Positions 1 to 64,000 of a stretch of 64,000 bases of DNA are shown in pieces; position 1 is the first letter of the stretch; each line of letters opens with the position of its first letter. This DNA is from Amycolatopsis sp. GM8. GTDB lineage: Bacteria; Actinomycetota; Actinomycetes; Mycobacteriales; Pseudonocardiaceae. The translations under genes were made by a program, and so were the position numbers. The notes beneath the pieces were generated by a model, which was not told the DNA's origin, searched no databases, and worked only from the letters and a program-made list of their open reading frames with translations. Location: positions 1-64,000 of the forward strand of contig NZ_JAJKFK010000004.1 of assembly GCF_021653975.1 (NCBI RefSeq). Direction: 5' to 3'.

Positions 1-2
1 CC

Positions 3-368
3 ACCGAGGTCGAATCCGCCCTCGTCTCCCACCCCACCGTCGCCGAGGCCGCCGTGGTCGGCGCCACCGACCCGACCACCGGGCAGGGCATCGTCGCGTT
101 CGTCATCCTGCGCGGCAACGCCGCCGACGGCGGTGAACAAGCCGTGCAAGACCTCCGCAACCACGTCGCCAAAGAAATCGGCCCCATCGCCAAACCCCGC
201 CAAATCATGATGGTCGCCGAACTCCCCAAAACCCGCTCCGGCAAAATCATGCGCCGCCTCCTCCGCGACGTCGCCGAAAACCGCCAAATCGGCGACGTCA
301 CCACCCTCGCCGACTCCACCGTCATGGACCTCATTGTGCCGCGCCACGGGGCGCGAACGAATGACTGA
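3..368 (+). CDS. acs: Acetyl-CoA synthetase, C-terminal fragment (5' end outside window)
   Basis: This is the last 121 codons of an AMP-forming acetyl-CoA synthetase, which makes acetyl-CoA from acetate, ATP and CoA. The visible part is the C-terminal lid domain: it includes the [10 protein letters not shown] segment, the [10 protein letters not shown] turn, and the [16 protein letters not shown] stretch that carries the catalytic lysine (acetylation site in the family). The tail is odd. After VMDLI the usual short Acs ending is replaced by about ten unrelated residues ([10 protein letters not shown]). Codon use before about position 330 favours AAA, GAA, CAA and CTC, unlike the genes that follow. 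The 3' end overlaps the convergent monooxygenase gene by 38 bases. Confidence 0.9.
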
Positions 369-1446
369 AACCCTGACCCGAGTGGACGAGTTGCCGAGCC
401 GGGTCCAGGCGCCTTGCCTCGTATCGGCGCAGTGCCTCGGGGATACTGCTGCGATTTCCTTTGCCGTCAAGCGCTTCGGCGAGGGCGAGAGCGTCTTGCG
501 CCGACGCGCTGAAACCGCTGCCCGTCATCGGTGAGGGCAGGTGAGCGGCATCGCCGACAAGGCACACCCGCCCGGAGACGAGTCGCCGCGGCAGGTATTC
601 ACCGATCGGCGTGCCGATGACCTCTCGCCGGGAAATACATTCGAGGATGACTTCCCGCCACGGGTTGGGCCAGATTTCCCTGGCCTCGTCCGCGAGTTCG
701 TCGAAAGTCGCGTCAGGAATGTCGGCGGATCGAAGCGAGCGCTGGACGATATCGTCGACCACGGCGCCACATTTGCGTAAAAGGTCGTTGCGGCCGGAGT
801 CGTACCATCCCCAGCCGAGTCGCCGCCTGCCCGGGCTGACCGACCCGTCCGCTCCCGGCAGATAGTAGGCGTTGAGGCAGTAATCCCGTTCGTAGAGGAT
901 CGCGAGATCCGATGACCACGGCCGTGACCGGATTTCGCGCTCGTCGATCAGACCCAGCCAGATCACGTAGCCGGAAAAGGTCGCGTCGGGTGCTTCGGGG
1001 ATGGTGTGGCGCCGCACGACACTCGCGTGGCCGTCGGCACCGACTACGAGGTCCGCGTGATGGGACTCCCCGTCGTCCGTCACGGCCCACGCTGATCGGC
1101 GGTCCTGACCCACGTCGGTCACACGGGCCGGCGAACGGTGGGAAATCCTGGGGTCGGCTTCCACGGCCGCGCGAAGGCTGGCGTGCACGTCAGCCCAGGC
1201 CTGGGCGCCTGACGGGACGACGGCTGCTCCTCGACCGGGACGCCGGCCTGTCAGGCGCTCCAGCAGCCCGTCGCTCACGGGTAGCGCGGCGCCGGTCCGG
1301 ACCTTGCGGGTCGAACGCTCCAGCATCGTCACCCGCATCCCGATGCGCGACAGGGTGAGCGCGCTCATCAGGCCGGCCAGTGAGGCACCGACGACGATGG
1401 CGGAACCGCGGGTCCCGGGGTGCGATTCGTGCTGGTCTTCTGTCAT
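331..1446 (-). CDS. FAD-dependent aromatic-ring-type monooxygenase
   Basis: A single-component class A flavin monooxygenase of 371 residues, expected to hydroxylate a small aromatic or related compound with NAD(P)H and O2. It has the N-terminal dinucleotide fold (VVGASLAGL, residues 18-26, Gly20 and Gly25), the central DG motif ([13 protein letters not shown], about 135) and the C-terminal GD motif that contacts FAD ribityl ([17 protein letters not shown], about 295-311). The shape resembles the 2,6-dihydroxypyridine hydroxylase or salicylate hydroxylase group, but the substrate is unknown. The start has a TTTAGGAAG ribosome site overlapping the stop of the MFS gene 10 bases upstream, so the two are translationally coupled. 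With a drug-type MFS partner, drug inactivation is an alternative role. Confidence 0.85.
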
Positions 1447-1456
1447 GGATGACTTC

Positions 1457-2926
1457 CTAAAGTTGTTGTCCTGAAACGACTTCGGTGTGCTCCCGGGCCG
1501 GGCGCAGTGCCCAGGCGGTCAGGATCGCGCCGATGAGCGCGAGCACACCCAGGCCGATGACGACGATGTGCAGCGCGTCGGCGAACGCGTGACCGGTGGG
1601 CTCCGGCACGTGCTGGCCCTGCACCGCCGCGACAGCGTCGGCGGTCGAGGTGCGGGCCGCTGTGACCGAGATGAGGACCGCCGCGGTCGCGGCCACCGCG
1701 AGTGACTCGCCGGTGATCCGCATCGTGTTGAACATTCCGGCCGCCGCCCCGGCCTTGTCCACGGGGACCGTGCTCAGCGCCGCGTTGTCCATCACCGAGA
1801 AGGCGATGCCGACCCCGACGCCGAAGAGCAGGAGCGACAACGCGTTCACCCACGGTGAGGAGCCACGGTCCATCACGATGAGCCCGAAACTGCCCACCGC
1901 GATCAGGACCGGACCCGTGACCAGCAAGGTCCGCATCGACCACCGGGACGTCAGCCACCGGGCCGTCAGCGGCACGAGCAGCACCGGGACCTCGATCGGG
2001 ATCAGCTCGACCGCGGCACGCCACGGGCTCGCGCCGCCGCTCTGCAGGAAGACGGGGAGGAACACGTTCAACGCGGCCAATCCGAACGTCACCGAGAACG
2101 GCATGCACATCAGCGCGGTGAACGCGGAACTACGGAACAGGCGGACGTCGAACATCGGGTGGCTGCTGCGGAGTTCGACCAGGACGAACGACCCGAGCAG
2201 CACGATCGTCGCCACGAAAGCCAGCAATGTCCACAGGTTCGACCATCCGGCCTCGCCGGCCTGGATGAACCCGAGCGACAGCACGAGCAGCGCGCCGCCG
2301 AAGCAGGCCATGCCGGGCAGGTCCGGCCGGGCCGCGGACGGGTCGCTGGACGGCGGTGTGTACCGGGAAGCGACGAAGGCGATGGCGGCTCCGGCGGCGA
2401 TCACCACGAAGATCGACTGCCAGCCCAGTGGCGCGAGCGCGCCGGCGATGAGCGGCCCGGCAGCCGTGCCGCCACCGAAACTCGCGCCGAGCAACCCGAA
2501 CACACGAACCCGCTGCGCTCCGGAGGTGGCGTGCGCGAGCACGGCCGAACCGGCGGACACCACGGCACCGGCGGCGAGCCCCTGGATGCCGCGCAGCACG
2601 TCGATGAGCACGATGCTGGGCGAGATGGCGATCAGCGCCATCGCCAGGCCGAACGTGGCGATGCCGGCGCGTAACACGAGCCGCCGCCCGAAGCGGTCCG
2701 CGAGGCTCCCGGTGGCGAGTACGGTCGCGGCGAAGATCGCGTTGTAGGCGTTCTGCACCCACTGGGTGCCGGCCGCCGAGGCGTTGAGGTCGGCCGCCAT
2801 GTCGGGCAGCACGATCGCCGGTCCGGTCACGGCGAAAGGCAGGAAGAACGAAGCGAGCAGGACGGCGCCGAGCGACGCTCGGAAGGTGGCCGAAGAGATC
2901 GTCGGCGCGGGCGGATCGGAGACCAT
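1457..2926 (-). CDS. MFS transporter, DHA2 (EmrB/QacA) type
   Basis: A 489-residue integral membrane major-facilitator protein with about 14 hydrophobic segments. Family marks are the WVQNAYNAIFAATVLATGSLADRFGRR stretch (TM2 and the A-like loop motif) and the motif C-like AGSAVLA and GGGTAAGPLIAGALAPLGW segments. DHA2 members normally export drugs or metabolites by proton antiport; import of a catabolic substrate is also possible. I place the start at ATG 2926; a GTG at 2998 would add 24 poorly conserved residues. The gene lies upstream of, and is coupled to, the FAD monooxygenase. An inverted repeat at 3001-3036, about 80 bases upstream, shares a 13-mer with the region before the other MFS gene of the window. 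Confidence 0.88.
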   Translation of the reverse strand: MVSDPPAPTISSATFRASLGAVLLASFFLPFAVTGPAIVLPDMAADLNASAAGTQWVQNAYNAIFAATVLATGSLADRFGRRLVLRAGIATFGLAMALIAISPSIVLIDVLRGIQGLAAGAVVSAGSAVLAHATSGAQRVRVFGLLGASFGGGTAAGPLIAGALAPLGWQSIFVVIAAGAAIAFVASRYTPPSSDPSAARPDLPGMACFGGALLVLSLGFIQAGEAGWSNLWTLLAFVATIVLLGSFVLVELRSSHPMFDVRLFRSSAFTALMCMPFSVTFGLAALNVFLPVFLQSGGASPWRAAVELIPIEVPVLLVPLTARWLTSRWSMRTLLVTGPVLIAVGSFGLIVMDRGSSPWVNALSLLLFGVGVGIAFSVMDNAALSTVPVDKAGAAAGMFNTMRITGESLAVAATAAVLISVTAARTSTADAVAAVQGQHVPEPTGHAFADALHIVVIGLGVLALIGAILTAWALRPAREHTEVVSGQQL

Positions 2927-3000
2927 GTGTCCAGACTGGAAGATCCCGGCGCGGCTATTCAGGGCCGGTAGGTACGGCGGGTCGCGCGACCGGGGCACTC

Positions 3001-3036
3001 CTGAACCTGGGTACTCGCAAGACCACCCAGGTTCAG
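3001..3036. promoter_or_regulatory. 12-bp perfect inverted repeat before the MFS gene (operator and/or terminator)
   Basis: CTGAACCTGGGT (3001-3012) and ACCCAGGTTCAG (3025-3036) are exact reverse complements with a 12-base loop. The repeat overlaps the stop codon of the GntR gene, so it could terminate that transcript, but there is no T-run. The 13-mer AACCTGGGTACTC (3004-3016) recurs in reverse complement at 34793-34805, at nearly the same distance from a second MFS gene and beside an XRE regulator. That favours an operator role. Confidence 0.6.
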
Positions 3037-3698
3037 ACGACCTGCGCGCTGTCGGGAAGCCGGGTGCGCCCCAGCCGGCGCACCACCGTCATCTCGGTCA
3101 GGTGGCGGTGCTCGTCGGAGAGCCGGACGAACCGTTCGTGGTCCCGGTCCTCGATCGCCGCGATGAGTCCGGCGTGCTCGCCGTACAGGCTCTCCGCGCG
3201 ATCATCGACGTAAAAGATGAAGGCACGATAGAAGCCCGACATGTACCAGAGACGATTCACCTCGTCCCGGACCCGCGCGAGCGGTGAGGCTTCGAAGGCC
3301 GTGAAGTGGAAGTCCTTGTTGACTCGCTGAAAGCCCAGCGGGTCGGCCAGCGGATCGATCGTCGACAGGTGCTTGTTGAGCTCCTTCATCCGGTCGACGT
3401 CGACGAGCGCGAGTTCGGCCGAGCGGATCAACTCGGTCTCGAGGAGGCGCCGCATCAGGTAGATCTCCACGAGATCTTCACTGTTGAACCTGCCGACCGT
3501 GAAGCCGGTGTTGGGCCGATGGTCGAGGATGCCCTCGGCGTGCAGTTGCGCCAGCGCCTCACGGAGCGGGATGCGGCTGACACCCAGCGTGTCGGCGAGG
3601 TCCTTCTGCAGAACCTTCTGACCGGGCAGCAGTTCTCCGGAGAGCACCATGGACCGGATGCGGGTCAGGCATCGTTCGACGCCACTCTCGACTGCCAT
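3033..3698 (-). CDS. GntR-family regulator, FadR/FCD subfamily (paralogue 1)
   Basis: A 221-residue transcription factor. The N-terminal winged helix carries the recognition segment LADTLGVSRIPLREALAQL (about 34-52) and the wing DHRPNTGFTVGRF. The rest is an all-helical FCD ligand domain (IYLMRRLLETELI, then the metal-site-like DFHFTAFEASP and SDEHRHL), usually bound to a carboxylate or acyl-CoA. It is closely related along its whole length to the regulator at 23450-24145, sharing blocks such as LDHRPNTG, RFNSEDL, EIYLMRRLLET and LWYMSGFYR. It is divergent from the acyl-CoA dehydrogenase operon, so self-control plus control of that operon is likely. The candidate operator covers its own -10 box. 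Confidence 0.92.
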   Translation of the reverse strand: MAVESGVERCLTRIRSMVLSGELLPGQKVLQKDLADTLGVSRIPLREALAQLHAEGILDHRPNTGFTVGRFNSEDLVEIYLMRRLLETELIRSAELALVDVDRMKELNKHLSTIDPLADPLGFQRVNKDFHFTAFEASPLARVRDEVNRLWYMSGFYRAFIFYVDDRAESLYGEHAGLIAAIEDRDHERFVRLSDEHRHLTEMTVVRRLGRTRLPDSAQVV

Positions 3699-3737
3699 GA
3701 GCCTCCACCTTGGTTCGGCTTGAGTCAGCTCTCGTGC

Positions 3738-3762
3738 CGGAGTATATACCGATCTGCATACG
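3738..3762 (-). promoter_or_regulatory. Promoter and GTATAC-type operator of GntR paralogue 1
   Basis: On the minus strand a good -10 box TATACT (3746-3741) lies about 45 bases before the GntR start. It sits inside the sequence CGTATGCAGATCGGTATATACT, with two GTAT half-sites. This matches the arrangement seen at 25384, 30697 and 34832, in line with the FadR-subfamily GT..AC half-site rule. No convincing -35 box is visible. Confidence 0.5.
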
Positions 3763-3825
3763 CGATCGTGTCATGCGGCGGCCTGGACGGGCAATCTCCT
3801 GTGGTATAACTTCTGGCACGCACAA

Positions 3826-3840
3826 ATGTATAATCATTGC
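3826..3840 (+). promoter_or_regulatory. Promoter (-10 TATAAT) of the acyl-CoA dehydrogenase operon, with overlapping operator-like site
   Basis: A consensus -10 hexamer TATAAT at 3829-3834 is embedded in ATGTATAATCATTG. It stands 32 bases before the TTG start at 3867 and would place the transcript start near 3841. The -35 region is weak. The reverse strand reads ATGATTATAC, close to ATGATTGTAC in the site at 27116-27136. Confidence 0.5.
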
Positions 3841-3866
3841 GCTGGAAGGCTTGGGAGGAAAGCGAG

Positions 3867-5006
3867 TTGACAGCCAGGAAGGGCCACATCGCCGAGTTCC
3901 CGCCCACGGACCTCTCGCCGGCCGAACTGAGGTTCAAGCAGGAGGTCGCCGATTATCTCGATGAGCGGCTGCCCGTGGGCGGTTACCGCCGGAGCCTCGG
4001 GATCGCCGCTCTCGTGGACGCGAAGTTCTCCGCCGATCTGGGGGCGCGCGGGCTGATCGGCATGTACCTGCCGGCCGAGTACGGCGGGTCGGGAAAGACG
4101 GCCGTGGACAGGCTCGTCGTCGCAGAGGAGCTACTCGCCAGGGGCGCTCCCGTTGGGTACCACTGGATCGCGGACCGGCAGATGGGTCCCTCGATCCTCG
4201 CCAACGGCACCGACGCTCAGCGCGGCGAGTTCCTTCCGCGGATCGCGTCCGGTGAGCTGTCGTTCTCCATCGGCATGAGCGAGCCGGACGCCGGCTCGGA
4301 CCTCGCCGCGCTGCGGACCAAAGCCGTGCGGGACGGCGACGACTGGGTCGTGTCGGGCAGCAAGATCTGGACGAGCGGTGCCGCCACCGCGACCCATGTC
4401 CTCGCGGCCGTGCGGACCGGACCGGGCAAGCGCGACGGAATCACGCAGTTCATCATCGACCTGCACCGGCCCGGCGTTCGGGTCGCACCGATCGAATTCA
4501 TCGACGGCACCCGGGACTTCTGCGAGGTTCACTTCGACGACATGCGGGTTCCGGACGACTGCCGGCTCGGCGCGGTCGGACAGGGGTGGACCCAGAACAC
4601 CGGTGAACTCGCGCTGGAGCGCGGCGGCGTCGACCGGTGGATGTCGCTGATGCCGCTGCTGGACGAGTGGTCCGGCCGCTGCGATCGCTCGGACCGCGCT
4701 GCCATGGAGTACCTGTCCGCCGTGTGCTGGGGTCTGCGTGGACTGTCGCTGTCGATCGCCCGCCAGGTGGACAGCGGCCATTCGCCGGTCGTGGAGGCGG
4801 CGCTGGTCAAGGAACTCGGCACCACCTTCGAACAGGAATGCCTCCGGTTCCTGAGCGACGCGTTCGGCGGCACACCGAAACCCGATGCCGCCGACGAGTA
4901 CGAGGCACTGCTGGCCAAGGCGCTGCTGATCGCACCGTCGTGGACCATCCGCGGGGGCACGAACGAAGTACTGCGCACGATCGTCGCGAAGGACATCCGG
5001 TCATGA
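3867..5006 (+). CDS. Acyl-CoA dehydrogenase, large-type subunit
   Basis: A 379-residue FAD enzyme that introduces an alpha-beta double bond into an acyl-CoA. Typical blocks are the GLIGMYLPAEYGGSG helix-loop (about 55-70), the FAD-binding FSIGMSEPDAGSDLA (about 133-147), SGSKIWTSGA, and the C-terminal IRGGTNEVLRTIVA, where such enzymes keep the base. The start is TTG 3867, with GGGAGG eight bases upstream; an upstream in-frame TTG (3837) has no such site. It overlaps the next acyl-CoA dehydrogenase gene by ATGA. Such adjacent pairs form alpha2beta2 enzymes in actinobacterial sterol side-chain degradation, so I infer one heteromeric enzyme here. The substrate is unknown, though a bulky acyl-CoA is likely. 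Confidence 0.9.
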   Translation: MTARKGHIAEFPPTDLSPAELRFKQEVADYLDERLPVGGYRRSLGIAALVDAKFSADLGARGLIGMYLPAEYGGSGKTAVDRLVVAEELLARGAPVGYHWIADRQMGPSILANGTDAQRGEFLPRIASGELSFSIGMSEPDAGSDLAALRTKAVRDGDDWVVSGSKIWTSGAATATHVLAAVRTGPGKRDGITQFIIDLHRPGVRVAPIEFIDGTRDFCEVHFDDMRVPDDCRLGAVGQGWTQNTGELALERGGVDRWMSLMPLLDEWSGRCDRSDRAAMEYLSAVCWGLRGLSLSIARQVDSGHSPVVEAALVKELGTTFEQECLRFLSDAFGGTPKPDAADEYEALLAKALLIAPSWTIRGGTNEVLRTIVAKDIRS

Positions 5007-5998
5007 GCGAAACGACCATCTCGACCGGCGACCCCGAATTGGTGGCCCTCGTCCGGACGCTGAACCAGGACCTGGCCGAAGAGAACTCGCCGTTCAACAG
5101 CGAGCTGTGGTCGGCCATGTCCGACGCCGAACTCCAGTTGATCGGGATCCCGGAAGACGACGGTGGTCCCGGCGGCACGCTGTCCGACCTGGTGGCCACC
5201 GTGTTCGAGTGCGCCCGAGCCGCCGCGGCCATCCCCCTGGTGGAGAACTGGCTGGCGCAGTACCTGCGGGCGAAGGCTGGGCTCGGTATCCGGCCCGGGG
5301 TGTCGATCTGTGTCGGGCCCGCGGAGCTCGGGCGAACCGCGCTGTCGATCGATGGGCTCACCTGGGCGCCGCACGCCGACGAGCTCCTCGTGATCGAGGG
5401 GAGTGAGCAGGCTTCCGCCGTGAGGCCGGTGACGTCCTGGATCGCGGACGCGACCACGCGATACGACCTGGCCGGACAGCCCGCCCAGGACGTCGAGATC
5501 CCGCTCGAAGGTCTGGGGGAGCCGGGACCGGTCGCGCACGGCGAGTTCGTCACGGTGACCAACCTGCTGCGCGCGGCTCAGCTCGGCGGTGCGATCCGCG
5601 GCTGCTTCGACCTGACTCGGGGTTATGCGGCCGAGCGCCACCAGTTCGGTGTCCGGATCGATTCGTTCCCCGCGGTGCAGCAACACCTGATCCAGCTCGC
5701 GCAGGCGGCCGCCATCACCCGCGTGTCGGTGTTCCGCGCCGCCGCGGCGACGGAGGCCACCCAGGCGGCCAGGGCGGCTCGTCTCGTGAGCAACGAGTTC
5801 GCCCGCGTCGCGATCCGGTGCGCGCATCAGGTGCACGGCGCGATCGGCATGACCCGCGAGTACCACCTGGCGAGCCTGACCCAGCGACTGCACTGGTGGC
5901 GGCAGGCCGACGCGCACCTCGCAGCGAAACCACACGAAGGGCAGACGATGTTCATCGACGACGTATGGCTCGACACGGCCGAGGCGGCGCAGCGGTGA
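5003..5998 (+). CDS. Acyl-CoA dehydrogenase, small partner subunit
   Basis: A 331-residue divergent acyl-CoA dehydrogenase. The N-terminal half is weakly conserved and lacks the EPDAGSD signature. The C-terminal helical domain keeps the FAD-adenine contact RHQFGVRIDSFPAVQQ (about 213-228) and the QVHGAIGMTREYHL segment. A clear catalytic base region is missing, as in the small subunits of heterotetrameric FadE pairs. ATG 5003 overlaps the stop of the large subunit and its own stop overlaps the next start, so all three genes should be made together. It probably supplies half of each FAD site and no independent activity. Confidence 0.85.
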   Translation: MSETTISTGDPELVALVRTLNQDLAEENSPFNSELWSAMSDAELQLIGIPEDDGGPGGTLSDLVATVFECARAAAAIPLVENWLAQYLRAKAGLGIRPGVSICVGPAELGRTALSIDGLTWAPHADELLVIEGSEQASAVRPVTSWIADATTRYDLAGQPAQDVEIPLEGLGEPGPVAHGEFVTVTNLLRAAQLGGAIRGCFDLTRGYAAERHQFGVRIDSFPAVQQHLIQLAQAAAITRVSVFRAAAATEATQAARAARLVSNEFARVAIRCAHQVHGAIGMTREYHLASLTQRLHWWRQADAHLAAKPHEGQTMFIDDVWLDTAEAAQR

Positions 5999-6759
5999 AC
6001 CAGGTGACCATGACCCGGGTTGACCACGTGGCGGTGGTCGAGTTCGCCGGCGGGCCGGGCAACTACTTCACCGTCGAACTGCTGAACCACATCGCGGACC
6101 GCCTGGAGCAGGCCGCCGACGAGGGGGCACGGGCGGCGGTGCTGACTTCGCCGGGGCGGCATTTCTGCGCCGGCGCCGACTTCTCGTCGATCGGGTCTTC
6201 GGTCGAAGAACGAGGCGAGGTGGCTGACCGTACCTACGCCGCGGGAGCCCGGATCTTCAAGCAGCCGCTGCCCGTGGTGGCCGCTGTCCAGGGTGCCGCG
6301 ATCGGGGGTGGGCTCGGCCTCGCATGCGCGGCCGATTTCCGGGTCGTCACCCCGGAAACGCGGCTGGAGGCGAACTTCACCCGCCTCGGCTTTCATCCCG
6401 GTTTCGGGCTGAGCGTCGTGTTGCCTCGCCTCGTCGGCCCGCAGAAAGCCTTGATGCTGCTGATGGAGGGGCGGCGGGTCGACGGCCGGGAGGCTGTGGG
6501 CCTCGGCCTGGCCGACCAGCTCGCCGACGCGGACGGGCTCATCGACGCCGCGATCGACCTCGCCGTGCGACTCGCCGCCCGCGCACCGCTCGCCGTCCAG
6601 GCCGTGCGCGCGACGCTCAGGCGCGATTTGATCCGCGACGTCGAGCAGGCGATGACGTGGGAAGCCGCCGAGCAGCGACGCCTGTGGGCCACGGAGGACG
6701 CGAACATCGGGCTCGAGGCCGCGCGGCGCCGGGAAACACCGAACTTCGCCGGGCGCTGA
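5995..6759 (+). CDS. Crotonase-fold protein (enoyl-CoA hydratase/isomerase family) lacking both catalytic glutamates
   Basis: A 254-residue crotonase-superfamily protein. The fold marks are present: HFCAGADFSS (first oxyanion-hole region, about 59-68), AAIGGGLGLACAADFR (second oxyanion-hole strand) and the LPRLVGPQKAL helix. The two hydratase glutamates are not. The CEL position reads LGL in GGGLGLA, and the QPE position reads FTR in NFTRLGFHPG. It may therefore be an isomerase, hydrolase or C-C lyase of the superfamily. I use GTG 5995, which overlaps the upstream stop (GTGA); ATG 6010 is possible. It is the last gene of the dehydrogenase operon. Confidence 0.8.
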   Translation: MNQVTMTRVDHVAVVEFAGGPGNYFTVELLNHIADRLEQAADEGARAAVLTSPGRHFCAGADFSSIGSSVEERGEVADRTYAAGARIFKQPLPVVAAVQGAAIGGGLGLACAADFRVVTPETRLEANFTRLGFHPGFGLSVVLPRLVGPQKALMLLMEGRRVDGREAVGLGLADQLADADGLIDAAIDLAVRLAARAPLAVQAVRATLRRDLIRDVEQAMTWEAAEQRRLWATEDANIGLEAARRRETPNFAGR

Positions 6760-6762
6760 GCA

Positions 6763-6795
6763 TTGACAGCGTCGTGTGCGTTTATGTATACAATG
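6763..6795 (+). promoter_or_regulatory. Promoter TTGACA-18-TATACA with overlapping GTATAC operator
   Basis: TTGACA (6763-6768) and TATACA (6787-6792) are separated by 18 bases and stand about 50 bases before the beta-propeller gene. ATGTATACAATG (6784-6795) overlaps the -10 box and contains the palindrome GTATAC, the FadR-subfamily core also found in other intergenic regions here. A repressor bound there would block the promoter. Confidence 0.65.
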
Positions 6796-6844
6796 CTTGG
6801 TGTGTGCGGCGCCACATCTGATAGCTCGCGACAGGGAGGGCATC

Positions 6845-7933
6845 ATGACCGCAACCGGGTCAGCCGGGAAGCTCCTGGTTTCCAGTTCCACGGCGAAGAA
6901 TCTGGACTTCTTCGATCTCCGGACCGGTGAAAAGCTCGATACGATCACCGATCTGATCGCGGAGCCGCACGAAATGGCCTACGACGCCCGGCGGCGGCGC
7001 GCGTACATCGCGCACACCTATCGCGAGGGTGTCTACGACCAGGATGTGCCCAAGGGCCACGAGATCACCGTCGTGGACGTCGATACCCACCGGGTGGAAA
7101 AGGTCATCGACGCCGCGCCCTACTACGCTCCGCACGATGTCGAATACGACCCCGAGCTCGATCTGATCCTCACCGGAATCGAGGATTTCGAAGGCAGGCG
7201 CGGGGTGGTGCTGATCGACGCCGAGTCGCACGAAATCGTCGGCAATGTTCCCACCGAAGCCCGGAACTGCCATTGGCTCGCACTGGTTCCGGGACGGAAG
7301 GTGTTCGTGACGCACAAGGAGGCGCCGATCATCTCCGTCGTCGATCTCGTCAATCGCAGGCTCGAAGCATCGATCGAGGTGCCGGGTGGCGCGGAGGAGA
7401 TCGACGCCTCGCCGGACGGTGACTTCGTGTACGCGGTCACGCCGCGCATGAAGGTGGACGTCGACCTCGGCGGAAGCGGGCATTTCTTCCGTCCGCGGCG
7501 CGATCCGTCGGATCCGGTGCCACGCCTGGTCAAGATCGACGTCGAGACGAACCAGATCGTCGGCGAGATCGAAATGGACGATTATCAGATCGGCCTGCGA
7601 GCCGGCCACGACGGAATGCTCTACGCGAGTTGCATGAACAACATGGAGCGGCCCGGAGCCAGCGTCGACCTGAAGACGTTGCCGCGCAACGACGGCAAGC
7701 TCAACATCGTCACCACGAAGGACATGTCCCTGGTGGGCTCGGTTCTCGTGGACGCGCTGCCGATGACGATCCGGGTGACTCCGGACAATTCCACGGCGTG
7801 GGTGGCGAGTCTCGCCACCGGGCGCGTGACGGTGGTCGATGTGCGGACGCGGCAACGCATCGATGATCTCGACAACAACGCGGGCGGGGCCTATGGCGGC
7901 ACGCACGGGATGATCCTGTTGCCTCCGTCCTGA
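6845..7933 (+). CDS. Seven-bladed beta-propeller protein (YncE/cytochrome D1-like)
   Basis: A 362-residue repeat protein with no signal peptide. Blades show the recurring pattern of a Y-D-P or V-D-V turn followed by hydrophobic strands (for example EITVVDVDTHRVEK, VVLIDAESHEIVG, ISVVDLVNRRLEAS, VTVVDVRTRQRID). It belongs to the YncE or lactonase-like propeller superfamily, whose members are substrate-binding proteins, lactonases or isomerases. No catalytic residues can be assigned with confidence. ATG 6845 follows a GGGAGGG ribosome site; an upstream in-frame ATG at 6776 lies inside the promoter. It precedes an SDR gene by 46 bases and probably shares its transcript. Confidence 0.75.
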   Translation: MTATGSAGKLLVSSSTAKNLDFFDLRTGEKLDTITDLIAEPHEMAYDARRRRAYIAHTYREGVYDQDVPKGHEITVVDVDTHRVEKVIDAAPYYAPHDVEYDPELDLILTGIEDFEGRRGVVLIDAESHEIVGNVPTEARNCHWLALVPGRKVFVTHKEAPIISVVDLVNRRLEASIEVPGGAEEIDASPDGDFVYAVTPRMKVDVDLGGSGHFFRPRRDPSDPVPRLVKIDVETNQIVGEIEMDDYQIGLRAGHDGMLYASCMNNMERPGASVDLKTLPRNDGKLNIVTTKDMSLVGSVLVDALPMTIRVTPDNSTAWVASLATGRVTVVDVRTRQRIDDLDNNAGGAYGGTHGMILLPPS

Positions 7934-7979
7934 CCGGCGACCCGCCCACTGATCAACCACGAGAAGAAGGAGCACACCG

Positions 7980-8813
7980 ATGGGCCGCTTGGACGGCAAG
8001 GTGGCACTCGTAACGGGTGCGGCGCGCGGGCAGGGACGCGCCATCGCGGTGCGGTTCGCGCAAGAAGGTGCCGCCGTGGTCGCGCTGGACGCCTGCACGA
8101 CGTACGCCCACATCGACTACCCGTTGCCCACCCCGGAAGACCTGGACGAGACGGCCGCGCTCGTCAAGGACGTGGGGGGACGGATCGAGACGGTTCTCGC
8201 CGACGTACGCGATGCCGACGCCGTGCAGTCCGCAGTCGATGTCGCGAAGGAGGCGTTCGGCGGCCTCACGACCGTGTGCGCGAACGCGGGCATCGGTGGC
8301 GAGCGCGGAAAGATGTGGGACACCCACGAGGACGTGTGGCGGACCGTCCTCGACGTGAACCTGCTGGGCGTGTGGAAGACGGTGCGGGCCGCCGTCCCCG
8401 CGCTGATCGAGTCCGGCGGGGGCTCGGTCGTGCTCACGAGCTCGCTTGCCGGGATCCAGGGGATCCGGCACACGTCCGCCTATGTGGCGGCCAAGCACGG
8501 TGTCGTCGGGATGATGCGCGCACTCGCGAACGAAGCGGGCGAATTCAACATCCGGGCCAACGCCATCCTGCCCGGCAACACGAACACGCCACTGCTCAAC
8601 AACAAGGCCACCTGGCGGCTCTTCCGGCCCGACCTCCCGGACCCCTCGGTGGAGGACGTGAAGGAGACGATGCGGGGACTGGCACTTCTGCCCACCCCGT
8701 GGGTCGAAGCCGAGGACATCGCCAATACCGCGCTGTGGCTGGCCAGTGACGAGTCGCGTTTCGTCACCGGAGTCTTCATTCCCGTGGACGCGGGCTGGCA
8801 CGTGCGAACCTGA
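7980..8813 (+). CDS. SDR oxidoreductase, mycofactocin-associated type
   Basis: A 277-residue short-chain dehydrogenase. It has the cofactor motif [12 protein letters not shown] (about 12-23), the NAG motif (CANAGIGG), and the catalytic Ser and Tyr-x-x-x-Lys (TSSLAG, YVAAKHG). The GQGR form of the glycine motif, the insert with YPLPTPEDLDETAALV (about 44-60) and the long C-terminal loop are marks of the SDR subfamily that co-occurs with mycofactocin; in that subfamily NAD stays bound and electrons pass to mycofactocin. A strong GAAGAAGGAG ribosome site precedes it. A terminator follows at 8893. It probably oxidises a secondary alcohol made in the pathway. Confidence 0.88.
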   Translation: MGRLDGKVALVTGAARGQGRAIAVRFAQEGAAVVALDACTTYAHIDYPLPTPEDLDETAALVKDVGGRIETVLADVRDADAVQSAVDVAKEAFGGLTTVCANAGIGGERGKMWDTHEDVWRTVLDVNLLGVWKTVRAAVPALIESGGGSVVLTSSLAGIQGIRHTSAYVAAKHGVVGMMRALANEAGEFNIRANAILPGNTNTPLLNNKATWRLFRPDLPDPSVEDVKETMRGLALLPTPWVEAEDIANTALWLASDESRFVTGVFIPVDAGWHVRT

Positions 8814-8892
8814 CCGCCCTGCGATAGAGGTGATCGCCCACGCCCCGCCGGGACAGCCGGCGAGGGCGTGGTCGTCGTTCCGGTCCACGAAG

Positions 8893-8927
8893 GAGCCGGC
8901 GAAGAGTGCTTCGCCGGCTCTTTCTGT
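8893..8927 (+). terminator. Rho-independent terminator
   Basis: GAGCCGGCGAAG (8893-8904) pairs perfectly with CTTCGCCGGCTC (8909-8920) around an AGTG loop, followed by TTTCTGTT. It closes the propeller-SDR transcript before the ABC transporter promoter. Confidence 0.85.
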
Positions 8928-8945
8928 TGCCGAGCAAAACCGCTC

Positions 8946-8974
8946 TTGACGTGACTGTAGTCACCTCCTACGTT
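8946..8974 (+). promoter_or_regulatory. Promoter of the ABC transporter operon
   Basis: TTGACG (8946-8951), a 17-base spacer and TACGTT (8969-8974) form a plausible sigma-70-type promoter about 95 bases before the permease start. The sequence after the -10 box (TTATGCACATC) is only a weak match to the GTATAC-type operator family. Confidence 0.5.
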
Positions 8975-9070
8975 ATGCACATCATCACACAGAAAAATAT
9001 GCAATCTGGGTGAGAGATGGCAGGGCGCCGGCGTGGCGGCCTGACCCGGGAACTCAAGGAGGAGTTGACC

Positions 9071-10102
9071 GTGAGCGAGGTGCGAGATCGCGCGATCGAA
9101 ATCGGCGGGAGTGGCGAGAGCGGCCACCCGGGCAAGGCGTCCGTCGCGGCCTCCGTGCGGGCGAGGATCGGTGCCCTCCCGCCCTGGGCCGGCATCGTCA
9201 CGGCCACCGTCATCCTGGTGATCGCGCTCTCCGCCTCGGAGCCGCTCTTCCTGACCTCGCGCAATCTGGAATCGGTGCTGACCGGGATGTCGCCGGTCCT
9301 GGTCATGGCGGCGGGCACCACGATGCTCATCACGCTCGGCTATGTGGACCTGTCCATCGGCTCCCTGATGGCCCTGTCGATGGTCCTGCTCGCCGGCATT
9401 TCGGGGCTCGGCTTACCCGGGATCGTCGTGGTGCTCGCGGTGATCGCGTTCGCCGGAGCGGCGTCAGGGCTGACGGCCGGGTTCCTGGTGGGCAAGGTTG
9501 GACTGTCCTTTTTCGTCGTGACACTGGGTTTGCTGACCATCTTCCGGTCGGCCGCCCAGATCCCGACGAAGGGCATCCCGCAGCCCCTGCGGGGTTCCGG
9601 TGCGGCGGTCGTGAACTGGATGAGCAACGCGACCCCGGGCGGCATCCCGGCCGCCTTCGCCATCGCGTTCGTCGTCGTCCTGCTCGCCGCCCTTCTCATG
9701 TCTCGCACGGAGTTCGGCAATGCGGTACGGGCAATCGGCGGGAACGCGGTCGCGGCCCGGCTGGCGGGCATTCCGGTCGGCCGGGTGAAGCTCCTGGTCT
9801 TCGCCCTGAGCGGGCTCACCGTCGGCATCGCCGCGATCCTCTTCGCGGGGCGCGGCGCGTCGGCGGACCCTAATGCCGGCGTCGGCTTCGAGTTGTCCGT
9901 CATCGCGGGAGTGCTGCTCGGCGGCTCTTCTTTTCAAGGCGGCAGCGGCACGTTCACCGGCAGCCTGTTCGGCGTCGCCTTCGTGGCGTTCGTCCAGAAC
10001 GGCTTGGACCTCAACGGCGTGGAACCGTTCTGGCAGGGAGTTGTGACCGGTGTGGTGCTGATCGCGGCGGTCGGGCTCGAGCTGCTCAGGAAGCGGGCCT
10101 GA
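9071..10102 (+). CDS. ABC transporter permease, ribose/monosaccharide type
   Basis: A 343-residue membrane permease of the BPD_transp_2 (RbsC/XylH) family with 8-10 hydrophobic helices. Recognisable blocks are VLVMAAGTTMLITLGYVDLSIGS (about 63-85) and the cytoplasmic coupling loop FGNAVRAIGGNAVAARLAGI. The start is taken as GTG 9071 because AAGGAGG lies eight bases upstream; ATG 9017 in the same frame has a poor ribosome site. It works with the ATPase and lipoprotein encoded just downstream (2 bases and an overlap apart). Sugar-type importers of this family also carry polyols, nucleosides and aromatic or cyclic compounds, so the substrate is open. Confidence 0.9.
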   Translation: MSEVRDRAIEIGGSGESGHPGKASVAASVRARIGALPPWAGIVTATVILVIALSASEPLFLTSRNLESVLTGMSPVLVMAAGTTMLITLGYVDLSIGSLMALSMVLLAGISGLGLPGIVVVLAVIAFAGAASGLTAGFLVGKVGLSFFVVTLGLLTIFRSAAQIPTKGIPQPLRGSGAAVVNWMSNATPGGIPAAFAIAFVVVLLAALLMSRTEFGNAVRAIGGNAVAARLAGIPVGRVKLLVFALSGLTVGIAAILFAGRGASADPNAGVGFELSVIAGVLLGGSSFQGGSGTFTGSLFGVAFVAFVQNGLDLNGVEPFWQGVVTGVVLIAAVGLELLRKRA

Positions 10103-10103
10103 C

Positions 10104-11624
10104 ATGCTCGATCTCGAAGCCATCGACAAGAACTTCAGCGGTGTCCGGGCACTGCGCGGGGTCTCACTTCGGGTGGAACCCGGGGAAATCCGGGCCCTTC
10201 TCGGGGAGAACGGATCGGGTAAGAGCACGCTGGTCCGGATCCTCGCCGGTGAGGTCGCGCAGGACCACGGCAGCGTCCTCGTCAACGACGTGGTCCTGCC
10301 GCCACGGGACGTGCCCAGCCGCAAGGTGGCGTCCGTCGGTGTTGTCGGGCAGACCGCGGAGGTCTGCGCGGAGATGACGGTCGCCGACAACATGTTCCTG
10401 TCCGACCGGCGGCGCGCCGGCCTGCGGGGTCTGAAGTCCAGGCGGGCGGCCGCACGCGCCCAGAAGATCCTCGACGAGTGGGGGATCGAGCTGGACGCCT
10501 GTGCGCGGGTCGGTGATCTTTCGCAGGATCAACAGCACCTTGTGGAGGTGGCGCGGGTCATCGCACAGGACGCGAAGATCGTCGCGTTCGACGAGACGAC
10601 CGCGTCCCTGACCGAGGACCACGTGCGGCGCCTGTTCACGATCATTCGGCGGATGGGCGAGCGGGGTGCCGCGATTCTGTTCGTGACCCACCGTCTGGTC
10701 GAGGTGTTCGAACTGTGCGACAGCGCCACGGTCCTGCGCGACGGCGAGCATGTGGAGACCGCGCCGGTCTCGTCCCTGGACACCGATCGCATCGTGCGGC
10801 TGATGGTGGGGCGGAGCATTCGCGACCAGTTCTTCCGGCCCGCCGCCGAACAGGGTTCGGTGATGCTCACCGTCGACGGTGTCATCGAGACGGCGAAGGG
10901 CGAGTCGTACCAGCTGCGGGTTCGCGCCGGTGAGGTTCTCGGTGTCGCCGGTCTGGTCGGCAGTGGACGGAGCAACCTGCTCGAAAGTATCTACGGGCTG
11001 CGGCGCCGGCAGGGAACGGTGACGTGTGGCGACCGCCGGGTGCGCATTGGCAGCCCGGCCGCGGCCATGGACGCCGGCATCGGATTGGTTCCCGAGGATC
11101 GCCGGCGCCAGGGCCTGGCGGTGGGTCAATCGGTGCGGCAGAACGCCAGTCTCCTCGACCCCGCGCGGCGCGGGCTCGCGCACGTGACGTCGTACGCCCG
11201 TGGCGAGCGGCATGTGACGACGATGCGTGAGCGGGTTCGCCTCAAGGCCCCCAATGCGCGGAACGCGGCGGGCACCCTGTCCGGCGGAAACCAGCAGAAG
11301 ATCGTCCTGGGCCGCTTGCTGGAGGCGGCGCCCGGTGTGCTGCTTCTCGACGAGCCGACCCGCGGCATCGACGTCGGCGCGAAGCGGGAGATCTACGACC
11401 TGATCCACCAGCTGGCCGAACGAGGAACCGCCATTGTCCTCGTCGCCTCCGAGTTGCCGGAGCTGCTGGGTCTGAGCGACCGGATCGTCGCGCTGCACTC
11501 GGGTCGCGTGGTGGAGGAATTCCCGCGGGGCGTCGACGCCGTGGCCATCGGGCGGGCCATCACCGGAATTGGTCAGGTCGTCACCGACGCCGACCGAAAT
11601 CCATTTTCGAGAGGAATGAAATGA
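10104..11624 (+). CDS. ABC transporter ATP-binding protein, double-domain (RbsA-like)
   Basis: A 506-residue cytoplasmic ATPase with two nucleotide-binding domains in tandem. The first has Walker A GENGSGKST (about 33-41), an altered signature LSQDQQHLVEVAR and Walker B KIVAFDETT. The second has a degenerate Walker A, GLVGSGRSN, as is usual in this family, the signature LSGGNQQKIVLGR (about 392-404) and Walker B LLLDEPTRGID. It starts two bases after the permease stop and ends in an ATGA overlap with the binding-protein gene. It powers the importer of this operon. Confidence 0.93.
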   Translation: MLDLEAIDKNFSGVRALRGVSLRVEPGEIRALLGENGSGKSTLVRILAGEVAQDHGSVLVNDVVLPPRDVPSRKVASVGVVGQTAEVCAEMTVADNMFLSDRRRAGLRGLKSRRAAARAQKILDEWGIELDACARVGDLSQDQQHLVEVARVIAQDAKIVAFDETTASLTEDHVRRLFTIIRRMGERGAAILFVTHRLVEVFELCDSATVLRDGEHVETAPVSSLDTDRIVRLMVGRSIRDQFFRPAAEQGSVMLTVDGVIETAKGESYQLRVRAGEVLGVAGLVGSGRSNLLESIYGLRRRQGTVTCGDRRVRIGSPAAAMDAGIGLVPEDRRRQGLAVGQSVRQNASLLDPARRGLAHVTSYARGERHVTTMRERVRLKAPNARNAAGTLSGGNQQKIVLGRLLEAAPGVLLLDEPTRGIDVGAKREIYDLIHQLAERGTAIVLVASELPELLGLSDRIVALHSGRVVEEFPRGVDAVAIGRAITGIGQVVTDADRNPFSRGMK

Positions 11625-12583
11625 CTGGAAAACGGCATTATCTCGGCTATGCCGCATTGTCGGCCGCGCTGGTGGCCGCCCTTGCCGGGTGTGGATCGGG
11701 CGACGCGGCGAGTGGTGCGAACACGATCGCCTATCTGCAGCCGTTCGGGGCCGACCCGGCCGTGCAGTCGGTGACCTTCGGCGTGCAGTGCGCCGCCAAG
11801 CAGCATGGCGACAAGGTGCTCCTGTACGACGCCGCGCTCGATCAGAACAAGCAGATCAACCAGTTCAACACCGCGATGACCCAGGGTGCGACCGGGATCA
11901 TCTCGCACACGGTGAACCAGGCGGCGATGTATCCCTCCTACGCGCGGGCGCACGACCAGAAGGTCCCCGTCGTCGACTTCGTGGGCGCCGACCACAACCC
12001 ACCCAACGCGACCTATGTGGGTGAAGACCCGGCGGCTGTCGCCCAGGTGACGGTGGACGCGATCCTCAAGGCCATCCCCTCCGGCGCGAAGGCCGTCATG
12101 ATCGGCGGGCCGCCCTCGGCGTCCGGTGTGACGCCGCGGCAGGACGCCTTCAAGGTGGCGGCCGAAAAGGCCGGGATCACGATTCTCGGCAAGGAAGACA
12201 GTCTCACCCTGACGCCGGACGACATCCAGAAGAAGGCATCCAGCCTGCTGCTGCAATACCCCACCGCGAACGTCATCTGGGGTATCACCGCGAATACCGC
12301 GGCAGTCGCGGGACAGCTGGCGAAGCAGCAAGGCATCCCGGTCGGAAACGGTGTGGTCAGTGTCGGCGCCGGCGCCACTGTGGACGTGGCCGACAAGGTC
12401 CGTGACGGCGCACTGACCATCATGGTCGACACCATGGGCTACGAGTGGGGTCAGGCGATGGTCGGGCTGCTGAACGACGCGATCGCCGGCAAGCAGATCA
12501 GCAATCCCGCGTTCAACTACCAGCCGTACACGAAGGACAACATCAGCACGTGGCTCGATCCCGCGAAACGGTGCGCATCCTGA
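11621..12583 (+). CDS. Sugar-type ABC solute-binding lipoprotein
   Basis: A 320-residue exported receptor of the periplasmic-binding-protein class B (RbsB-like) fold. The N-terminus is a lipoprotein signal: basic MTGKRHYLGY, a hydrophobic stretch, then the lipobox LAGC with Cys23. The mature part has the two-lobe pattern, including TQGATGIISHTVNQ, VPVVDFVGADHN and the hinge-side region VIWGITANTAA. It captures the substrate outside the membrane for the permease and ATPase encoded upstream. As the last gene it normally gives the operon's specificity, but no ligand can be predicted from sequence alone. A strong terminator follows. Confidence 0.9.
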   Translation: MTGKRHYLGYAALSAALVAALAGCGSGDAASGANTIAYLQPFGADPAVQSVTFGVQCAAKQHGDKVLLYDAALDQNKQINQFNTAMTQGATGIISHTVNQAAMYPSYARAHDQKVPVVDFVGADHNPPNATYVGEDPAAVAQVTVDAILKAIPSGAKAVMIGGPPSASGVTPRQDAFKVAAEKAGITILGKEDSLTLTPDDIQKKASSLLLQYPTANVIWGITANTAAVAGQLAKQQGIPVGNGVVSVGAGATVDVADKVRDGALTIMVDTMGYEWGQAMVGLLNDAIAGKQISNPAFNYQPYTKDNISTWLDPAKRCAS

Positions 12584-12585
12584 TC

Positions 12586-12624
12586 GCTTCGGGAACCACC
12601 CGGCACTCGGGTGGTTCCCGAAGC
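12586..12624 (+). terminator. Rho-independent-type terminator after the ABC operon
   Basis: A 17-bp perfect stem (12586-12602 with 12608-12624) encloses a five-base loop. The right arm ends in GAAGC followed by CTTGTG. It is long and GC-rich, with little T-run, as is common in actinobacteria. Confidence 0.8.
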
Positions 12625-12625
12625 C

Positions 12626-12668
12626 TTGTGAGGCATAGTGAAGTGTGTACAATTACGCATACGTAATG
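12626..12668 (+). promoter_or_regulatory. Promoter with overlapping operator before the Mo-hydroxylase operon
   Basis: TTGTGA (12626-12631), a 16-base spacer and TACAAT (12648-12653) form the likely promoter. Directly over it lies a perfect dyad, ATTACG-CATA-CGTAAT (12652-12667). The stretch GTGTACAATTACGCATAC matches the minus-strand site at 27134-27116 at 13 of 18 positions, and all five differences are transitions. This suggests one regulator acts on both. Confidence 0.65.
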
Positions 12669-12747
12669 CTTCCGGTGCACTGAACCCGGTTTCCTGCCGT
12701 CTAGCATGGATGCCGGTGCGACCTGGCGATCAAGGGAGACCACCGAG

Positions 12748-15180
12748 GTGGATGTGTTGCAATCCTCGAATAGCGTGACTCGCGTCGACGGCACCGCCGA
12801 ATCAGGCCGCCACGAGGATCAGCCCCGCCGGCAGCACGGAGACCGGATCCTGACGGGCCGGGAGCAGTACCTCGACGACATCAGCGTCCCCGGCATGCTC
12901 CACGCGGCCCTGGCGCGCAGCCCGCACCCGCATGCGCGGATCGTTTCCATCGACGCCACCGCCGCTGAGGCGATTCCCGGCGTCGAGGTGGTCCTCACCG
13001 GGGAGCGCGCCGCCGGGATGGCCAAACCGGTACCGCATTTCATGGACCCCGGCTTGGCGGGCGGCCTCAATACCGCGGACTTCGGGGTGCTCGCCGTGGG
13101 CAAGGTCCGCTGGGTGGGAGAACCGGTGGCAGCGGTCGTCGCCGACTCACTGGCGACCGCGGAGGCGGCGGTGACCGCGATCGCGGTGGAGTACGAGATT
13201 CTGCCCGCCGTCTTCGAAGCCGAGGACGCGATGCGGGCGGAGGCTCCCCGGCTTTTCGAGCACTGGCCGGACAACGTCATCGGTCACCTTCCCAATACCG
13301 AGGGCGACGCGGACGCCAAGATCAGGGACGCCGAGTACCGTGCCTCGGCGCGTATCACGTCCGGACGGCATCAGCCGGTGCCCATGGAGACCAGGGGCTA
13401 TGTCGGATCGTGGGTGACACCGGACCGGATCGAACTCTGGGCCGCCACCCAGAATCCCCATGTGCTGCGGACGCGGCTGGCGGACATGCTGGGGCTGTCC
13501 GAAGAACGGATCCGGGTCATCGCCCCGCGAATGGGCGGATCCTTCGGATACAAGTTCGTCGGCTTCCCCGAAGAGGTCCTGGTGTGCCTGCTGAGCCGGC
13601 TCACCGGGGCACCGGTGAAATGGATCGAAACGCGCGCCGACGAACTGCTGGCCGGCGGCCGCGAGTTCACCCACGACGTCGAGTTCGGTTTCAACGCCGA
13701 CGGGGTTCTCGAAGGATTCAAGGTACGCAGCGTCGGAAACGTCGGATGCCTCGCGTCATGGAGCGGGTGGGGAATGGCCGCGCAAGGCTGCTTCACCTAC
13801 CCGGGTGTCTACAAATGCGCCGACTACGCGGTCGAGGTCATTCCCGTCGTGACGAACAAGGCGCCGTGGTCCGGGTTTCGCGCCTACGGCAAGGAACAGG
13901 CGAACCTCGTGCTCGACCGGATCATGGACCTGATCAGCACGAAGCTCGGCATCGACCCCGCGACGGTCCGGTTCCGGAACTTCCAGTCCTCCGAGGGGAT
14001 GCCGGGCTGGGTCCACAACAAGCACATCGACTCGGCGAACTACGCCGGGGCACTCACGAAGTTGCTCCAGTTCGCCGACTACGACGGGTTGCGCCGGCGG
14101 CAGGCCGAGGCCAGGAAGCAGGGCAGGCTGCTCGGCGTCGGATTGGGCTACGAACTCACCCCCGAGGGCGGCGAGATGTTCGACAGCCTGACCCGGGGCC
14201 ACGACAGTGCCACGGTCCGGGTGCATCCCTCCGGCACCGTCACCGTCGCCACCGGCATCACCAGTCCGGGAACCGGCAACGACACCACCATCGCGTTCGT
14301 CGTGGCGCGCGAGTTCGGGATCGACCTGGACCGTATCGACACCATCCAGGGGGACACCGACCGCGCCCCGTACGGCTTCGGCATCATGGGCGGCCGGGCC
14401 GCCATGGCCGGCACAGCCGCCGCGGCCGACGCCGCCCGGGAAATCCGCCGGCACATGATCACGTTCACCGCGGCGGAATGGGGATGTGCCCCCGAGCAGA
14501 TCGTGTTCGGCGGGGGCTCGGTCCGGGCCACCCACGACGAGTCGAAGTCGATGTCCTTCGAGGAGCTGGCCTCGTCGATCTACCGGCGCGGCTCGAACGG
14601 TTCGAGTCAGAGCGGCATCACACACGCCGACCTCGAAGCGACGAAGGTCGCCGGTCCGGACAACTTCCACCACGAACCGGACGAGCAGGGACGGATCAAC
14701 TTCTATGCCTCCTATCCCTATTGCGCGGCCGTCGTCGTGGTGGAGGTGGACGGCGAGACCGGTGTCGTGACGGTCCAGGAGTGTTCGGCCGTTGACGACT
14801 GCGGTGCGGTCCTGAACAGCAACTTCGTCGACAGCCAGCTCTACGGCGCGCTGGCGCAGGGGATAGGCGGAACTCTCTGGGAGGACCTGCCTTATGACGA
14901 GACCGGCATTTCACAGGCACAAAGCCTGAAGGAGTACCTGCTGCCGCGAGCCAGTGACCTGCCGGCTTTCCGGGTGGCGCATCAGGAGACGCCGAGTCCC
15001 TTCACCAGGTTCGGGACGAAGGGGGCCGGTGACAGTGGCATCGGGTCGGGGATGGCTGCGGTGCTCAACGCGGTCAACGACGCCATCGCCCCACTCGGCG
15101 CGCAGATCCATCACCTGCCATTGAGCCCCCCGAGAATCCTGAACGCCATCAAGGCGGCGGGGGAGATGACGCACCCGTGA
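12748..15180 (+). CDS. Molybdenum hydroxylase large subunit (xanthine/CO dehydrogenase family)
   Basis: An 810-residue molybdopterin-cytosine-dinucleotide-type catalytic subunit that hydroxylates a substrate with water. It has the hammerhead domain (about 20-140), then the Mo-binding blocks MGGSFGYK, APWSGFRAYGKEQAN, the normally GQG-type loop as TSPGTGNDTT, and MGGRAAMAG. The active-site loop, usually GVGE, reads TKGAGDSGIGSG (about 772-783): Asp replaces the near-invariant catalytic Glu. GTG 12748 is preferred, with AAGGGAG nine bases upstream; ATG 12706 would add 14 residues. It forms a three-subunit enzyme with the next two genes, in CoxL-M-S-like order large-FAD-FeS. Its substrate, perhaps an aldehyde or heterocycle, is unknown. 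Confidence 0.9.
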   Translation: MDVLQSSNSVTRVDGTAESGRHEDQPRRQHGDRILTGREQYLDDISVPGMLHAALARSPHPHARIVSIDATAAEAIPGVEVVLTGERAAGMAKPVPHFMDPGLAGGLNTADFGVLAVGKVRWVGEPVAAVVADSLATAEAAVTAIAVEYEILPAVFEAEDAMRAEAPRLFEHWPDNVIGHLPNTEGDADAKIRDAEYRASARITSGRHQPVPMETRGYVGSWVTPDRIELWAATQNPHVLRTRLADMLGLSEERIRVIAPRMGGSFGYKFVGFPEEVLVCLLSRLTGAPVKWIETRADELLAGGREFTHDVEFGFNADGVLEGFKVRSVGNVGCLASWSGWGMAAQGCFTYPGVYKCADYAVEVIPVVTNKAPWSGFRAYGKEQANLVLDRIMDLISTKLGIDPATVRFRNFQSSEGMPGWVHNKHIDSANYAGALTKLLQFADYDGLRRRQAEARKQGRLLGVGLGYELTPEGGEMFDSLTRGHDSATVRVHPSGTVTVATGITSPGTGNDTTIAFVVAREFGIDLDRIDTIQGDTDRAPYGFGIMGGRAAMAGTAAAADAAREIRRHMITFTAAEWGCAPEQIVFGGGSVRATHDESKSMSFEELASSIYRRGSNGSSQSGITHADLEATKVAGPDNFHHEPDEQGRINFYASYPYCAAVVVVEVDGETGVVTVQECSAVDDCGAVLNSNFVDSQLYGALAQGIGGTLWEDLPYDETGISQAQSLKEYLLPRASDLPAFRVAHQETPSPFTRFGTKGAGDSGIGSGMAAVLNAVNDAIAPLGAQIHHLPLSPPRILNAIKAAGEMTHP

Positions 15181-15995
15181 TCCGCACACGCATGCGGTAT
15201 CACCGGCCGCGGAGTCTTGAAGAGGCCAGCCAGGTGCTCCTCGAACACCACGGCAACGCTGCCGTCGTCGGCGGCGGAACGTTCCTGCTCCCGCGGATGA
15301 CCCGTCATCTGCTGGAGTATGAGCACGTGGTGGATCTCAAGGATCTGGGGCTACGGCAGATCACGAGCACCGACGGCGAGATCGAGATCGGGGCCAGTGT
15401 CAGCTACGTCGATGTGCTGGAATCGGATCTGCTGCGGTCGAACCTGGCCCTGCTGCCGAGAATGGCCCGTGGCATCACCGGCGGCCGGCAGATCACCCAG
15501 CAGGGCACCCTGGTCGGTGCCGTGTGTTTCCATTTCCCCACGACGGATGCGCCGGGTGCTGTGTTCGCCCTCGACGCCATGGTCGACATCCACGGTCCTG
15601 ACGGTCGTCGTTCTGTCCCGATCTCGGATTTCCTGATCGACGCTTTCGTCGTGGATCTGCGGCCCGGGGAGTTCGTTTCGTCGATGCGGTTCGCGCCACA
15701 ACCGTCCGGTGGTTACTGCAAAGTCAAGCACAGCACCGGATCCTGGCCGATCGTCACCGCCAGCGCCGTTCCCGGACCGGGCGGGAGCGTTCGGATCACC
15801 CTGGGTGCCGTCGAGTCCCTGCCGGTGGTGGTGACGGTCGAGGACCCGCTCGACCGGACGGAGCTGAAGCACCGAGTGGACAGCGCCATCACCGCACCGT
15901 GGTCCGATGTTCTCGCGCCCGGCAGCTACCGCGCCGACATCGCGGCGGCCGTCGCGCGCCGGGCGGTCGAAGACCTCATGGGAGTACCGAAATGA
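15177..15995 (+). CDS. Molybdenum hydroxylase FAD-binding subunit
   Basis: A 272-residue FAD subunit of the CoxM/CutM type, passing electrons from the iron-sulfur clusters to the final acceptor. The first FAD loop reads VVGGGTFLLP (about 31-40, usual consensus AGGxDLhP-like). The second conserved region is GGRQITQQGTLVGAVCFHFPTTDAPGAV in two blocks (about 102-129). A C-terminal CO_deh_flav_C-like domain follows from about 180. GTG 15177 overlaps the stop of the large subunit (GTGA), and its stop overlaps the iron-sulfur subunit start. This implies strict co-translation of the complex. Confidence 0.88.
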   Translation: MIRTRMRYHRPRSLEEASQVLLEHHGNAAVVGGGTFLLPRMTRHLLEYEHVVDLKDLGLRQITSTDGEIEIGASVSYVDVLESDLLRSNLALLPRMARGITGGRQITQQGTLVGAVCFHFPTTDAPGAVFALDAMVDIHGPDGRRSVPISDFLIDAFVVDLRPGEFVSSMRFAPQPSGGYCKVKHSTGSWPIVTASAVPGPGGSVRITLGAVESLPVVVTVEDPLDRTELKHRVDSAITAPWSDVLAPGSYRADIAAAVARRAVEDLMGVPK

Positions 15996-16507
15996 CGACA
16001 ACAGAGCCCGACGACGAGGTCCCGACGCGCACGATCAGGCTCCGGGTGAACGGCCGCCAGCGCCGGGTCACGATCGAAGACCGCCAATTGCTCGTCGACG
16101 TGCTTCGCCATGAGTTGCATCTGACCGGTACGCATGCCGGTTGCTACAACGGCGACTGCGCGGCCTGCACCGTGCGCGTCGACGGCCGGATCGCCAAGTC
16201 GTGCCTGCTGCTGGCGGCCAGTGTGGACGGTTGCGAGCTGCGGACGATCGAAGGCATCTCGCCGGAAGGCGAGCTGGGGGACATTCAGCAGGCCTTCTGG
16301 GACTCGGACGCGTTCCAGTGCGGATTCTGCATCGCGGGGCATCTCTTCGCGATCGAGGATCTGCTCGAGTCCAACCCCGAGCCGTCCGACTCCGACGTCC
16401 GCCAGGCACTGACGGGAAACCTCTGCCGGTGCACGGGTTACACGAACATCGTCAAGGCGGCGCAACTGGCCGCACAGCGCCGCCGTGACGCGGTCGAGCA
16501 CACATGA
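15992..16507 (+). CDS. Molybdenum hydroxylase [2Fe-2S] subunit
   Basis: A 171-residue two-cluster iron-sulfur subunit (CoxS/IorA-like). The plant-ferredoxin-like N-terminal cluster uses GCYNGDCAACTV plus a later SC (about 50-73). The helical C-terminal cluster uses QCGFCIAGH and LCRCTGYTNIVKAA (about 112 and 146). The second-cluster loop has IAG where most relatives have a Thr-Pro-Gly. The ATG at 15992 overlaps the FAD-subunit stop. The subunit links the Mo centre to FAD. Confidence 0.92.
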   Translation: MTTTEPDDEVPTRTIRLRVNGRQRRVTIEDRQLLVDVLRHELHLTGTHAGCYNGDCAACTVRVDGRIAKSCLLLAASVDGCELRTIEGISPEGELGDIQQAFWDSDAFQCGFCIAGHLFAIEDLLESNPEPSDSDVRQALTGNLCRCTGYTNIVKAAQLAAQRRRDAVEHT

Positions 16508-17094
16508 GAAAGGACGCTCCAGTGAGCAGCACCCCAACGGAAGGCCGAGGTCTCAAGCCGGTTCGGCGGGTCGTCACCGGTCTCGACGCCGAGGGCCGGT
16601 CGACCGTGGTGAGCGACGAGATCTGCCCCTTCAGCTTCGCGTTCCCCGGCATCCCGGACTACGGGGCGACGGATATCTGGCGGACGCCGGTGCCCGCCGA
16701 CAACTCGGACCCGGCCGAGCCGTGCTACACGCCGTTCGAAGTCGAGCCCGCCGCGGGCGGGCTGGTCTTCCGGGTCTCGCAGTTCCCGCCGGACGAATTG
16801 TTCGTCGCGGACTTCGACCGGGAGGCCGCGTGGGGTGCCATGCCGGGGACCAAGCATGTAGCCGAGGGCGCCACGTTCGGGAACGGCACGATGCACGTCA
16901 CGACGACCGTCGACTGCGCGGTCATCATCTCCGGCGAGATCTATGCGCAGCTCGAAGACGGCGAGGTCAAGCTGAGTGCGGGGGACACGCTGGTGCAGCG
17001 TGGCACCGTCCACGGGTGGAGCAACCGCAGCTCCGAGAACTGCGTCATCGTGTTCGTGCTCATCGACGCCGGGCTCGCGGCCCGCCAAGGCTGA
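16504..17094 (+). CDS. Cupin-domain protein
   Basis: A 196-residue protein whose C-terminal half (about 105-190) is a single RmlC-like cupin barrel: a strand pattern with VDCAVIISGEIYAQLEDGEVKLSAGDT (two blocks) and VQRGTVHGWSNRSSENC. The usual first-motif histidines are reduced (MHVTTTVDCA), leaving one clear His in the second motif. A metal dioxygenase role is therefore uncertain, and isomerase, sensor or binding roles are possible. ATG 16504 overlaps the iron-sulfur subunit stop; GTG 16522 is an alternative. Its position inside the Mo-hydroxylase operon suggests action on the hydroxylase product. Confidence 0.75.
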   Translation: MRKDAPVSSTPTEGRGLKPVRRVVTGLDAEGRSTVVSDEICPFSFAFPGIPDYGATDIWRTPVPADNSDPAEPCYTPFEVEPAAGGLVFRVSQFPPDELFVADFDREAAWGAMPGTKHVAEGATFGNGTMHVTTTVDCAVIISGEIYAQLEDGEVKLSAGDTLVQRGTVHGWSNRSSENCVIVFVLIDAGLAARQG

Positions 17095-17103
17095 GGTCGA
17101 TCG

Positions 17104-17913
17104 ATGACGACTTTGAGCGTTCCCGTACTGCCCGTGAGCTACGAGGGCAAAGTGGTGCTCGTGACGGGCGCCTCTCGGGGGATAGGACGCGTGCTGGCCA
17201 AGGGATTCGCGGCCTCCGGCGCCAAGACGGTGTTCGTGGCCCGTCGCGAACCGGAGCTCCGCAGCCTGGAGAAGGAGATCGCCGATGCGGGGCAGGACGG
17301 TCGCGGCCTGGTCGCGGATCTCGCCCATCCGGCCGGCGTCGAGGCGATGCTCGAGGCGGTGCGCAAGGAGTACGGGGATGTCGACGTCTTGATCAACAAT
17401 GCCGGCATCGCCGGCCCCATGGCGCCGATCGAGGAGACCTCGCTCGAAGGCTGGGAAGAGACGCTGGCCGTCAATCTCACCAGCGTCTTCCTGGCGATTC
17501 GAGGCGTCGTGCCATCGATGAAGAGCAGGGGTGGCGGTTCGATCCTCAATATCGGCTCCATCAACGGCAAAACCCCGTTCGCCAACCGGTCCTCGTACGC
17601 GTCGAGCAAGATGGGCATGATCGGGCTGACCCGGACACTGGCGCTGGAACTCGGGCCGAGCGGCATCCGCGTCAACTGCATCCTGCCCGCCAACGTCGCC
17701 GGGGAACGGGTCGACGAGATCCTTGCCGCGCAAGCGAAGGCAAAGGGCGTCACGGTCGACGAGGCCCGGGAGCAGGTCCTCGCGCTCTCACCGCTGCGCA
17801 CCCAGGTCGCGCCCGAGAGCATCCTGAACACGGCGCTGTTCCTCGCTTCCGACTACGCGCAACACATGACTGGACAGGACATCAATGTCACCGCCGGCAT
17901 GCTCATGTCCTGA
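17104..17913 (+). CDS. SDR oxidoreductase (classical, NAD(P))
   Basis: A 269-residue classical short-chain dehydrogenase/reductase. It carries TGASRGIGR (about 21-29), NNAGIAG, the serine of NIGSINGK and the active-site YASSKMG (about 163-169), and ends with a normal C-terminal TGQDINVTAGM. The substrate is likely a hydroxy or keto intermediate of the operon. It lies nine bases after the cupin gene and 36 bases before the SGNH hydrolase. The cofactor preference is not clear from the sequence (ARR after the second strand hints at NADP). Confidence 0.88.
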   Translation: MTTLSVPVLPVSYEGKVVLVTGASRGIGRVLAKGFAASGAKTVFVARREPELRSLEKEIADAGQDGRGLVADLAHPAGVEAMLEAVRKEYGDVDVLINNAGIAGPMAPIEETSLEGWEETLAVNLTSVFLAIRGVVPSMKSRGGGSILNIGSINGKTPFANRSSYASSKMGMIGLTRTLALELGPSGIRVNCILPANVAGERVDEILAAQAKAKGVTVDEAREQVLALSPLRTQVAPESILNTALFLASDYAQHMTGQDINVTAGMLMS

Positions 17914-17949
17914 GACGCCGGCCGGCGACGTGAGGGGAGACAGGCGAGC

Positions 17950-18576
17950 GTGACCCACCGCGACGTCCGGATCTGCGTCTTCGGCGACTCGTTCACGGTC
18001 GGGGTCGGCGATCCGGCCGGCCTCGGCTGGGTCGGCCGCCTCGCCCGGCAAACCCGGGACGACGTACTGCTCACCACTTACAACCTCGGCGTGCGTGGAG
18101 ACACCTCAATGCACCTGGTAACCCGTTTCGACGGCGAATTGACGCGGCGCCTTCGCACGGACGTCGAGACGAGAGTGGTCGTGTCGTTCGGAGTCAACGA
18201 CACGTTGCTTCACGACGGCGCACCCACTGTGAGCACGGATGAGTCTTGCGCCGGTCTCGAAGCCTTGATCGACACGACGGCGCGTCGCCGGCTTCCGTTG
18301 CTGGTCGTCGGACCCACACCGGTCGCCGACGAGGACCACAACGCTCGAATAGCACACTTGAGCGCCCGGCTCGACGAGGTCTGTCGCCGGCTTGCGACGC
18401 CGTTCGTCGACGCCTACGCGACCTTGATCGGCTCGGCCGCCTGGATGACCGAGGTGCGCCGCGGCGACGGCGCCCATCCGAACGCGTCCGGCTACCAGGA
18501 ACTGGCCGATCTGCTACTCCCCGGCTGGTCCCGGTTGCAGGACTCATTTTTCCCGGAAAAAGGCAGGAATCGATGA
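17950..18576 (+). CDS. SGNH/GDSL-type hydrolase
   Basis: A 208-residue esterase-fold protein of the SGNH superfamily. All four blocks are visible: block I FGDSFTVGVGD (nucleophile Ser14), block II glycine in LGVRGDTS, block III FGVND, and block V DGAHPNASGY with the catalytic Asp and His (about 177-183). No signal peptide is seen, so it acts in the cytoplasm. It could cleave an ester, lactone or acyl group of the pathway compound. Start GTG 17950 follows a GAGGGGAGACAGGC site. It overlaps the NHL-propeller gene by ATGA. Confidence 0.85.
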   Translation: MTHRDVRICVFGDSFTVGVGDPAGLGWVGRLARQTRDDVLLTTYNLGVRGDTSMHLVTRFDGELTRRLRTDVETRVVVSFGVNDTLLHDGAPTVSTDESCAGLEALIDTTARRRLPLLVVGPTPVADEDHNARIAHLSARLDEVCRRLATPFVDAYATLIGSAAWMTEVRRGDGAHPNASGYQELADLLLPGWSRLQDSFFPEKGRNR

Positions 18577-19559
18577 CGGAACCACACCTGCACGCAGGCG
18601 GGCACACGTTCACCTGGCAGGAGGGCTGGGCCAAGCCACCCGACGGCCCGCTCGGCGACGTGGGCTGGGCACACCACGCCCTTGTCGTGACCGGAGACGG
18701 CCGCGTGATCGGTGCGCAGTCCGGAGGGGCCGCCGTGTGCTTCTATGCCCTCGACGGTCAATTGCTCGGCTCGTGGGAGTCCGGGCTCACCGAGATCCAC
18801 GGCATGGCGCTCGACGGCGACCGGCTCTGGATCGCGGACCCGGCACTCAAGGCGGTGCCCGACGGCGCCGGTGGCTACGAGGCGGCCACACCGGGCGCGC
18901 ACGGTCTCGTCGCGTGCTTCGACCTCGACGGCCGGCGCCTGCGTGATCTGCCACTTCCCGATCACCCCGCGTACGCGGAGAACCGGTACCAGCCGACGGC
19001 GGTCGTTGTCGCCGACGACGGCGCGATCTGGGTTGCCGATGGTTATGGGCAAAGCCTTGTGCACCGGTACTCGCCCGATGGCACGCTCACCCTCACGTTG
19101 ACCGGCGAAGAGGGCGTCGGCCGTTTCGACTGCCCGCACGCGCTGTTCGTGGACCATCGCACCGACGTGCCGCGGCTGTACGTCGCCGACCGGACGAACG
19201 CCCGGCTGCAGGTTTTCGGCTTGGACGGCGCGTTCCTGCATTCGGTGACGGACGGCCTCAATTCGCCGAGTGCGATGGTCACCTACCACTCGCAACTGGT
19301 CGTCGCGGAACTGCAGGCGCGGCTGGCCGTGTTCGACATCGACGATCGTTTGGTGGGCCATCTGGGGGAGGACGACGCGGCGGCGGACCGGCCGGGCTGG
19401 CCCAATGCCGTCGCGGCCGACGGATCCATCGTGCGCCCCCCGGGACTGCGTCCCGGTGAGTTCAACAGCCCGCACGGGCTGGCCGTGGACGCACGCGGCG
19501 ATCTTTACGTGGCGGAATGGCTCGTCGGCGGGCGCATGGTGCGCCTGCGCCGAGACTGA
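18573..19559 (+). CDS. NHL-repeat beta-propeller protein
   Basis: A 328-residue six-bladed propeller with NHL/SMP-30-like repeats. Typical strands are IWVADGYGQSLVHRYSPDG, LYVADRTNARLQVFGLDG and the final FNSPHGLAVDARGDLYVAEW. Members act as lyases, lactonases or scaffolds; the closest known chemistry would be a peptidyl-hydroxyglycine lyase-like or lactonase reaction, which I cannot confirm. ATG 18573 overlaps the SGNH hydrolase stop. It is the last gene of the seven-gene Mo-hydroxylase operon. Confidence 0.75.
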   Translation: MTEPHLHAGGHTFTWQEGWAKPPDGPLGDVGWAHHALVVTGDGRVIGAQSGGAAVCFYALDGQLLGSWESGLTEIHGMALDGDRLWIADPALKAVPDGAGGYEAATPGAHGLVACFDLDGRRLRDLPLPDHPAYAENRYQPTAVVVADDGAIWVADGYGQSLVHRYSPDGTLTLTLTGEEGVGRFDCPHALFVDHRTDVPRLYVADRTNARLQVFGLDGAFLHSVTDGLNSPSAMVTYHSQLVVAELQARLAVFDIDDRLVGHLGEDDAAADRPGWPNAVAADGSIVRPPGLRPGEFNSPHGLAVDARGDLYVAEWLVGGRMVRLRRD

Positions 19560-19597
19560 CACCCGCCGAGCCCGCTAATGAGTTACAGCAGCGTGTG

Positions 19598-19627
19598 TTG
19601 ACAGTCACAAGTTGTGTATGCATTATT
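19598..19627 (+). promoter_or_regulatory. Promoter TTGACA-17-CATTAT with operator-like TGTATGCATT, before the P450 gene
   Basis: TTGACA (19598-19603) and CATTAT (19621-19626) are spaced 17 bases apart, about 66 bases before the P450 start. GTGTATGCATTATT overlaps the -10 box. The 8-mer TGTATGCA also occurs in the minus-strand site at 27116-27136, so the P450 genes may share that regulator. Confidence 0.6.
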
Positions 19628-19692
19628 GGATGCTACGGACGTGGGCGTCTCATGTGTGCAGGCAGAGACGCCACCAAATGAGGAGCACAGCG

Positions 19693-20991
19693 TTGACGAC
19701 CATGAATGTGATGACGTTTGCCAGTGGTACCCCCGACCGGCCCTACGACCCGGTCGATCTCTCGTCGACGGCGTTCTGGTCCACCACGATGGACGAGCGG
19801 GAGCGCGCGTTTTCGCAGTTGCGGAAGCGGGGCACGCTGACCTGGCACCGTCCACTCGAGGACCAGGTGTACGAGGTTCCGGACGACTACGGGTTCTGGG
19901 CGGCCACCACCTACGACGACGTCGTCGAGATCACCAAGCGCAGCGGTGACTTCATTTCCGAGGCCGGGATCCTGCTGGAGAACCTGACTCCGGAGATCCT
20001 GGAGATCTCCACGTCCATCATCCAGATGGACCCGCCGCGGCACACCAGCATGCGGCGCCTGGTTTCCGCCGCCTTCACGCCCAAGCAGATCAAGCGCATC
20101 AACGACCGGATCACGGCCAACGCCAGGACGGTCGTCGACAACCTGCTCGCCAAGATCGACGAGGGTGGCGGGAGCGCGGACTTCGTGGCCGAATGTGCCC
20201 AGCTGCTGCCGATGCACAACATCAACGACATGATGGGCGTCCCCGACGGTCTGCGGCAGCAGGTCACCGCCGAACTGAACATCGCGAATGGCTGGGGCGA
20301 CTCGGAACTGGCCGGGATGACCAAGGACCAGGTCGTCGACCGCATTTACCAGGCGGTGAGGCACGTCAATGACGTCGCGGTGTCGCTGGCCGCCGAACGG
20401 CGTGACGACCCGCAGAACGACCTGATCACCGCGCTGGCACAGGCCGAGATCGACGGTGAAAGGCTCACCGACAAGGAAATCGGGTCGTTCTTCCTGCTGA
20501 TGGTCAGCGCCGGCAACGACACCACCCGTCAGTCCACCAGCCATGGCCTGCGGGCATTGACCACGCACCCAGAACAGCGGGAGTGGTTGCTCGAAGACCT
20601 CGAGGGCCGCATTTCGACCGCGGTCGAGGAGTTCGTGCGCTGGGCCACGCCCATCATGACCTTCCGCCGTACCGCGGCACGCGACATCGACTTCAAGGGC
20701 GCGCAGATCCGCCAGGGCGACAAGGTCGTCATGTTCTACAGCTCGGCCAATCGCGACGAAACCCGCATCGACCGCCCGCACGAGTTCGACCTTTCCCGCC
20801 ATCCCAACCCGCACATCAGCTTCGGCGGGGGAGGGATCCACCACTGCCTGGGCAACCAGCTGGCCCGCTTCCAGCTTCGCGCCCTGTTCACGGAGCTACT
20901 GACCCGGGCTCCGCAGCTCAAGGCCGGCGACCCCGAACTGCAGCCGGGCACGTTCTTCCACGTCGTCAAGTCCATGCCGGTGTACCTCTGA
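19693..20991 (+). CDS. Cytochrome P450 monooxygenase
   Basis: A 432-residue soluble bacterial P450. Landmarks are the I-helix oxygen-activation site SAGNDTTRQ (about 277-285), the K-helix ExxR as EEFVRW, and the haem loop FGGGGIHHCLGNQLAR with the axial Cys about 385. MDPPRHTSMRRLVSAAFTP is the usual C-helix region. The style resembles the CYP125/CYP124/CYP142-like group that hydroxylates sterol and isoprenoid chains, but this is only a resemblance. TTG 19693 has AGGAG seven bases upstream and is preferred over ATG 19678 and 19612. The ferredoxin and reductase genes needed for electron supply follow. Confidence 0.92.
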   Translation: MTTMNVMTFASGTPDRPYDPVDLSSTAFWSTTMDERERAFSQLRKRGTLTWHRPLEDQVYEVPDDYGFWAATTYDDVVEITKRSGDFISEAGILLENLTPEILEISTSIIQMDPPRHTSMRRLVSAAFTPKQIKRINDRITANARTVVDNLLAKIDEGGGSADFVAECAQLLPMHNINDMMGVPDGLRQQVTAELNIANGWGDSELAGMTKDQVVDRIYQAVRHVNDVAVSLAAERRDDPQNDLITALAQAEIDGERLTDKEIGSFFLLMVSAGNDTTRQSTSHGLRALTTHPEQREWLLEDLEGRISTAVEEFVRWATPIMTFRRTAARDIDFKGAQIRQGDKVVMFYSSANRDETRIDRPHEFDLSRHPNPHISFGGGGIHHCLGNQLARFQLRALFTELLTRAPQLKAGDPELQPGTFFHVVKSMPVYL

Positions 20992-21018
20992 GGCTCCGCG
21001 AAGGAAAGGAAAAGCGTC

Positions 21019-21213
21019 ATGCGCATCGAACTCGACGAAGGCAAATGCTGTGGGCTGGGCATGTGCGAAGCGGAAGCCCCGGACCTGTTCGAGGTGCAGG
21101 ACGACGGGTCTCTCGCCGTCCTCAATGCGCGGCCAGGGCCGGAGCAGCTCGAGCGTGCCCGCGCCGCCTGTTCGGCCTGCCCGGCCGGGGCATTGCAGCT
21201 GGTCGAGGCCTAG
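21019..21213 (+). CDS. Small ferredoxin ([3Fe-4S]/[4Fe-4S] type) for the P450
   Basis: A 64-residue ferredoxin of the class found beside actinobacterial P450s. It has Cys10-Cys11-GLGM-Cys near the N-terminus and CSACPAGAL near the C-terminus, as in single-cluster 3Fe-4S ferredoxins. It carries electrons from the reductase encoded at 22073 to the P450 encoded just upstream. A GGAAAGGAAAAG ribosome site precedes ATG 21019. Confidence 0.9.
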   Translation: MRIELDEGKCCGLGMCEAEAPDLFEVQDDGSLAVLNARPGPEQLERARAACSACPAGALQLVEA

Positions 21214-21249
21214 CCGGGACCACCGAACCAGCATCCGGAGCGAGAACGC

Positions 21250-22014
21250 ATGCACTCTGTCGTGACCGGACCGGTCGCCTCACACGGGACCCTGCTGCTG
21301 CACGGAGCGGGAGGCGCCCCGGCGGCGAACTTCCCGTTCCAGGCCGAGCTACCGGGCCGGGTGGTCGCCCCCTATTACCCCGGCACGGGGCCGGTGCCCG
21401 TCGCGCCGTCCGTTGACGTCGACAGCCTTGTCGCGAATGCTTTGAGCGCGGCCGACGACGCGGGACTGGCGACGGTCGACGTGGTCGGCTACTCGCTCGG
21501 CGCGGCCGTTGCCGTGCGGCTCGCCGCCCGCCGTCCGGACCGCGTCCGGCGCCTGGTGCTCGCCACCGGGTTCGCGCAGGCGAGTCCCTCGCTGCGGATG
21601 GCCTGCGCCACTTGGCTTTCCTTGCTGGAGCGCGCCGGCGACGTGGAGCAGGCACGGGCCGTCGGCCGGTTCCTTGCTTGGGTTTCCTCGAGTGAGCAGC
21701 ACTGGCAACGGGCCGGCCTGGATCCGGACGAGGTGGCGTCGTTGATCGCCGCGGACATCCCGCCCGGGACGGCCGCGCTGGTGGACCTGATCCGCCGTCT
21801 CGACGTTCGTCCCGATCTCGGGCAGGTGCGGGCGCCGACCGTGATCATCGTGCCCACGGGGGACCGGCTCGTGCACCCCGCCCACGCCGAGCAGCTCGCG
21901 GCGGGCATCGCCGGGGCACGGCGGGTGGAGGTCCGCGCGGGTCACAATCTCGGCTGGGAAGCCCCGGACGAGTTCCGGACCGCCATCGCCGAGCACCTGG
22001 CCGGTACCGGGTGA
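21250..22014 (+). CDS. Alpha/beta hydrolase
   Basis: A 254-residue alpha/beta-hydrolase-fold enzyme without signal peptide. The oxyanion region is LLLHGAGGAP (about 16-25). The nucleophile elbow is GYSLGAA (Ser about 79), the acid lies in VPTGDRLVHP (about 204) and the base is the His of RAGHNLGWE (about 231). It resembles ring-fission or ester/lactone hydrolases, with no substrate clue beyond its position between the P450 ferredoxin and its reductase. It could hydrolyse the oxygenated product, or a thioester. Confidence 0.85.
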   Translation: MHSVVTGPVASHGTLLLHGAGGAPAANFPFQAELPGRVVAPYYPGTGPVPVAPSVDVDSLVANALSAADDAGLATVDVVGYSLGAAVAVRLAARRPDRVRRLVLATGFAQASPSLRMACATWLSLLERAGDVEQARAVGRFLAWVSSSEQHWQRAGLDPDEVASLIAADIPPGTAALVDLIRRLDVRPDLGQVRAPTVIIVPTGDRLVHPAHAEQLAAGIAGARRVEVRAGHNLGWEAPDEFRTAIAEHLAGTG

Positions 22015-22072
22015 GGCAGCGGATCTTCCCACTCGTGCTCGATCGGCAGGATCCGAAGGGATTGTCTTGGTT

Positions 22073-23332
22073 ATGAACGACCTGGTTGTGGTCGGCGCGT
22101 CGCTGGCGGGCCTGCGGGCCGTCGAAGCCGCCCGCGCGGCGGGTTTCGGCGGCAGGATCACGTTGATCGGCGCCGAACCGCATCTTCCTTATGACCGGCC
22201 ACCGCTGTCCAAGCAGTTTTTGGACGAGGTGGCCGCGGGTGCCGACGAACCGAGCACCGTCTTTCACGACGAGGCCCATTTCGTCGACGAGCTGGGGGTG
22301 ACCCTGAGGCTGGGCGAGGCCGCCACGGCGCTGGACCCGGCCGGCCGGCGTGTCATCCTCGGCGCCGATACGGTCCCGTATGACGCCGTCGTGATCGCGA
22401 CCGGCGCGCACGCTCGAACGCTGCCGGCAGGCCGTGGGCTGGCCGGTGTCCACGCGCTGCGCACCGTCGACGACGCGCACTCCGTCCGGCGGGCGATGGA
22501 CACCGCCGAGCGCGTGGTCGTCATCGGCGCCGGGTTCATCGGCTCGGAGGTCGCCGCCTCGGCCCGCAAGCGGGGGCTACCGGTGACCATCGTCGAAGCC
22601 CTGGCCACCCCGCTGGTGCGTGCGGTCGGTCCCGAACTCGGCCTCGCGATCGCTCAGCTGCATGCCAAGCACGGCACCGACCTGCGCTGCGGTGCCGGTG
22701 TCGAGCGCCTGCTCGGCGAGGAGAAAGTGACCGGCGTGCGGCTCACCGACGGCACCGAACTGCCGGCGGACCTGGTCGTCGTCGGTGTCGGCGCGGACCC
22801 GGCGACCGGCTGGCTCGAGGGTGCGGGACTGACCCTGGACAACGGCGTCGTGTGCGACGAGTACCTGTGTGCCGCGCCGGGCGTCTACGCGGCCGGCGAC
22901 GTCGCGAGGTGGCACAACCCGCTCTTCGGCCGGCTGCAAAGGCTCGAGCATTGGACGAGCGCCGCCGGCCAGGGCGAAGCCGCGGCCCGGAACGCGCTCG
23001 ATCCGGAGAATGCGAAGCCCTATTTGACGGTGCCGTACTTCTGGTCCGACTGGTACGACAGCAAGATCCAGTTCGTGGGCATTCCCGACGCGGACGAGAC
23101 CCGGGTGGTCGACGGGGACGTCACCGCTGACCGCCGGTGGATCGCGCTCTACCGTCAGGGCGACCGGATCGTGGGCGCACTGGCGGTCAACGGCCAGGCC
23201 GACATCATGAAGTACCGCAGGCTGATCAGTGAGCGCGCGAGCTGGCAGGACGGTCTGGACCTCGCCGAACGGCGCAGGCGATCGCTCGCGGCCAAGTCGG
23301 CGGAAGCGGTGGGGTCCGCCACGCGTTCGTGA
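22073..23332 (+). CDS. FAD-dependent NAD(P)H-ferredoxin reductase
   Basis: A 419-residue reductase of the putidaredoxin/rubredoxin reductase type. It has two dinucleotide folds: [15 protein letters not shown] near residue 5 for FAD and VVVIGAGFIGSEVAA (about 144) for NAD(P)H, plus the second FAD motif VYAAGDVARW (about 275) and a C-terminal dimer domain. It completes a three-part P450 system with the ferredoxin and P450 just upstream. ATG 22073 is listed; TTG 22067, two codons earlier, is better spaced from GAAGGG at 22055. Confidence 0.92.
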   Translation: MNDLVVVGASLAGLRAVEAARAAGFGGRITLIGAEPHLPYDRPPLSKQFLDEVAAGADEPSTVFHDEAHFVDELGVTLRLGEAATALDPAGRRVILGADTVPYDAVVIATGAHARTLPAGRGLAGVHALRTVDDAHSVRRAMDTAERVVVIGAGFIGSEVAASARKRGLPVTIVEALATPLVRAVGPELGLAIAQLHAKHGTDLRCGAGVERLLGEEKVTGVRLTDGTELPADLVVVGVGADPATGWLEGAGLTLDNGVVCDEYLCAAPGVYAAGDVARWHNPLFGRLQRLEHWTSAAGQGEAAARNALDPENAKPYLTVPYFWSDWYDSKIQFVGIPDADETRVVDGDVTADRRWIALYRQGDRIVGALAVNGQADIMKYRRLISERASWQDGLDLAERRRRSLAAKSAEAVGSATRS

Positions 23333-23449
23333 CACCATCGCGTCGACCGCCGTACCTCGAAGGCCTTCCGTCACCGCGAATGCAATAATCGTGACGCGCA
23401 CGGGCCGCATCAGGGAGACTGCGGCGCAGGTCGACAGGTGAGGTTAGTG

Positions 23450-24145
23450 ATGAACAGCCCGAACAAGGGAACCGCTGAAACGGCCGGATCCGGCGTCGAC
23501 AAGAGTCTCGAGCAGATCCGGTCGATGGTTATCTCGGGTGAGCTATTGCCGGGCGAAAAGGTCCAGCAGTCCGCGCTGGCGGAACGTCTCGGTGTCAGCC
23601 GCATTCCCGTGCGCGAGGCCTTGTCCAAGTTGCATTCCGAAGGCGTCCTCGATCACCGGCCCAATACCGGTTATACGGTGGCGCGCTTCAACAGCGAGGA
23701 CCTCTCCGAGATCTACCTGATGCGGCGGCTGCTGGAGACGGTGCTGCTCAAGTCCGCGGATCTGGCCCAGGTCGACCTGCGCACGCTGCAGGATCTGCAC
23801 AAGAAGATGATGACCGCGGCCAAGAACCACAACCCCGACGAGTTCCAGCACTGGAACAAGAAGTTCCACTTCGAGATCTTCACCGCCTCGCCGCTGCAGG
23901 TCGTGCTGCAGGAACTGGAGCGACTCTGGTACATGTCGGGTTTCTATCGATCGATGTACCTCTACGAACCGGAGACCACGTCGATCACGATTCAGGAGCA
24001 CCAGGGGATCATCGAAGCCGTCAAGGCCGGTGACGTCAAAGCCCTGATCAAAAGGAGCGACGCACACCGGTCACGGGCCGAACGCATCGTCGTGCAACGG
24101 CTCGGACGCAGCCGGACGCCGCACAACCGAGCGCGCCAGGCCTGA
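23450..24145 (+). CDS. GntR-family regulator, FadR/FCD subfamily (paralogue 2)
   Basis: A 231-residue regulator with an N-terminal winged helix (LAERLGVSRIPVREALSKL, wing DHRPNTGYTVARF) and a helical FCD effector domain (IYLMRRLLETVLL, KKFHFEIFTASP, KRSDAHRSRAERIV). It is a close paralogue of the regulator at 3033-3698, with matching blocks throughout. Both therefore probably sense related acyl-CoA or carboxylate ligands and bind similar GTATAC-type sites. ATG 23450 follows GTGAGG; GTG 23438 is also in frame. It is convergent with the CoA-transferase gene. A weak operator-like AATGCAATAATC lies upstream near 23380. Confidence 0.92.
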   Translation: MNSPNKGTAETAGSGVDKSLEQIRSMVISGELLPGEKVQQSALAERLGVSRIPVREALSKLHSEGVLDHRPNTGYTVARFNSEDLSEIYLMRRLLETVLLKSADLAQVDLRTLQDLHKKMMTAAKNHNPDEFQHWNKKFHFEIFTASPLQVVLQELERLWYMSGFYRSMYLYEPETTSITIQEHQGIIEAVKAGDVKALIKRSDAHRSRAERIVVQRLGRSRTPHNRARQA

Positions 24146-24151
24146 GCCGAA

Positions 24152-25345
24152 TCACGAGGTCGACGACCCCGCCACCTGTGCCCTCGCGCGGATGACCGGA
24201 TCGGCGGCTTCGATTTCGGTCAGCTCGTCGATCACATCCTCGGTGTCCTGCCCGATCAGCGGTGCCGGGCGCGGCTCGGCGAAATCGCCGGCGCCGAACC
24301 GTGCCATCGCCGGAATGACCCGGTAGGTGCCCGCGACGGGATGCGTGGCGGTCGGGAGTTCGTCGACCAGATCTTGGAGCGTGAGCACCCGCGTCGCCGG
24401 AATACCGATATCGCGGCAGTATTCAAGCCATTCATCCGTCGTCCTGAGCGGAGCGATCTTGCGGATGTCCCGGTAGAGCGAGTCGGAGTTGCGTAACGCG
24501 GCACGCTGGTCGACGTACCGCTTGTCGTTGTCGTCGCGAATGCCGACCTCGGTGAAGATCGCTTGATAATGCTTCGGCAGGTACGGAAAGAGATGAATCT
24601 GCCCGTCCTTGGTCTTGTGCGGCCGCCTTTCCGGGGACAGGACCCGCGGGTAGCCCGCGGCCGGGAGCCCGTCGTAGCTCACGGGCGGCACGCTGATCGC
24701 GCCCGACCCGTGCTCGGTCAGCATGAAGGCCGAGGTGGCCTCCTGCATGGCGACTTCGATGTGCTCGCCTTCGCCGGTGCGGGCATGACGCACGAGTGCG
24801 GCGGTGACGGCCTGCGCGATGACGAGCCCGCACACCTTGTCGGCGAAGATGGTGGGCATGAGCGCCGGTCGTCCCCAGACGCGTTCGATCATGTCGGAGA
24901 CGCCGCTGGCCGCCTGGATGATGTCGTCGTAGGCCGGTTCGGTGGCGCGGTCACTGGCCAGCGGAAAGCCCTGTGCCTGGCAGTACACGAGGTCGGGCTT
25001 GAGTTCCGCCAGGGTGTCGTAGTCGATCTTCAGCCGGGTGAGCACCTGCGGGCGCATGGTCGTCACCACCACGTCACAGGTCCTCACGAGCCGGTGGATC
25101 AGGTCAAGGCCTTGGGGGGACTTGAGATCGAGGTCGACCGACCGCTTGTTGCGGAGCAGGTTGAGTGAGATCCCGGAGAGTTCGCTGTGCGGCCCTGGGC
25201 CCATGACACGGCTGGTATCGCCGCCCTGGGCTTCGACGAGGATGACGTCGGCACCCTGATCGGCCAGTATCTGCGTGCTCAGCGGTCCCATGACGACCCG
25301 TGTCAGGTCGAGGACTCGGACACCACTGAGCGGTCCGGTTGGCAT
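24152..25345 (-). CDS. CaiB/BaiF family (class III) CoA-transferase
   Basis: A 397-residue CoA-transferase that moves CoA between carboxylic acids through an aspartyl-CoA intermediate. Family marks are GVRVLDLTRVVMGP (about 8-21), ADQGADVILVEAQGGD, the nucleotide-contact region SLNLLRNKRSVDLDL, and YDDIIQAASG with the likely catalytic Asp (about 166). ATG 25345 follows GAAGGGATCG; a longer in-frame start at 25417 lies across the promoter. It is transcribed away from the thioesterase-ADH genes as a separate minus-strand unit. It would activate a pathway acid without ATP. Confidence 0.9.
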   Translation of the reverse strand: MPTGPLSGVRVLDLTRVVMGPLSTQILADQGADVILVEAQGGDTSRVMGPGPHSELSGISLNLLRNKRSVDLDLKSPQGLDLIHRLVRTCDVVVTTMRPQVLTRLKIDYDTLAELKPDLVYCQAQGFPLASDRATEPAYDDIIQAASGVSDMIERVWGRPALMPTIFADKVCGLVIAQAVTAALVRHARTGEGEHIEVAMQEATSAFMLTEHGSGAISVPPVSYDGLPAAGYPRVLSPERRPHKTKDGQIHLFPYLPKHYQAIFTEVGIRDDNDKRYVDQRAALRNSDSLYRDIRKIAPLRTTDEWLEYCRDIGIPATRVLTLQDLVDELPTATHPVAGTYRVIPAMARFGAGDFAEPRPAPLIGQDTEDVIDELTEIEAADPVIRARAQVAGSSTS

Positions 25346-25383
25346 CGCACTCGATCCCTTCGTCAGGAATGATCCCAATTTCA

Positions 25384-25402
25384 GATACACTAACGTATAC
25401 GC
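25384..25402 (-). promoter_or_regulatory. GTATAC-type operator before the CoA-transferase gene
   Basis: Minus-strand CGTATACGTTAGTGTATC has two GTATAC-like half-sites about 40 bases before the start codon. The layout matches CGTATACTAAGATGGATAC at 30697 and TGTATACTAATCTGTAC at 34832. No clear -35 box is seen. Confidence 0.5.
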
Positions 25403-25458
25403 GGGTGGATGCACCATGGTTTGCGCGGACGCTCGTCGTAGCGCTTCCCGGTTACCCG

Positions 25459-25926
25459 CTAGGAAAGATGCCGCTGCAGGGCATCGGAGACGACGTCAGG
25501 AATGGCGGTCGGCCGGCGTGTGACGGCATCGACGTACACGTGCACGAACCTGCCGAGCGCGCGCGGGCCGGATTCGATTTCGCCGGTCTCGTCCTGCACG
25601 AAAGCGGCGACCTGGTAGACGACGCTGCTGTTTCCCCGGTGGGCGAGGCGGATGCCGATGTGCACCTGGTCGGGAAAACTGATCTGGGCGAGGAATCGGC
25701 ACGAGCTTTCGACGACGACTCCGATCGCGGGCAGCAGACGCGTGTCCGTACCCGTCGCTTTGATCAGCCAGCCGTTGACCGCCGAATCGAAAAGGCTGTA
25801 ATAGACGACGTTGTTGAGATGCCCGTACACGTCGTTGTCGGCCCAGCGGGTCGGAGTGGGGTACAGAATAGGGAAAGCATCCCGGGTCGGAATGTCGTCC
25901 GGGCGCGGGTCCCGCACCGAGGTCAT
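25459..25926 (-). CDS. Hotdog-fold acyl-CoA thioesterase (4HBT/YbgC-like)
   Basis: A 155-residue hotdog protein. The active-site block RWADNDVYGHLNNVVYYSLFD (about 27-47) gives the conserved Asp and the GHLNN turn of 4-hydroxybenzoyl-CoA-type thioesterases. It releases CoA from an acyl or aroyl thioester. ATG 25926 overlaps the stop of the alcohol dehydrogenase gene (ATGA), so the two are one transcript. Its presence next to a CoA-transferase suggests control of the CoA pool or release of a product acid. Confidence 0.88.
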   Translation of the reverse strand: MTSVRDPRPDDIPTRDAFPILYPTPTRWADNDVYGHLNNVVYYSLFDSAVNGWLIKATGTDTRLLPAIGVVVESSCRFLAQISFPDQVHIGIRLAHRGNSSVVYQVAAFVQDETGEIESGPRALGRFVHVYVDAVTRRPTAIPDVVSDALQRHLS

Positions 25927-27059
25927 CGACCGCTCCACTCGGGCTTCAGTGTTTGACGCAATGCCGTGCCATCGGCGAGGGCCTCGAACGCCTCGTTGAT
26001 CATCGACAGGGGAAGTTCGGCGCTCTTGAGACGATCGACCGGTAACCGGCCGGCGCGCCAGAGCGAGATCATGGCCGGAATGTCGCGCTGTGGCTGGGCC
26101 GAACCCATGTACGAGCCGAGGATGCGCCGGTTGGTGGCCACGATGCTCAACGCCGGCATCGTGAACGTCGCGTCCGGGTGTGGAAGGCCGACCGCCACGG
26201 TCGCGCCGCCGCGTCCGGTCGCCGCGTAGGCCGCTTCGAGGACCTTGGCCGATCCCGCCACCTCGAATGCCCAGTCGACACCGCCATCGGCGTACCGGGC
26301 AAGGTACGCGGCGGCGTCCTCGGGAGCGCAGGCGTGCGTGGCGCCCAGTTCGAGCGCGAGGGTCTGCTTCGCGGGAATCGGGTCGATGGCGATGAGGGGG
26401 TTGGCGCCCGCCGCGGCGGCCGACATGACCGCGGCCTGCCCCACGCCGCCGAGTCCGAAGACGGCGACGGAGTCGCCGGGGCCCACCGACGCCGTGTGTG
26501 TCACCGCGCCGAACCCGGTGAGCATCGCGCAACCGAAGAGCGCCGCGATGTCGTCGGGTACGTCGTTGCCGACGACCACCGCCGAGTTGCGGTCGACGAC
26601 GGCGTGCGACGCGAACGCCGAGACGCCCAGGTGGTGCCGGATGGACGACTCGTCCGGCGCGCGGAGCCTCGAGCCGCCCCGCAACAGTGTGCCTTCACCA
26701 TTCGCCGCGGCCGCTGCCGTGCACAGCGCTGGACTGCCCGCGTTGCAAAACTGGCAGACGCCGCATGAGGGCACGTAGACGAGAACGACTTTGTCACCGA
26801 CTTTCACGTCGTGCACACCGGTCCCGATGTCCACGACCGTGCCGGCGGCTTCGTGTCCCAGCAACATGGGCAGCGGCCGGGGGCGGTTGCCGTCGATCAC
26901 CGACAGATCGGAGTGGCACACCCCCGCGGCGCCGATGCGGACGAGCAGCTCACCGGGCTGGGGAGGATCGAGCGACACGCTTTCCAGGGACAGCGGACGG
27001 CTGGCAGTGTAGGGACGGGTCGCGGGTGCCTCGCGGAGGACGGCGCCGATCGCTTCCAA
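25923..27059 (-). CDS. Zinc-dependent alcohol dehydrogenase (MDR family)
   Basis: A 378-residue medium-chain dehydrogenase, NAD(P)-dependent. The catalytic zinc ligands lie in GVCHSDLS and GHEAAG (about 42 and 67), the structural zinc cysteines in CGVCQFCNAGSPALC (about 97-111), and the nucleotide motif is FGLGGVGQAA (about 203). It resembles class III-like and aryl-alcohol dehydrogenases. The start is TTG 27059 with AGGAGAG upstream; the open frame continues further upstream without a plausible start. It is followed by the coupled thioesterase gene. It could oxidise the P450 product. Confidence 0.88.
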   Translation of the reverse strand: MEAIGAVLREAPATRPYTASRPLSLESVSLDPPQPGELLVRIGAAGVCHSDLSVIDGNRPRPLPMLLGHEAAGTVVDIGTGVHDVKVGDKVVLVYVPSCGVCQFCNAGSPALCTAAAAANGEGTLLRGGSRLRAPDESSIRHHLGVSAFASHAVVDRNSAVVVGNDVPDDIAALFGCAMLTGFGAVTHTASVGPGDSVAVFGLGGVGQAAVMSAAAAGANPLIAIDPIPAKQTLALELGATHACAPEDAAAYLARYADGGVDWAFEVAGSAKVLEAAYAATGRGGATVAVGLPHPDATFTMPALSIVATNRRILGSYMGSAQPQRDIPAMISLWRAGRLPVDRLKSAELPLSMINEAFEALADGTALRQTLKPEWSGR

Positions 27060-27115
27060 GTGACTCTCCTCGGCCGACGGATACTGCCTGGGTCGCGCAC
27101 GAGCGGCGCAACTTT

Positions 27116-27136
27116 GCATACATGATTGTACGCATA
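27116..27136 (-). promoter_or_regulatory. Promoter (-10 TACAAT) with GTATAC-type operator, before the alcohol dehydrogenase
   Basis: On the minus strand, TGCGTACAATCATGTATGC includes a -10-like TACAAT (27130-27125), about 65 bases before the start. It aligns with the site before the Mo-hydroxylase operon over 18 bases, differing only by transitions. It also shares TGTATGCA with the P450 promoter region. Confidence 0.6.
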
Positions 27137-28063
27137 TCAGGTCAGCCCGGCACGGACCGCGTTGCCCCCGAGGATCGCCCGCCGCTCGTTCTCCCGCAGC
27201 GTACTGGTGCGGATGTCGTCGACCGCCCTGGCCAGCCGTCCGCGTTGCGGATAGTCCGAGCCGAGCATGATCTTCTCGGCCGTCACGGTTTCGACCGCAC
27301 ACCTGAGCGCGGGCGGGTGGAACGAGCAGGTGTCGAGCAGGCAGCGCTCCCGCAGGTAGTACGCGCAGTCTTCGCGTGCTTGCCCGGTCCCGCTGAGATC
27401 GATCAGCCGCTGTGCGACATAAGGCAGGACACCACCGAGATGCGGTACGACGAGAGTCAGGTCCGGCACTCGGTCGAGCAGGCCCGACAGCATCATCCGG
27501 GCGACGACGGCCGATGACTCCAGCATCATCGCCAGGCTGCCGCCGAGGGTGAACCCGTCGAAGATCGCGTGGTGGGCGAGGTCGCCGAACTGTGGATGCA
27601 CCTGCAGCGGCAGGCCGTAGGAGGCGATCGCCTGATGCACCGGTTCCGCCGCATCGAGGGCCGGGCCGGTCGTGTTGGCGAAGGCCACCACGCCGCGGAC
27701 AAGTGGGTGGTCGCGCACGCGTTCGAGTTCGGTGACGCACGCTTGCGGATCCGGGTCCCCGAACGGGAGACAGACCATCGCCCGGAACCGATCAGGGCGG
27801 CGATCGGCGCCGGCCAGCAGCTCGTCATTGGCGCGACTGAGGAGTTCCCGGTAACGAGGCAGGTCGTCGCCAGGATCCAGGAGCGGTCCGGGCGGTGGCA
27901 TGGAAAGCACGGCGACGTCGACACCGGCACGGTCCAGCTCGCCGACGCGGTCGTCGAGCGTGGTGACCTCGCCGCCCAGGTAACCGTGGACTTCCGGGCG
28001 CTCCGCGACCGCCGCGGCGAGCATCGTGGGCGGCGCGTAGTGCTGGTGGGTGTCTACGATCAT
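27137..28063 (-). CDS. Amidohydrolase family 2 (ACMSD-like) metal hydrolase or decarboxylase
   Basis: A 308-residue TIM-barrel enzyme of the PF04909 group, which includes decarboxylases such as ACMSD and gamma-resorcylate decarboxylase and some lactone hydrolases. Metal ligands are visible: DTHQH near the N-terminus (residues 4-8), HPQFG (about 154), VPHLGG (about 210) and the Asp of LGSDYPQRG (about 269). It starts at ATG 28063 with GGAGG five bases upstream. Its product could be a decarboxylated or ring-opened acid. A TATGCATG sequence at the start resembles the other operator-like sites but may be chance. Confidence 0.85.
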   Translation of the reverse strand: MIVDTHQHYAPPTMLAAAVAERPEVHGYLGGEVTTLDDRVGELDRAGVDVAVLSMPPPGPLLDPGDDLPRYRELLSRANDELLAGADRRPDRFRAMVCLPFGDPDPQACVTELERVRDHPLVRGVVAFANTTGPALDAAEPVHQAIASYGLPLQVHPQFGDLAHHAIFDGFTLGGSLAMMLESSAVVARMMLSGLLDRVPDLTLVVPHLGGVLPYVAQRLIDLSGTGQAREDCAYYLRERCLLDTCSFHPPALRCAVETVTAEKIMLGSDYPQRGRLARAVDDIRTSTLRENERRAILGGNAVRAGLT

Positions 28064-28136
28064 GCATACCTCCGCGTCTCAGGTCGGAGTGTGCAGGACC
28101 GCGTCGCGCTGCGGTACGCCAAACCCCGAAGGTAGC

Positions 28137-28155
28137 CTATAGACGCGATCTATAG
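28137..28155. promoter_or_regulatory. LysR operator, autoregulatory (TAGA-N5-TCTA)
   Basis: CTATAGACGCGATCTATAG contains the perfect dyad TAGA-CGCGA-TCTA (28139-28151), which fits the LysR T-N11-A rule. It ends nine bases before the LysR start codon. Its reverse complement reads TATAGATCGCGTCTA and nearly equals the sites at 29097 and 50682. Confidence 0.75.
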
Positions 28156-28163
28156 GAGGATCG

Positions 28164-29102
28164 ATGACGGACCCGGGACCGCTGCGCAACCTCAATCTCA
28201 ACCTCATGTCCCATTTGGACGCGCTGCTGACCTTTCGCAGTGTCTCCAAGGCCGCGGACCATCTCGGGCTCAGCCAGCCCACGGTGTCTTCGGCGCTGCA
28301 GCGACTCCGGCGTCACTTCAAGGACGAACTCATCGTCCGGGACGGCCCGAGACCCGAGCTGACACCGTTGGCGGCCGAGTTGCTACCGCTGGCGACCGCG
28401 GCCCTGGGCGCCGCGGAACGGCTCTTCACGAGTACCACGATTTTCGACCCCCGGACTTCCACCCGCGAGTTCCGGCTTGTCGGTGGCGACTACTGGGTCG
28501 CCTCCGTGGGGGCCGCGTTCGCGGCGTCCGTCGCCGCCTCCGGCTCGCGCGTCCGGATCCGGTTCGGCAAACTCGGCTCCGGCCAGGCTGGCCGGATTCT
28601 CGACGTGCTGCGCACGGTGGACGGCATCCTGGCGCCGCATGGCGACTTCCGGGACCTGCCGCACGTGGACCTGTGCTCGGCGGAGTGGGTCTGCCTCGTC
28701 GACTCCGCCAATGCGCGGGTGGGTGACGAACTCACCCGCGCCGATCTCGCTTCGCTGCCGTGGGTCGCCGTCACCGGCGATTCCGGGCCGAACGCGCCGT
28801 TGTGGGAACCCCTTGCGCTGCGGCGGCTCCGGCAGGCCGGGATCGAGCCGAACATCGCGGTCGTCGTCGACTCCTATCTTGCCGTGCCGTGGTTCGTCGA
28901 AGGCACGGACCGGATCGCCATCGTCCACAAAGGAATGCTCGAGCGCTTCGGCGAGCGCAGGCGCCTGCGCGTTATGCGCTGCCCAGTCGACCTGGACCCG
29001 CTGCTGCTGGCGTTGTGGTGGCATCCCCAGTTCGGCGAAGACGGCGGCCATCGCTGGCTGCGTACCGAACTGCGCTCCGTCGCCGAGGGATTGCCGGTAT
29101 AG
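28164..29102 (+). CDS. LysR-family transcriptional regulator
   Basis: A 312-residue LysR regulator. The N-terminal winged helix-turn-helix includes SVSKAADHLGLSQPTVSSALQRLRRHF (about 24-50, given as two adjacent helices). It is followed by a two-lobe periplasmic-binding-type effector domain. It resembles the NodD/NahR/SyrM branch, whose effectors are often aromatic compounds. GGAGG precedes ATG 28164. Its last codons and TAG stop lie inside the operator of the downstream aldehyde dehydrogenase. It probably activates that gene and the distant Mo hydroxylase at 50752. Confidence 0.92.
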   Translation: MTDPGPLRNLNLNLMSHLDALLTFRSVSKAADHLGLSQPTVSSALQRLRRHFKDELIVRDGPRPELTPLAAELLPLATAALGAAERLFTSTTIFDPRTSTREFRLVGGDYWVASVGAAFAASVAASGSRVRIRFGKLGSGQAGRILDVLRTVDGILAPHGDFRDLPHVDLCSAEWVCLVDSANARVGDELTRADLASLPWVAVTGDSGPNAPLWEPLALRRLRQAGIEPNIAVVVDSYLAVPWFVEGTDRIAIVHKGMLERFGERRRLRVMRCPVDLDPLLLALWWHPQFGEDGGHRWLRTELRSVAEGLPV

Positions 29103-29167
29103 ATCGCGCCTAAGTGGACCATCGGCCGTTCGCCGTTCCGGTGCGGCACCGGCTGGGGACACGCTGG
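29097..29167 (+). promoter_or_regulatory. LysR operator plus conserved promoter block before the aldehyde dehydrogenase
   Basis: GTATAGATCGCGCCTAAG (29097-29114) carries TAGA-TCGCG-CCTA, one mismatch from the dyad before the LysR gene. The segment 29094-29167 aligns without net gaps to 50679-50752: 36 of the first 44 positions agree by my count, including ATCGGCCGTTCGC, and CACGCTGG falls exactly 66 bases from the start in both. Confidence 0.75.
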
Positions 29168-29189
29168 GGCCGACACCAAAGGAGGCGCC

Positions 29190-30680
29190 ATGACCGCAAC
29201 CCCGACCCGGCAGCTGATCCGAGTGCGCTGGTCGTCGACCAACGACGAGGACGCTTTCGACGTCCAGAACCCGGCGACGGGCGAGACGATCGCCGTCGTC
29301 CAGGGCGCGGGCCCCGGCGAGGTCGACGCGGCGGTGCGGGCGGCGCACGCCGGCCACCTGAAGTGGAAGGAGCGCCCGCCGCTCGAACGCGGCCGCTACC
29401 TGCATCGCATCGCCCAGGTCGTGCGAGAGCACGCTGACGAAATCGCGGCACTGGAAACGAGCGACAACGGCAAGCCGACGACGCAGGCGCGCAGCTTCGA
29501 TCTCGAAGCCGCGTCCGGGCTCTTCGAGATGTATGCGGGCATGATGGCGGCGCATCCGAGCGCGGCCACCAACAATGGACCGCTGCTCGACATCACCACG
29601 CTCGAGCCGTACGGGGTGATCGGCGCCATCGTGCCGTTCAACTGGCCGCCGAACCACACCGCCGGCAAGATCGCGCCGGCGCTCGCGATGGGCAACGGCG
29701 TCGTCCTCAAACCGCCGGAGCAGGCGCCGCTGTCGGTGCTGCGCATGGTCGAACTCATCCAGGAGGTCCTGCCCGACGACGTCGTGCAGGTCGTTCCCGG
29801 CCGCGGACCGGTCGGCGCCGCGGTGGCGCGCCACCCGCTGGTCCGGAAGATCTCGTTCACCGGGTCGCCCGAGACGGCCACCGCCGTGCTGAAGACCGCC
29901 GCGGACAATCTGACCCCGGCGCTGCTCGAACTGGGCGGCAAGAACCCGTTCGTCGTGTTCGACGACGTCGATCTGGACGAGGTCGTGCCGTGGATGGTGG
30001 AGGCGGCTTTCTTCAACCAGGGGGAGGCCTGCACGGCGGCCTCCCGTCTGCTGGTGCACGCGAGCATCTACGACGAGGTGGCGCGGCGGCTGGGGGCGGC
30101 GGTCTCCCGCCTGCGTGTGGGTGACGGCGCGAGCCCGGACACCCACGTCGGGCCGATGGTCACCGAAGCCCAGCGGAAGCGGGTACTGAACTACCTCGAC
30201 ATCGGGGTGGCCGAAGGGGCCGTCATCGCGGCACAGGCCGGCCTGCCCGATGACCCGCGCCTGTCCGGCGGCTACTTCGTGCGCCCGACCCTGCTCACCG
30301 GGGTCACCCCGGACATGCGGGTGGCGCAGGAGGAGATCTTCGGGCCGGTCACGGCCATGATCCGGTTCGAAGACGAGGCCGAGGCGATCAGCATCGCCAA
30401 CGGCACCGCGTTCGGTCTGGTGGCGAGTGTCTTCAGTCGCGACAACGGGCGCGCGATGCGGGTCAGCAACGCCATGCGCTGCGGGATCGTGTACGTCAAC
30501 CACTACAACCGCAAGTCGGTCGGAGTTCCCTTCGGTGGCGTCGGCGCGAGTGGGTACGGCCGGGAACACGCCCTGGAGACCTTGGGGGAGTTCGGGTTCA
30601 GCAAGAGCCTGCGCATCCCGAACGGGCTCGGTGAAATCCCTTCCTGGCCGCCGTCGCACGAGGTCGTCGCTGAGTCCTGA
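29190..30680 (+). CDS. Aldehyde dehydrogenase (NAD(P)-dependent)
   Basis: A 496-residue ALDH-superfamily enzyme oxidising an aldehyde to an acid. Motifs are PFNWPPNHTAGKIAPAL (about 149-165), the cofactor region FTGSPETA, the general base in LELGGKNPF (Glu about 248), the nucleophile in FNQGEACTAASR (Cys about 282) and the EEIFGPV block. It resembles benzaldehyde or betaine-type ALDHs. AAAGGAGGCGCC precedes ATG 29190. Its promoter carries the LysR site, so inducer-dependent expression is expected. Confidence 0.92.
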   Translation: MTATPTRQLIRVRWSSTNDEDAFDVQNPATGETIAVVQGAGPGEVDAAVRAAHAGHLKWKERPPLERGRYLHRIAQVVREHADEIAALETSDNGKPTTQARSFDLEAASGLFEMYAGMMAAHPSAATNNGPLLDITTLEPYGVIGAIVPFNWPPNHTAGKIAPALAMGNGVVLKPPEQAPLSVLRMVELIQEVLPDDVVQVVPGRGPVGAAVARHPLVRKISFTGSPETATAVLKTAADNLTPALLELGGKNPFVVFDDVDLDEVVPWMVEAAFFNQGEACTAASRLLVHASIYDEVARRLGAAVSRLRVGDGASPDTHVGPMVTEAQRKRVLNYLDIGVAEGAVIAAQAGLPDDPRLSGGYFVRPTLLTGVTPDMRVAQEEIFGPVTAMIRFEDEAEAISIANGTAFGLVASVFSRDNGRAMRVSNAMRCGIVYVNHYNRKSVGVPFGGVGASGYGREHALETLGEFGFSKSLRIPNGLGEIPSWPPSHEVVAES

Positions 30681-30696
30681 TTGCCGTCCGGCCAGA

Positions 30697-30718
30697 ACGT
30701 ATACTAAGATGGATACAC
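30697..30718 (+). promoter_or_regulatory. Promoter -10 TATACT and GTATAC-type operator before the MmsA-like gene
   Basis: ACGTATACTAAGATGGATACAC holds two GTATAC-like half-sites and a -10-like TATACT (30700-30705), 33 bases before the GTG start. It is one of four sites with the same layout (with 3738, 25384 and 34832). Confidence 0.55.
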
Positions 30719-30737
30719 CCGACGCGAAGGAGCGGTT

Positions 30738-32231
30738 GTGCCGACCATCAAACATTGGATCGCAGGCGAGACCGTCGCCGGCGAATCCGACCGGCGGGCC
30801 CCGGTCTTCGACCCCGCCACCGGCCGGCAGCAGGCGGAGGTCCTGCTCGCGTCCACTGTGGACGTGGACGCCGCCGTCTCGGCCGCCACACAGGCCTTCG
30901 AATCGTGGTCGCAGACTTCGCTCAGCCGGCGGTCCCGGATCTTGTTCTCCTTCCGCGAATTGCTGGCGCAGAAAGCCGGTGAGTTGGCGGCGGTGATCAC
31001 GAGCGAGCACGGCAAGGTGCTCAGTGACGCGCTCGGTGAGGTGCAGCGCGGCCAGGAGGTCGTCGAGTTCGCCTGTGGGATCCCCGCATTGCTGAAGGGG
31101 GAGTACTCCGACCAGGTGTCGACGAACGTCGATGTGTTCTCCTATCGGGAACCGCTGGGTGTCGTCGCGGGCATCACGCCCTTCAACTTCCCGGCGATGG
31201 TGCCGATGTGGATGTTCCCGATCGCCATCGCCTGCGGGAACACCTTCATCCTCAAGCCGAGCGAGCGTGACCCGTCCGTATCGATGATGATCGCCGAGCT
31301 CTGGAAGCGGGCCGGGCTGCCGGACGGCGTCTTCAATGTCGTTCACGGCGACAAGGAAGCGGTCGACGCGATCCTCGATTCGCCGGGCATCGCCGCCGTC
31401 TCGTTCGTGGGGTCGACTCCCATCGCCAAGTACATTCACGAGCGGGCCTCCGCCACCGGAAAGCGCGTGCAGGCGCTCGGGGGCGCCAAGAACCACGCCG
31501 TCGTCCTGCCGGATGCCGATCCCGAGTTCGTCTCCGATCACCTGTCCGCCGCGGCGTTCGGTTCCGCGGGCGAGCGGTGCATGGCCATCTCCGCGGCGGT
31601 GACGGTGGGCAGTTCCGCGGACCGGGTACTCGACAGCCTGAGCCGGAAAGCGCGCGAAGTTCGTGTGGGTGCCGGCAGTGACACCGGCAGCGACATGGGA
31701 CCTGTCGTCACTCGCGCGGCCCAGCAACGGATCCTGGGTCTCATCGATCGCGGCGAGGAGCAGGGCGCCAAGGTCGTTGTGGACGGACGAGGCCTGAGCG
31801 TGGCCGGGTATCCCGAGGGTTTCTGGGTCGGCCCGACCGTTCTCGACGGTGTGACCACCGGAATGGACGTCTACCGCGAAGAGATCTTCGGGCCGGTGCT
31901 GTCCGTCGTCCGGGCCGAATCGCTGGACGAGGCCATCGCTCTCGTCAACAGCAATCCCTATGGCAACGGAACAGCCATCTTCACCTCGAACGGCGCGGCC
32001 GCGCGGCGCTTCCAGCGTGGCGTTCGCGTCGGCATGATCGGCGTCAACGTCCCCGTTCCGGTGCCCATGGCGTACTACTCCTTCGGCGGCTGGAAGGACT
32101 CCCTGTTCGGGGACAAGCACGTCCACGGCCCCGAGGGCGTGAGCTTCTACACGCGCGCCAAGGTCGTCACGGCACGGTGGGAGAGCACCGGCACCACGGA
32201 GGCGAGCTTCGCCTTCCCCACGAGCAGCTAA
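30738..32231 (+). CDS. mmsA: CoA-acylating (methylmalonate-)semialdehyde dehydrogenase-like protein
   Basis: A 497-residue member of the MmsA branch of aldehyde dehydrogenases, which convert a semialdehyde and CoA to an acyl-CoA, with loss of CO2 for methylmalonate semialdehyde. Branch marks are FNFPAMVPMWMFPIAIACGNTF (split here over about 149-170), the replacement of the general-base glutamate region by QALGGAKNHAVVLPDAD, and the nucleophile in FGSAGERCMAIS (Cys about 281). Start GTG 30738 follows AAGGAG. It begins a three-gene unit with the CMD protein and formaldehyde dehydrogenase. The true semialdehyde may differ from that of valine or inositol breakdown. Confidence 0.88.
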   Translation: MPTIKHWIAGETVAGESDRRAPVFDPATGRQQAEVLLASTVDVDAAVSAATQAFESWSQTSLSRRSRILFSFRELLAQKAGELAAVITSEHGKVLSDALGEVQRGQEVVEFACGIPALLKGEYSDQVSTNVDVFSYREPLGVVAGITPFNFPAMVPMWMFPIAIACGNTFILKPSERDPSVSMMIAELWKRAGLPDGVFNVVHGDKEAVDAILDSPGIAAVSFVGSTPIAKYIHERASATGKRVQALGGAKNHAVVLPDADPEFVSDHLSAAAFGSAGERCMAISAAVTVGSSADRVLDSLSRKAREVRVGAGSDTGSDMGPVVTRAAQQRILGLIDRGEEQGAKVVVDGRGLSVAGYPEGFWVGPTVLDGVTTGMDVYREEIFGPVLSVVRAESLDEAIALVNSNPYGNGTAIFTSNGAAARRFQRGVRVGMIGVNVPVPVPMAYYSFGGWKDSLFGDKHVHGPEGVSFYTRAKVVTARWESTGTTEASFAFPTSS

Positions 32232-32253
32232 TCAACGAGAAAGTGCGGCGACT

Positions 32254-32634
32254 GTGGACGAACTGCTGAGACGGCGCACGAAGGAAACGGCGCACACGCT
32301 TTTCCACACCTTGCGGAATGGCGTCGGGTTCGAGACCTGGAAGCGTTTCGACAAGGACCTGGCGCGCGAGCTGAGCATGTTCTTCACCGGCAAGCTCTAC
32401 AGCCGGAACGTCATCTCGCAGAAGGAACGCGAGATGTGTGCGGTCGCCTCGCTCACGGTGCTCAATCGCCGGAACGAGTTGCGTGCGCATGTCCACGCGG
32501 CGCTGAACGTGGGCGCCACCCGGCAGGAGGTGGCCGAGGTGATCTTTCAGCAGGTGACCTATGGCGGGATGCCGGTGGTCGTGGAGGCGCTCGAAGTGCT
32601 GAAGGCCGTGCTGGACGAGTGCGGTGACTGGTAG
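32254..32634 (+). CDS. Carboxymuconolactone decarboxylase (CMD) family protein
   Basis: A 126-residue all-helical CMD-family protein. The core KEREMCAVASLTVLNR (about 57-72) and the H-x-N-x-G-type turn AHVHAALNVGATRQEVAEV (about 79-97), followed by YGGMPVVVEALE, match the gamma-carboxymuconolactone decarboxylase branch. It lacks the CxxC of AhpD peroxidases. It could decarboxylate or isomerise a ring-cleavage lactone. GTG 32254 is 22 bases after the MmsA-like gene, so it belongs to the same transcript. Confidence 0.85.
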   Translation: MDELLRRRTKETAHTLFHTLRNGVGFETWKRFDKDLARELSMFFTGKLYSRNVISQKEREMCAVASLTVLNRRNELRAHVHAALNVGATRQEVAEVIFQQVTYGGMPVVVEALEVLKAVLDECGDW

Positions 32635-32666
32635 GCCGTTGTCGGAGAGCGAATAGGAGTGCGCGC

Positions 32667-33887
32667 ATGACCAAGAACAGGGCAGTGGCCTACCAGGGTC
32701 CCGGAGTCGTGGAAGTGGTCGACACGGAGTTTCCGGCGTTCGAACTCAAGGACGGGCCCGGGGTCAATCCCGCCAATATCGGGCGCAAGGTCAACCACGG
32801 CGTCATTCTCAAGACGGTCGCCACCAACATCTGCGGCTCGGACCAGCACATGGTGCGCGGGCGCACGACCGCCCCGGTCGGCCTGGTGCTCGGGCACGAG
32901 ATCACCGGCGAGGTGGTCGAGGTCGGTCCCGATGTCGAGTTCCTCGCTGTGGGGGACATCGTGTCGGTCCCGTTCAACATCGCGTGCGGGCGCTGCCGCA
33001 ACTGCAAGGAGGGCAAGACCGGGATCTGCCTCAACGTCAACCCGGACCGGCCCGGCAGTGCCTACGGCTACGTCGACATGGGCGGCTGGGTCGGCGGCCA
33101 GGCGGAGTATGTTCTCGTGCCGTACGCGGATTGGAACGCCCCGAAGTTCCCCGACCGCGATCAGGCATTGGAGAAGATCCTCGATCTGACAATGCTTTCG
33201 GACATCTTCCCGACCGGCTTCCACGGCGCGGTGACTGCCGGTGTGGGTGTCGGGTCCACTGTGTACGTCGCGGGAGCCGGCCCGGTCGGTTTGGCCGCGG
33301 CCGCCTCCGCCCAGTTGCTCGGTGCCGCCGTGGTGATCGTCGGGGACCTCAACGAGGACCGGCTCGGGCAGGCCCGCAGCTTCGGTTGTGAGACCATCGA
33401 CGTCGGTGCCGGTTCTGTTCCCGATCAGCTCGAAGCGCTATTGGGAGTGCCTCATGTCGACGCGGGAATCGACGCGGTCGGTTTCGAAGCGCGGAGCCAG
33501 GGACACGGCGCCGGCGCCGTAGAGGCTCCCGCCACCGTCCTCAATGCACTGATGGCGGCCACCGCGGCCGGTGGCGCCATTGGCATCCCGGGTCTCTACG
33601 TCACCGACGATCCCGGTGCCGTCGACGAGGCGGCCAGGGCCGGCGCCCTCTCGCTCAGCCTCGGCACCGGCTGGGCGAAGTCACTGTCCTTCACCACCGG
33701 GCAATGCCCGGTCATGAAGTACAACCGGCAGCTCATGATGGCCATCCTGCACGACAAGGTGGAGATCGCGAAGGCGGTCAACGCCAAGCCGATCCCGCTG
33801 GAAGACGCGCCGCGCGGATACGCGGAGTTCGACGCCGGTGCCGCCACCAAGTACGTGCTCAATCCCAACGGGTATCTGCCGCTCTGA
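32667..33887 (+). CDS. fdhA: Glutathione-independent formaldehyde dehydrogenase / dismutase-type Zn enzyme
   Basis: A 406-residue zinc MDR enzyme closely matching FdhA of Pseudomonas putida, which oxidises formaldehyde with a tightly bound NAD. Diagnostic stretches are ELKDGPGVNPANIGRK (about 26-41), TNICGSDQHMVRGRT with the catalytic Cys, GHEITGEV, the structural Zn motif CGRCRNCKEGKTGIC (about 107-121) and VAGAGPVGLAAAASAQ. It ends the MmsA-CMD-FDH unit and overlaps the convergent XRE gene by 29 bases. It implies that formaldehyde, or a similar aldehyde, is released nearby, for example by P450 O-demethylation. Confidence 0.92.
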   Translation: MTKNRAVAYQGPGVVEVVDTEFPAFELKDGPGVNPANIGRKVNHGVILKTVATNICGSDQHMVRGRTTAPVGLVLGHEITGEVVEVGPDVEFLAVGDIVSVPFNIACGRCRNCKEGKTGICLNVNPDRPGSAYGYVDMGGWVGGQAEYVLVPYADWNAPKFPDRDQALEKILDLTMLSDIFPTGFHGAVTAGVGVGSTVYVAGAGPVGLAAAASAQLLGAAVVIVGDLNEDRLGQARSFGCETIDVGAGSVPDQLEALLGVPHVDAGIDAVGFEARSQGHGAGAVEAPATVLNALMAATAAGGAIGIPGLYVTDDPGAVDEAARAGALSLSLGTGWAKSLSFTTGQCPVMKYNRQLMMAILHDKVEIAKAVNAKPIPLEDAPRGYAEFDAGAATKYVLNPNGYLPL

Positions 33888-34749
33888 CCGAACTCGCGGG
33901 CCGTTCAGCGGCGATCATCGAGCCGAGCAGATCGAGCGCGTGTGCCGACGGCGAACCCGGCTCCGCGGTGTAGGTGACCAGCATCTGACCGGGCGAAGCC
34001 GGTGTCGTCCACGCGACATAGGTGAGATCGATGTCGCCGAGTTCGGGATGCCGCATGAGGTTGAGACCACTGGACTTCTCGAAGACGTGGTGCTCCGCCC
34101 AGAGCCGGCGGAACGTCTCACTGCGCACGGCCAGTTCCCCCACCAGCGCGGTCAGCGCGGGGTTGTCCGGGTCCTCGCCCGCGGTCATCCGCAGGATGCC
34201 GACGGTCCCGCGCGCGGACTCCTCCCAGTCGCGATGACGGGCCGCGAGTTCTTCGTCCAGGAACAGCAACCAGGCGTTGTTGCGTTCGTGATCAGGCCGG
34301 GCGGCGAAATCCGTGAACAACCCGCAAGCCAGGTCGTTCCAGCCGATGACCTGCATCGTGCGCGTCATGACGAGCGCGGGCACAGTGAGGGTTTCGAGCA
34401 GGTTCCGGGCCGGTTCGGACACCCGTTCCTCCACCACGCGGCGCCGCGCACGGCGTCGCGGATGAGCCAAGTGGTACAGGTGCTGCCGCTGGGTGTCGTC
34501 GAGCTGCAGGACGCGGGCGATCCCTTCGAGCATCGACTCCGACGGCCGTCCCCCTCGGCCCTGCTCGAGCCGCACGTAGTAGTCGGTGGACAGCCCGACC
34601 AGCGCGGCGACCTCCTCGCGGCGCAGCCCGGGAACGCGCTGGCGGCCGGTGTCGGGCAGTCCCGCGGCGGCCGGCGAGACAGCGGCTCGCCGCGCCTGCA
34701 GGAACTCGCCCAGCTCGGACTTGGATTCCGTCGGTTCGGACTTGCTCAT
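33859..34749 (-). CDS. XRE-family regulator with MmyB-like ligand domain
   Basis: A 296-residue regulator. The N-terminal helix-turn-helix includes GLRREEVAALVGLSTDYYVRLEQGR (about 42-66, as two helices) typical of actinobacterial MmyB-type proteins. The C-terminal PAS-like domain from about 115 starts LETLTVPALVMTRTMQVIGWN and probably binds a lipid or small hydrophobic ligand. ATG 34749 has almost no leader or ribosome site, so a leaderless message is possible. It is divergent from the MFS gene at 34877 and likely represses it. Confidence 0.9.
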   Translation of the reverse strand: MSKSEPTESKSELGEFLQARRAAVSPAAAGLPDTGRQRVPGLRREEVAALVGLSTDYYVRLEQGRGGRPSESMLEGIARVLQLDDTQRQHLYHLAHPRRRARRRVVEERVSEPARNLLETLTVPALVMTRTMQVIGWNDLACGLFTDFAARPDHERNNAWLLFLDEELAARHRDWEESARGTVGILRMTAGEDPDNPALTALVGELAVRSETFRRLWAEHHVFEKSSGLNLMRHPELGDIDLTYVAWTTPASPGQMLVTYTAEPGSPSAHALDLLGSMIAAERPASSVRAADTRWD

Positions 34750-34792
34750 GTATCCATAGTGCCGCGAAAACGTCGATCGAGGGTGGGCCTGT

Positions 34793-34805
34793 GAGTACCC
34801 AGGTT
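34793..34805. promoter_or_regulatory. 13-bp candidate XRE operator shared with the first MFS gene
   Basis: GAGTACCCAGGTT is identical to the reverse complement of 3004-3016, which lies in the inverted repeat before the MFS gene at 2926. Here it lies 72 bases before the second MFS start and 44 bases before the XRE start. These are the only two copies I noticed in the window. Confidence 0.6.
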
Positions 34806-34831
34806 GTGTGAACACCTTGATCGCCGCTGGT

Positions 34832-34852
34832 ATGTGTATACTAATCTGTACT
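34832..34852 (+). promoter_or_regulatory. Promoter -10 TATACT with GTATAC-type operator before the MFS gene
   Basis: ATGTGTATACTAATCTGTACT contains TATACT (34837-34842) and two GTATAC-like half-sites. This would put the pump under both the FCD and XRE regulators. Confidence 0.5.
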
Positions 34853-34876
34853 CAAAATGCGAGGTCATGGAGACAC

Positions 34877-36229
34877 ATGAAGACGCCGGTGATGACCGCT
34901 CGTCAACGAGTGATCGGCGTACTTCTCCTCGGCGCCAGCTTCATGTTGTCCGTCGACTTCTCGATCTTGAATATCGCCTTGCCCGTGGTGGGGCACGCCG
35001 TGGGTCTGGGCATCCACGATTTGTCGTGGGTGTCGACGGCGTTCGCGCTTCCCGCGGCGGGGCTCGCTTTGCTGTTCGGGCGTCTCGGTGATCTGTTCGG
35101 TCGCAAAGGAATGTTCCTGACAGGCCTTGCGATTCTGGCCGTGGCGTCCCTGCTGGGCGGTATTGCGACCAATCCGGTTCTGCTCCTGGGGGCTCGCGCC
35201 CTGCAGGGAGTCGCCGCGGCGGCGACGGCGCCGGCCGCCCTGTCGCTGCTGATCACGAGCTTCACGGACAAGCGCCTGCGGGCACGAATGCTGGGCCTCA
35301 ACGGCGCGCTGCTGTCCGGCGGCTTCACGGTGGGCGCGCTCGCCGGCGGCCTGCTGGTGGGAACGTTGAGCTGGCGCTGGGCCTTCCTGATCAACGTCCC
35401 CGTTGCCATCGCGATTCTCGTGGTGGCCCCGTTCGTGGTGCCGGCAAGCCGGGCGCCCGAAGGTGTACGGCTCGACGTCGCCGGTGCCGCCTCCGTGACA
35501 GCTGGGCTCTTCGCTGTCGTCTTCGGTATCACGGAGCGTTCTCTGCCCTCGCTCGCGGCCGGGATCGTTCTGCTGATTGCCTTCTTCTGGATCGAGCGGC
35601 GCGTCAAGGCACCGTTGGTCGCGCTCGATCTGCTGGCACGACGGTCGGTCAGATGGGGCAACCTCGCGGTGCTGACGATCTTCTCCATGGAAGCCGGCCT
35701 GATCTTCCTGATGACGCTGTACTTGCAGGACGTTCTCCACTTCGGCGCGCTCACGACGGGCCTCGTCTTCGGCGTCCCCGGTCTCGCCTCGATCGGGGCC
35801 GGCATCCTGGCCGGACGGATCGTCGGCAAGCGCGGTGCGCGACGAGTGCTGCTGACGGCACTGGCGGTCCAGGGTGGGTTCACCGCGCCGCTCGTCCTGC
35901 TCGGCCACGCGTCGGGGTCGTTGTGGCTGCTGATCCCGGCCCTGTTCGCCGGGTTCTTCGGGCACATCACGTCTGTCGTCGCCGCGACCGTGACGGCCAC
36001 GTCCGACGTGCCGGATTCCGACGCGGGTCTGGCCGCCGGCCTGGTGACCGTGAGCCAGCGAGTCGCGACCGCGCTGGGTGTGCCCGTGCTCGGTGGGGTG
36101 ATGGCCATCCGGAGCGATCTTCTCGACGGCATCCACCTTTCCGTTGTCGTGGATGCCTTGCTGACGCTGGCGGTCATCGTCATCGTGGGTGCCGGCCTCA
36201 AGAAGGCTTCGCCCGACAGTCCACAATAG
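34877..36229 (+). CDS. MFS transporter, DHA2 type
   Basis: A 450-residue membrane transporter with about 14 hydrophobic helices. The first block reads LSVDFSILNIALPVVG (TM1), then HDLSWVSTAFALPAAGLALLFGRLGDLFGRKG, here split as TM2 and motif A. The family is mostly proton-driven efflux, which would fit protection from a toxic intermediate, but uptake cannot be excluded. ATG 34877 follows GGAG; ATG 34892 is an alternative. It is controlled from the shared region with the divergent XRE gene. It is similar in class to the MFS gene at 1457-2926 and shares an upstream element with it. Confidence 0.88.
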   Translation: MKTPVMTARQRVIGVLLLGASFMLSVDFSILNIALPVVGHAVGLGIHDLSWVSTAFALPAAGLALLFGRLGDLFGRKGMFLTGLAILAVASLLGGIATNPVLLLGARALQGVAAAATAPAALSLLITSFTDKRLRARMLGLNGALLSGGFTVGALAGGLLVGTLSWRWAFLINVPVAIAILVVAPFVVPASRAPEGVRLDVAGAASVTAGLFAVVFGITERSLPSLAAGIVLLIAFFWIERRVKAPLVALDLLARRSVRWGNLAVLTIFSMEAGLIFLMTLYLQDVLHFGALTTGLVFGVPGLASIGAGILAGRIVGKRGARRVLLTALAVQGGFTAPLVLLGHASGSLWLLIPALFAGFFGHITSVVAATVTATSDVPDSDAGLAAGLVTVSQRVATALGVPVLGGVMAIRSDLLDGIHLSVVVDALLTLAVIVIVGAGLKKASPDSPQ

Positions 36230-36236
36230 AGCGTGC

Positions 36237-37382
36237 TCAGGTGCCGTGGGCGAGATGGCGCGCGATCACCAGGCGCTGGATCTGGTTGGTACCTTCGAGA
36301 ATCTGGAGCGCCTTGGCCTCGCGCATCTGACGCTCGACCGGGGAGTCCTTTGTGTAGCCGAAACCACCGTGCACCTGCACGGCGTCGGTCGTCACCTTCA
36401 TGGCCGCGTCGGTCGCCAGTAGCTTCGCGATCGCCGCCTGCTGAGAGAACGGCAGGCCGCGATCGCGACGCCGGGCCGCGTCGAGCATCGCTCCGCGAGC
36501 GCCGGCGACCGCGGCCGCCATGTCCGCAACGAGAAAGCCGAGGCCCTGGTGTTCGATGATCGGCTTGCCGAAGGTTTCCCGTTCTGTCGCATAGGCCACC
36601 GAGTGGTCCAGGGCCGCCTGCGCGAGCCCCACGGCAACGGCGGCGATGCCCAGGCGGCCGCTGTCCAATGCCTCCAGCGCGATCTGCAGTCCTCGGCCTT
36701 CTCCACCGACCAGCCGCTCGGACTCGAGCCCGACCGCGTGGAAGTCGACCGTCGTGGTGGTCGAGCCGGACAAGCCCATCTTGCGCTCCGGCGGTTGAAC
36801 GACGAGGCCTGGCGAGTCGGCAGCGACCAGGAAGCAGGAGATGCCGTGCGAACGGTCATCCGAGGTGCGCGCGAACACGGTGTAGAAGTCCGCCTCGCCG
36901 CCATGGGTCACCCACGCCTTGCTGCCGGTGAGCTCGAACCCGTCCTCGGTGCGGCGGGCCCACGACCGCATCGCGGCCGGGTCGGAGCCGGCGTGTTTCT
37001 CGGAGAGGCAGTAACCCCCGAGTTGCCCGCCCGACAGCATGCCGCCGAGCCAGCGTCCGGACTGGGCGGGCGTCCCCCAGGTGGCCAGCGGATAGCATGA
37101 TGCGATGTGGACACTGAGCCCTAGACCGACGCTGGCCCAAGGTCCACTGATCTCCTCTAGTGCCTGCAGATAGACCTCGTAGGGCTGGCCCGCTCCGCCG
37201 ACCTCCCTGGGGTACGGCATGCCCAGGAAACCGAGTTCGCCCAGCCGTCCGAAGACATCCCGGAGCGACTCGGATTCGGACTCCTTCGCGGCCCGTGCGC
37301 GCAACTCCTCTTGGGCGAATCCGCGAGCCCGGTCCACGATCGTTTCGGCTTCGGGCGTCGGCAGAAGTCTCTTTGCTGGCAC
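36237..37382 (-). CDS. Acyl-CoA dehydrogenase (homotetrameric type)
   Basis: A roughly 381-residue acyl-CoA dehydrogenase with complete family motifs: [15 protein letters not shown] (FAD/substrate, about 123-137), [34 protein letters not shown], the FAD contact [16 protein letters not shown] (about 268-283), and the C-terminal [17 protein letters not shown] carrying the base Glu. It is probably a stand-alone enzyme. The start is unresolved: GTG 37382 gives normal length but has no good ribosome site, and in-frame candidates exist at 37427, 37451 and 37478. It diverges from an SDR gene; their shared region carries a TGTC-N9-GACA site. Confidence 0.88.
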
Positions 37383-37433
37383 GGAAACGATGCTAGTGGC
37401 AGTGCGCGAAACAATCGCCGATCGCACCGATTC

Positions 37434-37454
37434 TGTCCAAGTTTGAGACACACG
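37434..37454. promoter_or_regulatory. Candidate activator site TGTC-N9-GACA between the divergent acyl-CoA dehydrogenase and SDR genes
   Basis: TGTCCAAGTTTGAGACACACG matches TGTCCAGTGATGAGACACTCG at 40372-40392 at 16 of 21 positions by my alignment, with the same TGTC-N9-GACA spacing. Both copies flank the AcoR-type regulator gene. Confidence 0.65.
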
Positions 37455-37533
37455 ATCCTTCCGCGTCGCACCTATCATCCTCAGCACGGTCAATGAAGTG
37501 GAGCAAGGTATTCGACGCAGAGAGGCGGCGGGT

Positions 37534-38430
37534 ATGGCGGGTCAGCTAGCAGGAAAGGTTGCCGTGATCACGGGCACCGGAAGGGGCATCGCGCGGAATG
37601 TCGCCCTTAGGTACGCCAGTGAGGGCGCCAAGATCATTGGTTGCGATCTCAACGAGGAGACAGCCGCGGAGACGGTCGAACTGGTCCGTAAGGCCGGGGG
37701 AGAGATGGAGGCGCTGTACCCGCTCGATCTGACGGTCGAGGAAAACGCGCACCGGCTCGCCGAATTCGCCGCCGAGACCTATGGCGGGATCGACATCCTC
37801 TACAACAGCGCCGCGCAGTTCCGGATCGGGACGATCGAGGACATGTCGCTCGAGGACTGGAAGTTCTCCCAGGACAATGTGCTCACGCTCCATTTCCTGG
37901 TCACCAAGCACGTGATTCCGCACATGCGCCGGCGTGGCGGTGGCTCGATCGTATTCGTCGGTTCGACGACCGGCATTCTCGGCGCGGGTTATCCCGGCAA
38001 TCTGAGCTTTCTCCTGTCGTACTGCTGCGCGAAGGCCGCGATCCTGCGCATGACGGTCATCCTCGCCAACGAACTGTCCGAGATCGGCGTCCGGGTCAAT
38101 TCGGTCACCCCCGGCGCGGTCGGCACCGAAGCCGGGCTGGTGTTCTACGGCGAACCCGGCACGGAGAGCCGCCGCGTCTCGGAACTCGGCACGCTGGTGC
38201 CGAGGCTGGGCGAACCGGACGACATCGCCAATGCGGCGCTCTTCCTCGCGTCGGACCAGGCGTCCTGGGTGACCGGTCAGAACCTCGTCGTCGACGGCGG
38301 TTTGGTGGCCTCCGGCGGGATGGGCCCGGCCACGGCGGAGAACAAGGCGGCGATGGCGCCGATCATCAAGCAGTTCTCGGTGGTCGACGACCAATGGAAG
38401 ACGAGCGGCGAGCCGAAGCCGCGCGTCTGA
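37534..38430 (+). CDS. SDR oxidoreductase
   Basis: A 298-residue short-chain dehydrogenase. It has [13 protein letters not shown] (cofactor loop, about 12-24), an NSAAQF form of the NAG motif, the Ser of VGSTTG, and the active-site Tyr and Lys in YCCAKAAI (about 167-174). The C-terminal tail after [10 protein letters not shown] is extended by about 40 residues. ATG 37534 is preceded by GAGAGGCGGCGG; the in-frame ATG at 37498 lacks a ribosome site. It may be co-induced with the divergent acyl-CoA dehydrogenase. Confidence 0.88.
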
Positions 38431-38443
38431 CCTCCCCGGGAAG

Positions 38444-38481
38444 CGCTCACCCAGAGTGACGTGTGCCGCTCTGGGTGAGCG
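38444..38481 (+). terminator. Terminator-like hairpin after the SDR gene
   Basis: A 13-bp perfect stem (38444-38456 with 38469-38481, GCTCACCCAGAG and its complement) encloses a 12-base loop. There is no T-run, so termination is likely but not certain. Confidence 0.6.
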
Positions 38482-38530
38482 GGCTCGTGGGCCTTGACCT
38501 GGAGCGGACGCGCGTGCTTATGTCGCGGAG

Positions 38531-38548
38531 TGTTCGTGACCTGAGACA
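38531..38548. promoter_or_regulatory. Weak candidate activator site before the AcoR-type gene
   Basis: TGTTCGTGACCTGAGACA keeps the TGT and TGAGACA ends of the sites at 37434 and 40372, but has one extra base between them. It lies 28 bases before the regulator start and may mediate self-control. Confidence 0.35.
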
Positions 38549-38575
38549 GGCCAACGAAGGTCTGCGGGGTGGTGG

Positions 38576-40333
38576 ATGATGGCAAGAGCAGCGACGCAAC
38601 AACGAGCGATCGAGCTGGCGCGCAGGCGTTTCCTCGCCGGCGAAAACGCGGACGGCAGCGTCCGGGACACGATCTTGCGCTCGTGGACGCGCTGTGTGGC
38701 TGCCGGCGTCAACCCGACCGGACCGATGGAGCTGCCGCATCGCGGCGCCGTGGACCCGGACAGCGCGCTCCTGCGAGCGGTACGCAGCGTGGTCGAGCCG
38801 ATCTTCGCCGAGATGCGGACCGACGCCGTCGCGGTGCTCGTGAGCGATGCGCAGGGCCGGCTGCTGGGACGCTGGGCGAGTGCGCGGCGCCTGCTCGGGG
38901 CGCTCGACAGTGTGGCCGCGGCACCTGGCTATGACTGCGGCGAGCAACTCGCGGGGACCACGGCGCTCGGCACCGTCCTGGAGGAGCAACATCCCGTCGC
39001 CGTCCGGGGAGCGGAACACTTTTCCGAGGTCTACCGTGAGCTCTCCGCGTTCGGGGCGCCGATCATCCATCCCGTCTCCGGCACCTTGGAAGGCGCGATC
39101 GACTTCGTCTCGTCCACGAACGAGGCGTCCGAGTTGATGATGCCGCTCGCCATCCGCGCGGCCGGTGAGATCGGGACGCACCTGCTCTCCGGCTATGCCG
39201 CCGCTGACCGGGCGCTGCTCGACGGCTATCTCCGCGCGGACCGGCGCGGCTACCGGCGCCCGATCATCGCCGTGAACGATCGTGTACTGATCGCGAACCC
39301 GCTGGCGACCGACCTCCTCGCCGGGGTCGACCGGCAGCTGCTGCAGGAGAAGATCGAACGTGCCATGGCGGACGGCCGGCGGAAGGTCGTGCTGTGCGAC
39401 GGTGAGCCGCCGGTCTACGCGACCATCCAGAAGATCGAGACCGCCGACAGTGTGGCGGGAGCTGTTGTCCAGCTACGCAAGGCGGAAGACGAGCCGTCGC
39501 GACGGTCACCCCGGCCGGCCGAGTCGCGGATGTCGGCAACGCTGCCCGGGAAAAGCGTGGTGTGGCGGCGATTCGTGCAGGAAGCCGCACACGCGGCCGA
39601 ATCCCGGCAACACACGCTACTCGTCGGCGAGTCGGGGTCGGGAAAACTCACCAGTGCGCGACGGCTCTGCTCGGTGGCGAACGGCAATCCACCTCCGGCA
39701 CTCGACGTCGCCGAGGCCATCCGCCGGTCGCCGAGGTCATGGCTCACCGAACTCGCCGAACGGGCCTCGAACGGCTCTGCGCCTCTGGTGCTGACCCATC
39801 TGGACAGAGTCGACGAGCGCGCGCTCGCCGCGCTCTGCTCCTATTTGGACGATCTCCGCGATCCGGCCTGGATCATCGGGACGTTCGGCATCGATGCCCG
39901 CCGTCCGTCTGCCCCTGCCTCGCTGACGGCCCGCTTTCCGCATGTCCTCCAGGTTCCTCCGCTGCGCGACCGGCCCGAGGACATCCCGGAACTCGTCGAC
40001 ACCATTGCGGCCGCCGGAAACCGTCGCGTCGACGAGGCCGTCAAGCGAACTCTGTCGTCGTTCGACTGGCCCGGAAACATCCGTCAACTCGAACGCATAG
40101 TCAAGGCGGCTTGCCGGGCCGGCGGTGGCGCCCCGGTCCGGCTCGATGATCTGCCTCTACAGTTCAGAACTCCCAAGCACAGGCGAACGTTGTCGAGGCT
40201 GGAGCAGGCGGAGCGGGACGCGGTCATCGCGGCCCTCCAGGCCACGAACGGCAACAAGAAGGCCGCCGCCGCCGATCTCGGGATCTCGCGGGCGACGCTC
40301 TACCGGCGTCTGGTCGTGCTGGATCTCGTGTAG
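38576..40333 (+). CDS. AcoR-type GAF-AAA-Fis transcriptional activator without GAFTGA loop
   Basis: A 585-residue regulator. A GAF-like sensor domain covers about 60-205 (DAVAVLVSDAQGRLLGRW, GTTALGTVLEEQHPV). An AAA+ domain follows with Walker A GESGSGKLT (about 347-355), a shortened central part, and LQVPPLRDRPEDIPEL and DWPGNIRQLERIV blocks. A Fis-type helix-turn-helix lies at about 548-585 (GNKKAAAADLGISRATLYRRL). The GAFTGA loop that contacts sigma-54 is not present, which fits actinobacteria, where sigma-54 is absent. Relatives control alcohol, ketone and acetoin use. Matching sites occur before the flanking operons. Confidence 0.9.
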   Translation: MMARAATQQRAIELARRRFLAGENADGSVRDTILRSWTRCVAAGVNPTGPMELPHRGAVDPDSALLRAVRSVVEPIFAEMRTDAVAVLVSDAQGRLLGRWASARRLLGALDSVAAAPGYDCGEQLAGTTALGTVLEEQHPVAVRGAEHFSEVYRELSAFGAPIIHPVSGTLEGAIDFVSSTNEASELMMPLAIRAAGEIGTHLLSGYAAADRALLDGYLRADRRGYRRPIIAVNDRVLIANPLATDLLAGVDRQLLQEKIERAMADGRRKVVLCDGEPPVYATIQKIETADSVAGAVVQLRKAEDEPSRRSPRPAESRMSATLPGKSVVWRRFVQEAAHAAESRQHTLLVGESGSGKLTSARRLCSVANGNPPPALDVAEAIRRSPRSWLTELAERASNGSAPLVLTHLDRVDERALAALCSYLDDLRDPAWIIGTFGIDARRPSAPASLTARFPHVLQVPPLRDRPEDIPELVDTIAAAGNRRVDEAVKRTLSSFDWPGNIRQLERIVKAACRAGGGAPVRLDDLPLQFRTPKHRRTLSRLEQAERDAVIAALQATNGNKKAAAADLGISRATLYRRLVVLDLV

Positions 40334-40371
40334 CACCAGGCCCGATCACGCCTGACCCCGGTGAACCTTCG

Positions 40372-40392
40372 TGTCCAGTGATGAGACACTCG
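40372..40392. promoter_or_regulatory. Candidate activator site TGTC-N9-GACA before the hydrolase operon
   Basis: TGTCCAGTGATGAGACACTCG; with the preceding G it forms the dyad GTGTC-N9-GACAC (40371-40389), about 92 bases before the operon start. It is the clearest copy of the motif shared with 37434-37454. Confidence 0.65.
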
Positions 40393-40482
40393 TACCCCTT
40401 CTGGCGCACCTATTCTTTGGTCAGCGAGGGCCTCAGCGCCCCGAATCGACACTCATCCAAGAACTGCGCCTGAAGGGACATT

Positions 40483-41409
40483 GTGTTGGAGCGGAGGATC
40501 GAGTTCCAAAGCGAGGGAGACACGATCGTCGGCACCCTCTACCGGCCGGACGGCCGCGAGGGGCCGTTGCCGACCGTGATCGGTGCCGGCGGCTGGTGCT
40601 ACACCAAGGAAATCGTGCTCCCGCACGTCGCCAGGATCGCCGGGCGGGACGACGTGCAGTTCCTGGCCTTCGACTATCGCGGCTTCGGCGAGAGCGGGGG
40701 AGCGCGCAGGCAGCACATCGATCCGTGGGCCCAGATCCAGGACTACCGCAACGCCGTGACCTTCGCGGAGCGGCTGGACGAGGTCGACGAAAACGCACTA
40801 GGCGCGTTCGGTATCTCCTACAGCGGCGGTCACGTCCTGATCCTGGCGGCGGTCGAGCCGCGCCTCAAGGCCTTCGTGTCCGTGCTCCCGGTCGTCGACG
40901 GATACGCCACCCTGAAACGCTGCCACGGCGAGATCGACTTCCGCCTTCTGGAGAACGATCTTCTCCAGGACCTCCGGGACCGCTTCGACGGAAAGGGCGG
41001 TACGAAGGCGATGTCGTCGCCGGCACCGCACGAGGACCGGCCGACCTGGCCCTATCCGCAGGCGTACGAAGTGTTCAAGGTGCTCAAGGAAACGGAAGCG
41101 CCACTGCACGAGCACTGGAGTACCGCCGAGTCCACGCAGAACCTCCTCGCCTACAGCGTTTTTCCCTACCTGCCGAGGATCGTCGAGCGCTCGGTCATGA
41201 TGATCGTGGTCTCGGGCGACAACATCACCTCGATCGACCTCGAAGTCGAGGCGTTCAACCGCATCCCGTCGCCGGACAAGTCGCTCAAGATCCTGCCCGC
41301 GGCGGGCCACATGAGTCTCTACTCGGATCGCCGTGACACGAACGTCGCCGCGGCACACACGGCCGAATGGTTCAAGCGCACATTGTCGCCGTCCTGGGAA
41401 ACCGTTTGA
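40483..41409 (+). CDS. Alpha/beta hydrolase (dienelactone-hydrolase-like group)
   Basis: A 308-residue alpha/beta-hydrolase protein. Visible features are VIGAGGWCYTKE (oxyanion region, about 32-43), FDYRGFGES, the nucleophile elbow FGISYSGGH (Ser about 111), an acid in VVSGDNITSID and the His of LPAAGHMSLY (about 275). It resembles COG1073-type acyl esterases and C-C or lactone hydrolases. Start GTG 40483 follows GAAGGG. It opens a nine-gene plus-strand operon reaching 50603 and lies behind the AcoR-type activator site. Confidence 0.85.
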   Translation: MLERRIEFQSEGDTIVGTLYRPDGREGPLPTVIGAGGWCYTKEIVLPHVARIAGRDDVQFLAFDYRGFGESGGARRQHIDPWAQIQDYRNAVTFAERLDEVDENALGAFGISYSGGHVLILAAVEPRLKAFVSVLPVVDGYATLKRCHGEIDFRLLENDLLQDLRDRFDGKGGTKAMSSPAPHEDRPTWPYPQAYEVFKVLKETEAPLHEHWSTAESTQNLLAYSVFPYLPRIVERSVMMIVVSGDNITSIDLEVEAFNRIPSPDKSLKILPAAGHMSLYSDRRDTNVAAAHTAEWFKRTLSPSWETV

Positions 41410-41419
41410 GGCGCCCACG

Positions 41420-42187
41420 ATGACCGGCTTCGAGTATCTGAAATTCACCGTCGCGGACAGGATCGCGACTGTACTGCTCGACCGTCCTCCGGTGAACGCC
41501 GTGACGCAGGAGATGTATCGCGAGATCACCGAGTTCTTCTCCACCGCCGGCGAGCTTGCCGACGCGATCGTGCTTTCGGGGGCGGGTAAGCATTTCTGCG
41601 GTGGTAACGACCTCGGCGAGTTCGCCTCGTTGACCCCGGACAACGCCGATGCCCGGATGAAGATCGTCCGGACGGCCTTCTTCGCGATCCAGGATTGCCC
41701 CATTCCCGTTGTGGGAGCGGTCAACGGCACCGCGGTGGGTACGGGTTTGGCGATCGCGGCGTCGTGTGACTTCGTGATCGCCGCGGACAACGCGCGACTC
41801 GGCGTGCCCGAGATCGGGGTCGGCGTGATGGGCGGAGCGCGGCATCTCGCTCGACTGGTGCCCGAGCCATGGGTGCGGTGCCTGTATCTCACAGGAGACC
41901 CATTGCCCGCGACGGCGCTCAAGGATCTCGGCGGGATCGTCGAGGTGTGCCCGCCGGAGGATCTGATCGAGACCGCACTCGAGTGGGCGAAGCGGATCGT
42001 GCGCCACAGTGGCGCCGCGATCCGGATGGCGAAGCGATCTCTCAAGGAGATCGAAACCATGGACATCAAGGACGGGTATACCTACGAGCAGGGACTGACC
42101 CGGGAGTTCTCCGGGCATCCCCACTCCAGGGAGGCCGTCCGCGCTTTGCTCGAACGCCGCCCGCCCGAGTTCGGGCCGGTCACATGA
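41420..42187 (+). CDS. Enoyl-CoA hydratase/isomerase family protein
   Basis: A 255-residue crotonase-fold protein. HFCGGNDLGEF (about 59-69) and TAVGTGLAIAASCDF (about 99-113) form the oxyanion hole. The second catalytic Glu is kept (LGVPEIGVG, about 126), while the first (CEL position) is Ala in GLAIAA. That pattern is seen in isomerases and some hydratases. ATG 41420 is ten bases after the hydrolase stop, and its stop overlaps the next gene (ATGA). It is paired with the two-subunit acyl-CoA dehydrogenase encoded next. Confidence 0.85.
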   Translation: MTGFEYLKFTVADRIATVLLDRPPVNAVTQEMYREITEFFSTAGELADAIVLSGAGKHFCGGNDLGEFASLTPDNADARMKIVRTAFFAIQDCPIPVVGAVNGTAVGTGLAIAASCDFVIAADNARLGVPEIGVGVMGGARHLARLVPEPWVRCLYLTGDPLPATALKDLGGIVEVCPPEDLIETALEWAKRIVRHSGAAIRMAKRSLKEIETMDIKDGYTYEQGLTREFSGHPHSREAVRALLERRPPEFGPVT

Positions 42188-43329
42188 CGCCGCCGGCATT
42201 GGAGGCGTATCGAGCGAGCGCGCGAAGCTGGCTCGCCGCGTCGGCACCGCCGCCTCTTCCGCAGGACTACCGGCTCCGGACCGAGGCGCTCCGCGAGTGG
42301 CACAGCACGCTGTACCGGTCGGGCTGGGTGGGCATCGACTGGCCGCGGGAACTCGGCGGGCAGGGGCTGTCGCTCGAGCATGCCTTGATCTTCATCGAGG
42401 AGTCGGCGCGCGCCGGGGCTCCGCAACCCTTCGGCGCGATCGGCCTGCATGTCGTCGGCCCGACTCTGCTGCGGTACGGGACCGGTGAGCAGTTGGCGCG
42501 CTTCGTGGAACCCCTCTTGTCGGGTAAGGAGATCTGGTGTCAGGGTTTCTCCGAACCGGACGCCGGCTCGGACCTGGCGTCGTTGCGAACGCGCGCCGTC
42601 CTTGAGGACGACGAGTTCGTGCTCACCGGCCAGAAGATCTGGACGAGCTGGGCGGATGACAGCGATTGGTGCGCCGTGCTCGCGCGAACAGATCCCGATC
42701 GTGCCCAGCACAAGGGCATCAGTTACCTGCTGGTGGACATGAAGACACCCGGGGTCACGGTTCGCCCGATCACCCAGATCACCGGCGACGCCGAGTTCTG
42801 CGAGGTCTTTTTCGAAGACGTGCGGGTTCCACGCTCGAACCTCCTGGGGCCGCTGCACGGCGGCTGGGAATTGGCGATGCACACCCTGGGCCACGAGCGC
42901 AGTGGATACGCCTTGCGGCGCCGTGCCGAACTTGAGGTGTCCTACCGGAATCTGCTGGACGCGATCCGGCTGGGGGATTCTGGTCCTGATGTGGCCGTGC
43001 GGATCGGCGCCGCCTACGTCACCCTCAGGGGCCTGTCGGCCCTTTCCCGTCGCGCCGTGCGGCGAGCACGAAACGGCGAGGTGCCTTCGCCATTGGACTC
43101 GGTCGACAAGCTGGCCCTCGCGAAGGGCGAACAGCAGCTGTTCGGGACGGCGCTCGATCTGCTGGGCGCGCATCGCGCGGCTCCGCTCACTGAGGGCACT
43201 TCGCTCGACGGAGAGCAGATCGTCAAGGACTATCTGCACGGCCGGGCCGCTTCGGTCTACGGCGGATCTGAGCAGATCCAGCTCACGATCGTCGCGGAAC
43301 GTCTTCTCGGACTGCCGAGGATGAGGTGA
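42184..43329 (+). CDS. Acyl-CoA dehydrogenase, large-type subunit (second pair)
   Basis: A 381-residue acyl-CoA dehydrogenase with WPRELGGQGLSLEHALIF (split; about 46-63), QGFSEPDAGSDLASL (about 120-134), TGQKIWTSWAD and the C-terminal VYGGSEQIQLTIVAERLLG with its Glu. It overlaps the upstream crotonase gene and the following small-subunit gene (GTGA). It should form the catalytic half of a heteromeric enzyme, as in the pair at 3867-5998. The two modules are similar in make-up (crotonase plus two dehydrogenases) but differ in gene order. Confidence 0.9.
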   Translation: MTPPALEAYRASARSWLAASAPPPLPQDYRLRTEALREWHSTLYRSGWVGIDWPRELGGQGLSLEHALIFIEESARAGAPQPFGAIGLHVVGPTLLRYGTGEQLARFVEPLLSGKEIWCQGFSEPDAGSDLASLRTRAVLEDDEFVLTGQKIWTSWADDSDWCAVLARTDPDRAQHKGISYLLVDMKTPGVTVRPITQITGDAEFCEVFFEDVRVPRSNLLGPLHGGWELAMHTLGHERSGYALRRRAELEVSYRNLLDAIRLGDSGPDVAVRIGAAYVTLRGLSALSRRAVRRARNGEVPSPLDSVDKLALAKGEQQLFGTALDLLGAHRAAPLTEGTSLDGEQIVKDYLHGRAASVYGGSEQIQLTIVAERLLGLPRMR

Positions 43330-44438
43330 TCGAGATTTCCGCAAGTGACTTCGCGAAGGAGTTCGAGGCGGCGGCCGCCCGGCTGCTGGACGTTCAGATG
43401 GCCCGCACCCCGATTCGCGAACAGCTGGAACAGTCGGGCTGGAGCGAGCCACTGTGGACTTCGGTCGTCGACGCGGGCTGGCTGGATGTCATGCTCCCGC
43501 AGCACCTCGGGGGACTCGGTCTGGGGATCGGCGACGTCTCGGGGATTTTCACCGCCGCCGGCCGATACCTGTTGCCGGGCCCGCTCTTCGACAATGCCGT
43601 CGCCGTACCGCTCGCCGTGGGGCAGGCGACCAGAGACAAGCACTTGACGAACCTGATCGCCGGCAGGAAGCGAATCTCGCTGGCTGACGGCGCGGCCAGT
43701 GGCCAGGCCGGCGACAGCAGGCCGGTTGTTCGCGACGGCCGTCTGTTCGGGTCGGTCGATCTGGTCCGGCTCGGGGGTGCCGCCGACCATTTTCTGGTGG
43801 TCGTCGAGGAGCCGGAACCGACGCTCGTGATGGCCGATGCCGGCATGCCGGGAGTGAGCCTGCACCGGCGCCGGACGTTCGACTCCGCGGCGGAGCACGC
43901 GCGGATCGTTTTCGACGGTGCCGAGTTCGAGCCGCTTTTCGAGAACTGTAAAGGCGATACGGCGCGAGCGGCGGCGGTCGTCGCGGAACTGCGTGACGCC
44001 GCACGTCTGTTGTTCTCGTGTGAGATAGCGGGGACCGCGCGGCATCTGCTGGACAGTGCCGTTCTCTATGCGAAGGAACGAGAACAGTTCGGCCGGCCGA
44101 TCGGAGCCTTTCAGGCCATTCAGCATCTCCTGGCCACTCTGGCGACCAGGCAGATAACGCTGGAGGCGGCCTGCGAGCAGGGGCTCAATTCATGGGATTC
44201 GGAACCCGCTAGCCGTTATGTCGCCGCCACCACGGCCAAGGCGATCGCGGCCGAGGTCGGCCGTGTGGTGGGGGAGGGCGCTCTTCAGGTGCACGGCGGC
44301 ATCGCCTTCACCCGCGAATTCCCGCTCCACCGATGGCACGTGCACGTTCTCGGCCTGCAAGGCCGCTACGGCGACCAGCACACGATCGCGGCGGAACTGG
44401 GGAACCTTCTCGTCGGCAAGGAATTCGCGTTGTGGTAA
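43326..44438 (+). CDS. Acyl-CoA dehydrogenase, small partner subunit (second pair)
   Basis: A 370-residue divergent dehydrogenase. The N-terminal half is poorly conserved and has no EPDAGSD motif. The C-terminal half keeps the FAD contact REQFGRPIGAFQAIQH (about 250-265) and LQVHGGIAFTREFPLHRW (about 318-335). The end lacks the usual base region. GTG 43326 overlaps the stop of the large subunit. Co-expression with that gene implies an obligate complex. Confidence 0.86.
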   Translation: MIEISASDFAKEFEAAAARLLDVQMARTPIREQLEQSGWSEPLWTSVVDAGWLDVMLPQHLGGLGLGIGDVSGIFTAAGRYLLPGPLFDNAVAVPLAVGQATRDKHLTNLIAGRKRISLADGAASGQAGDSRPVVRDGRLFGSVDLVRLGGAADHFLVVVEEPEPTLVMADAGMPGVSLHRRRTFDSAAEHARIVFDGAEFEPLFENCKGDTARAAAVVAELRDAARLLFSCEIAGTARHLLDSAVLYAKEREQFGRPIGAFQAIQHLLATLATRQITLEAACEQGLNSWDSEPASRYVAATTAKAIAAEVGRVVGEGALQVHGGIAFTREFPLHRWHVHVLGLQGRYGDQHTIAAELGNLLVGKEFALW

Positions 44439-44480
44439 TTGATCGAGTCGAGAACTCTACAAGGGAGTGGAGGAACAATC

Positions 44481-45569
44481 GTGATCGAGTTCGGCTTGTT
44501 GTACGACTGGCGCAACCCGCCGCGTCCGGAATGGTTCACCCCGTGGCCGCAGTTCTACCGGGAAGGCTTCGAGCACATCGCCGAGATGGAACGCCACGGT
44601 GTGGACATCATCAGTTTCGGCGAGCATCACGGGGATGTGGACGGCTTCAATCCGCACATCGTGGAATCGCTGGTGATGGCGGCGGAGCGGACCAGCCGGG
44701 TGTCACTCGGCACGAACATCATCCAACTGCCCTACTACCACCCGGTGATGCTCGCCGAACGGCTGGCGTTCGTCGACATCATTTCCGGCGGCCGGCTGAA
44801 GGCATTGGGGCTGGGCCAGATCGGGTCTCCGTGGGACGTCGAGATGGAAATGCTCGGCGTGAACACGAAACACCGGCCGAGCCTGCTGGAAGAGGGGCTC
44901 GAACTGCTGCACCGCTGCTGGACCGAAGACGAGCCGTTCGACTACGAGGGAAAGCGGTACAAGGGCAAGTACATCACGATAACGCCCAAGCCGTTGCAGA
45001 AACCGAGTCCTCGCATGCAGGTCATCGGTGTGAGTGAGCAGTCGGCCGACCGCGTCGCGCGGATGGGATTCGATGTGGGCGGGCCCGGCGGCTTCTTCGA
45101 CGGCTTGACCTCGAAGGAGCGGTGGGACGCCTGGTTGCCGATGTGGCAGAACGTGTGCGCCCGCCACGAACGCGACCCCGACGATGTGACCATCTCGGTG
45201 TTCGGGCAGTGCTTCGTCACCGACGATCCCGAGCGTGCCGCCGCACTGCACGGCGACGCGGTCGAATACTGCTTGACGTGGGAGTCGCGACCCTCGACCC
45301 ACGTGTACTCGGACGAGAGCCTGCGGCACGGCGGTGACAAGGGACTGATCACTGGTCTGGACCTGCGGAAGACCTTCATGACACCGGAGGAGGCGATCGC
45401 CGAATTCCGCGCCACCCACGAGAAGCGGGCCCCTGACCAGTTCCTGCTGATCGCGACGCGTCCGGGGATGACGTGGGAACAGGCTGCCGAGTACCACGGC
45501 AACTTCATCGACAAGGTCCTTCCCCATCTGCAGGACCTGCCGACCCGTCGCTCCTCGGGCAGTCGATGA
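44481..45569 (+). CDS. Luciferase-like monooxygenase (flavin or F420 dependent)
   Basis: A 362-residue TIM-barrel protein of the bacterial luciferase superfamily. Marks are FGLLYDWRNPP at the N-terminus, ISFGEHHGDVDGFNP (about 45-59), LGTNIIQLPYYHPVMLAERLAFVD in two blocks, and SGGRLKALGLGQ (about 104-115). FMN-dependent monooxygenase or F420-dependent oxidoreductase activity are both possible; the LxxYYHP form resembles FMN monooxygenases acting on terpenes or ketones. GTG 44481 has GGAGG seven bases upstream. Its stop overlaps the ligase start (ATGA). Confidence 0.87.
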   Translation: MIEFGLLYDWRNPPRPEWFTPWPQFYREGFEHIAEMERHGVDIISFGEHHGDVDGFNPHIVESLVMAAERTSRVSLGTNIIQLPYYHPVMLAERLAFVDIISGGRLKALGLGQIGSPWDVEMEMLGVNTKHRPSLLEEGLELLHRCWTEDEPFDYEGKRYKGKYITITPKPLQKPSPRMQVIGVSEQSADRVARMGFDVGGPGGFFDGLTSKERWDAWLPMWQNVCARHERDPDDVTISVFGQCFVTDDPERAAALHGDAVEYCLTWESRPSTHVYSDESLRHGGDKGLITGLDLRKTFMTPEEAIAEFRATHEKRAPDQFLLIATRPGMTWEQAAEYHGNFIDKVLPHLQDLPTRRSSGSR

Positions 45570-47227
45570 CCGCGATGCCGGCCGGGCGGACGAGGGCCCG
45601 GACAAGATACGCCGAAGAGGGCCATTTGACCGGCGAGCTGCTGGACCGGCAGCTCGAACAGGCAGCGGCGGCGTGTGGTTCGCGGACGGCCATCGTCGAT
45701 GGTGCGCATAGGCTGACTTACCACGAGATGTTCCAGCGGGTCGAGAGCCTGGCGCATGCCTTGCGGGGCCGGGGAATCGGGCCCGGTGATGTCGTCTCGT
45801 TCCAGCTGCCGAACTGGTGGGAGGCGTCGGTCGTCCACTTCGCCACGATCCGGATCGGTGCGATCAGCAATCCGCTCGTCCCGATCCTGCGGCATCGGGA
45901 GCTGCGGTTCATGCTGCAGCAGGCAGGCTCGAAGATCGTGTTCGTTCCCTCGACGTTCCGGGGGTTCGATCACGCCGCCCTGGCGAGCAGGCTCTGTGAC
46001 GAGGTGGCCACTCTCGAAGCGATGGTGACAGTGCGAGGTGCGCGCGACCAGGCGCTGACGTTCGACGGCCTGCTCGGTGAGGGGACACGGTTAGCGGAGT
46101 CGAACGGTGGGGGAGAGCCTGCCCCGGTGAGGTCCGCGGACGATCCCGTCCTGCTGCTGTACACATCCGGCACGGAATCCCGGCCCAAAGGCGTCGTGCA
46201 CAGTCACAACGGCCTCGTGTACGAGAACCGGACCATGATCGAGCGGTACTCACTGTCCGAGCGGGACGCGGTGTTCATGCCGTCGCCGGTGACGCATATT
46301 TCGGGCCTCCTCTACGGAATCCACCTTCCGGTCGCACTGCGGACGAAGGTCGCCCTGCTCGATCAATGGCGGCCCGAGCAGGGTCGTGACCTCATCAGAA
46401 CCGAGAACTGCACGTTCACCGTGGGCGCCACACCGTTCCTCAGCGGCCTCGTCGACGTCGGGCCGGAGAACGGCGCCGGCACTTCGCTGCGCTATTTCGT
46501 GTGTGGTGGGGCGGACGTGCCGCCACAGCTAATTCGGCTTGCCGACGAGAAGCTGAAATGTGTCGCGGTGCGCGCCTACGGTTCCACCGAGTTTCCGACG
46601 CTGTCCGCGGGTGGCCCCGGTGACTCCGTGGAACGCCGTGCGACCACCGACGGGCAGATCCTCGGCGCGGCTGAGGCACGCGTCCTGACCGGCGACGACA
46701 CGGTGGCGCCACCGGGTGTGGTCGGGGACCTGTACGTCCGTGGCCCGGAGGCCTTCCTCGGATATCTGGACGCGTCGGACACCGACGCGACGATCGGCCC
46801 CGACGACTGGATCAGCACCGGTGATCAGGCCGTCATCGATGCCGGCGGTTACGTCCGCATCACGGGCCGGACGAAGGACATCATCCTTCGCGGCGGCGAG
46901 AACATCAGCGCGAAAGAGGTCGAGGAGATCCTCGGCGAGCATCCGGCCATCCGGGAGGTCGCCGTTGTCGCGATGCCCGACAAAGTGCTCACCGAGAAGG
47001 CGTGCGCCTTTGTGGTGCCCCGCCCCGGCGCCACGCTCGACCTCGGCGAGCTGGTCCGACACCTGGAGTCGACCAATACGGCGCGCCAGAAATTCCCGGA
47101 GCGGCTGGAACTCGTCGAGTCACTTCCCAAGACGGCCAGCGGAAAGGTCCAGAAGGTGGTCCTCCGGCAGATCGTGAAAGAACGCCTCGCCGCGGAGCAG
47201 CGAGCCGCATTGAGCACTGACAGTTGA
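45566..47227 (+). CDS. AMP-dependent acyl-CoA ligase
   Basis: A 553-residue adenylate-forming ligase that activates an acid with ATP and CoA. Core motifs are LLYTSGTESRPKGV (P-loop A3, about 194-207), YGSTEFP (A5), DWISTGDQAV and ITGRTKDIILRGGENISAKEVEE (A7-A8, split) and the final catalytic lysine in LPKTASGKVQK (about 523-533). It looks like a cyclohexanecarboxylate- or fatty-acid-type CoA ligase, with no thiolation domain nearby. It overlaps the luciferase-like gene by ATGA and probably feeds the beta-oxidation genes upstream. Confidence 0.9.
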   Translation: MTAMPAGRTRARTRYAEEGHLTGELLDRQLEQAAAACGSRTAIVDGAHRLTYHEMFQRVESLAHALRGRGIGPGDVVSFQLPNWWEASVVHFATIRIGAISNPLVPILRHRELRFMLQQAGSKIVFVPSTFRGFDHAALASRLCDEVATLEAMVTVRGARDQALTFDGLLGEGTRLAESNGGGEPAPVRSADDPVLLLYTSGTESRPKGVVHSHNGLVYENRTMIERYSLSERDAVFMPSPVTHISGLLYGIHLPVALRTKVALLDQWRPEQGRDLIRTENCTFTVGATPFLSGLVDVGPENGAGTSLRYFVCGGADVPPQLIRLADEKLKCVAVRAYGSTEFPTLSAGGPGDSVERRATTDGQILGAAEARVLTGDDTVAPPGVVGDLYVRGPEAFLGYLDASDTDATIGPDDWISTGDQAVIDAGGYVRITGRTKDIILRGGENISAKEVEEILGEHPAIREVAVVAMPDKVLTEKACAFVVPRPGATLDLGELVRHLESTNTARQKFPERLELVESLPKTASGKVQKVVLRQIVKERLAAEQRAALSTDS

Positions 47228-47251
47228 TCCGACCCACGATAAGGGGAAACG

Positions 47252-48997
47252 ATGAATCAGGGGCCAGAGCCGGCCGTCGAGATGAGGATCCTGCACGACG
47301 AGCCGATTCCGATGGACGACGGCATCGCATTGCGGGCCAATGTGTTCCTGCCCCCGGCCGATGGTGCGTATCCGGTGGTCCTCGCGGTCACGAACTACGC
47401 GAAGGATCTCCCTTTCTGCCAGGGTTACCCGGACGCCTGGGAAAACGCCCTCGAGACCGCGCCCGAGCTCGCCGAGCACACCTCCGGTAAATACATTTCC
47501 TTCGAGGCCGTCGACCCCGAGAAATGGGTGCCGCACGGGTACGCGGTCGTGGTCGTGGACGCGCGTGGCATTGGGAGGTCACCGGGTGTCGTCAACAGCT
47601 TTTCGCCGCGGGAGGCGCAGGACTATTACGACGCGATCGAGTGGGCGGCGGCGCAGCCATGGTCCACCGGCAAGATCGGCACGATGGGAATGTCCTACCT
47701 CGCGGTGTCCCAGTGGCTCGTCGCCGGCCTCCAGCCGCCGCACCACGGCGGGATGATCGCGTGGGAAGCGTGGAACGACATGCTCCGCGGACTCAGCTAT
47801 CACGGCGGGATTCCCTCCACGTTCTATCGAAGCTGGTCCAATTCCCAGGTGCGGTCCGTTCAGCATGGTCTGGGCACACGCGGATACCGCAACCAATTCA
47901 CCGGCAGGCTCATTTCGGGTGACGTGGAGCTTTCCCAGGAGGAACTGGACGCGAACATCGTGGACCCCTATGTGCAGGTGATGGAGCATCCGCTCGACGA
48001 CGGTTTCTACGACCAGCGCCGGGCCCGGTGGGACAAGATCACGGTCCCGCTGCTGTCCGTGGGCAGCTGGGGCTCGGTGGGCGTGCACCTGCGGGGCAAC
48101 TCGGAGGGTTTCATGCATGCCGCGTCGACCCAGAAGTGGCTGGTGATGCGCCAGTCCCAGGGCACCTTCGCTGGTATGTACACCAACGAGGGGGTCGAAC
48201 TGCAACGACGGTTCTTCGACTTCGTGCTCAAGGGCGAGGGCGATTTCGCGCTGACCCAGCCCAAGGTGCGGCTCGATATCCGTAGCGCACGGGACGAGGT
48301 CCTGGAACAGCGCGCCGAGAACGAGTGGCCGCTGGCGCGCACGGAGTGGACGAAGCTTTACCTCGACGTCGGCAATCTCGAGCTGACCGAGAAGCAGCCC
48401 GATGAGGGGACCGCGAACTACCAGGGATTCAGCAAGCAGGGCCTGACCTTCCTCACTCCGCCGATGGAACGCGACACGGAGATCCTCGGTCCGCAAGCGG
48501 CCAAGCTGTGGGCTTCCTCGTCCACCACGGACGCGGACCTCTTCCTGAGCCTCAGGCTGTTCGACCCGGACGGGCAGGAGGTCCTGTTCCACGGCATGGC
48601 GGACCCGCAGGTGCCGGTCACGAACGGCTGGTTGCGGGCTTCGCAGCGCAAACTGGACGAGTCGAAGACACTCCCGTTCCGTCCTTACCTGAGTCACGAC
48701 ACCGTCAGGCCGCTCTTTCCCGGCAAGGTCTATGAGCTCGATGTCGAGATCTGGCCCACGAGCGTTGTGGTGCCACAGGGCTATCGGCTCGGTCTGATGG
48801 TCGCGGGTGTGGATTTCGATCACGGCCGTGAGTCCGTCATGTGGGGCAAGTCGGGCCTCGAATTGCGCGGTTCTTCGATCTGGCCGCACGTCGACCCGCT
48901 CCGCCGGCCGGCAGCCGTCTACGACAACGAGGTGACCCTTTACGGTGGCGGTAGCCGGGCGTCCTATTTCCTCGCCGCGATCGTTCCCCCGAAGTAG
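47252..48997 (+). CDS. CocE/NonD family hydrolase with altered triad
   Basis: A 581-residue protein with an alpha/beta-hydrolase domain, helical cap and C-terminal jelly roll (X-Pro dipeptidyl-peptidase C-like, about 370-575). The N-terminal part has VVVDARGIGRSPG and the nucleophile elbow GTMGMSYLAVS (Ser about 150). The position where CocE-type enzymes have a G-W-x-D acid reads VGSWGSVGVH, and the following His-containing loop reads RQSQGTFAGMYT with no His. Either other residues serve, or activity is changed. AAGGGG precedes ATG 47252. Relatives cleave bulky esters or amides. Confidence 0.82.
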   Translation: MNQGPEPAVEMRILHDEPIPMDDGIALRANVFLPPADGAYPVVLAVTNYAKDLPFCQGYPDAWENALETAPELAEHTSGKYISFEAVDPEKWVPHGYAVVVVDARGIGRSPGVVNSFSPREAQDYYDAIEWAAAQPWSTGKIGTMGMSYLAVSQWLVAGLQPPHHGGMIAWEAWNDMLRGLSYHGGIPSTFYRSWSNSQVRSVQHGLGTRGYRNQFTGRLISGDVELSQEELDANIVDPYVQVMEHPLDDGFYDQRRARWDKITVPLLSVGSWGSVGVHLRGNSEGFMHAASTQKWLVMRQSQGTFAGMYTNEGVELQRRFFDFVLKGEGDFALTQPKVRLDIRSARDEVLEQRAENEWPLARTEWTKLYLDVGNLELTEKQPDEGTANYQGFSKQGLTFLTPPMERDTEILGPQAAKLWASSSTTDADLFLSLRLFDPDGQEVLFHGMADPQVPVTNGWLRASQRKLDESKTLPFRPYLSHDTVRPLFPGKVYELDVEIWPTSVVVPQGYRLGLMVAGVDFDHGRESVMWGKSGLELRGSSIWPHVDPLRRPAAVYDNEVTLYGGGSRASYFLAAIVPPK

Positions 48998-49004
48998 GCG
49001 AGCG

Positions 49005-50603
49005 ATGGTTGGTGACGAGTTCCGTGCTCATCCGTCCGGCCTCCCCGGTGCCTGCGTCGCGGAGCTGCTGTGCGATCGGCATGACGCGGATTCCGTGGCG
49101 TTCAAGGTGATCACCCGGGACGGTTCGACGGTCGACGTGACGTTCGGCCGGCTCCGGGAACGCTCGGAGCGCCTTGCGGCCGGCCTGGCCTCGCTCGGGG
49201 TCGGCCCAGGGGACCGGGTCGCGACGCTGATGTCCAAGGGCGTGGATCTGGTCACGACGCAGCTCGCGGTCTGGCGGCTCGGCGCGGTGTATCTGCCGCT
49301 CTTCACCGCCTTCGGCGCCGGGGCGATAGGTGATCGCCTCCGTCAGGCGAACGCCAAGGTGGTCGTGTGCGACGAGCCGGAACGCCACAAGCTCGAACAG
49401 CCGTCGTGGACGGTGGTGAACACGGGGGAGGTCGTTCGCGACAGGGACGTCCGGTTCGCCGATCTGCTCGGCTTTCCCGCCGCCACGGCCCCGGTGGCTG
49501 TGGGACCGGACGGCACGATGATGGTGTTGTATACCTCGGGCACCACCGGCACGCCGAAAGGTGTGCCGGTGCCGGTCCGGGCACTCGCTTCGTTCGAGTG
49601 CTACTTCCGTTACGGGCTGGGCGTTTCGGATGACGACGTCTACTGGAACGCGGCCGATCCGGGCTGGGCCTACGGACTGTATTACTCGATCATCGCGCCG
49701 CTGCTGGCGGGCACGTGCTCGATCCTGGTCTCCGGCAAGTTCGCCGTCGAGGACACCTGGCGGATGCTGTCCGAATACGGCGTGACCAATTTCGCCGCCG
49801 CGCCCACGGTCTTTCGAGCCTTGCGTGCGTCGACCGGTGCCCACGGAGCCCTCGCCCTGCGGCGCGTGTCGAGCGCCGGCGAGCCCCTCAATCCCGATGT
49901 CGTGGAATGGTCGCGAAGGGAATTGGGGGTGGCGATTCACGACCATTACGGTCAGACGGAGCTGGGCATGGTCCTCGGCAATCACCATCATCCCGCCGTG
50001 CCGGGCGAGATCAAGCCCGGGAGTATGGGGCAGTCGCTGCCCGGCTGGACGGCAGAGGTGCTCGCGAATGACCGGGACGTGGTTCTCGGCGCGGGCCGGC
50101 TCGGCCGGCTGGCCATCGACGTGGCCGCGAGCCCGCTGATGTGGTTCGACGGGTATCTCGACCGGCCCGAGGCGACAGCCGAACGATTCAGCGCCGACCG
50201 CCGCTGGTATCTGACGGGAGACCTCGCCCAACGCGACGAGGAGGGCTTTTTCTTTTTCTCGTCGCGGGACGACGACCTCATCATCATGGCCGGTTACCGG
50301 ATCGGTCCGTTCGACATCGAGTCGGTGCTCATCAGTCATCCCTTGGTCGCGGAGGCCGCCTGCGTCGCGGCGGCCGATGACCTCCGGGGCGAGGTGATCG
50401 AGGCCTTCGTCGTCCTGCGAGCGGCGGCCGAACCGTCCGGCGACCTGGCCGAGGATCTCCAGGAACTGGTGCGGAACCGATATGGGGCGCATGCGTACCC
50501 ACGCCGGGTGCACTTCGTCGCGGACCTGCCGAAGACCCCCAGCGGCAAAGTCCAGCGGGCGGAGCTCCGCAACCGGACGGCGGCCCGGCGGACGTCGGGT
50601 TGA
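49005..50603 (+). CDS. Acyl-CoA synthetase (medium-chain/acetyl-type)
   Basis: A 532-residue adenylate-forming ligase of the MACS/Acs-like branch. Motifs are VLYTSGTTGTPKGV (about 174-187), the WNAADPGWAYGLYYSI segment typical of medium-chain ligases (about 212-227), HYGQTELGM (A5), RWYLTGDLAQRDEEG, RIGPFDIESVL and the C-terminal LPKTPSGKVQR (about 510-520). It differs clearly from the ligase at 45566. ATG 49005 is seven bases after the CocE gene. It ends the long operon. Two ligases in one operon suggest two acids are activated at different stages. Confidence 0.9.
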   Translation: MVGDEFRAHPSGLPGACVAELLCDRHDADSVAFKVITRDGSTVDVTFGRLRERSERLAAGLASLGVGPGDRVATLMSKGVDLVTTQLAVWRLGAVYLPLFTAFGAGAIGDRLRQANAKVVVCDEPERHKLEQPSWTVVNTGEVVRDRDVRFADLLGFPAATAPVAVGPDGTMMVLYTSGTTGTPKGVPVPVRALASFECYFRYGLGVSDDDVYWNAADPGWAYGLYYSIIAPLLAGTCSILVSGKFAVEDTWRMLSEYGVTNFAAAPTVFRALRASTGAHGALALRRVSSAGEPLNPDVVEWSRRELGVAIHDHYGQTELGMVLGNHHHPAVPGEIKPGSMGQSLPGWTAEVLANDRDVVLGAGRLGRLAIDVAASPLMWFDGYLDRPEATAERFSADRRWYLTGDLAQRDEEGFFFFSSRDDDLIIMAGYRIGPFDIESVLISHPLVAEAACVAAADDLRGEVIEAFVVLRAAAEPSGDLAEDLQELVRNRYGAHAYPRRVHFVADLPKTPSGKVQRAELRNRTAARRTSG

Positions 50604-50681
50604 GTACGCACACTTCTTTCCGCGTCGGCAGGCGGACTGTTCCCCGCCGCCGCCGAACGCATCGCCGTGGCCGACCTTCCG

Positions 50682-50752
50682 GTATAGATTGCGTCGAAGT
50701 CCCGCATCGGCCGTTCGCGGTTTCCCGTCCGCAGGCGGCTAAGGCACGCTGG
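50682..50752 (+). promoter_or_regulatory. LysR operator plus conserved promoter block before the second Mo hydroxylase
   Basis: GTATAGATTGCGTCGAAG (50682-50699) carries TAGA-TTGCG-TCGA, one mismatch from the TAGA-N5-TCTA dyad. The block 50679-50752 aligns with 29094-29167 and ends at the GTG start, so the message may be leaderless or nearly so. Confidence 0.75.
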
Positions 50753-51234
50753 TGTCCATGGCAGAGGAAAAGACGCTGACGGTCAACGGGCAGCGGCGCG
50801 CGTTCACCACCGAGGACGACACGCCGCTGTTGTACGTGCTGCGCAACCATCTCGGGCTCAAGGGGACCCGGTTCGGCTGCGGGCTCGGGTTGTGCGGCGC
50901 CTGCCTGGTGCTGGCCGACGGGCGCACGGTCTATTCCTGCGACACGCCGGTCTGGTCGGTGGCGGACAAGGAGGTCACCACCGTCGAGGGGCTCAGCGCC
51001 CCGGACCGGCCGCACCCCGTGGCGCGGGCCCTGATCGCCGGGCAGGCGGCGCAGTGCGGGTACTGCATGTCCGGCATCGTCGTCGCGGCCGCGGAACTGC
51101 TCGCCGGGAACGACGATCCCACCGAGGACGAGGTCAGGGCCGCCCTCGACCGGAACCTCTGCCGCTGCGGTGCCCACAACCGCGTGGTGCGGTCAGTGCT
51201 CGCCGCAGCCGCCGAACTGCGGGAGCGGCAATGA
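50752..51234 (+). CDS. Molybdenum hydroxylase [2Fe-2S] subunit (IorA/NicA-like)
   Basis: A 160-residue two-cluster ferredoxin subunit. The first cluster is GCGLGLCGACLV with a later SC (about 43-63); the second is QCGYCMSGIV (about 103) and LCRCGAHNRVVRSV (about 138-151). The short two-subunit arrangement without FAD subunit matches isoquinoline-1-oxidoreductase, nicotinate and aldehyde dehydrogenases that pass electrons to a cytochrome or quinone. GTG 50752 is used; ATG 50758 two codons later is possible. It overlaps the large-subunit gene by ATGA. Confidence 0.92.
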   Translation: MSMAEEKTLTVNGQRRAFTTEDDTPLLYVLRNHLGLKGTRFGCGLGLCGACLVLADGRTVYSCDTPVWSVADKEVTTVEGLSAPDRPHPVARALIAGQAAQCGYCMSGIVVAAAELLAGNDDPTEDEVRAALDRNLCRCGAHNRVVRSVLAAAAELRERQ

Positions 51235-53333
51235 CGCTTTCCCCGTCCCTGCAAGCGAATCCGCGGCTCGCTGACTGGCTGCGGTTCGTCCCCGGCATGG
51301 TGGAGGTCCGCTCCGGCAAGGTCGAGCTCGGCCAGGGCGTGCTCACCGCGCTCGCGCAGATCGCCGCCGAGGAGCTGGACGTGCCGGTGCACCGGATCCG
51401 GATGGTCCCGGCGGACACCGGCCTCAGCCCGGACGAGGGCTACACCGCGGGGAGCATGTCCGTGCAGCATTCCGGCGCCGCCATCCAGGTCGTGTGCGCC
51501 GAGGTCCGAGCGCTGTGCGTCGCCACCGTGGCCGCCGGGTGGGCAGTGCCCGCCGACGCCCTGACTGTCCAAGATGGACAGATCCACGGGCCGGGCGGGC
51601 GAGTCACGAGCTACTGGGACTTGGCCGGTGACGCGCTGCTCGACCAGCCCGCGAGCGGCGCGGTCCTGGTGAAGGCGTCGGCGGACTACCGGATCGTCGG
51701 CACCGACGTGCCGCGCCTGGACCTGCCGGGCAAGTTCACCGGGCGGGCAAGGTTCGTGCACGACGTGACGCCCGGCGAGTTGCGGTACGGCCGGGTCGTC
51801 CGGCCACCCGGGAGAAGCGCGCTGCTGACCAGCGTCGACACCGCGGCAACGCTGGCGATGCCCGGGGTGGTGACCGTGGTCCACGACGGCGGTTTCCTGG
51901 GCGTGGTCGCCGACCGCGAGGAGGTCGCGGTCCGCGCGGCGGAGCGGCTGCGCCAGGACGCCACCTGGGAGCGGCAGCCGGTCCTGCCGGACGAAGACCA
52001 GCTGTCCGGTTTCCTCGTCGAGGCGCCGTCCGAGACGGCGACCCTGGCCGAGCACGGCGAATCCCCGTCCGGCGCCGTCCGGTCGCTGCACGCCACGTAT
52101 CACCGGCCGTATCTGGCACACGCGTCGATCGGCCCGTCGAGTGCGACCGCCAGGACCGACGGCACGCACCTGGAAGTATGGAGCCACAGCCAGGGCGTGC
52201 ACTTCCTGCGCCGCGAGCTCGCCAAGGTGCTGGGCCTGCGGGTCGAGGACGTGACCGTACGGCACGTCGAAGGCGCCGGCTGTTACGGACACAACGGCGC
52301 CGACGACGCCGCCATGGACGCCGCACTGCTGGCGCTGGCGGTACCCGGCAGCCCGGTGCAGGTGGTGTGGTCGCGCGCGGACGAGCTCGGCTGGGCACCG
52401 TACGGACCGGGGGCCGTGGTGCGGCTTTCGGCGGAGGTCGGCGCCGACGGATCGGTCCTGTCGTGGCGGCACGAGATCTGGGGCAGCGGCCATCTCGGGC
52501 GGCCGGGTTTCACTCCGGTGCCGGGCTTTCTGGCCGCGAGTCACCGCAAGGGCGGCGTGCCGATCCGTACCGCGCCGGAGGCGCCGCTCGAGTTCGGTGG
52601 CGGGGCCGGGCGGAACGCGGTGCCCGGCTACGACTTCCCGGCGTACCAGGTGGTCAACCACGATCTGCGGGAGATGCCGTTGCGCACGTCGTCCCTGCGC
52701 TCGCTCGGTGCGCATGTGAACGTGTTCGCGGCGGAGTCGTTCATCGACGAGCTCGCCGCGGAGGCCGGCCGCGACCCGGTCGAGTACCGGCTCGCGCAGC
52801 TCGGCGATCCGCGGGCGCGCGCCGTCGTGACGGCCGCCGCCGAGCGGGCCGGCTGGACGCGATGGTCCACATCGGACAGTACGGGGCACGGGATCGGGTA
52901 CGCCCGCTACAAGAACAGCGGTGCCTACTGTGCCGTGGTCGCCGAAGTGGAGGCGGTCGAGGAGGTCCGGGTGCGGAGGCTGGTGATCGCCGTGGACGCG
53001 GGCCTGATCATCAACCCGGATGGTGCGGTGAACCAGATCGAAGGCGGCGCGATCCAGGCGACCAGCTGGACGTTGAAGGAACGGGTGCGCTTCGACCGGT
53101 TCGCCGTGACGAGCCAGGACTGGGAGAGCTACCCGATCCTGCGGTTCTCCGAGGTGCCCGCGGTCGAGGTCGAACTGCTGCCCGGTAACGGCAATCCGCC
53201 GCTCGGCGTGGGTGAAGCGGCGCAGGGCCCGACGGCGGCGGCGATCGCCAACGCCGTCTACGACGCGCTCGCGGTCCGGGTCCGCTCGCTACCGCTGACC
53301 CCGGAGCAGATCGTCGCCGCCATGCCCGGCTGA
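51231..53333 (+). CDS. Molybdenum hydroxylase large subunit (IorB-like)
   Basis: A 700-residue catalytic subunit of the IorB/NicB branch, with domain order permuted relative to xanthine dehydrogenase: an ELGQGVLTALAQIAAEEL block stands near the start (about 32-49). Later come RPYLAHASIGPSSATA, HVEGAGCYGHNGADDA, and the C-terminal PPLGVGEAAQGPTAAAIANAV, where GVGE supplies the catalytic Glu (about 663). It should hydroxylate a heterocycle or oxidise an aldehyde. Unlike the enzyme at 12748, its active-site Glu is intact. No signal peptide or maturation gene is seen nearby. Confidence 0.9.
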   Translation: MTLSPSLQANPRLADWLRFVPGMVEVRSGKVELGQGVLTALAQIAAEELDVPVHRIRMVPADTGLSPDEGYTAGSMSVQHSGAAIQVVCAEVRALCVATVAAGWAVPADALTVQDGQIHGPGGRVTSYWDLAGDALLDQPASGAVLVKASADYRIVGTDVPRLDLPGKFTGRARFVHDVTPGELRYGRVVRPPGRSALLTSVDTAATLAMPGVVTVVHDGGFLGVVADREEVAVRAAERLRQDATWERQPVLPDEDQLSGFLVEAPSETATLAEHGESPSGAVRSLHATYHRPYLAHASIGPSSATARTDGTHLEVWSHSQGVHFLRRELAKVLGLRVEDVTVRHVEGAGCYGHNGADDAAMDAALLALAVPGSPVQVVWSRADELGWAPYGPGAVVRLSAEVGADGSVLSWRHEIWGSGHLGRPGFTPVPGFLAASHRKGGVPIRTAPEAPLEFGGGAGRNAVPGYDFPAYQVVNHDLREMPLRTSSLRSLGAHVNVFAAESFIDELAAEAGRDPVEYRLAQLGDPRARAVVTAAAERAGWTRWSTSDSTGHGIGYARYKNSGAYCAVVAEVEAVEEVRVRRLVIAVDAGLIINPDGAVNQIEGGAIQATSWTLKERVRFDRFAVTSQDWESYPILRFSEVPAVEVELLPGNGNPPLGVGEAAQGPTAAAIANAVYDALAVRVRSLPLTPEQIVAAMPG

Positions 53334-53341
53334 CCCGAGGA

Positions 53342-53968
53342 TCACGAGCGGCGCCACACGGTGCCGCGCTGTTCGTACTCCAGCACCGACTCCACACCGG
53401 CGGCGACCGCGGCCCCCAGCTCGCGGGTGACCAGCCAGAGCGCGAGATCCAGCCCGGACGTCACGCCGCCCGCGGTGATCAGGTCGCCGTCGTCGACGAC
53501 GCGGGCGTTGACCACCTGGGCTCCTTGGCCGGCCAGGTCCGCCGTGGCGAGGTGGTGAGTGGTGCAGGGACGGCCCTTGGTCAGGCCCGCGGCGGCGAGC
53601 ACCATGACACCGGTGCAGACCCCGGCGATCAGGACCCCGGCTTGGTGCGCGCTGTTCAAGTCTTCCAGGAGAGCCTCGTTCTTGATCACGGCGTTGACGC
53701 CGGGGCCATCCTTCTTCGCGTAGCCACCGCCCGGGACGATGAGGAGGTCCGCGGCCGCCGGATCCCACTTCGCGGGCACGGCGAACTTCGTGCCGAACGT
53801 GCCGGCGACCTCGCCGGGCCCGCCGAACCTGGCCAGCGTCAGCTGGACCTGCCCACTCCGGTGGCCGGCATGGCCGAGCACGGCGACAGGACCGACGACG
53901 TCCTGCTCCTCGACGCCGTCGAACATCAGGATCTGGACCCGTAGCGGTCCGGATCGGGGCTGAGCCAT
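53342..53968 (-). CDS. DJ-1/PfpI family protein (isonitrile-hydratase or AraC-N-like)
   Basis: A 208-residue class I glutamine-amidotransferase-like fold. LIVPGGGYAKK (about 76-86) and the nucleophile elbow AGVCTGVMVLAAAGL (Cys about 118) place it with PfpI and isonitrile hydratases, and with the sensor half of GlxA-type AraC proteins (which lack nothing but the helix-turn-helix here). Function in the pathway is unclear; hydration, deglycation or chaperone roles are known in the family. It follows the TetR gene by 30 bases on the same strand, with AGGAAGG before ATG. Confidence 0.85.
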   Translation of the reverse strand: MAQPRSGPLRVQILMFDGVEEQDVVGPVAVLGHAGHRSGQVQLTLARFGGPGEVAGTFGTKFAVPAKWDPAAADLLIVPGGGYAKKDGPGVNAVIKNEALLEDLNSAHQAGVLIAGVCTGVMVLAAAGLTKGRPCTTHHLATADLAGQGAQVVNARVVDDGDLITAGGVTSGLDLALWLVTRELGAAVAAGVESVLEYEQRGTVWRRS

Positions 53969-53998
53969 GAGGCGCCTTCCTGTCGTTGAGCTTCCGCC

Positions 53999-54718
53999 TC
54001 AGCTGTCGTGTGGGATGCCCGCGAAGTTCCCGGCGGGGGAGGACGAGCCCAGCATCCGGGCGGCAAGCTCGGCGTAGGACTCGCCGAGGACCTCGGGCGA
54101 GTCCGCGCCGTCGAGGCGGTACCAGCGCACCAGATCGATGCCGAGCGACAGGATCGCGCGCACCGCACGGTCGATGTCGGGCACATCGAAGACGCCTTCC
54201 CGGACTCCGCGTGCCACGGCGGTCTGCAGCGTCGCGGAGAACTGCTGCCGAAGGCCGAGAATCTCGCCGAAATGCGCCGGCTCGAGTGCTGCCAGTTCGT
54301 ACTGGCAGACCCTTGCCACGGTGTGGTGGCGTGCGTGCCACGACACGTGCCGGGCCACCAGTTGCCGGAGGTGGCGCCGCGTGTCGCCGTCGTCGTGCTG
54401 GGCCGTCAGCGCCGCGAGGGCGCGCTGGTGACCGGTCCGCGCGATGTGGAACAGAACGGCTTCCTTCGACGGGAAGTGCACGTACAGCGAACCGGGACTG
54501 AGGCCGACGACGGCGGTGATGTCACGGGTGGTGGTGGCGTGAAAACCCTTGCGGGCGAAGCACTGCACCGCCGAGGACAGCAGCGCGCGAGCCACCGGGG
54601 AGGTGTCCTCGCCCCAGAACTCGTCCGGGATCGATTCGGGGCCGAGGTTGGTCGTGAGCTCCATCGCGGCCGACGCCGGGTATCTGCCGCCGCCGCGCCG
54701 GCGCTCTTTCCCTGACAT
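53999..54718 (-). CDS. TetR-family repressor
   Basis: A 239-residue TetR regulator. The helix-turn-helix is GFHATTTRDITAVVGLSPGSLYVHFPSKEAVL (about 57-88, turn in the middle), preceded by a 40-residue extension. The ligand domain is all-helical. It is divergent from the SMP-30 gene, and an 18-bp near-perfect dyad at 54765-54782 lies between them, so it should repress both itself and that operon. The DJ-1 gene is downstream in the same transcript. Confidence 0.9.
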   Translation of the reverse strand: MSGKERRRGGGRYPASAAMELTTNLGPESIPDEFWGEDTSPVARALLSSAVQCFARKGFHATTTRDITAVVGLSPGSLYVHFPSKEAVLFHIARTGHQRALAALTAQHDDGDTRRHLRQLVARHVSWHARHHTVARVCQYELAALEPAHFGEILGLRQQFSATLQTAVARGVREGVFDVPDIDRAVRAILSLGIDLVRWYRLDGADSPEVLGESYAELAARMLGSSSPAGNFAGIPHDS

Positions 54719-54764
54719 CGAAGCTCTCTCCTCGACTTGACACGTCCCGGCCTCGCGGCCATGG

Positions 54765-54782
54765 TAACTGTGCGCTCAGTTA
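54765..54782. promoter_or_regulatory. TetR operator dyad
   Basis: TAACTG-TGCGCT-CAGTTA: both 6-bp arms are exact complements, and the GCGC centre is itself symmetric. It lies between the TetR gene and the SMP-30 gene, 23 bases after a TTGACA (54737-54742) that may be the -35 box of the plus-strand promoter. Confidence 0.75.
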
Positions 54783-54834
54783 GTTGGCGCGAAGACCTGC
54801 CGAACTGTCGACGACGACGTAAGGAGAGGTCGCG

Positions 54835-55740
54835 ATGGGATCAGGACCCGCGACCAGGCAACCGACCCTCGTGCTCGAGGGCTTCTCTTACCTCGAGTGC
54901 CCGAGATGGCACGACGGCCGGCTGTGGGTGTCGGACTTCTATACCGAGAAGGTCGTGGCGATCGACGGCCGCGGTGGCGCCGAGGATGTCGCCGAGGTTC
55001 CCGGACAGCCGTCGGGCCTGGGGTTCCTGCCCGACGGGCGCCTGCTCATCGCGTCGATGCGCGACCATCGCGTCCTCGTGCGCGACGGGTCGGGGCGGCT
55101 GGAGGAGCACGCGGATCTGTCCGGCGTGGTGTCCGGGGTGCTCAACGACATGATCGTCGACGACCACGGACGCGCTTGGGTGGGCAACTTCGGCTTCGAC
55201 CTCATGGGCGGCGCTCCACTGCGCGACACCACGCTGACCCGTGTCGATGCGGACGGGAGCGTTTCCGTCGCCGCCGAGGACCTGAGGTTTCCCAACGGCA
55301 TGGTGATCCTGCCCGGCGGGGTGCTGGTCGTCGCCGAGACCTTCGCCGGGCGGTTGACCGCCTTCGACATCGGCGAGGACGGCGAGTTGAGCGGGCGGCG
55401 CGTGTGGGCGCAGTTCGGGCAGGCCCCGCAGACCGACGACGTCGGAGAGGCGGTGCAGGGCCTCGAGGTGGCCCCGGACGGTATCTGCGCCGACGCCGAG
55501 GGCGCGATCTGGGTGGCCGACGCCGTGCACAACCGCGTCATCCGGGTTCAAGAGGGTGGCCGGATCCTCGACGAGATCGACGCCGGCACCGGGGTCTTCG
55601 CCTGCATGCTCGGCGGCGACGACGGGCGGACGTTGTTCCTCTGCGCGGCGCCGTCCTTCGCCGAGCACGAACGACGTCCGGTCCGTGAGGCCCAACTCCT
55701 CGCGGTCGGTGTCGAGGTCCCGCACGCCGGCCTGCCCTGA
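54835..55740 (+). CDS. SMP-30/gluconolactonase family lactonase
   Basis: A 301-residue six-bladed propeller hydrolase of the SMP-30 family. Metal and active-site positions are visible: the N-terminal Glu in YLECPRWHDG (about 20), Asn in GVLNDMIVDD (about 104), FPNGMVILPGG (about 153) and the Asp of VAPDGICADAEGAIWVAD (about 213-230). It would open a lactone with a divalent metal. AAGGAG precedes ATG 54835. It forms a unit with the luciferase-like gene 25 bases downstream, which fits a Baeyer-Villiger or hydroxylation step followed by lactone hydrolysis. Confidence 0.9.
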   Translation: MGSGPATRQPTLVLEGFSYLECPRWHDGRLWVSDFYTEKVVAIDGRGGAEDVAEVPGQPSGLGFLPDGRLLIASMRDHRVLVRDGSGRLEEHADLSGVVSGVLNDMIVDDHGRAWVGNFGFDLMGGAPLRDTTLTRVDADGSVSVAAEDLRFPNGMVILPGGVLVVAETFAGRLTAFDIGEDGELSGRRVWAQFGQAPQTDDVGEAVQGLEVAPDGICADAEGAIWVADAVHNRVIRVQEGGRILDEIDAGTGVFACMLGGDDGRTLFLCAAPSFAEHERRPVREAQLLAVGVEVPHAGLP

Positions 55741-55765
55741 TCCGACGAGTGAAATGGAGGGGCCC

Positions 55766-56752
55766 ATGGAGGTCTCCTGCGCTTTCCCGACCGCACTGGA
55801 TTCGCCGGACAACATCGCCCTGGCCGAAGAGCTCGGCTATAGCCGGGCGTGGGTCTACGACACGCCCCAGCAGAGCCCCGATGTGTGGATGACCCTCGCG
55901 CTGGCCGCCGAGCGGACCGAGCGGATCGGCCTCGCCCCCGGTGTGCTGGTGCCCAGCCTGCGGCATCCGATGGTCAACGCCGCGGCGACCGCCACCCTCG
56001 CCGCGCTGGCGCCCGGCCGCGTCGCGGTCGCCTTCGGCACCGGGTTCACCGGCCGCCGTGCCATGGGATACCGCGCGATCACCTGGTCCTATATGGACTC
56101 TTACATCCGGGCCTACCGCGGTCTCCTGCGGGGCGACGTCGTCGAGTGGGAGGGCGCGCAGATGCGGATGCTGCATCCGGATGGGCACGCCCCGGCCCGG
56201 CCCGTCGACGTCCCCATCCTGATCGGGGCGCTGGGGCCGAAGGGGCACCGGGTGGCCAAAGAGCTCGGCGACGGGCTGTACGTCACGCTGCAGCTGCCCG
56301 AGTTCATGAGCGAGTACTCGTGGGTGCCCTATCTCGTGTGGGGCACGGTGCTCGACCAGGGCGAAGGCACCGACAGCGAGCACGCACGCCAGGCCGCCGG
56401 CCCCGGTTGGGCCTTGGCCTATCACGGCGCCTACGAGTTCGGCGGCTCCTCGGCGGTGCGCGCGCTCCCGGGTGGCACGGAGTGGATGGACGTGGTGGAG
56501 CAGACGTCGCCGGAGCAGCGGCACCTCGCGGTCCACACCGGTCACTGCGTGGAACTGGGGGAGGCCGACCAGGCGGCGTGGAAGGCCGGCGGCCACACGA
56601 TGTTGCGGGACGTGACTATGAGCGGGACCCGCGGACAGATCCGGGAGCGGCTGGACGAGGTCGCCGCCCAGGGCGTCACCGAGATCGTCTTCCAGCCCTG
56701 CGGGCCCGATATCCGGGCCGAGCTGGAGAAGTTCCTCGACGCGGCGAGGTAG
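55766..56752 (+). CDS. Luciferase-like (LLM class) flavin/F420-dependent oxidoreductase
   Basis: A 328-residue LLM-class barrel protein. GYSRAWVYDTPQQSPDVWMTLALAAERTERIGLAPGVLVPSLRHP (split; about 25-69) gives the F420/FMN-contact strands and the non-prolyl cis-peptide region. FGTGFTGRRAMG and VPILIGALGPKGHRVAKELGDG (split) are typical of F420-dependent members such as 5,10-methylene-H4MPT reductase-like proteins. ATG 55766 has GGAGGGG just upstream; ATG 55754 is four codons earlier. It ends before a strong bidirectional terminator. Confidence 0.87.
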   Translation: MEVSCAFPTALDSPDNIALAEELGYSRAWVYDTPQQSPDVWMTLALAAERTERIGLAPGVLVPSLRHPMVNAAATATLAALAPGRVAVAFGTGFTGRRAMGYRAITWSYMDSYIRAYRGLLRGDVVEWEGAQMRMLHPDGHAPARPVDVPILIGALGPKGHRVAKELGDGLYVTLQLPEFMSEYSWVPYLVWGTVLDQGEGTDSEHARQAAGPGWALAYHGAYEFGGSSAVRALPGGTEWMDVVEQTSPEQRHLAVHTGHCVELGEADQAAWKAGGHTMLRDVTMSGTRGQIRERLDEVAAQGVTEIVFQPCGPDIRAELEKFLDAAR

Positions 56753-56754
56753 TG

Positions 56755-56792
56755 AAAGGGCTGCCAGGGTCACGCGACCCTGGCAGCCCTTT
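56755..56792. terminator. Bidirectional terminator between convergent genes
   Basis: AAAGGGCTGCCAGGGTC (56755-56771) pairs perfectly with 56776-56792 around a four-base ACGC loop. The stem ends in TTT on the plus strand and AAA on the other side, so it can serve both the luciferase-like gene and the convergent SDR gene. Confidence 0.9.
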
Positions 56793-56805
56793 GCTGTCAG
56801 AGCTG

Positions 56806-57525
56806 TCAGAGCTGGACGAAGCGGGCGCCCCCGTCGACCTCGACGATCGTCCCGGTCATCGACGTGTTGGTCGCCAGCAGCGCCACCGCCCCGGCGATCT
56901 CGTCCGCGCTCGACACGTGACCGACCGGCAGGCCCGCCTCCGCGGCGGTGAACCAGGCGATGCGGTCCTGCTCGGGCATGTCGTTCCACCAGGGCGTGTC
57001 GACCAGGCCGGGGGCCACCGCGTTCACCCGCCGCGGGGCGAGTTCGACGGCCAGCGGTCGCACCAGTGCTTCCACGGCCGCGTTGAGCGCGCCGATGCCG
57101 GCGGTTCCGGGCATCGCGGCGTGCGCGCTGATCGCGCCGACGAGTGTGATGGACGCTTGCTTGGCCAGGTGCGGCAGGGTCGCCTGCAGCACCGTCATCG
57201 TGGGCCAGAACTTCGCTTCGAACGCTCGCCGCAGTGCCGCGAGGTCGAGGTCGGCGAGCGTGCCGGCGCCCTCGGATCCGGCGAGTGTGACCACCAGAGC
57301 GTCGACGGGCGCGAGGGCGGCGGCCAGCTCGGCGACAGCCGCCGGGTCGTTGCCGTCCACGCGGTGCGCGACGAGTTCCGGAGCAGTGTCGGCCACCGCG
57401 GCGACCTTCGTGGCGTCGCGGCTCGCGACGTGCACTGTGTCGCCGCCGGCCGCGAGCCGCCGGGCAGCGGCCAGGCCGATGCCGGACGTGCCTCCGACGA
57501 CGAGTGTGGTCCGGGTTGTTTCCAA
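56806..57525 (-). CDS. SDR-fold protein lacking the Tyr-x-x-x-Lys site
   Basis: A 239-residue Rossmann-fold SDR. The cofactor loop VVGGTSGIGLAAA (about 9-21) and a C-terminal TGTIVEVDGGARF are normal. The expected active-site motif is not: after GAISAHAAMP the region reads GTAGIGALNAAVEALVRPL, with Ile where Tyr and Asn where Lys are expected. It may have lost dehydrogenase activity or use other residues. It is divergent from the TetR gene at 57631, and the operator between them suggests it is the main target of that repressor. Confidence 0.85.
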   Translation of the reverse strand: METTRTTLVVGGTSGIGLAAARRLAAGGDTVHVASRDATKVAAVADTAPELVAHRVDGNDPAAVAELAAALAPVDALVVTLAGSEGAGTLADLDLAALRRAFEAKFWPTMTVLQATLPHLAKQASITLVGAISAHAAMPGTAGIGALNAAVEALVRPLAVELAPRRVNAVAPGLVDTPWWNDMPEQDRIAWFTAAEAGLPVGHVSSADEIAGAVALLATNTSMTGTIVEVDGGARFVQL

Positions 57526-57542
57526 GGCAGAAGCTCCTACGA

Positions 57543-57563
57543 ATCGAAACGGTTCGGTTCGAT
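57543..57563. promoter_or_regulatory. TetR operator between the SDR and TetR genes
   Basis: ATCGAA (57543-57548) and TTCGAT (57558-57563) are exact inverted arms around ACGGTTCGG, with an inner CGAA/TTCG repeat. The site is centred in the 105-base divergent region. Confidence 0.65.
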
Positions 57564-57630
57564 ATTGAGCCTATCAGGGTGCGGGGGTAAATCGCTACGA
57601 CCCGTCTCGAAACCGGTAGCATGTGCTGGC

Positions 57631-58230
57631 ATGGACGCAGCCGAGGACACTGAGCTGGCGCGGCGCAGGCCGGGCCGGCGACGCAGCGAGGACAGCCGGG
57701 ACGCGATTCTGCGGGCCGCCGCCGAACTCGTCGTCGAACGGGGCTATGCGGCGGTCTCGATCGAGAAGATCGCTCAGCGGGCCGGGACCGGCAAGCAGAC
57801 GATCTACCGCTGGTGGCAGTCCAAGGGTGACGTGTTGATGGAGGCCCTCGCGCGCAAGGCCGAGGTGCACATCCCGCTGCCCGACGAAGGCAGCTGGCCC
57901 GCCGACCTGCGGCGCATGCTGGAGGACAGCTTCGCCCTGGCCCGGGCACCGCAGCTCGGCGAGCTGCTGCGCGCCCTCATGGTCGAAGCGCAACTCGACT
58001 CCGCTTTCGGCGCACGCTTCCGCACGGAGTTCCTGGAGCGCCGCCGCGCCGCTCTCGCCACACTCGTCGAGCGCGCCCGCCGGCGGGGCGATCTGCCCGC
58101 CACCGTCACCGCGGGCTTCGCGGCCGACGTGGTGTTCGGTGTGCTCTGGTATCGGTTGCTGGCGGTCCCGCAGCCCTTCGACCGCCGCCTGACCGACCGC
58201 CTCGTGGCGCTGCTGACCATCGCCGCGTAG
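57631..58230 (+). CDS. TetR-family repressor
   Basis: A 199-residue TetR regulator. The recognition region is AVSIEKIAQRAGTGKQTIYRWWQSKGDVL (about 41-69, two helices), of the AcrR type with the YRWW form. The C-terminal ligand domain (TetR_C_11-like) includes FGARFRTEFLERRRAAL. ATG 57631 stands ten bases after a short GGTAGC-type leader. It probably represses the divergent SDR gene and itself. Confidence 0.9.
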   Translation: MDAAEDTELARRRPGRRRSEDSRDAILRAAAELVVERGYAAVSIEKIAQRAGTGKQTIYRWWQSKGDVLMEALARKAEVHIPLPDEGSWPADLRRMLEDSFALARAPQLGELLRALMVEAQLDSAFGARFRTEFLERRRAALATLVERARRRGDLPATVTAGFAADVVFGVLWYRLLAVPQPFDRRLTDRLVALLTIAA

Positions 58231-58237
58231 TGCCGTC

Positions 58238-58408
58238 TCAGGAAGCTTCGAGCAGGACGAGCGGAATCTCCCGCGTCGTGCGGACCTGGTAGTCGGCGTA
58301 CTGGGGAAAGGCCTCGACCGCGCGACGCCACCACAGTTCCCGCTCCAACTGGGATTCGTCGGTGCGCCACCCAGGAAAGCCCGCCAGGTATTGGCCGTGG
58401 CTGGTTTC
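58238..58408 (-). pseudogene. C-terminal remnant of a deazaflavin (F420)-dependent nitroreductase/DUF385-like gene
   Basis: About 56 in-frame codons end with WWRRAVEAFPQYADYQVRTT and REIPLVLLEAS, which resembles the C-terminal third of F420-dependent nitroreductase-family (DUF385) proteins of about 140-150 residues. The N-terminal two-thirds are absent. Beyond about 58408 the sequence becomes less GC-rich and the reading frame loses family likeness. An 84-codon open frame to 58492 exists but has no good start. I read it as a truncated relic; the family match is from memory of the motif style. Confidence 0.5.
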
Positions 58409-58447
58409 CCTCTGTTTTGTTGCTGCGTAACGAGATTCAGCGCAGCG

Positions 58448-58460
58448 TGCGTTATTCGCA
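58448..58460. promoter_or_regulatory. IclR-type candidate site downstream of the regulator gene
   Basis: TGCGTTATTCGCA (TGCG-N5-CGCA) is followed by GTGCGCTGAC (58466-58475). Both elements recur, in reverse order, at 59417-59449 before the operon on the other side of the IclR gene. Confidence 0.45.
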
Positions 58461-58524
58461 TGAACGTGCGCTGACCGCATTGGGGTTGTCACCGATAGCC
58501 GCCAGCGTCAACGGGGAACCGGTG

Positions 58525-59298
58525 TCAGTTGAGTACGGCGAGATCCGACTCGATGCGCTTCGCGGTTTCTTGCAGGTGCGGCAGAAGGTCGCTGACGAGC
58601 TTGCGTGCGGAGTATGCGGCCGCGAGGACGCCGATCGAGATGGCGGCGACGACCTCGTCGTGCCGATCGTGTACCGGCACGGCGATGGTACGCAGCCCCA
58701 TCTCGAGCTCCTCGTCGCCGAGGGCGTAGCCCTGATTGGCCACGGTGGTGAGCCGCTTGCGCAAGGCCGGCTTCTCGATGATCGTGTACCGGGTGACCGG
58801 CGTCAGTTCCACGCGCTCGAGATAGGCCTCACGCGCTTCGGCTGCCTGCGCGGCGAGCAGCACGTGGCCGAGCGGGCTCTGGTAGGCCGGAATCCGTAGC
58901 CCGACCCGGACATTGATGCTCACCAGGCGCCGGGCCTGCACGCCGGCGAGATACACGATCTCATCGCCGTCCAGGACGAAGGCCATGGACGTCTCGTGGA
59001 TCTCGCTGGTGAGCTGGGCGAGGTGCGGCTGGATGACATCCGGGAAGTCCACTGTGCCCAGATAGGCCTGAGCCAGTTCGAGAACTCTGGGCCGGACAAA
59101 GAAGTTCGTGCCGTCGACGCCGATGTAACCGAGCTCGGCCAGGGTGTGCAGCAGGCGCCGCGCGACGGCGCGGTCCACGCCGACTTCCCTGGCGACGTCC
59201 GAGATGGACAACCGCGTGCGGTCCTCGCCGAAGCAGCGAAGGACGGCCAGTCCGCGGTCGAGCGACTGGACATAGGGGCCATCGCCCGCGCGAGCCAT
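58525..59298 (-). CDS. IclR-family regulator (PcaR/PobR-like group)
   Basis: A 257-residue IclR regulator. The N-terminal winged helix has VQSLDRGLAVLRCFGED and ISDVAREVGVDRAVARRLLHTLAELGYI (about 9-60, given in parts). The C-terminal effector domain includes SPLGHVLLAAQ (about 137) and VPVHDRHDEVVAAISIGV. The group regulates protocatechuate, 4-hydroxybenzoate and similar aromatic pathways. ATG 59298 follows GAGAGGGAG; the in-frame extension to 59406 has no ribosome site. It is divergent from the SnoaL-esterase operon. Confidence 0.92.
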   Translation of the reverse strand: MARAGDGPYVQSLDRGLAVLRCFGEDRTRLSISDVAREVGVDRAVARRLLHTLAELGYIGVDGTNFFVRPRVLELAQAYLGTVDFPDVIQPHLAQLTSEIHETSMAFVLDGDEIVYLAGVQARRLVSINVRVGLRIPAYQSPLGHVLLAAQAAEAREAYLERVELTPVTRYTIIEKPALRKRLTTVANQGYALGDEELEMGLRTIAVPVHDRHDEVVAAISIGVLAAAYSARKLVSDLLPHLQETAKRIESDLAVLN

Positions 59299-59416
59299 GC
59301 GGTTCTCCCTCTCGACCTTCGTCCCCGGGTGTCCGGAAATGCTACCGCACACCGGTGCGCATTCTGCCCCGCTCCCCGTTGGCTTGTTGACACGCCTTCC
59401 GGCCACGTGACAGTCT

Positions 59417-59449
59417 GTGCGCTAACAGCTCAAGCATGCGTTATCCGCA
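59417..59449. promoter_or_regulatory. Candidate IclR operator region before the SnoaL-esterase operon
   Basis: GTGCGCTAAC (59417-59426) and TGCGTTATCCGCA (59437-59449, TGCG-N5-CGCA) lie 15-48 bases before the first start codon of the plus-strand operon, between it and the divergent IclR gene. Confidence 0.55.
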
Positions 59450-59464
59450 CGAAGGAGTGCTGGT

Positions 59465-59986
59465 GTGACCGAGAGTCCCGCGTCCCGGCTCGCTGACCGG
59501 ATGCAGATCCAGGACTGTCTCCACCGCTATGCCCGGGCGGTCGACCGGCTGGACTACGACGGCATCGCGGCGTGCTACTTCGAAGACGCCACCGACACGC
59601 ATGGTTCGTACGTCGGCCCGGTGGCCGGGTTGGTGGACGACATCCGGCGCCGGCACGAGACGATCGACGCGGCGCAGCATTTCGTGACAAACGTGCTCAT
59701 CGATTTCGATGGCGACGACCGCGCGTTCGTCGAGTCCTATTGCCTCGCCTTCCTTCGGCAGCAGGGCGTCGACGGCTCGCCGTCGCAATCCGAGGCGATC
59801 ACGCGGTGCCGGTACGTGGATCGCTTCGAACGGCGAGACGGGCGTTGGGCGATCGCCGATCGGGTCGTGGTGTTCGACGAGTCGGTATCGGTCGAAGTCG
59901 TGGACGCGCGTCGCGAGGACTGGGTCGCCGCTCAGCGCGACAAGTCCGATCCCGTCTTCTGGTGGGGACGTACCCCGCGGCCGTGA
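59465..59986 (+). CDS. SnoaL/NTF2-like protein (dehydratase or dioxygenase-beta fold)
   Basis: A 173-residue cone-fold protein of the SnoaL_4 type. The N-terminal helix ADRMQIQDCLHRYARAVDRLDYDGIAACYF (split; about 10-39) and the aromatic pocket residues DATDTHGSY and HFVTNVLIDFDGD match. The fold occurs in small dehydratases, isomerases and in the beta subunit of ring-hydroxylating dioxygenases, but no alpha subunit is present here. GTG 59465 has AAGGAG eight bases upstream. It opens the IclR-linked operon. Confidence 0.82.
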   Translation: MTESPASRLADRMQIQDCLHRYARAVDRLDYDGIAACYFEDATDTHGSYVGPVAGLVDDIRRRHETIDAAQHFVTNVLIDFDGDDRAFVESYCLAFLRQQGVDGSPSQSEAITRCRYVDRFERRDGRWAIADRVVVFDESVSVEVVDARREDWVAAQRDKSDPVFWWGRTPRP

Positions 59987-60032
59987 CCGGTATCCGCCAG
60001 CCAACTATCCATACGAGAATGGGAAGACCGCG

Positions 60033-61208
60033 ATGGCTGTTCAAGGCCGCTGGGAAGAACGATTCGCCCCACTCGCGCAGATCCTGGAGAAGAACCTCGC
60101 TTCGGGGGCCGACGTCGGGGCTTCGGTCGCCGTGATGCTCGACGGCAAGCCGGTCGTCGACCTCTGGGGTGGCTGGGTGGATCAGGCGCACACCAGGCCG
60201 TGGGCGCGGGACACGATCACGAATGTCTGGTCGAACACCAAGACGGTGACGGCACTGGCCGCGCTGATTCTCATCGACCGCGGCGAGTTGGATCCCTGCG
60301 CCCCGGTGGCGACCTACTGGCCGGAGTTCGCCGCGAACGGCAAGGAAAAGATCGAGGTCCGGCACATCCTGTCCCACACCTCGGGGGTGGCGGGCTGGGA
60401 CCTGCCGGTCACGATGGACGACGTCTACGACCCCGAGAAGTCGGTGGCGATGCTGGCCGCGCAGGCGCCGTGGTGGGAGCCCGGCACGGCCGGCGGCTAC
60501 CACGGGCTCAGTATCGGCCATCTGGTGGGCGAACTCGTGCGGCGCGTGACGGGACTGAGCCTCGGCCGGTTCGTCGCGCGGGAGATCGCGGCCCCGCTCG
60601 GCGCCGACTTCCACATTGGACTCCCGGAGTCCGAGGACCCGCGGATCTCCCCGCTGATCCTGCCGCCGCCGGGGCCGGCTTTCGACGAAGCCCTGGCCGA
60701 CATCGACAAGGACAGTGTCGGCTACAAGGTCACGGTCGCGGGGCTGGCCACCGACCCGGCGACCACCTGGGACGTCCGGTGGCGCCGATCGGAGATCTGC
60801 GGTGCCGGCAACGGCCACGGCAACGCGCGATCACTCGCCGCCATTCAGGCGATCGTCTCGCACGGCGGCGAGTTCCAGGGCGTCCGGCTGCTGTCGGAAA
60901 AGACCTGCGACCTGATCTTCACCGAGCACGCCAAGGGCCCCGACCTCTATCTGGGGTTGCCCATCCGGTGGGGTGTCGGATACGCGCTGTCCTACCCCGA
61001 GGCGTTTCCGTACCTGCCGGACGGCCGGGTGTGTTTCTGGGCGGGCTGGGGCGGCTCGATGGTCATCAACGACCTCGACCGGCGGATGACCTTCGCCTAC
61101 ATCATGAACAAGATGGAACCCGGCGTGCTCGGCACCTATCAGGGAATCGTCGGTGGCCTCCGGAGCGAGGAACTGATCAGGGCGACTTACGCGGCATTGG
61201 AGGAATAG
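60033..61208 (+). CDS. Serine beta-lactamase-fold esterase (EstB-like)
   Basis: A 391-residue class C beta-lactamase-like hydrolase. The nucleophile motif is Ser-x-x-Lys in VWSNTKTVTALA (about 65-76), and the second motif Tyr appears as GGYHGLSIGHLVGEL (about 153-167), the form found in EstB-type esterases and not in true beta-lactamases. No signal peptide is present, which also argues against a beta-lactam role. It should hydrolyse an ester or lactone inside the cell. ATG 60033 is 46 bases after the SnoaL gene. The next SDR starts two bases after its stop. Confidence 0.87.
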   Translation: MAVQGRWEERFAPLAQILEKNLASGADVGASVAVMLDGKPVVDLWGGWVDQAHTRPWARDTITNVWSNTKTVTALAALILIDRGELDPCAPVATYWPEFAANGKEKIEVRHILSHTSGVAGWDLPVTMDDVYDPEKSVAMLAAQAPWWEPGTAGGYHGLSIGHLVGELVRRVTGLSLGRFVAREIAAPLGADFHIGLPESEDPRISPLILPPPGPAFDEALADIDKDSVGYKVTVAGLATDPATTWDVRWRRSEICGAGNGHGNARSLAAIQAIVSHGGEFQGVRLLSEKTCDLIFTEHAKGPDLYLGLPIRWGVGYALSYPEAFPYLPDGRVCFWAGWGGSMVINDLDRRMTFAYIMNKMEPGVLGTYQGIVGGLRSEELIRATYAALEE

Positions 61209-61210
61209 CA

Positions 61211-62041
61211 ATGGGAAATCTGGCGAACAAGGTCGCTCTCATCACCGGCGGTGCCCGTGGGCAGGGGCGCGCACACGCGGTGGCCCTGGCGAAGCAGGGC
61301 GCCGACGTCGTACTGGTCGACGCCCCCGGACCGGTGGCTTCGGTCGGTTATGGGCTGGGCACGGAATCCGATCTCAGCGACACGGTCAAGCTTGTCCAGG
61401 AGCAGGGCCGCACGGCGCTCGCCATCCAGGGCGACGTCCGCAACTCGGCCGATCTGCGGCACGCCGTCACGAAGACGCTCGAGGCGTTCGGCCACCTGGA
61501 CATCCTGCTCGCGAACGCGGGCATCGTCACCTACGGCCAACTGTCCGAAATGGACGACCAGCAGTGGCAGGACATGATCGACATCAACCTGACCGGCGTC
61601 GCGAACAGCATCCGCGCCGTGCTGCCGCACATGCTCGAACGTTCCTACGGGCGCATCGTCGTCACCGCGTCGCAGTCATCCCGGCGTGGCATGCCGAACC
61701 TGTCCCATTACTGCGCCGCGAAATGGGGGCTGATCGGACTGGTCAAGACCGTGGCTCTCGAAGTCGCGCCGTCGCTGGGCATCACCTGCAACGCGGTGCT
61801 GCCCGGTGGGGTCGACACGCCGATGATGCGCCACGACGAGGTGTACCGGGTCTTCGCGCCCGAACTGGACTCGCCGAGGGTCGAGGACCTGGAGGAACGG
61901 CTGCGGCGGTTCAACCCCATGCCCACCGCCTGGATCGAGCCGAGCGACATCTCGCACGGCGTGCTTTACCTCGTGAGCGAGGAGGCGCGTTACGTGTCGG
62001 GGGCGACACTCGACATCGCCGCGGCTTTCAACGCGTCCTGA
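61211..62041 (+). CDS. SDR oxidoreductase, mycofactocin-associated type
   Basis: A 276-residue SDR with ITGGARGQGRAHA (about 12-24), NAGIVTYG, Ser in TASQSSRR and the active-site YCAAKWG (about 164-170). The GQGR loop and the insert ending in YGLGTESDLSDTVKLV (about 50-65) match the mycofactocin-linked SDR subfamily, like the enzyme at 7980. It lies between the esterase and the bicupin gene. It likely oxidises an alcohol released by the esterase. Confidence 0.88.
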   Translation: MGNLANKVALITGGARGQGRAHAVALAKQGADVVLVDAPGPVASVGYGLGTESDLSDTVKLVQEQGRTALAIQGDVRNSADLRHAVTKTLEAFGHLDILLANAGIVTYGQLSEMDDQQWQDMIDINLTGVANSIRAVLPHMLERSYGRIVVTASQSSRRGMPNLSHYCAAKWGLIGLVKTVALEVAPSLGITCNAVLPGGVDTPMMRHDEVYRVFAPELDSPRVEDLEERLRRFNPMPTAWIEPSDISHGVLYLVSEEARYVSGATLDIAAAFNAS

Positions 62042-62067
62042 CCCGTACCCATTCAGAAAGGCTAGGC

Positions 62068-62882
62068 ATGAACCAGGCGACGAACTGGAAGTCCGGCTGG
62101 ACCGCGGCGAACCCGTTGGACATCAAGACAATGCTGACCGGCAAGGACGACGGAACGTGGGTCACGGGGCCGGCCGCACGGTATCGCGATCTCGGTCTCG
62201 CCGAAGCCACCGGTGATCTGCTCCGCGCACGGCATGTTCGTGGTGGCGTGGCGACCGGCTGGCAGTTCCACGACCTGGATTTCCAGTGGTTCTTCGTGCT
62301 GAACGGCGAGCTCGAGATCCGCACCGAGGACGGCCGGGAGCTCACCCTCGGCAAGGGTGCTTCGGCCTACCAGCCACCGTTCTGGCGCCATCAGATCCAT
62401 TCGGTTTCCGAGGACTACGAGGCGATCGAGGTCACCGGCCCCGCGGACTTCGGGACCGTGACAGGCCAGGACGCGGCCAAACCAGCACGCGCCGCGGAGT
62501 TCGCGCACCTGAAAGGGATCTACACCTTCGACGAGCCGCAGGAGTACGTCCGCGGTGATGGCCCCCGCGCCTGGTCGCTGTACCGCGATCTGGGCACTCG
62601 CACGCCGACCGACGGCAGGGTGCACATCCACATCATCAAGCTCGACACCGAGCAGCCGTCTCCGCAAGGTGGCACCGGCGAGCACCATCACACGATGGCG
62701 CAGTGGTTCATGCCCATCCGGGGCTGGATCGACATTTCCGCCGAGGGGCAACCGGATCGGCGGCTGCATGCCGGCGACTTCATGATGCTGCAACGGGGTG
62801 CGGCTCACAACGCCTTCGACGCATCGCCGGACTACATGACGCTGGAATTCTGTGTACCGGCCGACTACGAGACGGTGGCGCG

Positions 62883-62886
<4 letters not shown>
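62068..62886 (+). CDS. Bicupin-domain protein
   Basis: A 272-residue protein with two cupin barrels. The first (about 50-125) has FHDLDFQWFFVLNGELEI and ASAYQPPFWRHQIHSV. The second (about 178-265) has GGTGEHHHTMAQWFMPIRGWIDI (split), with the metal-type cluster Glu-His-His-His, and LQRGAAHNAFDASPDY. The second barrel could bind iron or another metal, as in gentisate-type or other ring-cleaving dioxygenases, but the sequence is not a standard gentisate dioxygenase. ATG 62068 follows AGAAAGG. It overlaps the FAH-family gene, so the two steps are probably consecutive. Confidence 0.82.

Positions 62887-64000
<1,114 letters not shown>

Follow-up and report, generated by a model that had tools for sequence, protein, structure and literature searches.

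A proposed LysR regulon with three operators before an amidohydrolase, an aldehyde dehydrogenase and a molybdenum hydroxylase operon in Amycolatopsis sp. GM8

Genes, operators and promoter elements at the locus

The window, i.e. the whole stretch of 64,000 nucleotides that was analysed, encodes a LysR-type regulator whose N-terminal HTH_1 (PF00126, 2.6e-13) and C-terminal LysR_substrate domains (PF03466, 2.9e-12) both score above the curated cut-offs. The best-scoring model for this protein is BsrA (NCBIfam NF050187), with a score of 103.7 that lies below the cut-off of 480. The genes considered here are the following:

27137..28063, minus strand: amidohydrolase (PF04909; Pfam 1e-25), divergent from lysR
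28164..29102, plus strand: LysR-type regulator (HTH_1 + LysR_substrate; Pfam)
29190..30680, plus strand: aldehyde dehydrogenase, ALDH (PF00171; Pfam)
30738..32231, plus strand: CoA-acylating methylmalonate-semialdehyde dehydrogenase, MMSDH (NCBIfam TIGR01722, above cut-off)
50752..51234, plus strand: 2Fe-2S subunit of a molybdenum (Mo) hydroxylase (Pfam; likely start ATG 50758)
51231..53333, plus strand: gene 2 of the proposed operon, for the large, molybdopterin-binding subunit (Pfam MoCoBD_1/2)

The start of the large subunit at 51231 was chosen by us within an open reading frame that opens at 50892. The MMSDH gene starts 57 bp after the ALDH gene and is possibly on the same transcript. The amidohydrolase resembles carboxyvanillate and resorcylate decarboxylases, its nearest solved structure being 5-carboxyvanillate decarboxylase (5e-26). 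A glutathione-independent formaldehyde dehydrogenase is encoded at 32667-33887. Methoxy-aromatic breakdown as the substrate route, hinted at by the latter two enzymes, is too weak an assignment to claim.

Operator-like sites are found at three places:

28140-28154, minus strand: operator 1, 15-mer TATAGATCGCGTCTA
28136..28156: operator 1, dyad CCTATAGA-N5-TCTATAGG between amidohydrolase and lysR
29098-29112, plus strand: operator 2, 15-mer TATAGATCGCGCCTA
29098..29114, plus strand: operator 2, RBS-like dyad TATAGATCGCGCCTAAG of the ALDH promoter
50683-50697, plus strand: operator 3, 15-mer TATAGATTGCGTCGA
50683..50699, plus strand: operator 3, TATAGATTGCGTCGAAG of the Fe-S/Mo hydroxylase promoter

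As the earlier note had said, all three contain TAGA-N5-TCTA with none or one mismatch: the match is exact at the lysR site, with one mismatch each at the ALDH and Mo sites. Operator 1 overlaps the likely Shine-Dalgarno sequence of lysR (AGGAGG, 28154-28159) and may thus be autoregulatory too. That note had assigned the site to lysR; the site is real, and it also precedes the divergent amidohydrolase gene, a target omitted there, toward which its TATAGAT orientation is directed and which is its proposed target. Sites in relatives also adjoin PF04909 genes. Operator 2, in which the lysR TAG stop codon falls (29100-29102), has the ALDH gene as its proposed target, a gene linked to a LysR homologue in relatives.

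In an alignment of 17 promoters that includes the three of the window, T-N11-A is present in 17/17, column 3 always being T and column 15 always A. A CATnG half-site follows 22 bp on (A24 in 15/17 promoters, T25 likewise in 15/17); the window's amidohydrolase promoter does not show it. TTCC occupies columns 39-42 in 13 of 14 relatives' sites without gaps and in 14/14 if one gap is allowed in one site. A nAnnnT signal, spotted by eye first and counted afterwards, starts at column 62 or 63 in 16/17 promoters, compared to 8% at shifted places. This layout beyond the dyad (TTCC, nAnnnT) played no part in finding the sites. In the window, the putative elements are:

28111..28116, minus strand: predicted -35 region (TACCGC, a weak match), amidohydrolase promoter, columns 39-44
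28088..28093, minus strand: predicted -10 (CACACT), amidohydrolase promoter, columns 62-67
29120..29124, plus strand: putative ABS-like half-site CATCG, ALDH promoter, 22 bp past the left half of the dyad
29136..29141, plus strand: predicted -35 region (TTCCGG), ALDH promoter, columns 39-44
29160..29165, plus strand: predicted -10 (CACGCT), ALDH promoter, columns 63-68
50705..50709, plus strand: putative ABS-like half-site CATCG, Mo promoter
50722..50725, plus strand: predicted -35 core TTCC, Mo promoter, one base later than that of ALDH
50745..50750, plus strand: predicted -10 (CACGCT), Mo promoter

Counted from the predicted -10, the dyad centre would lie near -65/-66 in 16/17 promoters, and the ALDH transcript is predicted to start near 29172. 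At the Mo operon, ATG 50758 (column 76) lies at the predicted transcript start (~50757), which suggests that the Fe-S transcript is leaderless or nearly so. Whether position 50752 is a leaderless start had been asked before; leaderlessness is likely, but it is ATG 50758 and not GTG 50752 that sits at the predicted start.

Rarity of the sites and their distribution among relatives

The degenerate 15-mer TATAGATNGCGNCNA, allowing one mismatch, occurs three times in the window, compared to a mean of 0.07 in shuffles, none of which (0/100) reached three. In the genome (8,157,730 bases), it occurs at 10 places, and so does the reversed control pattern, so that the remaining seven one-mismatch places are at chance level. 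Mismatch-free places in the 8.16 Mb are only operators 1, 2 and 3; because these same sites served to define the pattern, the telling fact is the absence of any further perfect copy. The core TAGA-N5-TCTA by itself is weak evidence, because with up to one mismatch it occurs six times in the window (shuffle mean 1.9, largest 5), and the looser dyad ATAGA-N5-TCKAT is not specific, as its 172 strand-matches in the genome at up to one mismatch compare to 74 for the reversed control. The dyad of the relatives, ATAGA-N5-TCTAT, matches eight places in the own genome at up to one mismatch (about 1 per Mb; 16 strand-matches vs 28 for the reversed control). Inside the window, this is the lysR dyad alone, the ALDH and Mo dyads having two mismatches each. 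Three of the seven places outside (L077, L078 and L080, with exact ATAGA-N5-TCKAT) were inspected and showed no in-register TTCC or CAT; nAnnnT was present in one orientation of L078. A profile from all 17 sites, trained with the three window sites included and scored on 150 of 2117 first-look candidates in the 8.16 Mb, gave the three promoters at 1.3e-5, 1.8e-4 and 1.6e-3 and the next one at 1.04.

We also used models from which the window sites were left out. In a weight matrix built from 12 relatives' sites with a GC-rich background, the top three among 127,910 window positions were exactly the three promoters, with 22.9 bits for the Mo promoter vs 12.0 and 8.0 for the other two. For the dyad part this support is circular, because the dyad of the window was used to find the relatives' sites; beyond the dyad, the Mo promoter ranks 3rd of the 127,910 positions, and the amidohydrolase promoter, weak outside its dyad, ranks 15,156th (columns 18-46). 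A covariance model without window sites, R1, supported solely the Mo site (E 0.006), matching the ALDH site on the other strand (0.66) and the lysR dyad at 1.8; its background was thought ill-suited to GC-rich DNA, hence the use of the weight matrix as well. Operator 3 is the best match of the window to the profiles built without window sites.

Among relatives, ATAGA-N5-TCTAT with up to one mismatch was found at 14 sites where ALDH and a LysR homologue occur together (8/9 such loci, 177 kb), nowhere in the 10 ALDH loci (163 kb) in which no LysR was found, and once in three plasmid loci (51 kb) with LysR and without ALDH. Together, these are 15 dyads compared to 0.35 in shuffles. A Fisher value of 1.2e-4 takes no account of how the loci are related; independence of the relatives cannot be assumed, as L049 and L051 are near copies of each other. 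On the LysR tree, the nine proteins at dyad loci require one change (branch support 87/86), compared to a mean of 6.6 in shuffles, 0/500 of which were as low. Two loci of the same branch, L044 and L053, are without the site, and the L047 site at 4969 is without a clear target and without a -10. A search of 390 family genomes, scoring the five best candidates for each listed genome, revealed no close LysR orthologue, with a match of E 1e-76 in the own genome only. Scans of genome contigs with LysR and with ALDH confirmed none either (best LysR homologues 46-48%), and the comparison therefore rests on homologues of 39-48%.

The recognition helix carries the residues QPT in 9/9 LysRs with ATAGA, and QPA (8/9) or QPS (1/9) in the sister group, whose half-site is ATCAG or near, only four of its nine dyads being exact; other half-site letters occur in single cases. 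It seems possible, though less likely than not, that this whole actinobacterial LysR branch keeps a single rigid promoter scaffold and that the five-base half-site is the main part to vary by clade, with a recognition-helix residue changing in step. The Thr/Ala correlation may reflect one tree change and is a lead rather than a code. If this reading were true, LysR specificity would be partly readable from sequence, and catabolic operons, e.g. that of the Mo hydroxylase, could join a regulon by gaining a 70-bp module.

The paired block and alternative readings

The ALDH and Mo promoters share more than their operators. Positions 29094-29167 and 50679-50752 agree at 36 of the first 44 and 15 of the last 30 positions (51/74), and both have CACGCTGG at offset 66; the runner-up alignment position within the window reaches 39/74, and a BLAST search of the own genome with 29085-29190 as query returned only itself and 50679-50752 (76%, E 2.7e-6). 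The pair thus stands as first described and is the sole one found, and the block is not common elsewhere in the genome (three perfect 15-mers, one 74-bp pair). The further claim that it must be kept or copied for regulation is corrected in part: the block is a promoter layout, also seen in relatives, and is not demonstrably a duplication, which such similarity does not require. That a recent copy of the ALDH promoter came to lie before the Mo operon, regulation following from the copying, seems possible though rather doubtful. Within columns 1-44, 18/26 non-consensus columns agree too (2.6e-5 by chance), GGCCGTTCGC is common to both blocks, the agreement of 18/36 in columns 45-80 is the highest among nine within-genome pairs (8-18), and the site is probably a gain, as 13 homologous Mo loci have no counterpart. 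However, in the same register the window pair agrees at 33/44 of columns 1-44, and the amidohydrolase/ALDH promoter pairs of L046 (35/44; 18/26 non-consensus) and L045 (31/44) indicate that shared constraint can yield such similarity. Copying is compatible with a three-target regulon, as its origin story.

The place of the Mo operon in the regulon was examined through its homologues. The large subunit has homologues of 54-73% in 13 relatives, and the operator-like site is absent from 13/13 of these Mo-hydroxylase loci; the site hence appears to travel with the regulator and not with the enzyme, and the Mo operon probably joined the regulon in this lineage. The same absence, together with the two mismatches of its dyad to the relatives' form, would also fit a LysR that controls amidohydrolase and ALDH only, the Mo match being due to chance or vestigial. 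We consider this improbable, as over the full layout no place in the window matches the window-free matrix better than the Mo promoter, which ranks 3rd beyond the dyad and has a start codon at its predicted transcript start. Less probable still is that the sites serve another regulator, such as a sigma factor or a LysR paralogue (e.g. G000:C1:1209823), with lysR nearby by chance. Such a paralogue is present in the genome (41%), and TATAGAT resembles, in our reading, a -10 hexamer; but the -10 signal falls outside the dyad, at columns 62-68, the paralogue locus L029 lacks a site of this kind (its best score is -1.0), and the dyad tracks the linked LysR (8/9 vs 0/10 loci) and one branch of its tree.

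A regulon model and known systems

We therefore favour, with high confidence, a regulon of one LysR and three operators with the amidohydrolase, ALDH and the Mo operon as targets and a classical activator layout. The regulon is convincing and its pattern is kept in relatives, while its kind is ordinary. The earlier reading is supported as to the single LysR, the matching T-N11-A operators and the placing of Mo hydroxylase and ALDH in one regulon. The sites, their layout, their link to the LysR and its branch and their near-uniqueness in the genome are results of computation, whereas binding, activation, start sites, inducer and order of events are inferred. In the model, LysR (28164-29102) would bind TATAGA-N5-TCTATA and weaker forms of it at three places. 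It would control the amidohydrolase and, from the divergent region that the two genes share, its own gene; ALDH, perhaps together with the MMSDH gene that follows; and the Fe-S/Mo hydroxylase operon 21 kb off, which appears as an addition in this lineage. A LysR tetramer would hold the dyad near -65/-66 and the CATnG half-site 22 bp nearer the promoter (lacking at the amidohydrolase), followed by a TTCC-containing -35 and, after 17-18 bp, the nAnnnT -10, and inducer binding would activate transcription; at lysR itself, the dyad over the ribosome-binding site could repress. A catabolic cluster is thereby given a proposed regulator with three targets and a promoter layout open to testing, and a possible route appears by which a molybdenum hydroxylase operon enters an existing regulon; the related LysR/operator pairs form a set for working out DNA specificity.

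CO dehydrogenase is a molybdenum hydroxylase. Its operon in Mycobacterium sp. JC1 is controlled by the LysR-type regulator CutR, much as is proposed for the Mo operon here, with dyads before the enzyme gene, before the regulator gene and at the end of a preceding gene (PMC12609908). CutR is a dimer on TTAAG-n6-CTTAA (T-n12-A) with no ABS found (PMC12609908); here the dyad is T-N11-A, an ABS-like half-site is predicted and two more enzymes are proposed targets. Among the open-licence PMC papers listed, one list covering 12 of 184 matches, none dealt by title and abstract start with the LysR/amidohydrolase/ALDH module or its operator. BsrA of Pseudomonas aeruginosa prefers a motif, NAGTAGACNNGTCTACTN, with TAGA and TCTA as here, but 765 bound regions are reported for it, compared to the three sites found here (PMC8407307). 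MmsR of Pseudomonas denitrificans, a LysR-type regulator with operators O1/O2, has as its target a gene for methylmalonate-semialdehyde dehydrogenase, and here a member of that family lies behind ALDH; the MmsR operator, AATGTGCAA-N15-TTGCACATC, is unlike TATAGA-N5-TCTATA (PMC6441110). A position of about -65 is frequent for LysR-type sites (PMC8407307). At the icgA promoter of Rhodococcus equi, positions -74 to -58 hold the T-N11-A dyad of the activator VirR, and another region downstream of it, without a palindrome, is also protected (PMC11724031). Although its function differs and the comparison is by geometry only, covering neither the protein nor the dyad letters, this system resembles the proposed regulon in its T-N11-A dyad and actinobacterial host, and in the dyad position, second downstream site and activator role predicted here (PMC11724031).

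Proposed operator sites and their likely targets

On re-reading the window, the three 15-mers were found where the earlier note had placed them. The genes concerned and the first dyad are listed below.

27137-28063, minus strand: Amidohydro_2 protein
28136-28156: first dyad, between amidohydrolase and lysR
28164-29102: LysR-type regulator
29190-30680: aldehyde dehydrogenase (ALDH)
50752-51234: Fe-S subunit of a Mo hydroxylase
51231-53333: molybdopterin subunit of the same Mo hydroxylase

Read in the TATAGAT... orientation common to the other two sites, the first dyad is directed at the amidohydrolase, and thus the three sites stand before the amidohydrolase, ALDH and Mo hydroxylase genes. The same dyad overlaps the likely Shine-Dalgarno sequence of lysR by three bases. 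The half-site TAG of the operator coincides with the TAG stop codon of lysR in the window (29100-29102) and in the related loci L045 (6698-6700) and L046 (11582-11584), and in L064 and L052 the lysR stop lies directly before the site. The window ALDH has a leader with AGGAGG.

A degenerate 15-mer fitted to the three sites occurs without mismatch at these places only in the whole genome (8,157,730 bases); with one mismatch, it finds 7 further places, and a reversed control pattern gives 10. The likeness claimed for the 74-base stretches 29094-29167 and 50679-50752 was confirmed, with 36 identities in the first 44 positions and 15 in the remaining 30; the next-best place in the window reaches 39/74, and a BLAST search of the genome with the block returned the second copy as the only match (E 2.7e-6). 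A first Mo hydroxylase of the window (large and FAD subunits, 12706-15995) lacks a copy of the 15-mer and is directly preceded by ABC transporter genes (permease, ATPase and periplasmic binding protein, 9017-12583).

In order to score the sites independently, we built a weight matrix from 12 sites of relatives, leaving out the window sites and the near-copies in locus L051. The three window promoters take the highest three ranks among 127,910 window positions (scores of 22.9, 12.0 and 8.0; fourth position 6.5). By the dyad part of the matrix alone, the Mo, ALDH and amidohydrolase promoters rank 8th, 29th and 2nd, and by the part beyond the dyad 3rd, 84th and 15,156th; the amidohydrolase promoter thus owes its place to the dyad. 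A covariance model made without the window sites was confident for the Mo site only (E 0.006). A model from all 17 sites matched the own genome below E 1 at the three window sites only, and gave 30 matches up to E 1 in nine other genomes, 14 below 0.01 and 16 weaker. Thirteen of these 14 lie at the LysR/amidohydrolase/ALDH module, and one (G010:C73, a contig of another genome) adjoins an FAD-binding oxidoreductase gene and a different LysR gene; 12 of the 14 belonged to the training set. Newly found were L048 10337, which precedes an amidohydrolase, and G010:C73:51203. Two of the nine genomes, with ALDH and no linked LysR, gave no match below 0.3.

Conservation of the module and half-site variants

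At E 1e-76, the LysR protein was found in its own genome only among 390 family genomes; at E 1e-60, homologues occur in 10 of 19 genus genomes (own included), with 41-46% identity apart from the gene itself. ALDH homologues are present in 7 other genomes (8 loci, 67-72%) of 386 searched in the family, and in 7 other genomes (64-69%) of 394 searched in the class. For comparison, 22 loci were assembled: 15 genome loci with ALDH homologues and seven plasmid loci, four from 20 listed LysR matches (677 records matched) and three from 15 listed ALDH matches (3397 matched). Nine carry ALDH plus a LysR homologue (39-47%), three LysR only, and ten, all with ALDH, no LysR by tblastn at 1e-12.

The dyad ATAGA-N5-TCTAT (at most one mismatch) occurs 14 times in 8 of the 9 ALDH+LysR loci, the exception being L044, once in the three LysR-only loci and not at all in the ten loci with ALDH in which no LysR was found; shuffled sequences gave 0.35 dyads over all 22 loci. 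Across the whole own genome, 8 places fit this form, about 1 per Mb, compared to 14 in the 177 kb of the nine loci. In the window, only the lysR dyad is among them, the ALDH and Mo sites having two mismatches each. Neighbours of the relatives' sites include amidohydrolases (PF04909) and ALDH; one site in R. opacus lies between SDR and FAA hydrolase genes, and L047 4969 has no clear target. At one L051 operator, the amidohydrolase frame (7313-7786) is short (157 aa) with a partial Pfam match; the near-identical L049 has a full frame. Near L066 9074 and L067 7748, ALDH genes without LysR found nearby have another dyad upstream, TATCACC..GGTGAT, followed by CATCAG 22 bp on.

A single change is enough to explain the nine ATAGA-dyad LysRs in a tree of 32 LysR proteins (branch support 87/86); L044 and L053 fall on the same side without the dyad. 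Nearest to the window LysR is the row of the LysR from the R. opacus plasmid (48%); this pairing joins two long branches, and the program flags it as possibly false. The same scaffold of dyad, CAT half-site and TTCC occurs with other half-sites at nine further LysR genes (L019, L020, L023, L024, L026, L027, L028, L031 and L032): ATCAG-N5-CTGAT is exact in four and has one to four mismatches in five, TTCC is in register in all nine and CAT is present in seven. Eight of them cluster in the tree, and L031 is placed elsewhere. A search that left the inner half-site letters unset and required symmetry, T-N11-A, CAT and TTCC, rules derived from the same loci, gave 26 matches (two sites, L021/L045 and L025/L046, counted twice) compared to 0.33 expected in 538 kb. 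The HTH motif is QPT in the nine ATAGA LysRs and in L044 and L053, and QPA (8) or QPS (1) in the nine others. According to PMC12609908, the T of T-N11-A is contacted by residue 30, which in BenM and CbnR is a proline; we read this residue as the proline of QPT here. Further LysR loci show the scaffold with half-sites ATCGA (L110 near 540 and 1501) and ATTCG/ATTTG (L054 near 6462 and 11483).

Promoter layout and the Mo operon

Fourteen promoters of relatives and the three of the window were aligned (17 in all), anchored on the dyad and turned towards the target, the orientation of each site being picked as the one showing the layout. T3 and A15 of T-N11-A are present in 17/17; A24 and T25, which belong to a CATnG half-site lying 22 bp beyond the left half, are found in 15/17. 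TTCC occupies columns 39-42 in all 14 relatives' sites with one gap permitted in L047 4969 (13/14 ungapped); it is shifted one base later in the window Mo promoter and replaced by TACC in the amidohydrolase promoter of the window. An nAnnnT pattern, spotted by eye prior to the count, has column 62 or 63 as its first position in every promoter but L047 4969 (16 of 17), compared to 8% at shifted places. From this -10 position, the start is expected near column 74-75, and thus the dyad centre (column 9) is predicted at -65 or -66. Of six promoters picked as likely, five have an in-frame start codon at column 74-76 (window Fe-S gene, ATG 50758; L048; L049 twice; L051); none is present in the L051 promoter of the short frame. 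Judged from these positions, the five genes would be leaderless.

Large-subunit homologues at E 1e-200 were found in 13 other genomes of 386 (54-73%). Over the 66 kb of these 13 Mo loci, model R2 gave no match up to E 1 and the dyad was absent, and the two closest (71-73%, about 39 kb each) contained no dyad and no homologue of the module LysR or ALDH at 1e-20; one letter-free scaffold match, L138 6304, lies 13 kb from Mo genes. As the relatives' Mo loci lack the dyad, the operator follows the regulator, and the Mo operon was probably added in this lineage. Its promoter may have arisen either by convergence or as a copy of the one before ALDH: over columns 1-44, the window ALDH/Mo pair is alike at 33/44 positions and the L046 pair at 35/44, but past column 44 the window pair has the highest agreement of the nine pairs compared (18/36).

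The specific module is new here, as are the correction of the target list, the prediction of a leaderless Mo operon and a lead towards a half-site code. As a putative local LysR regulon, the system is of an ordinary kind, a reading well supported by sequence comparison, and its recognition and activation sites look like classical ones.
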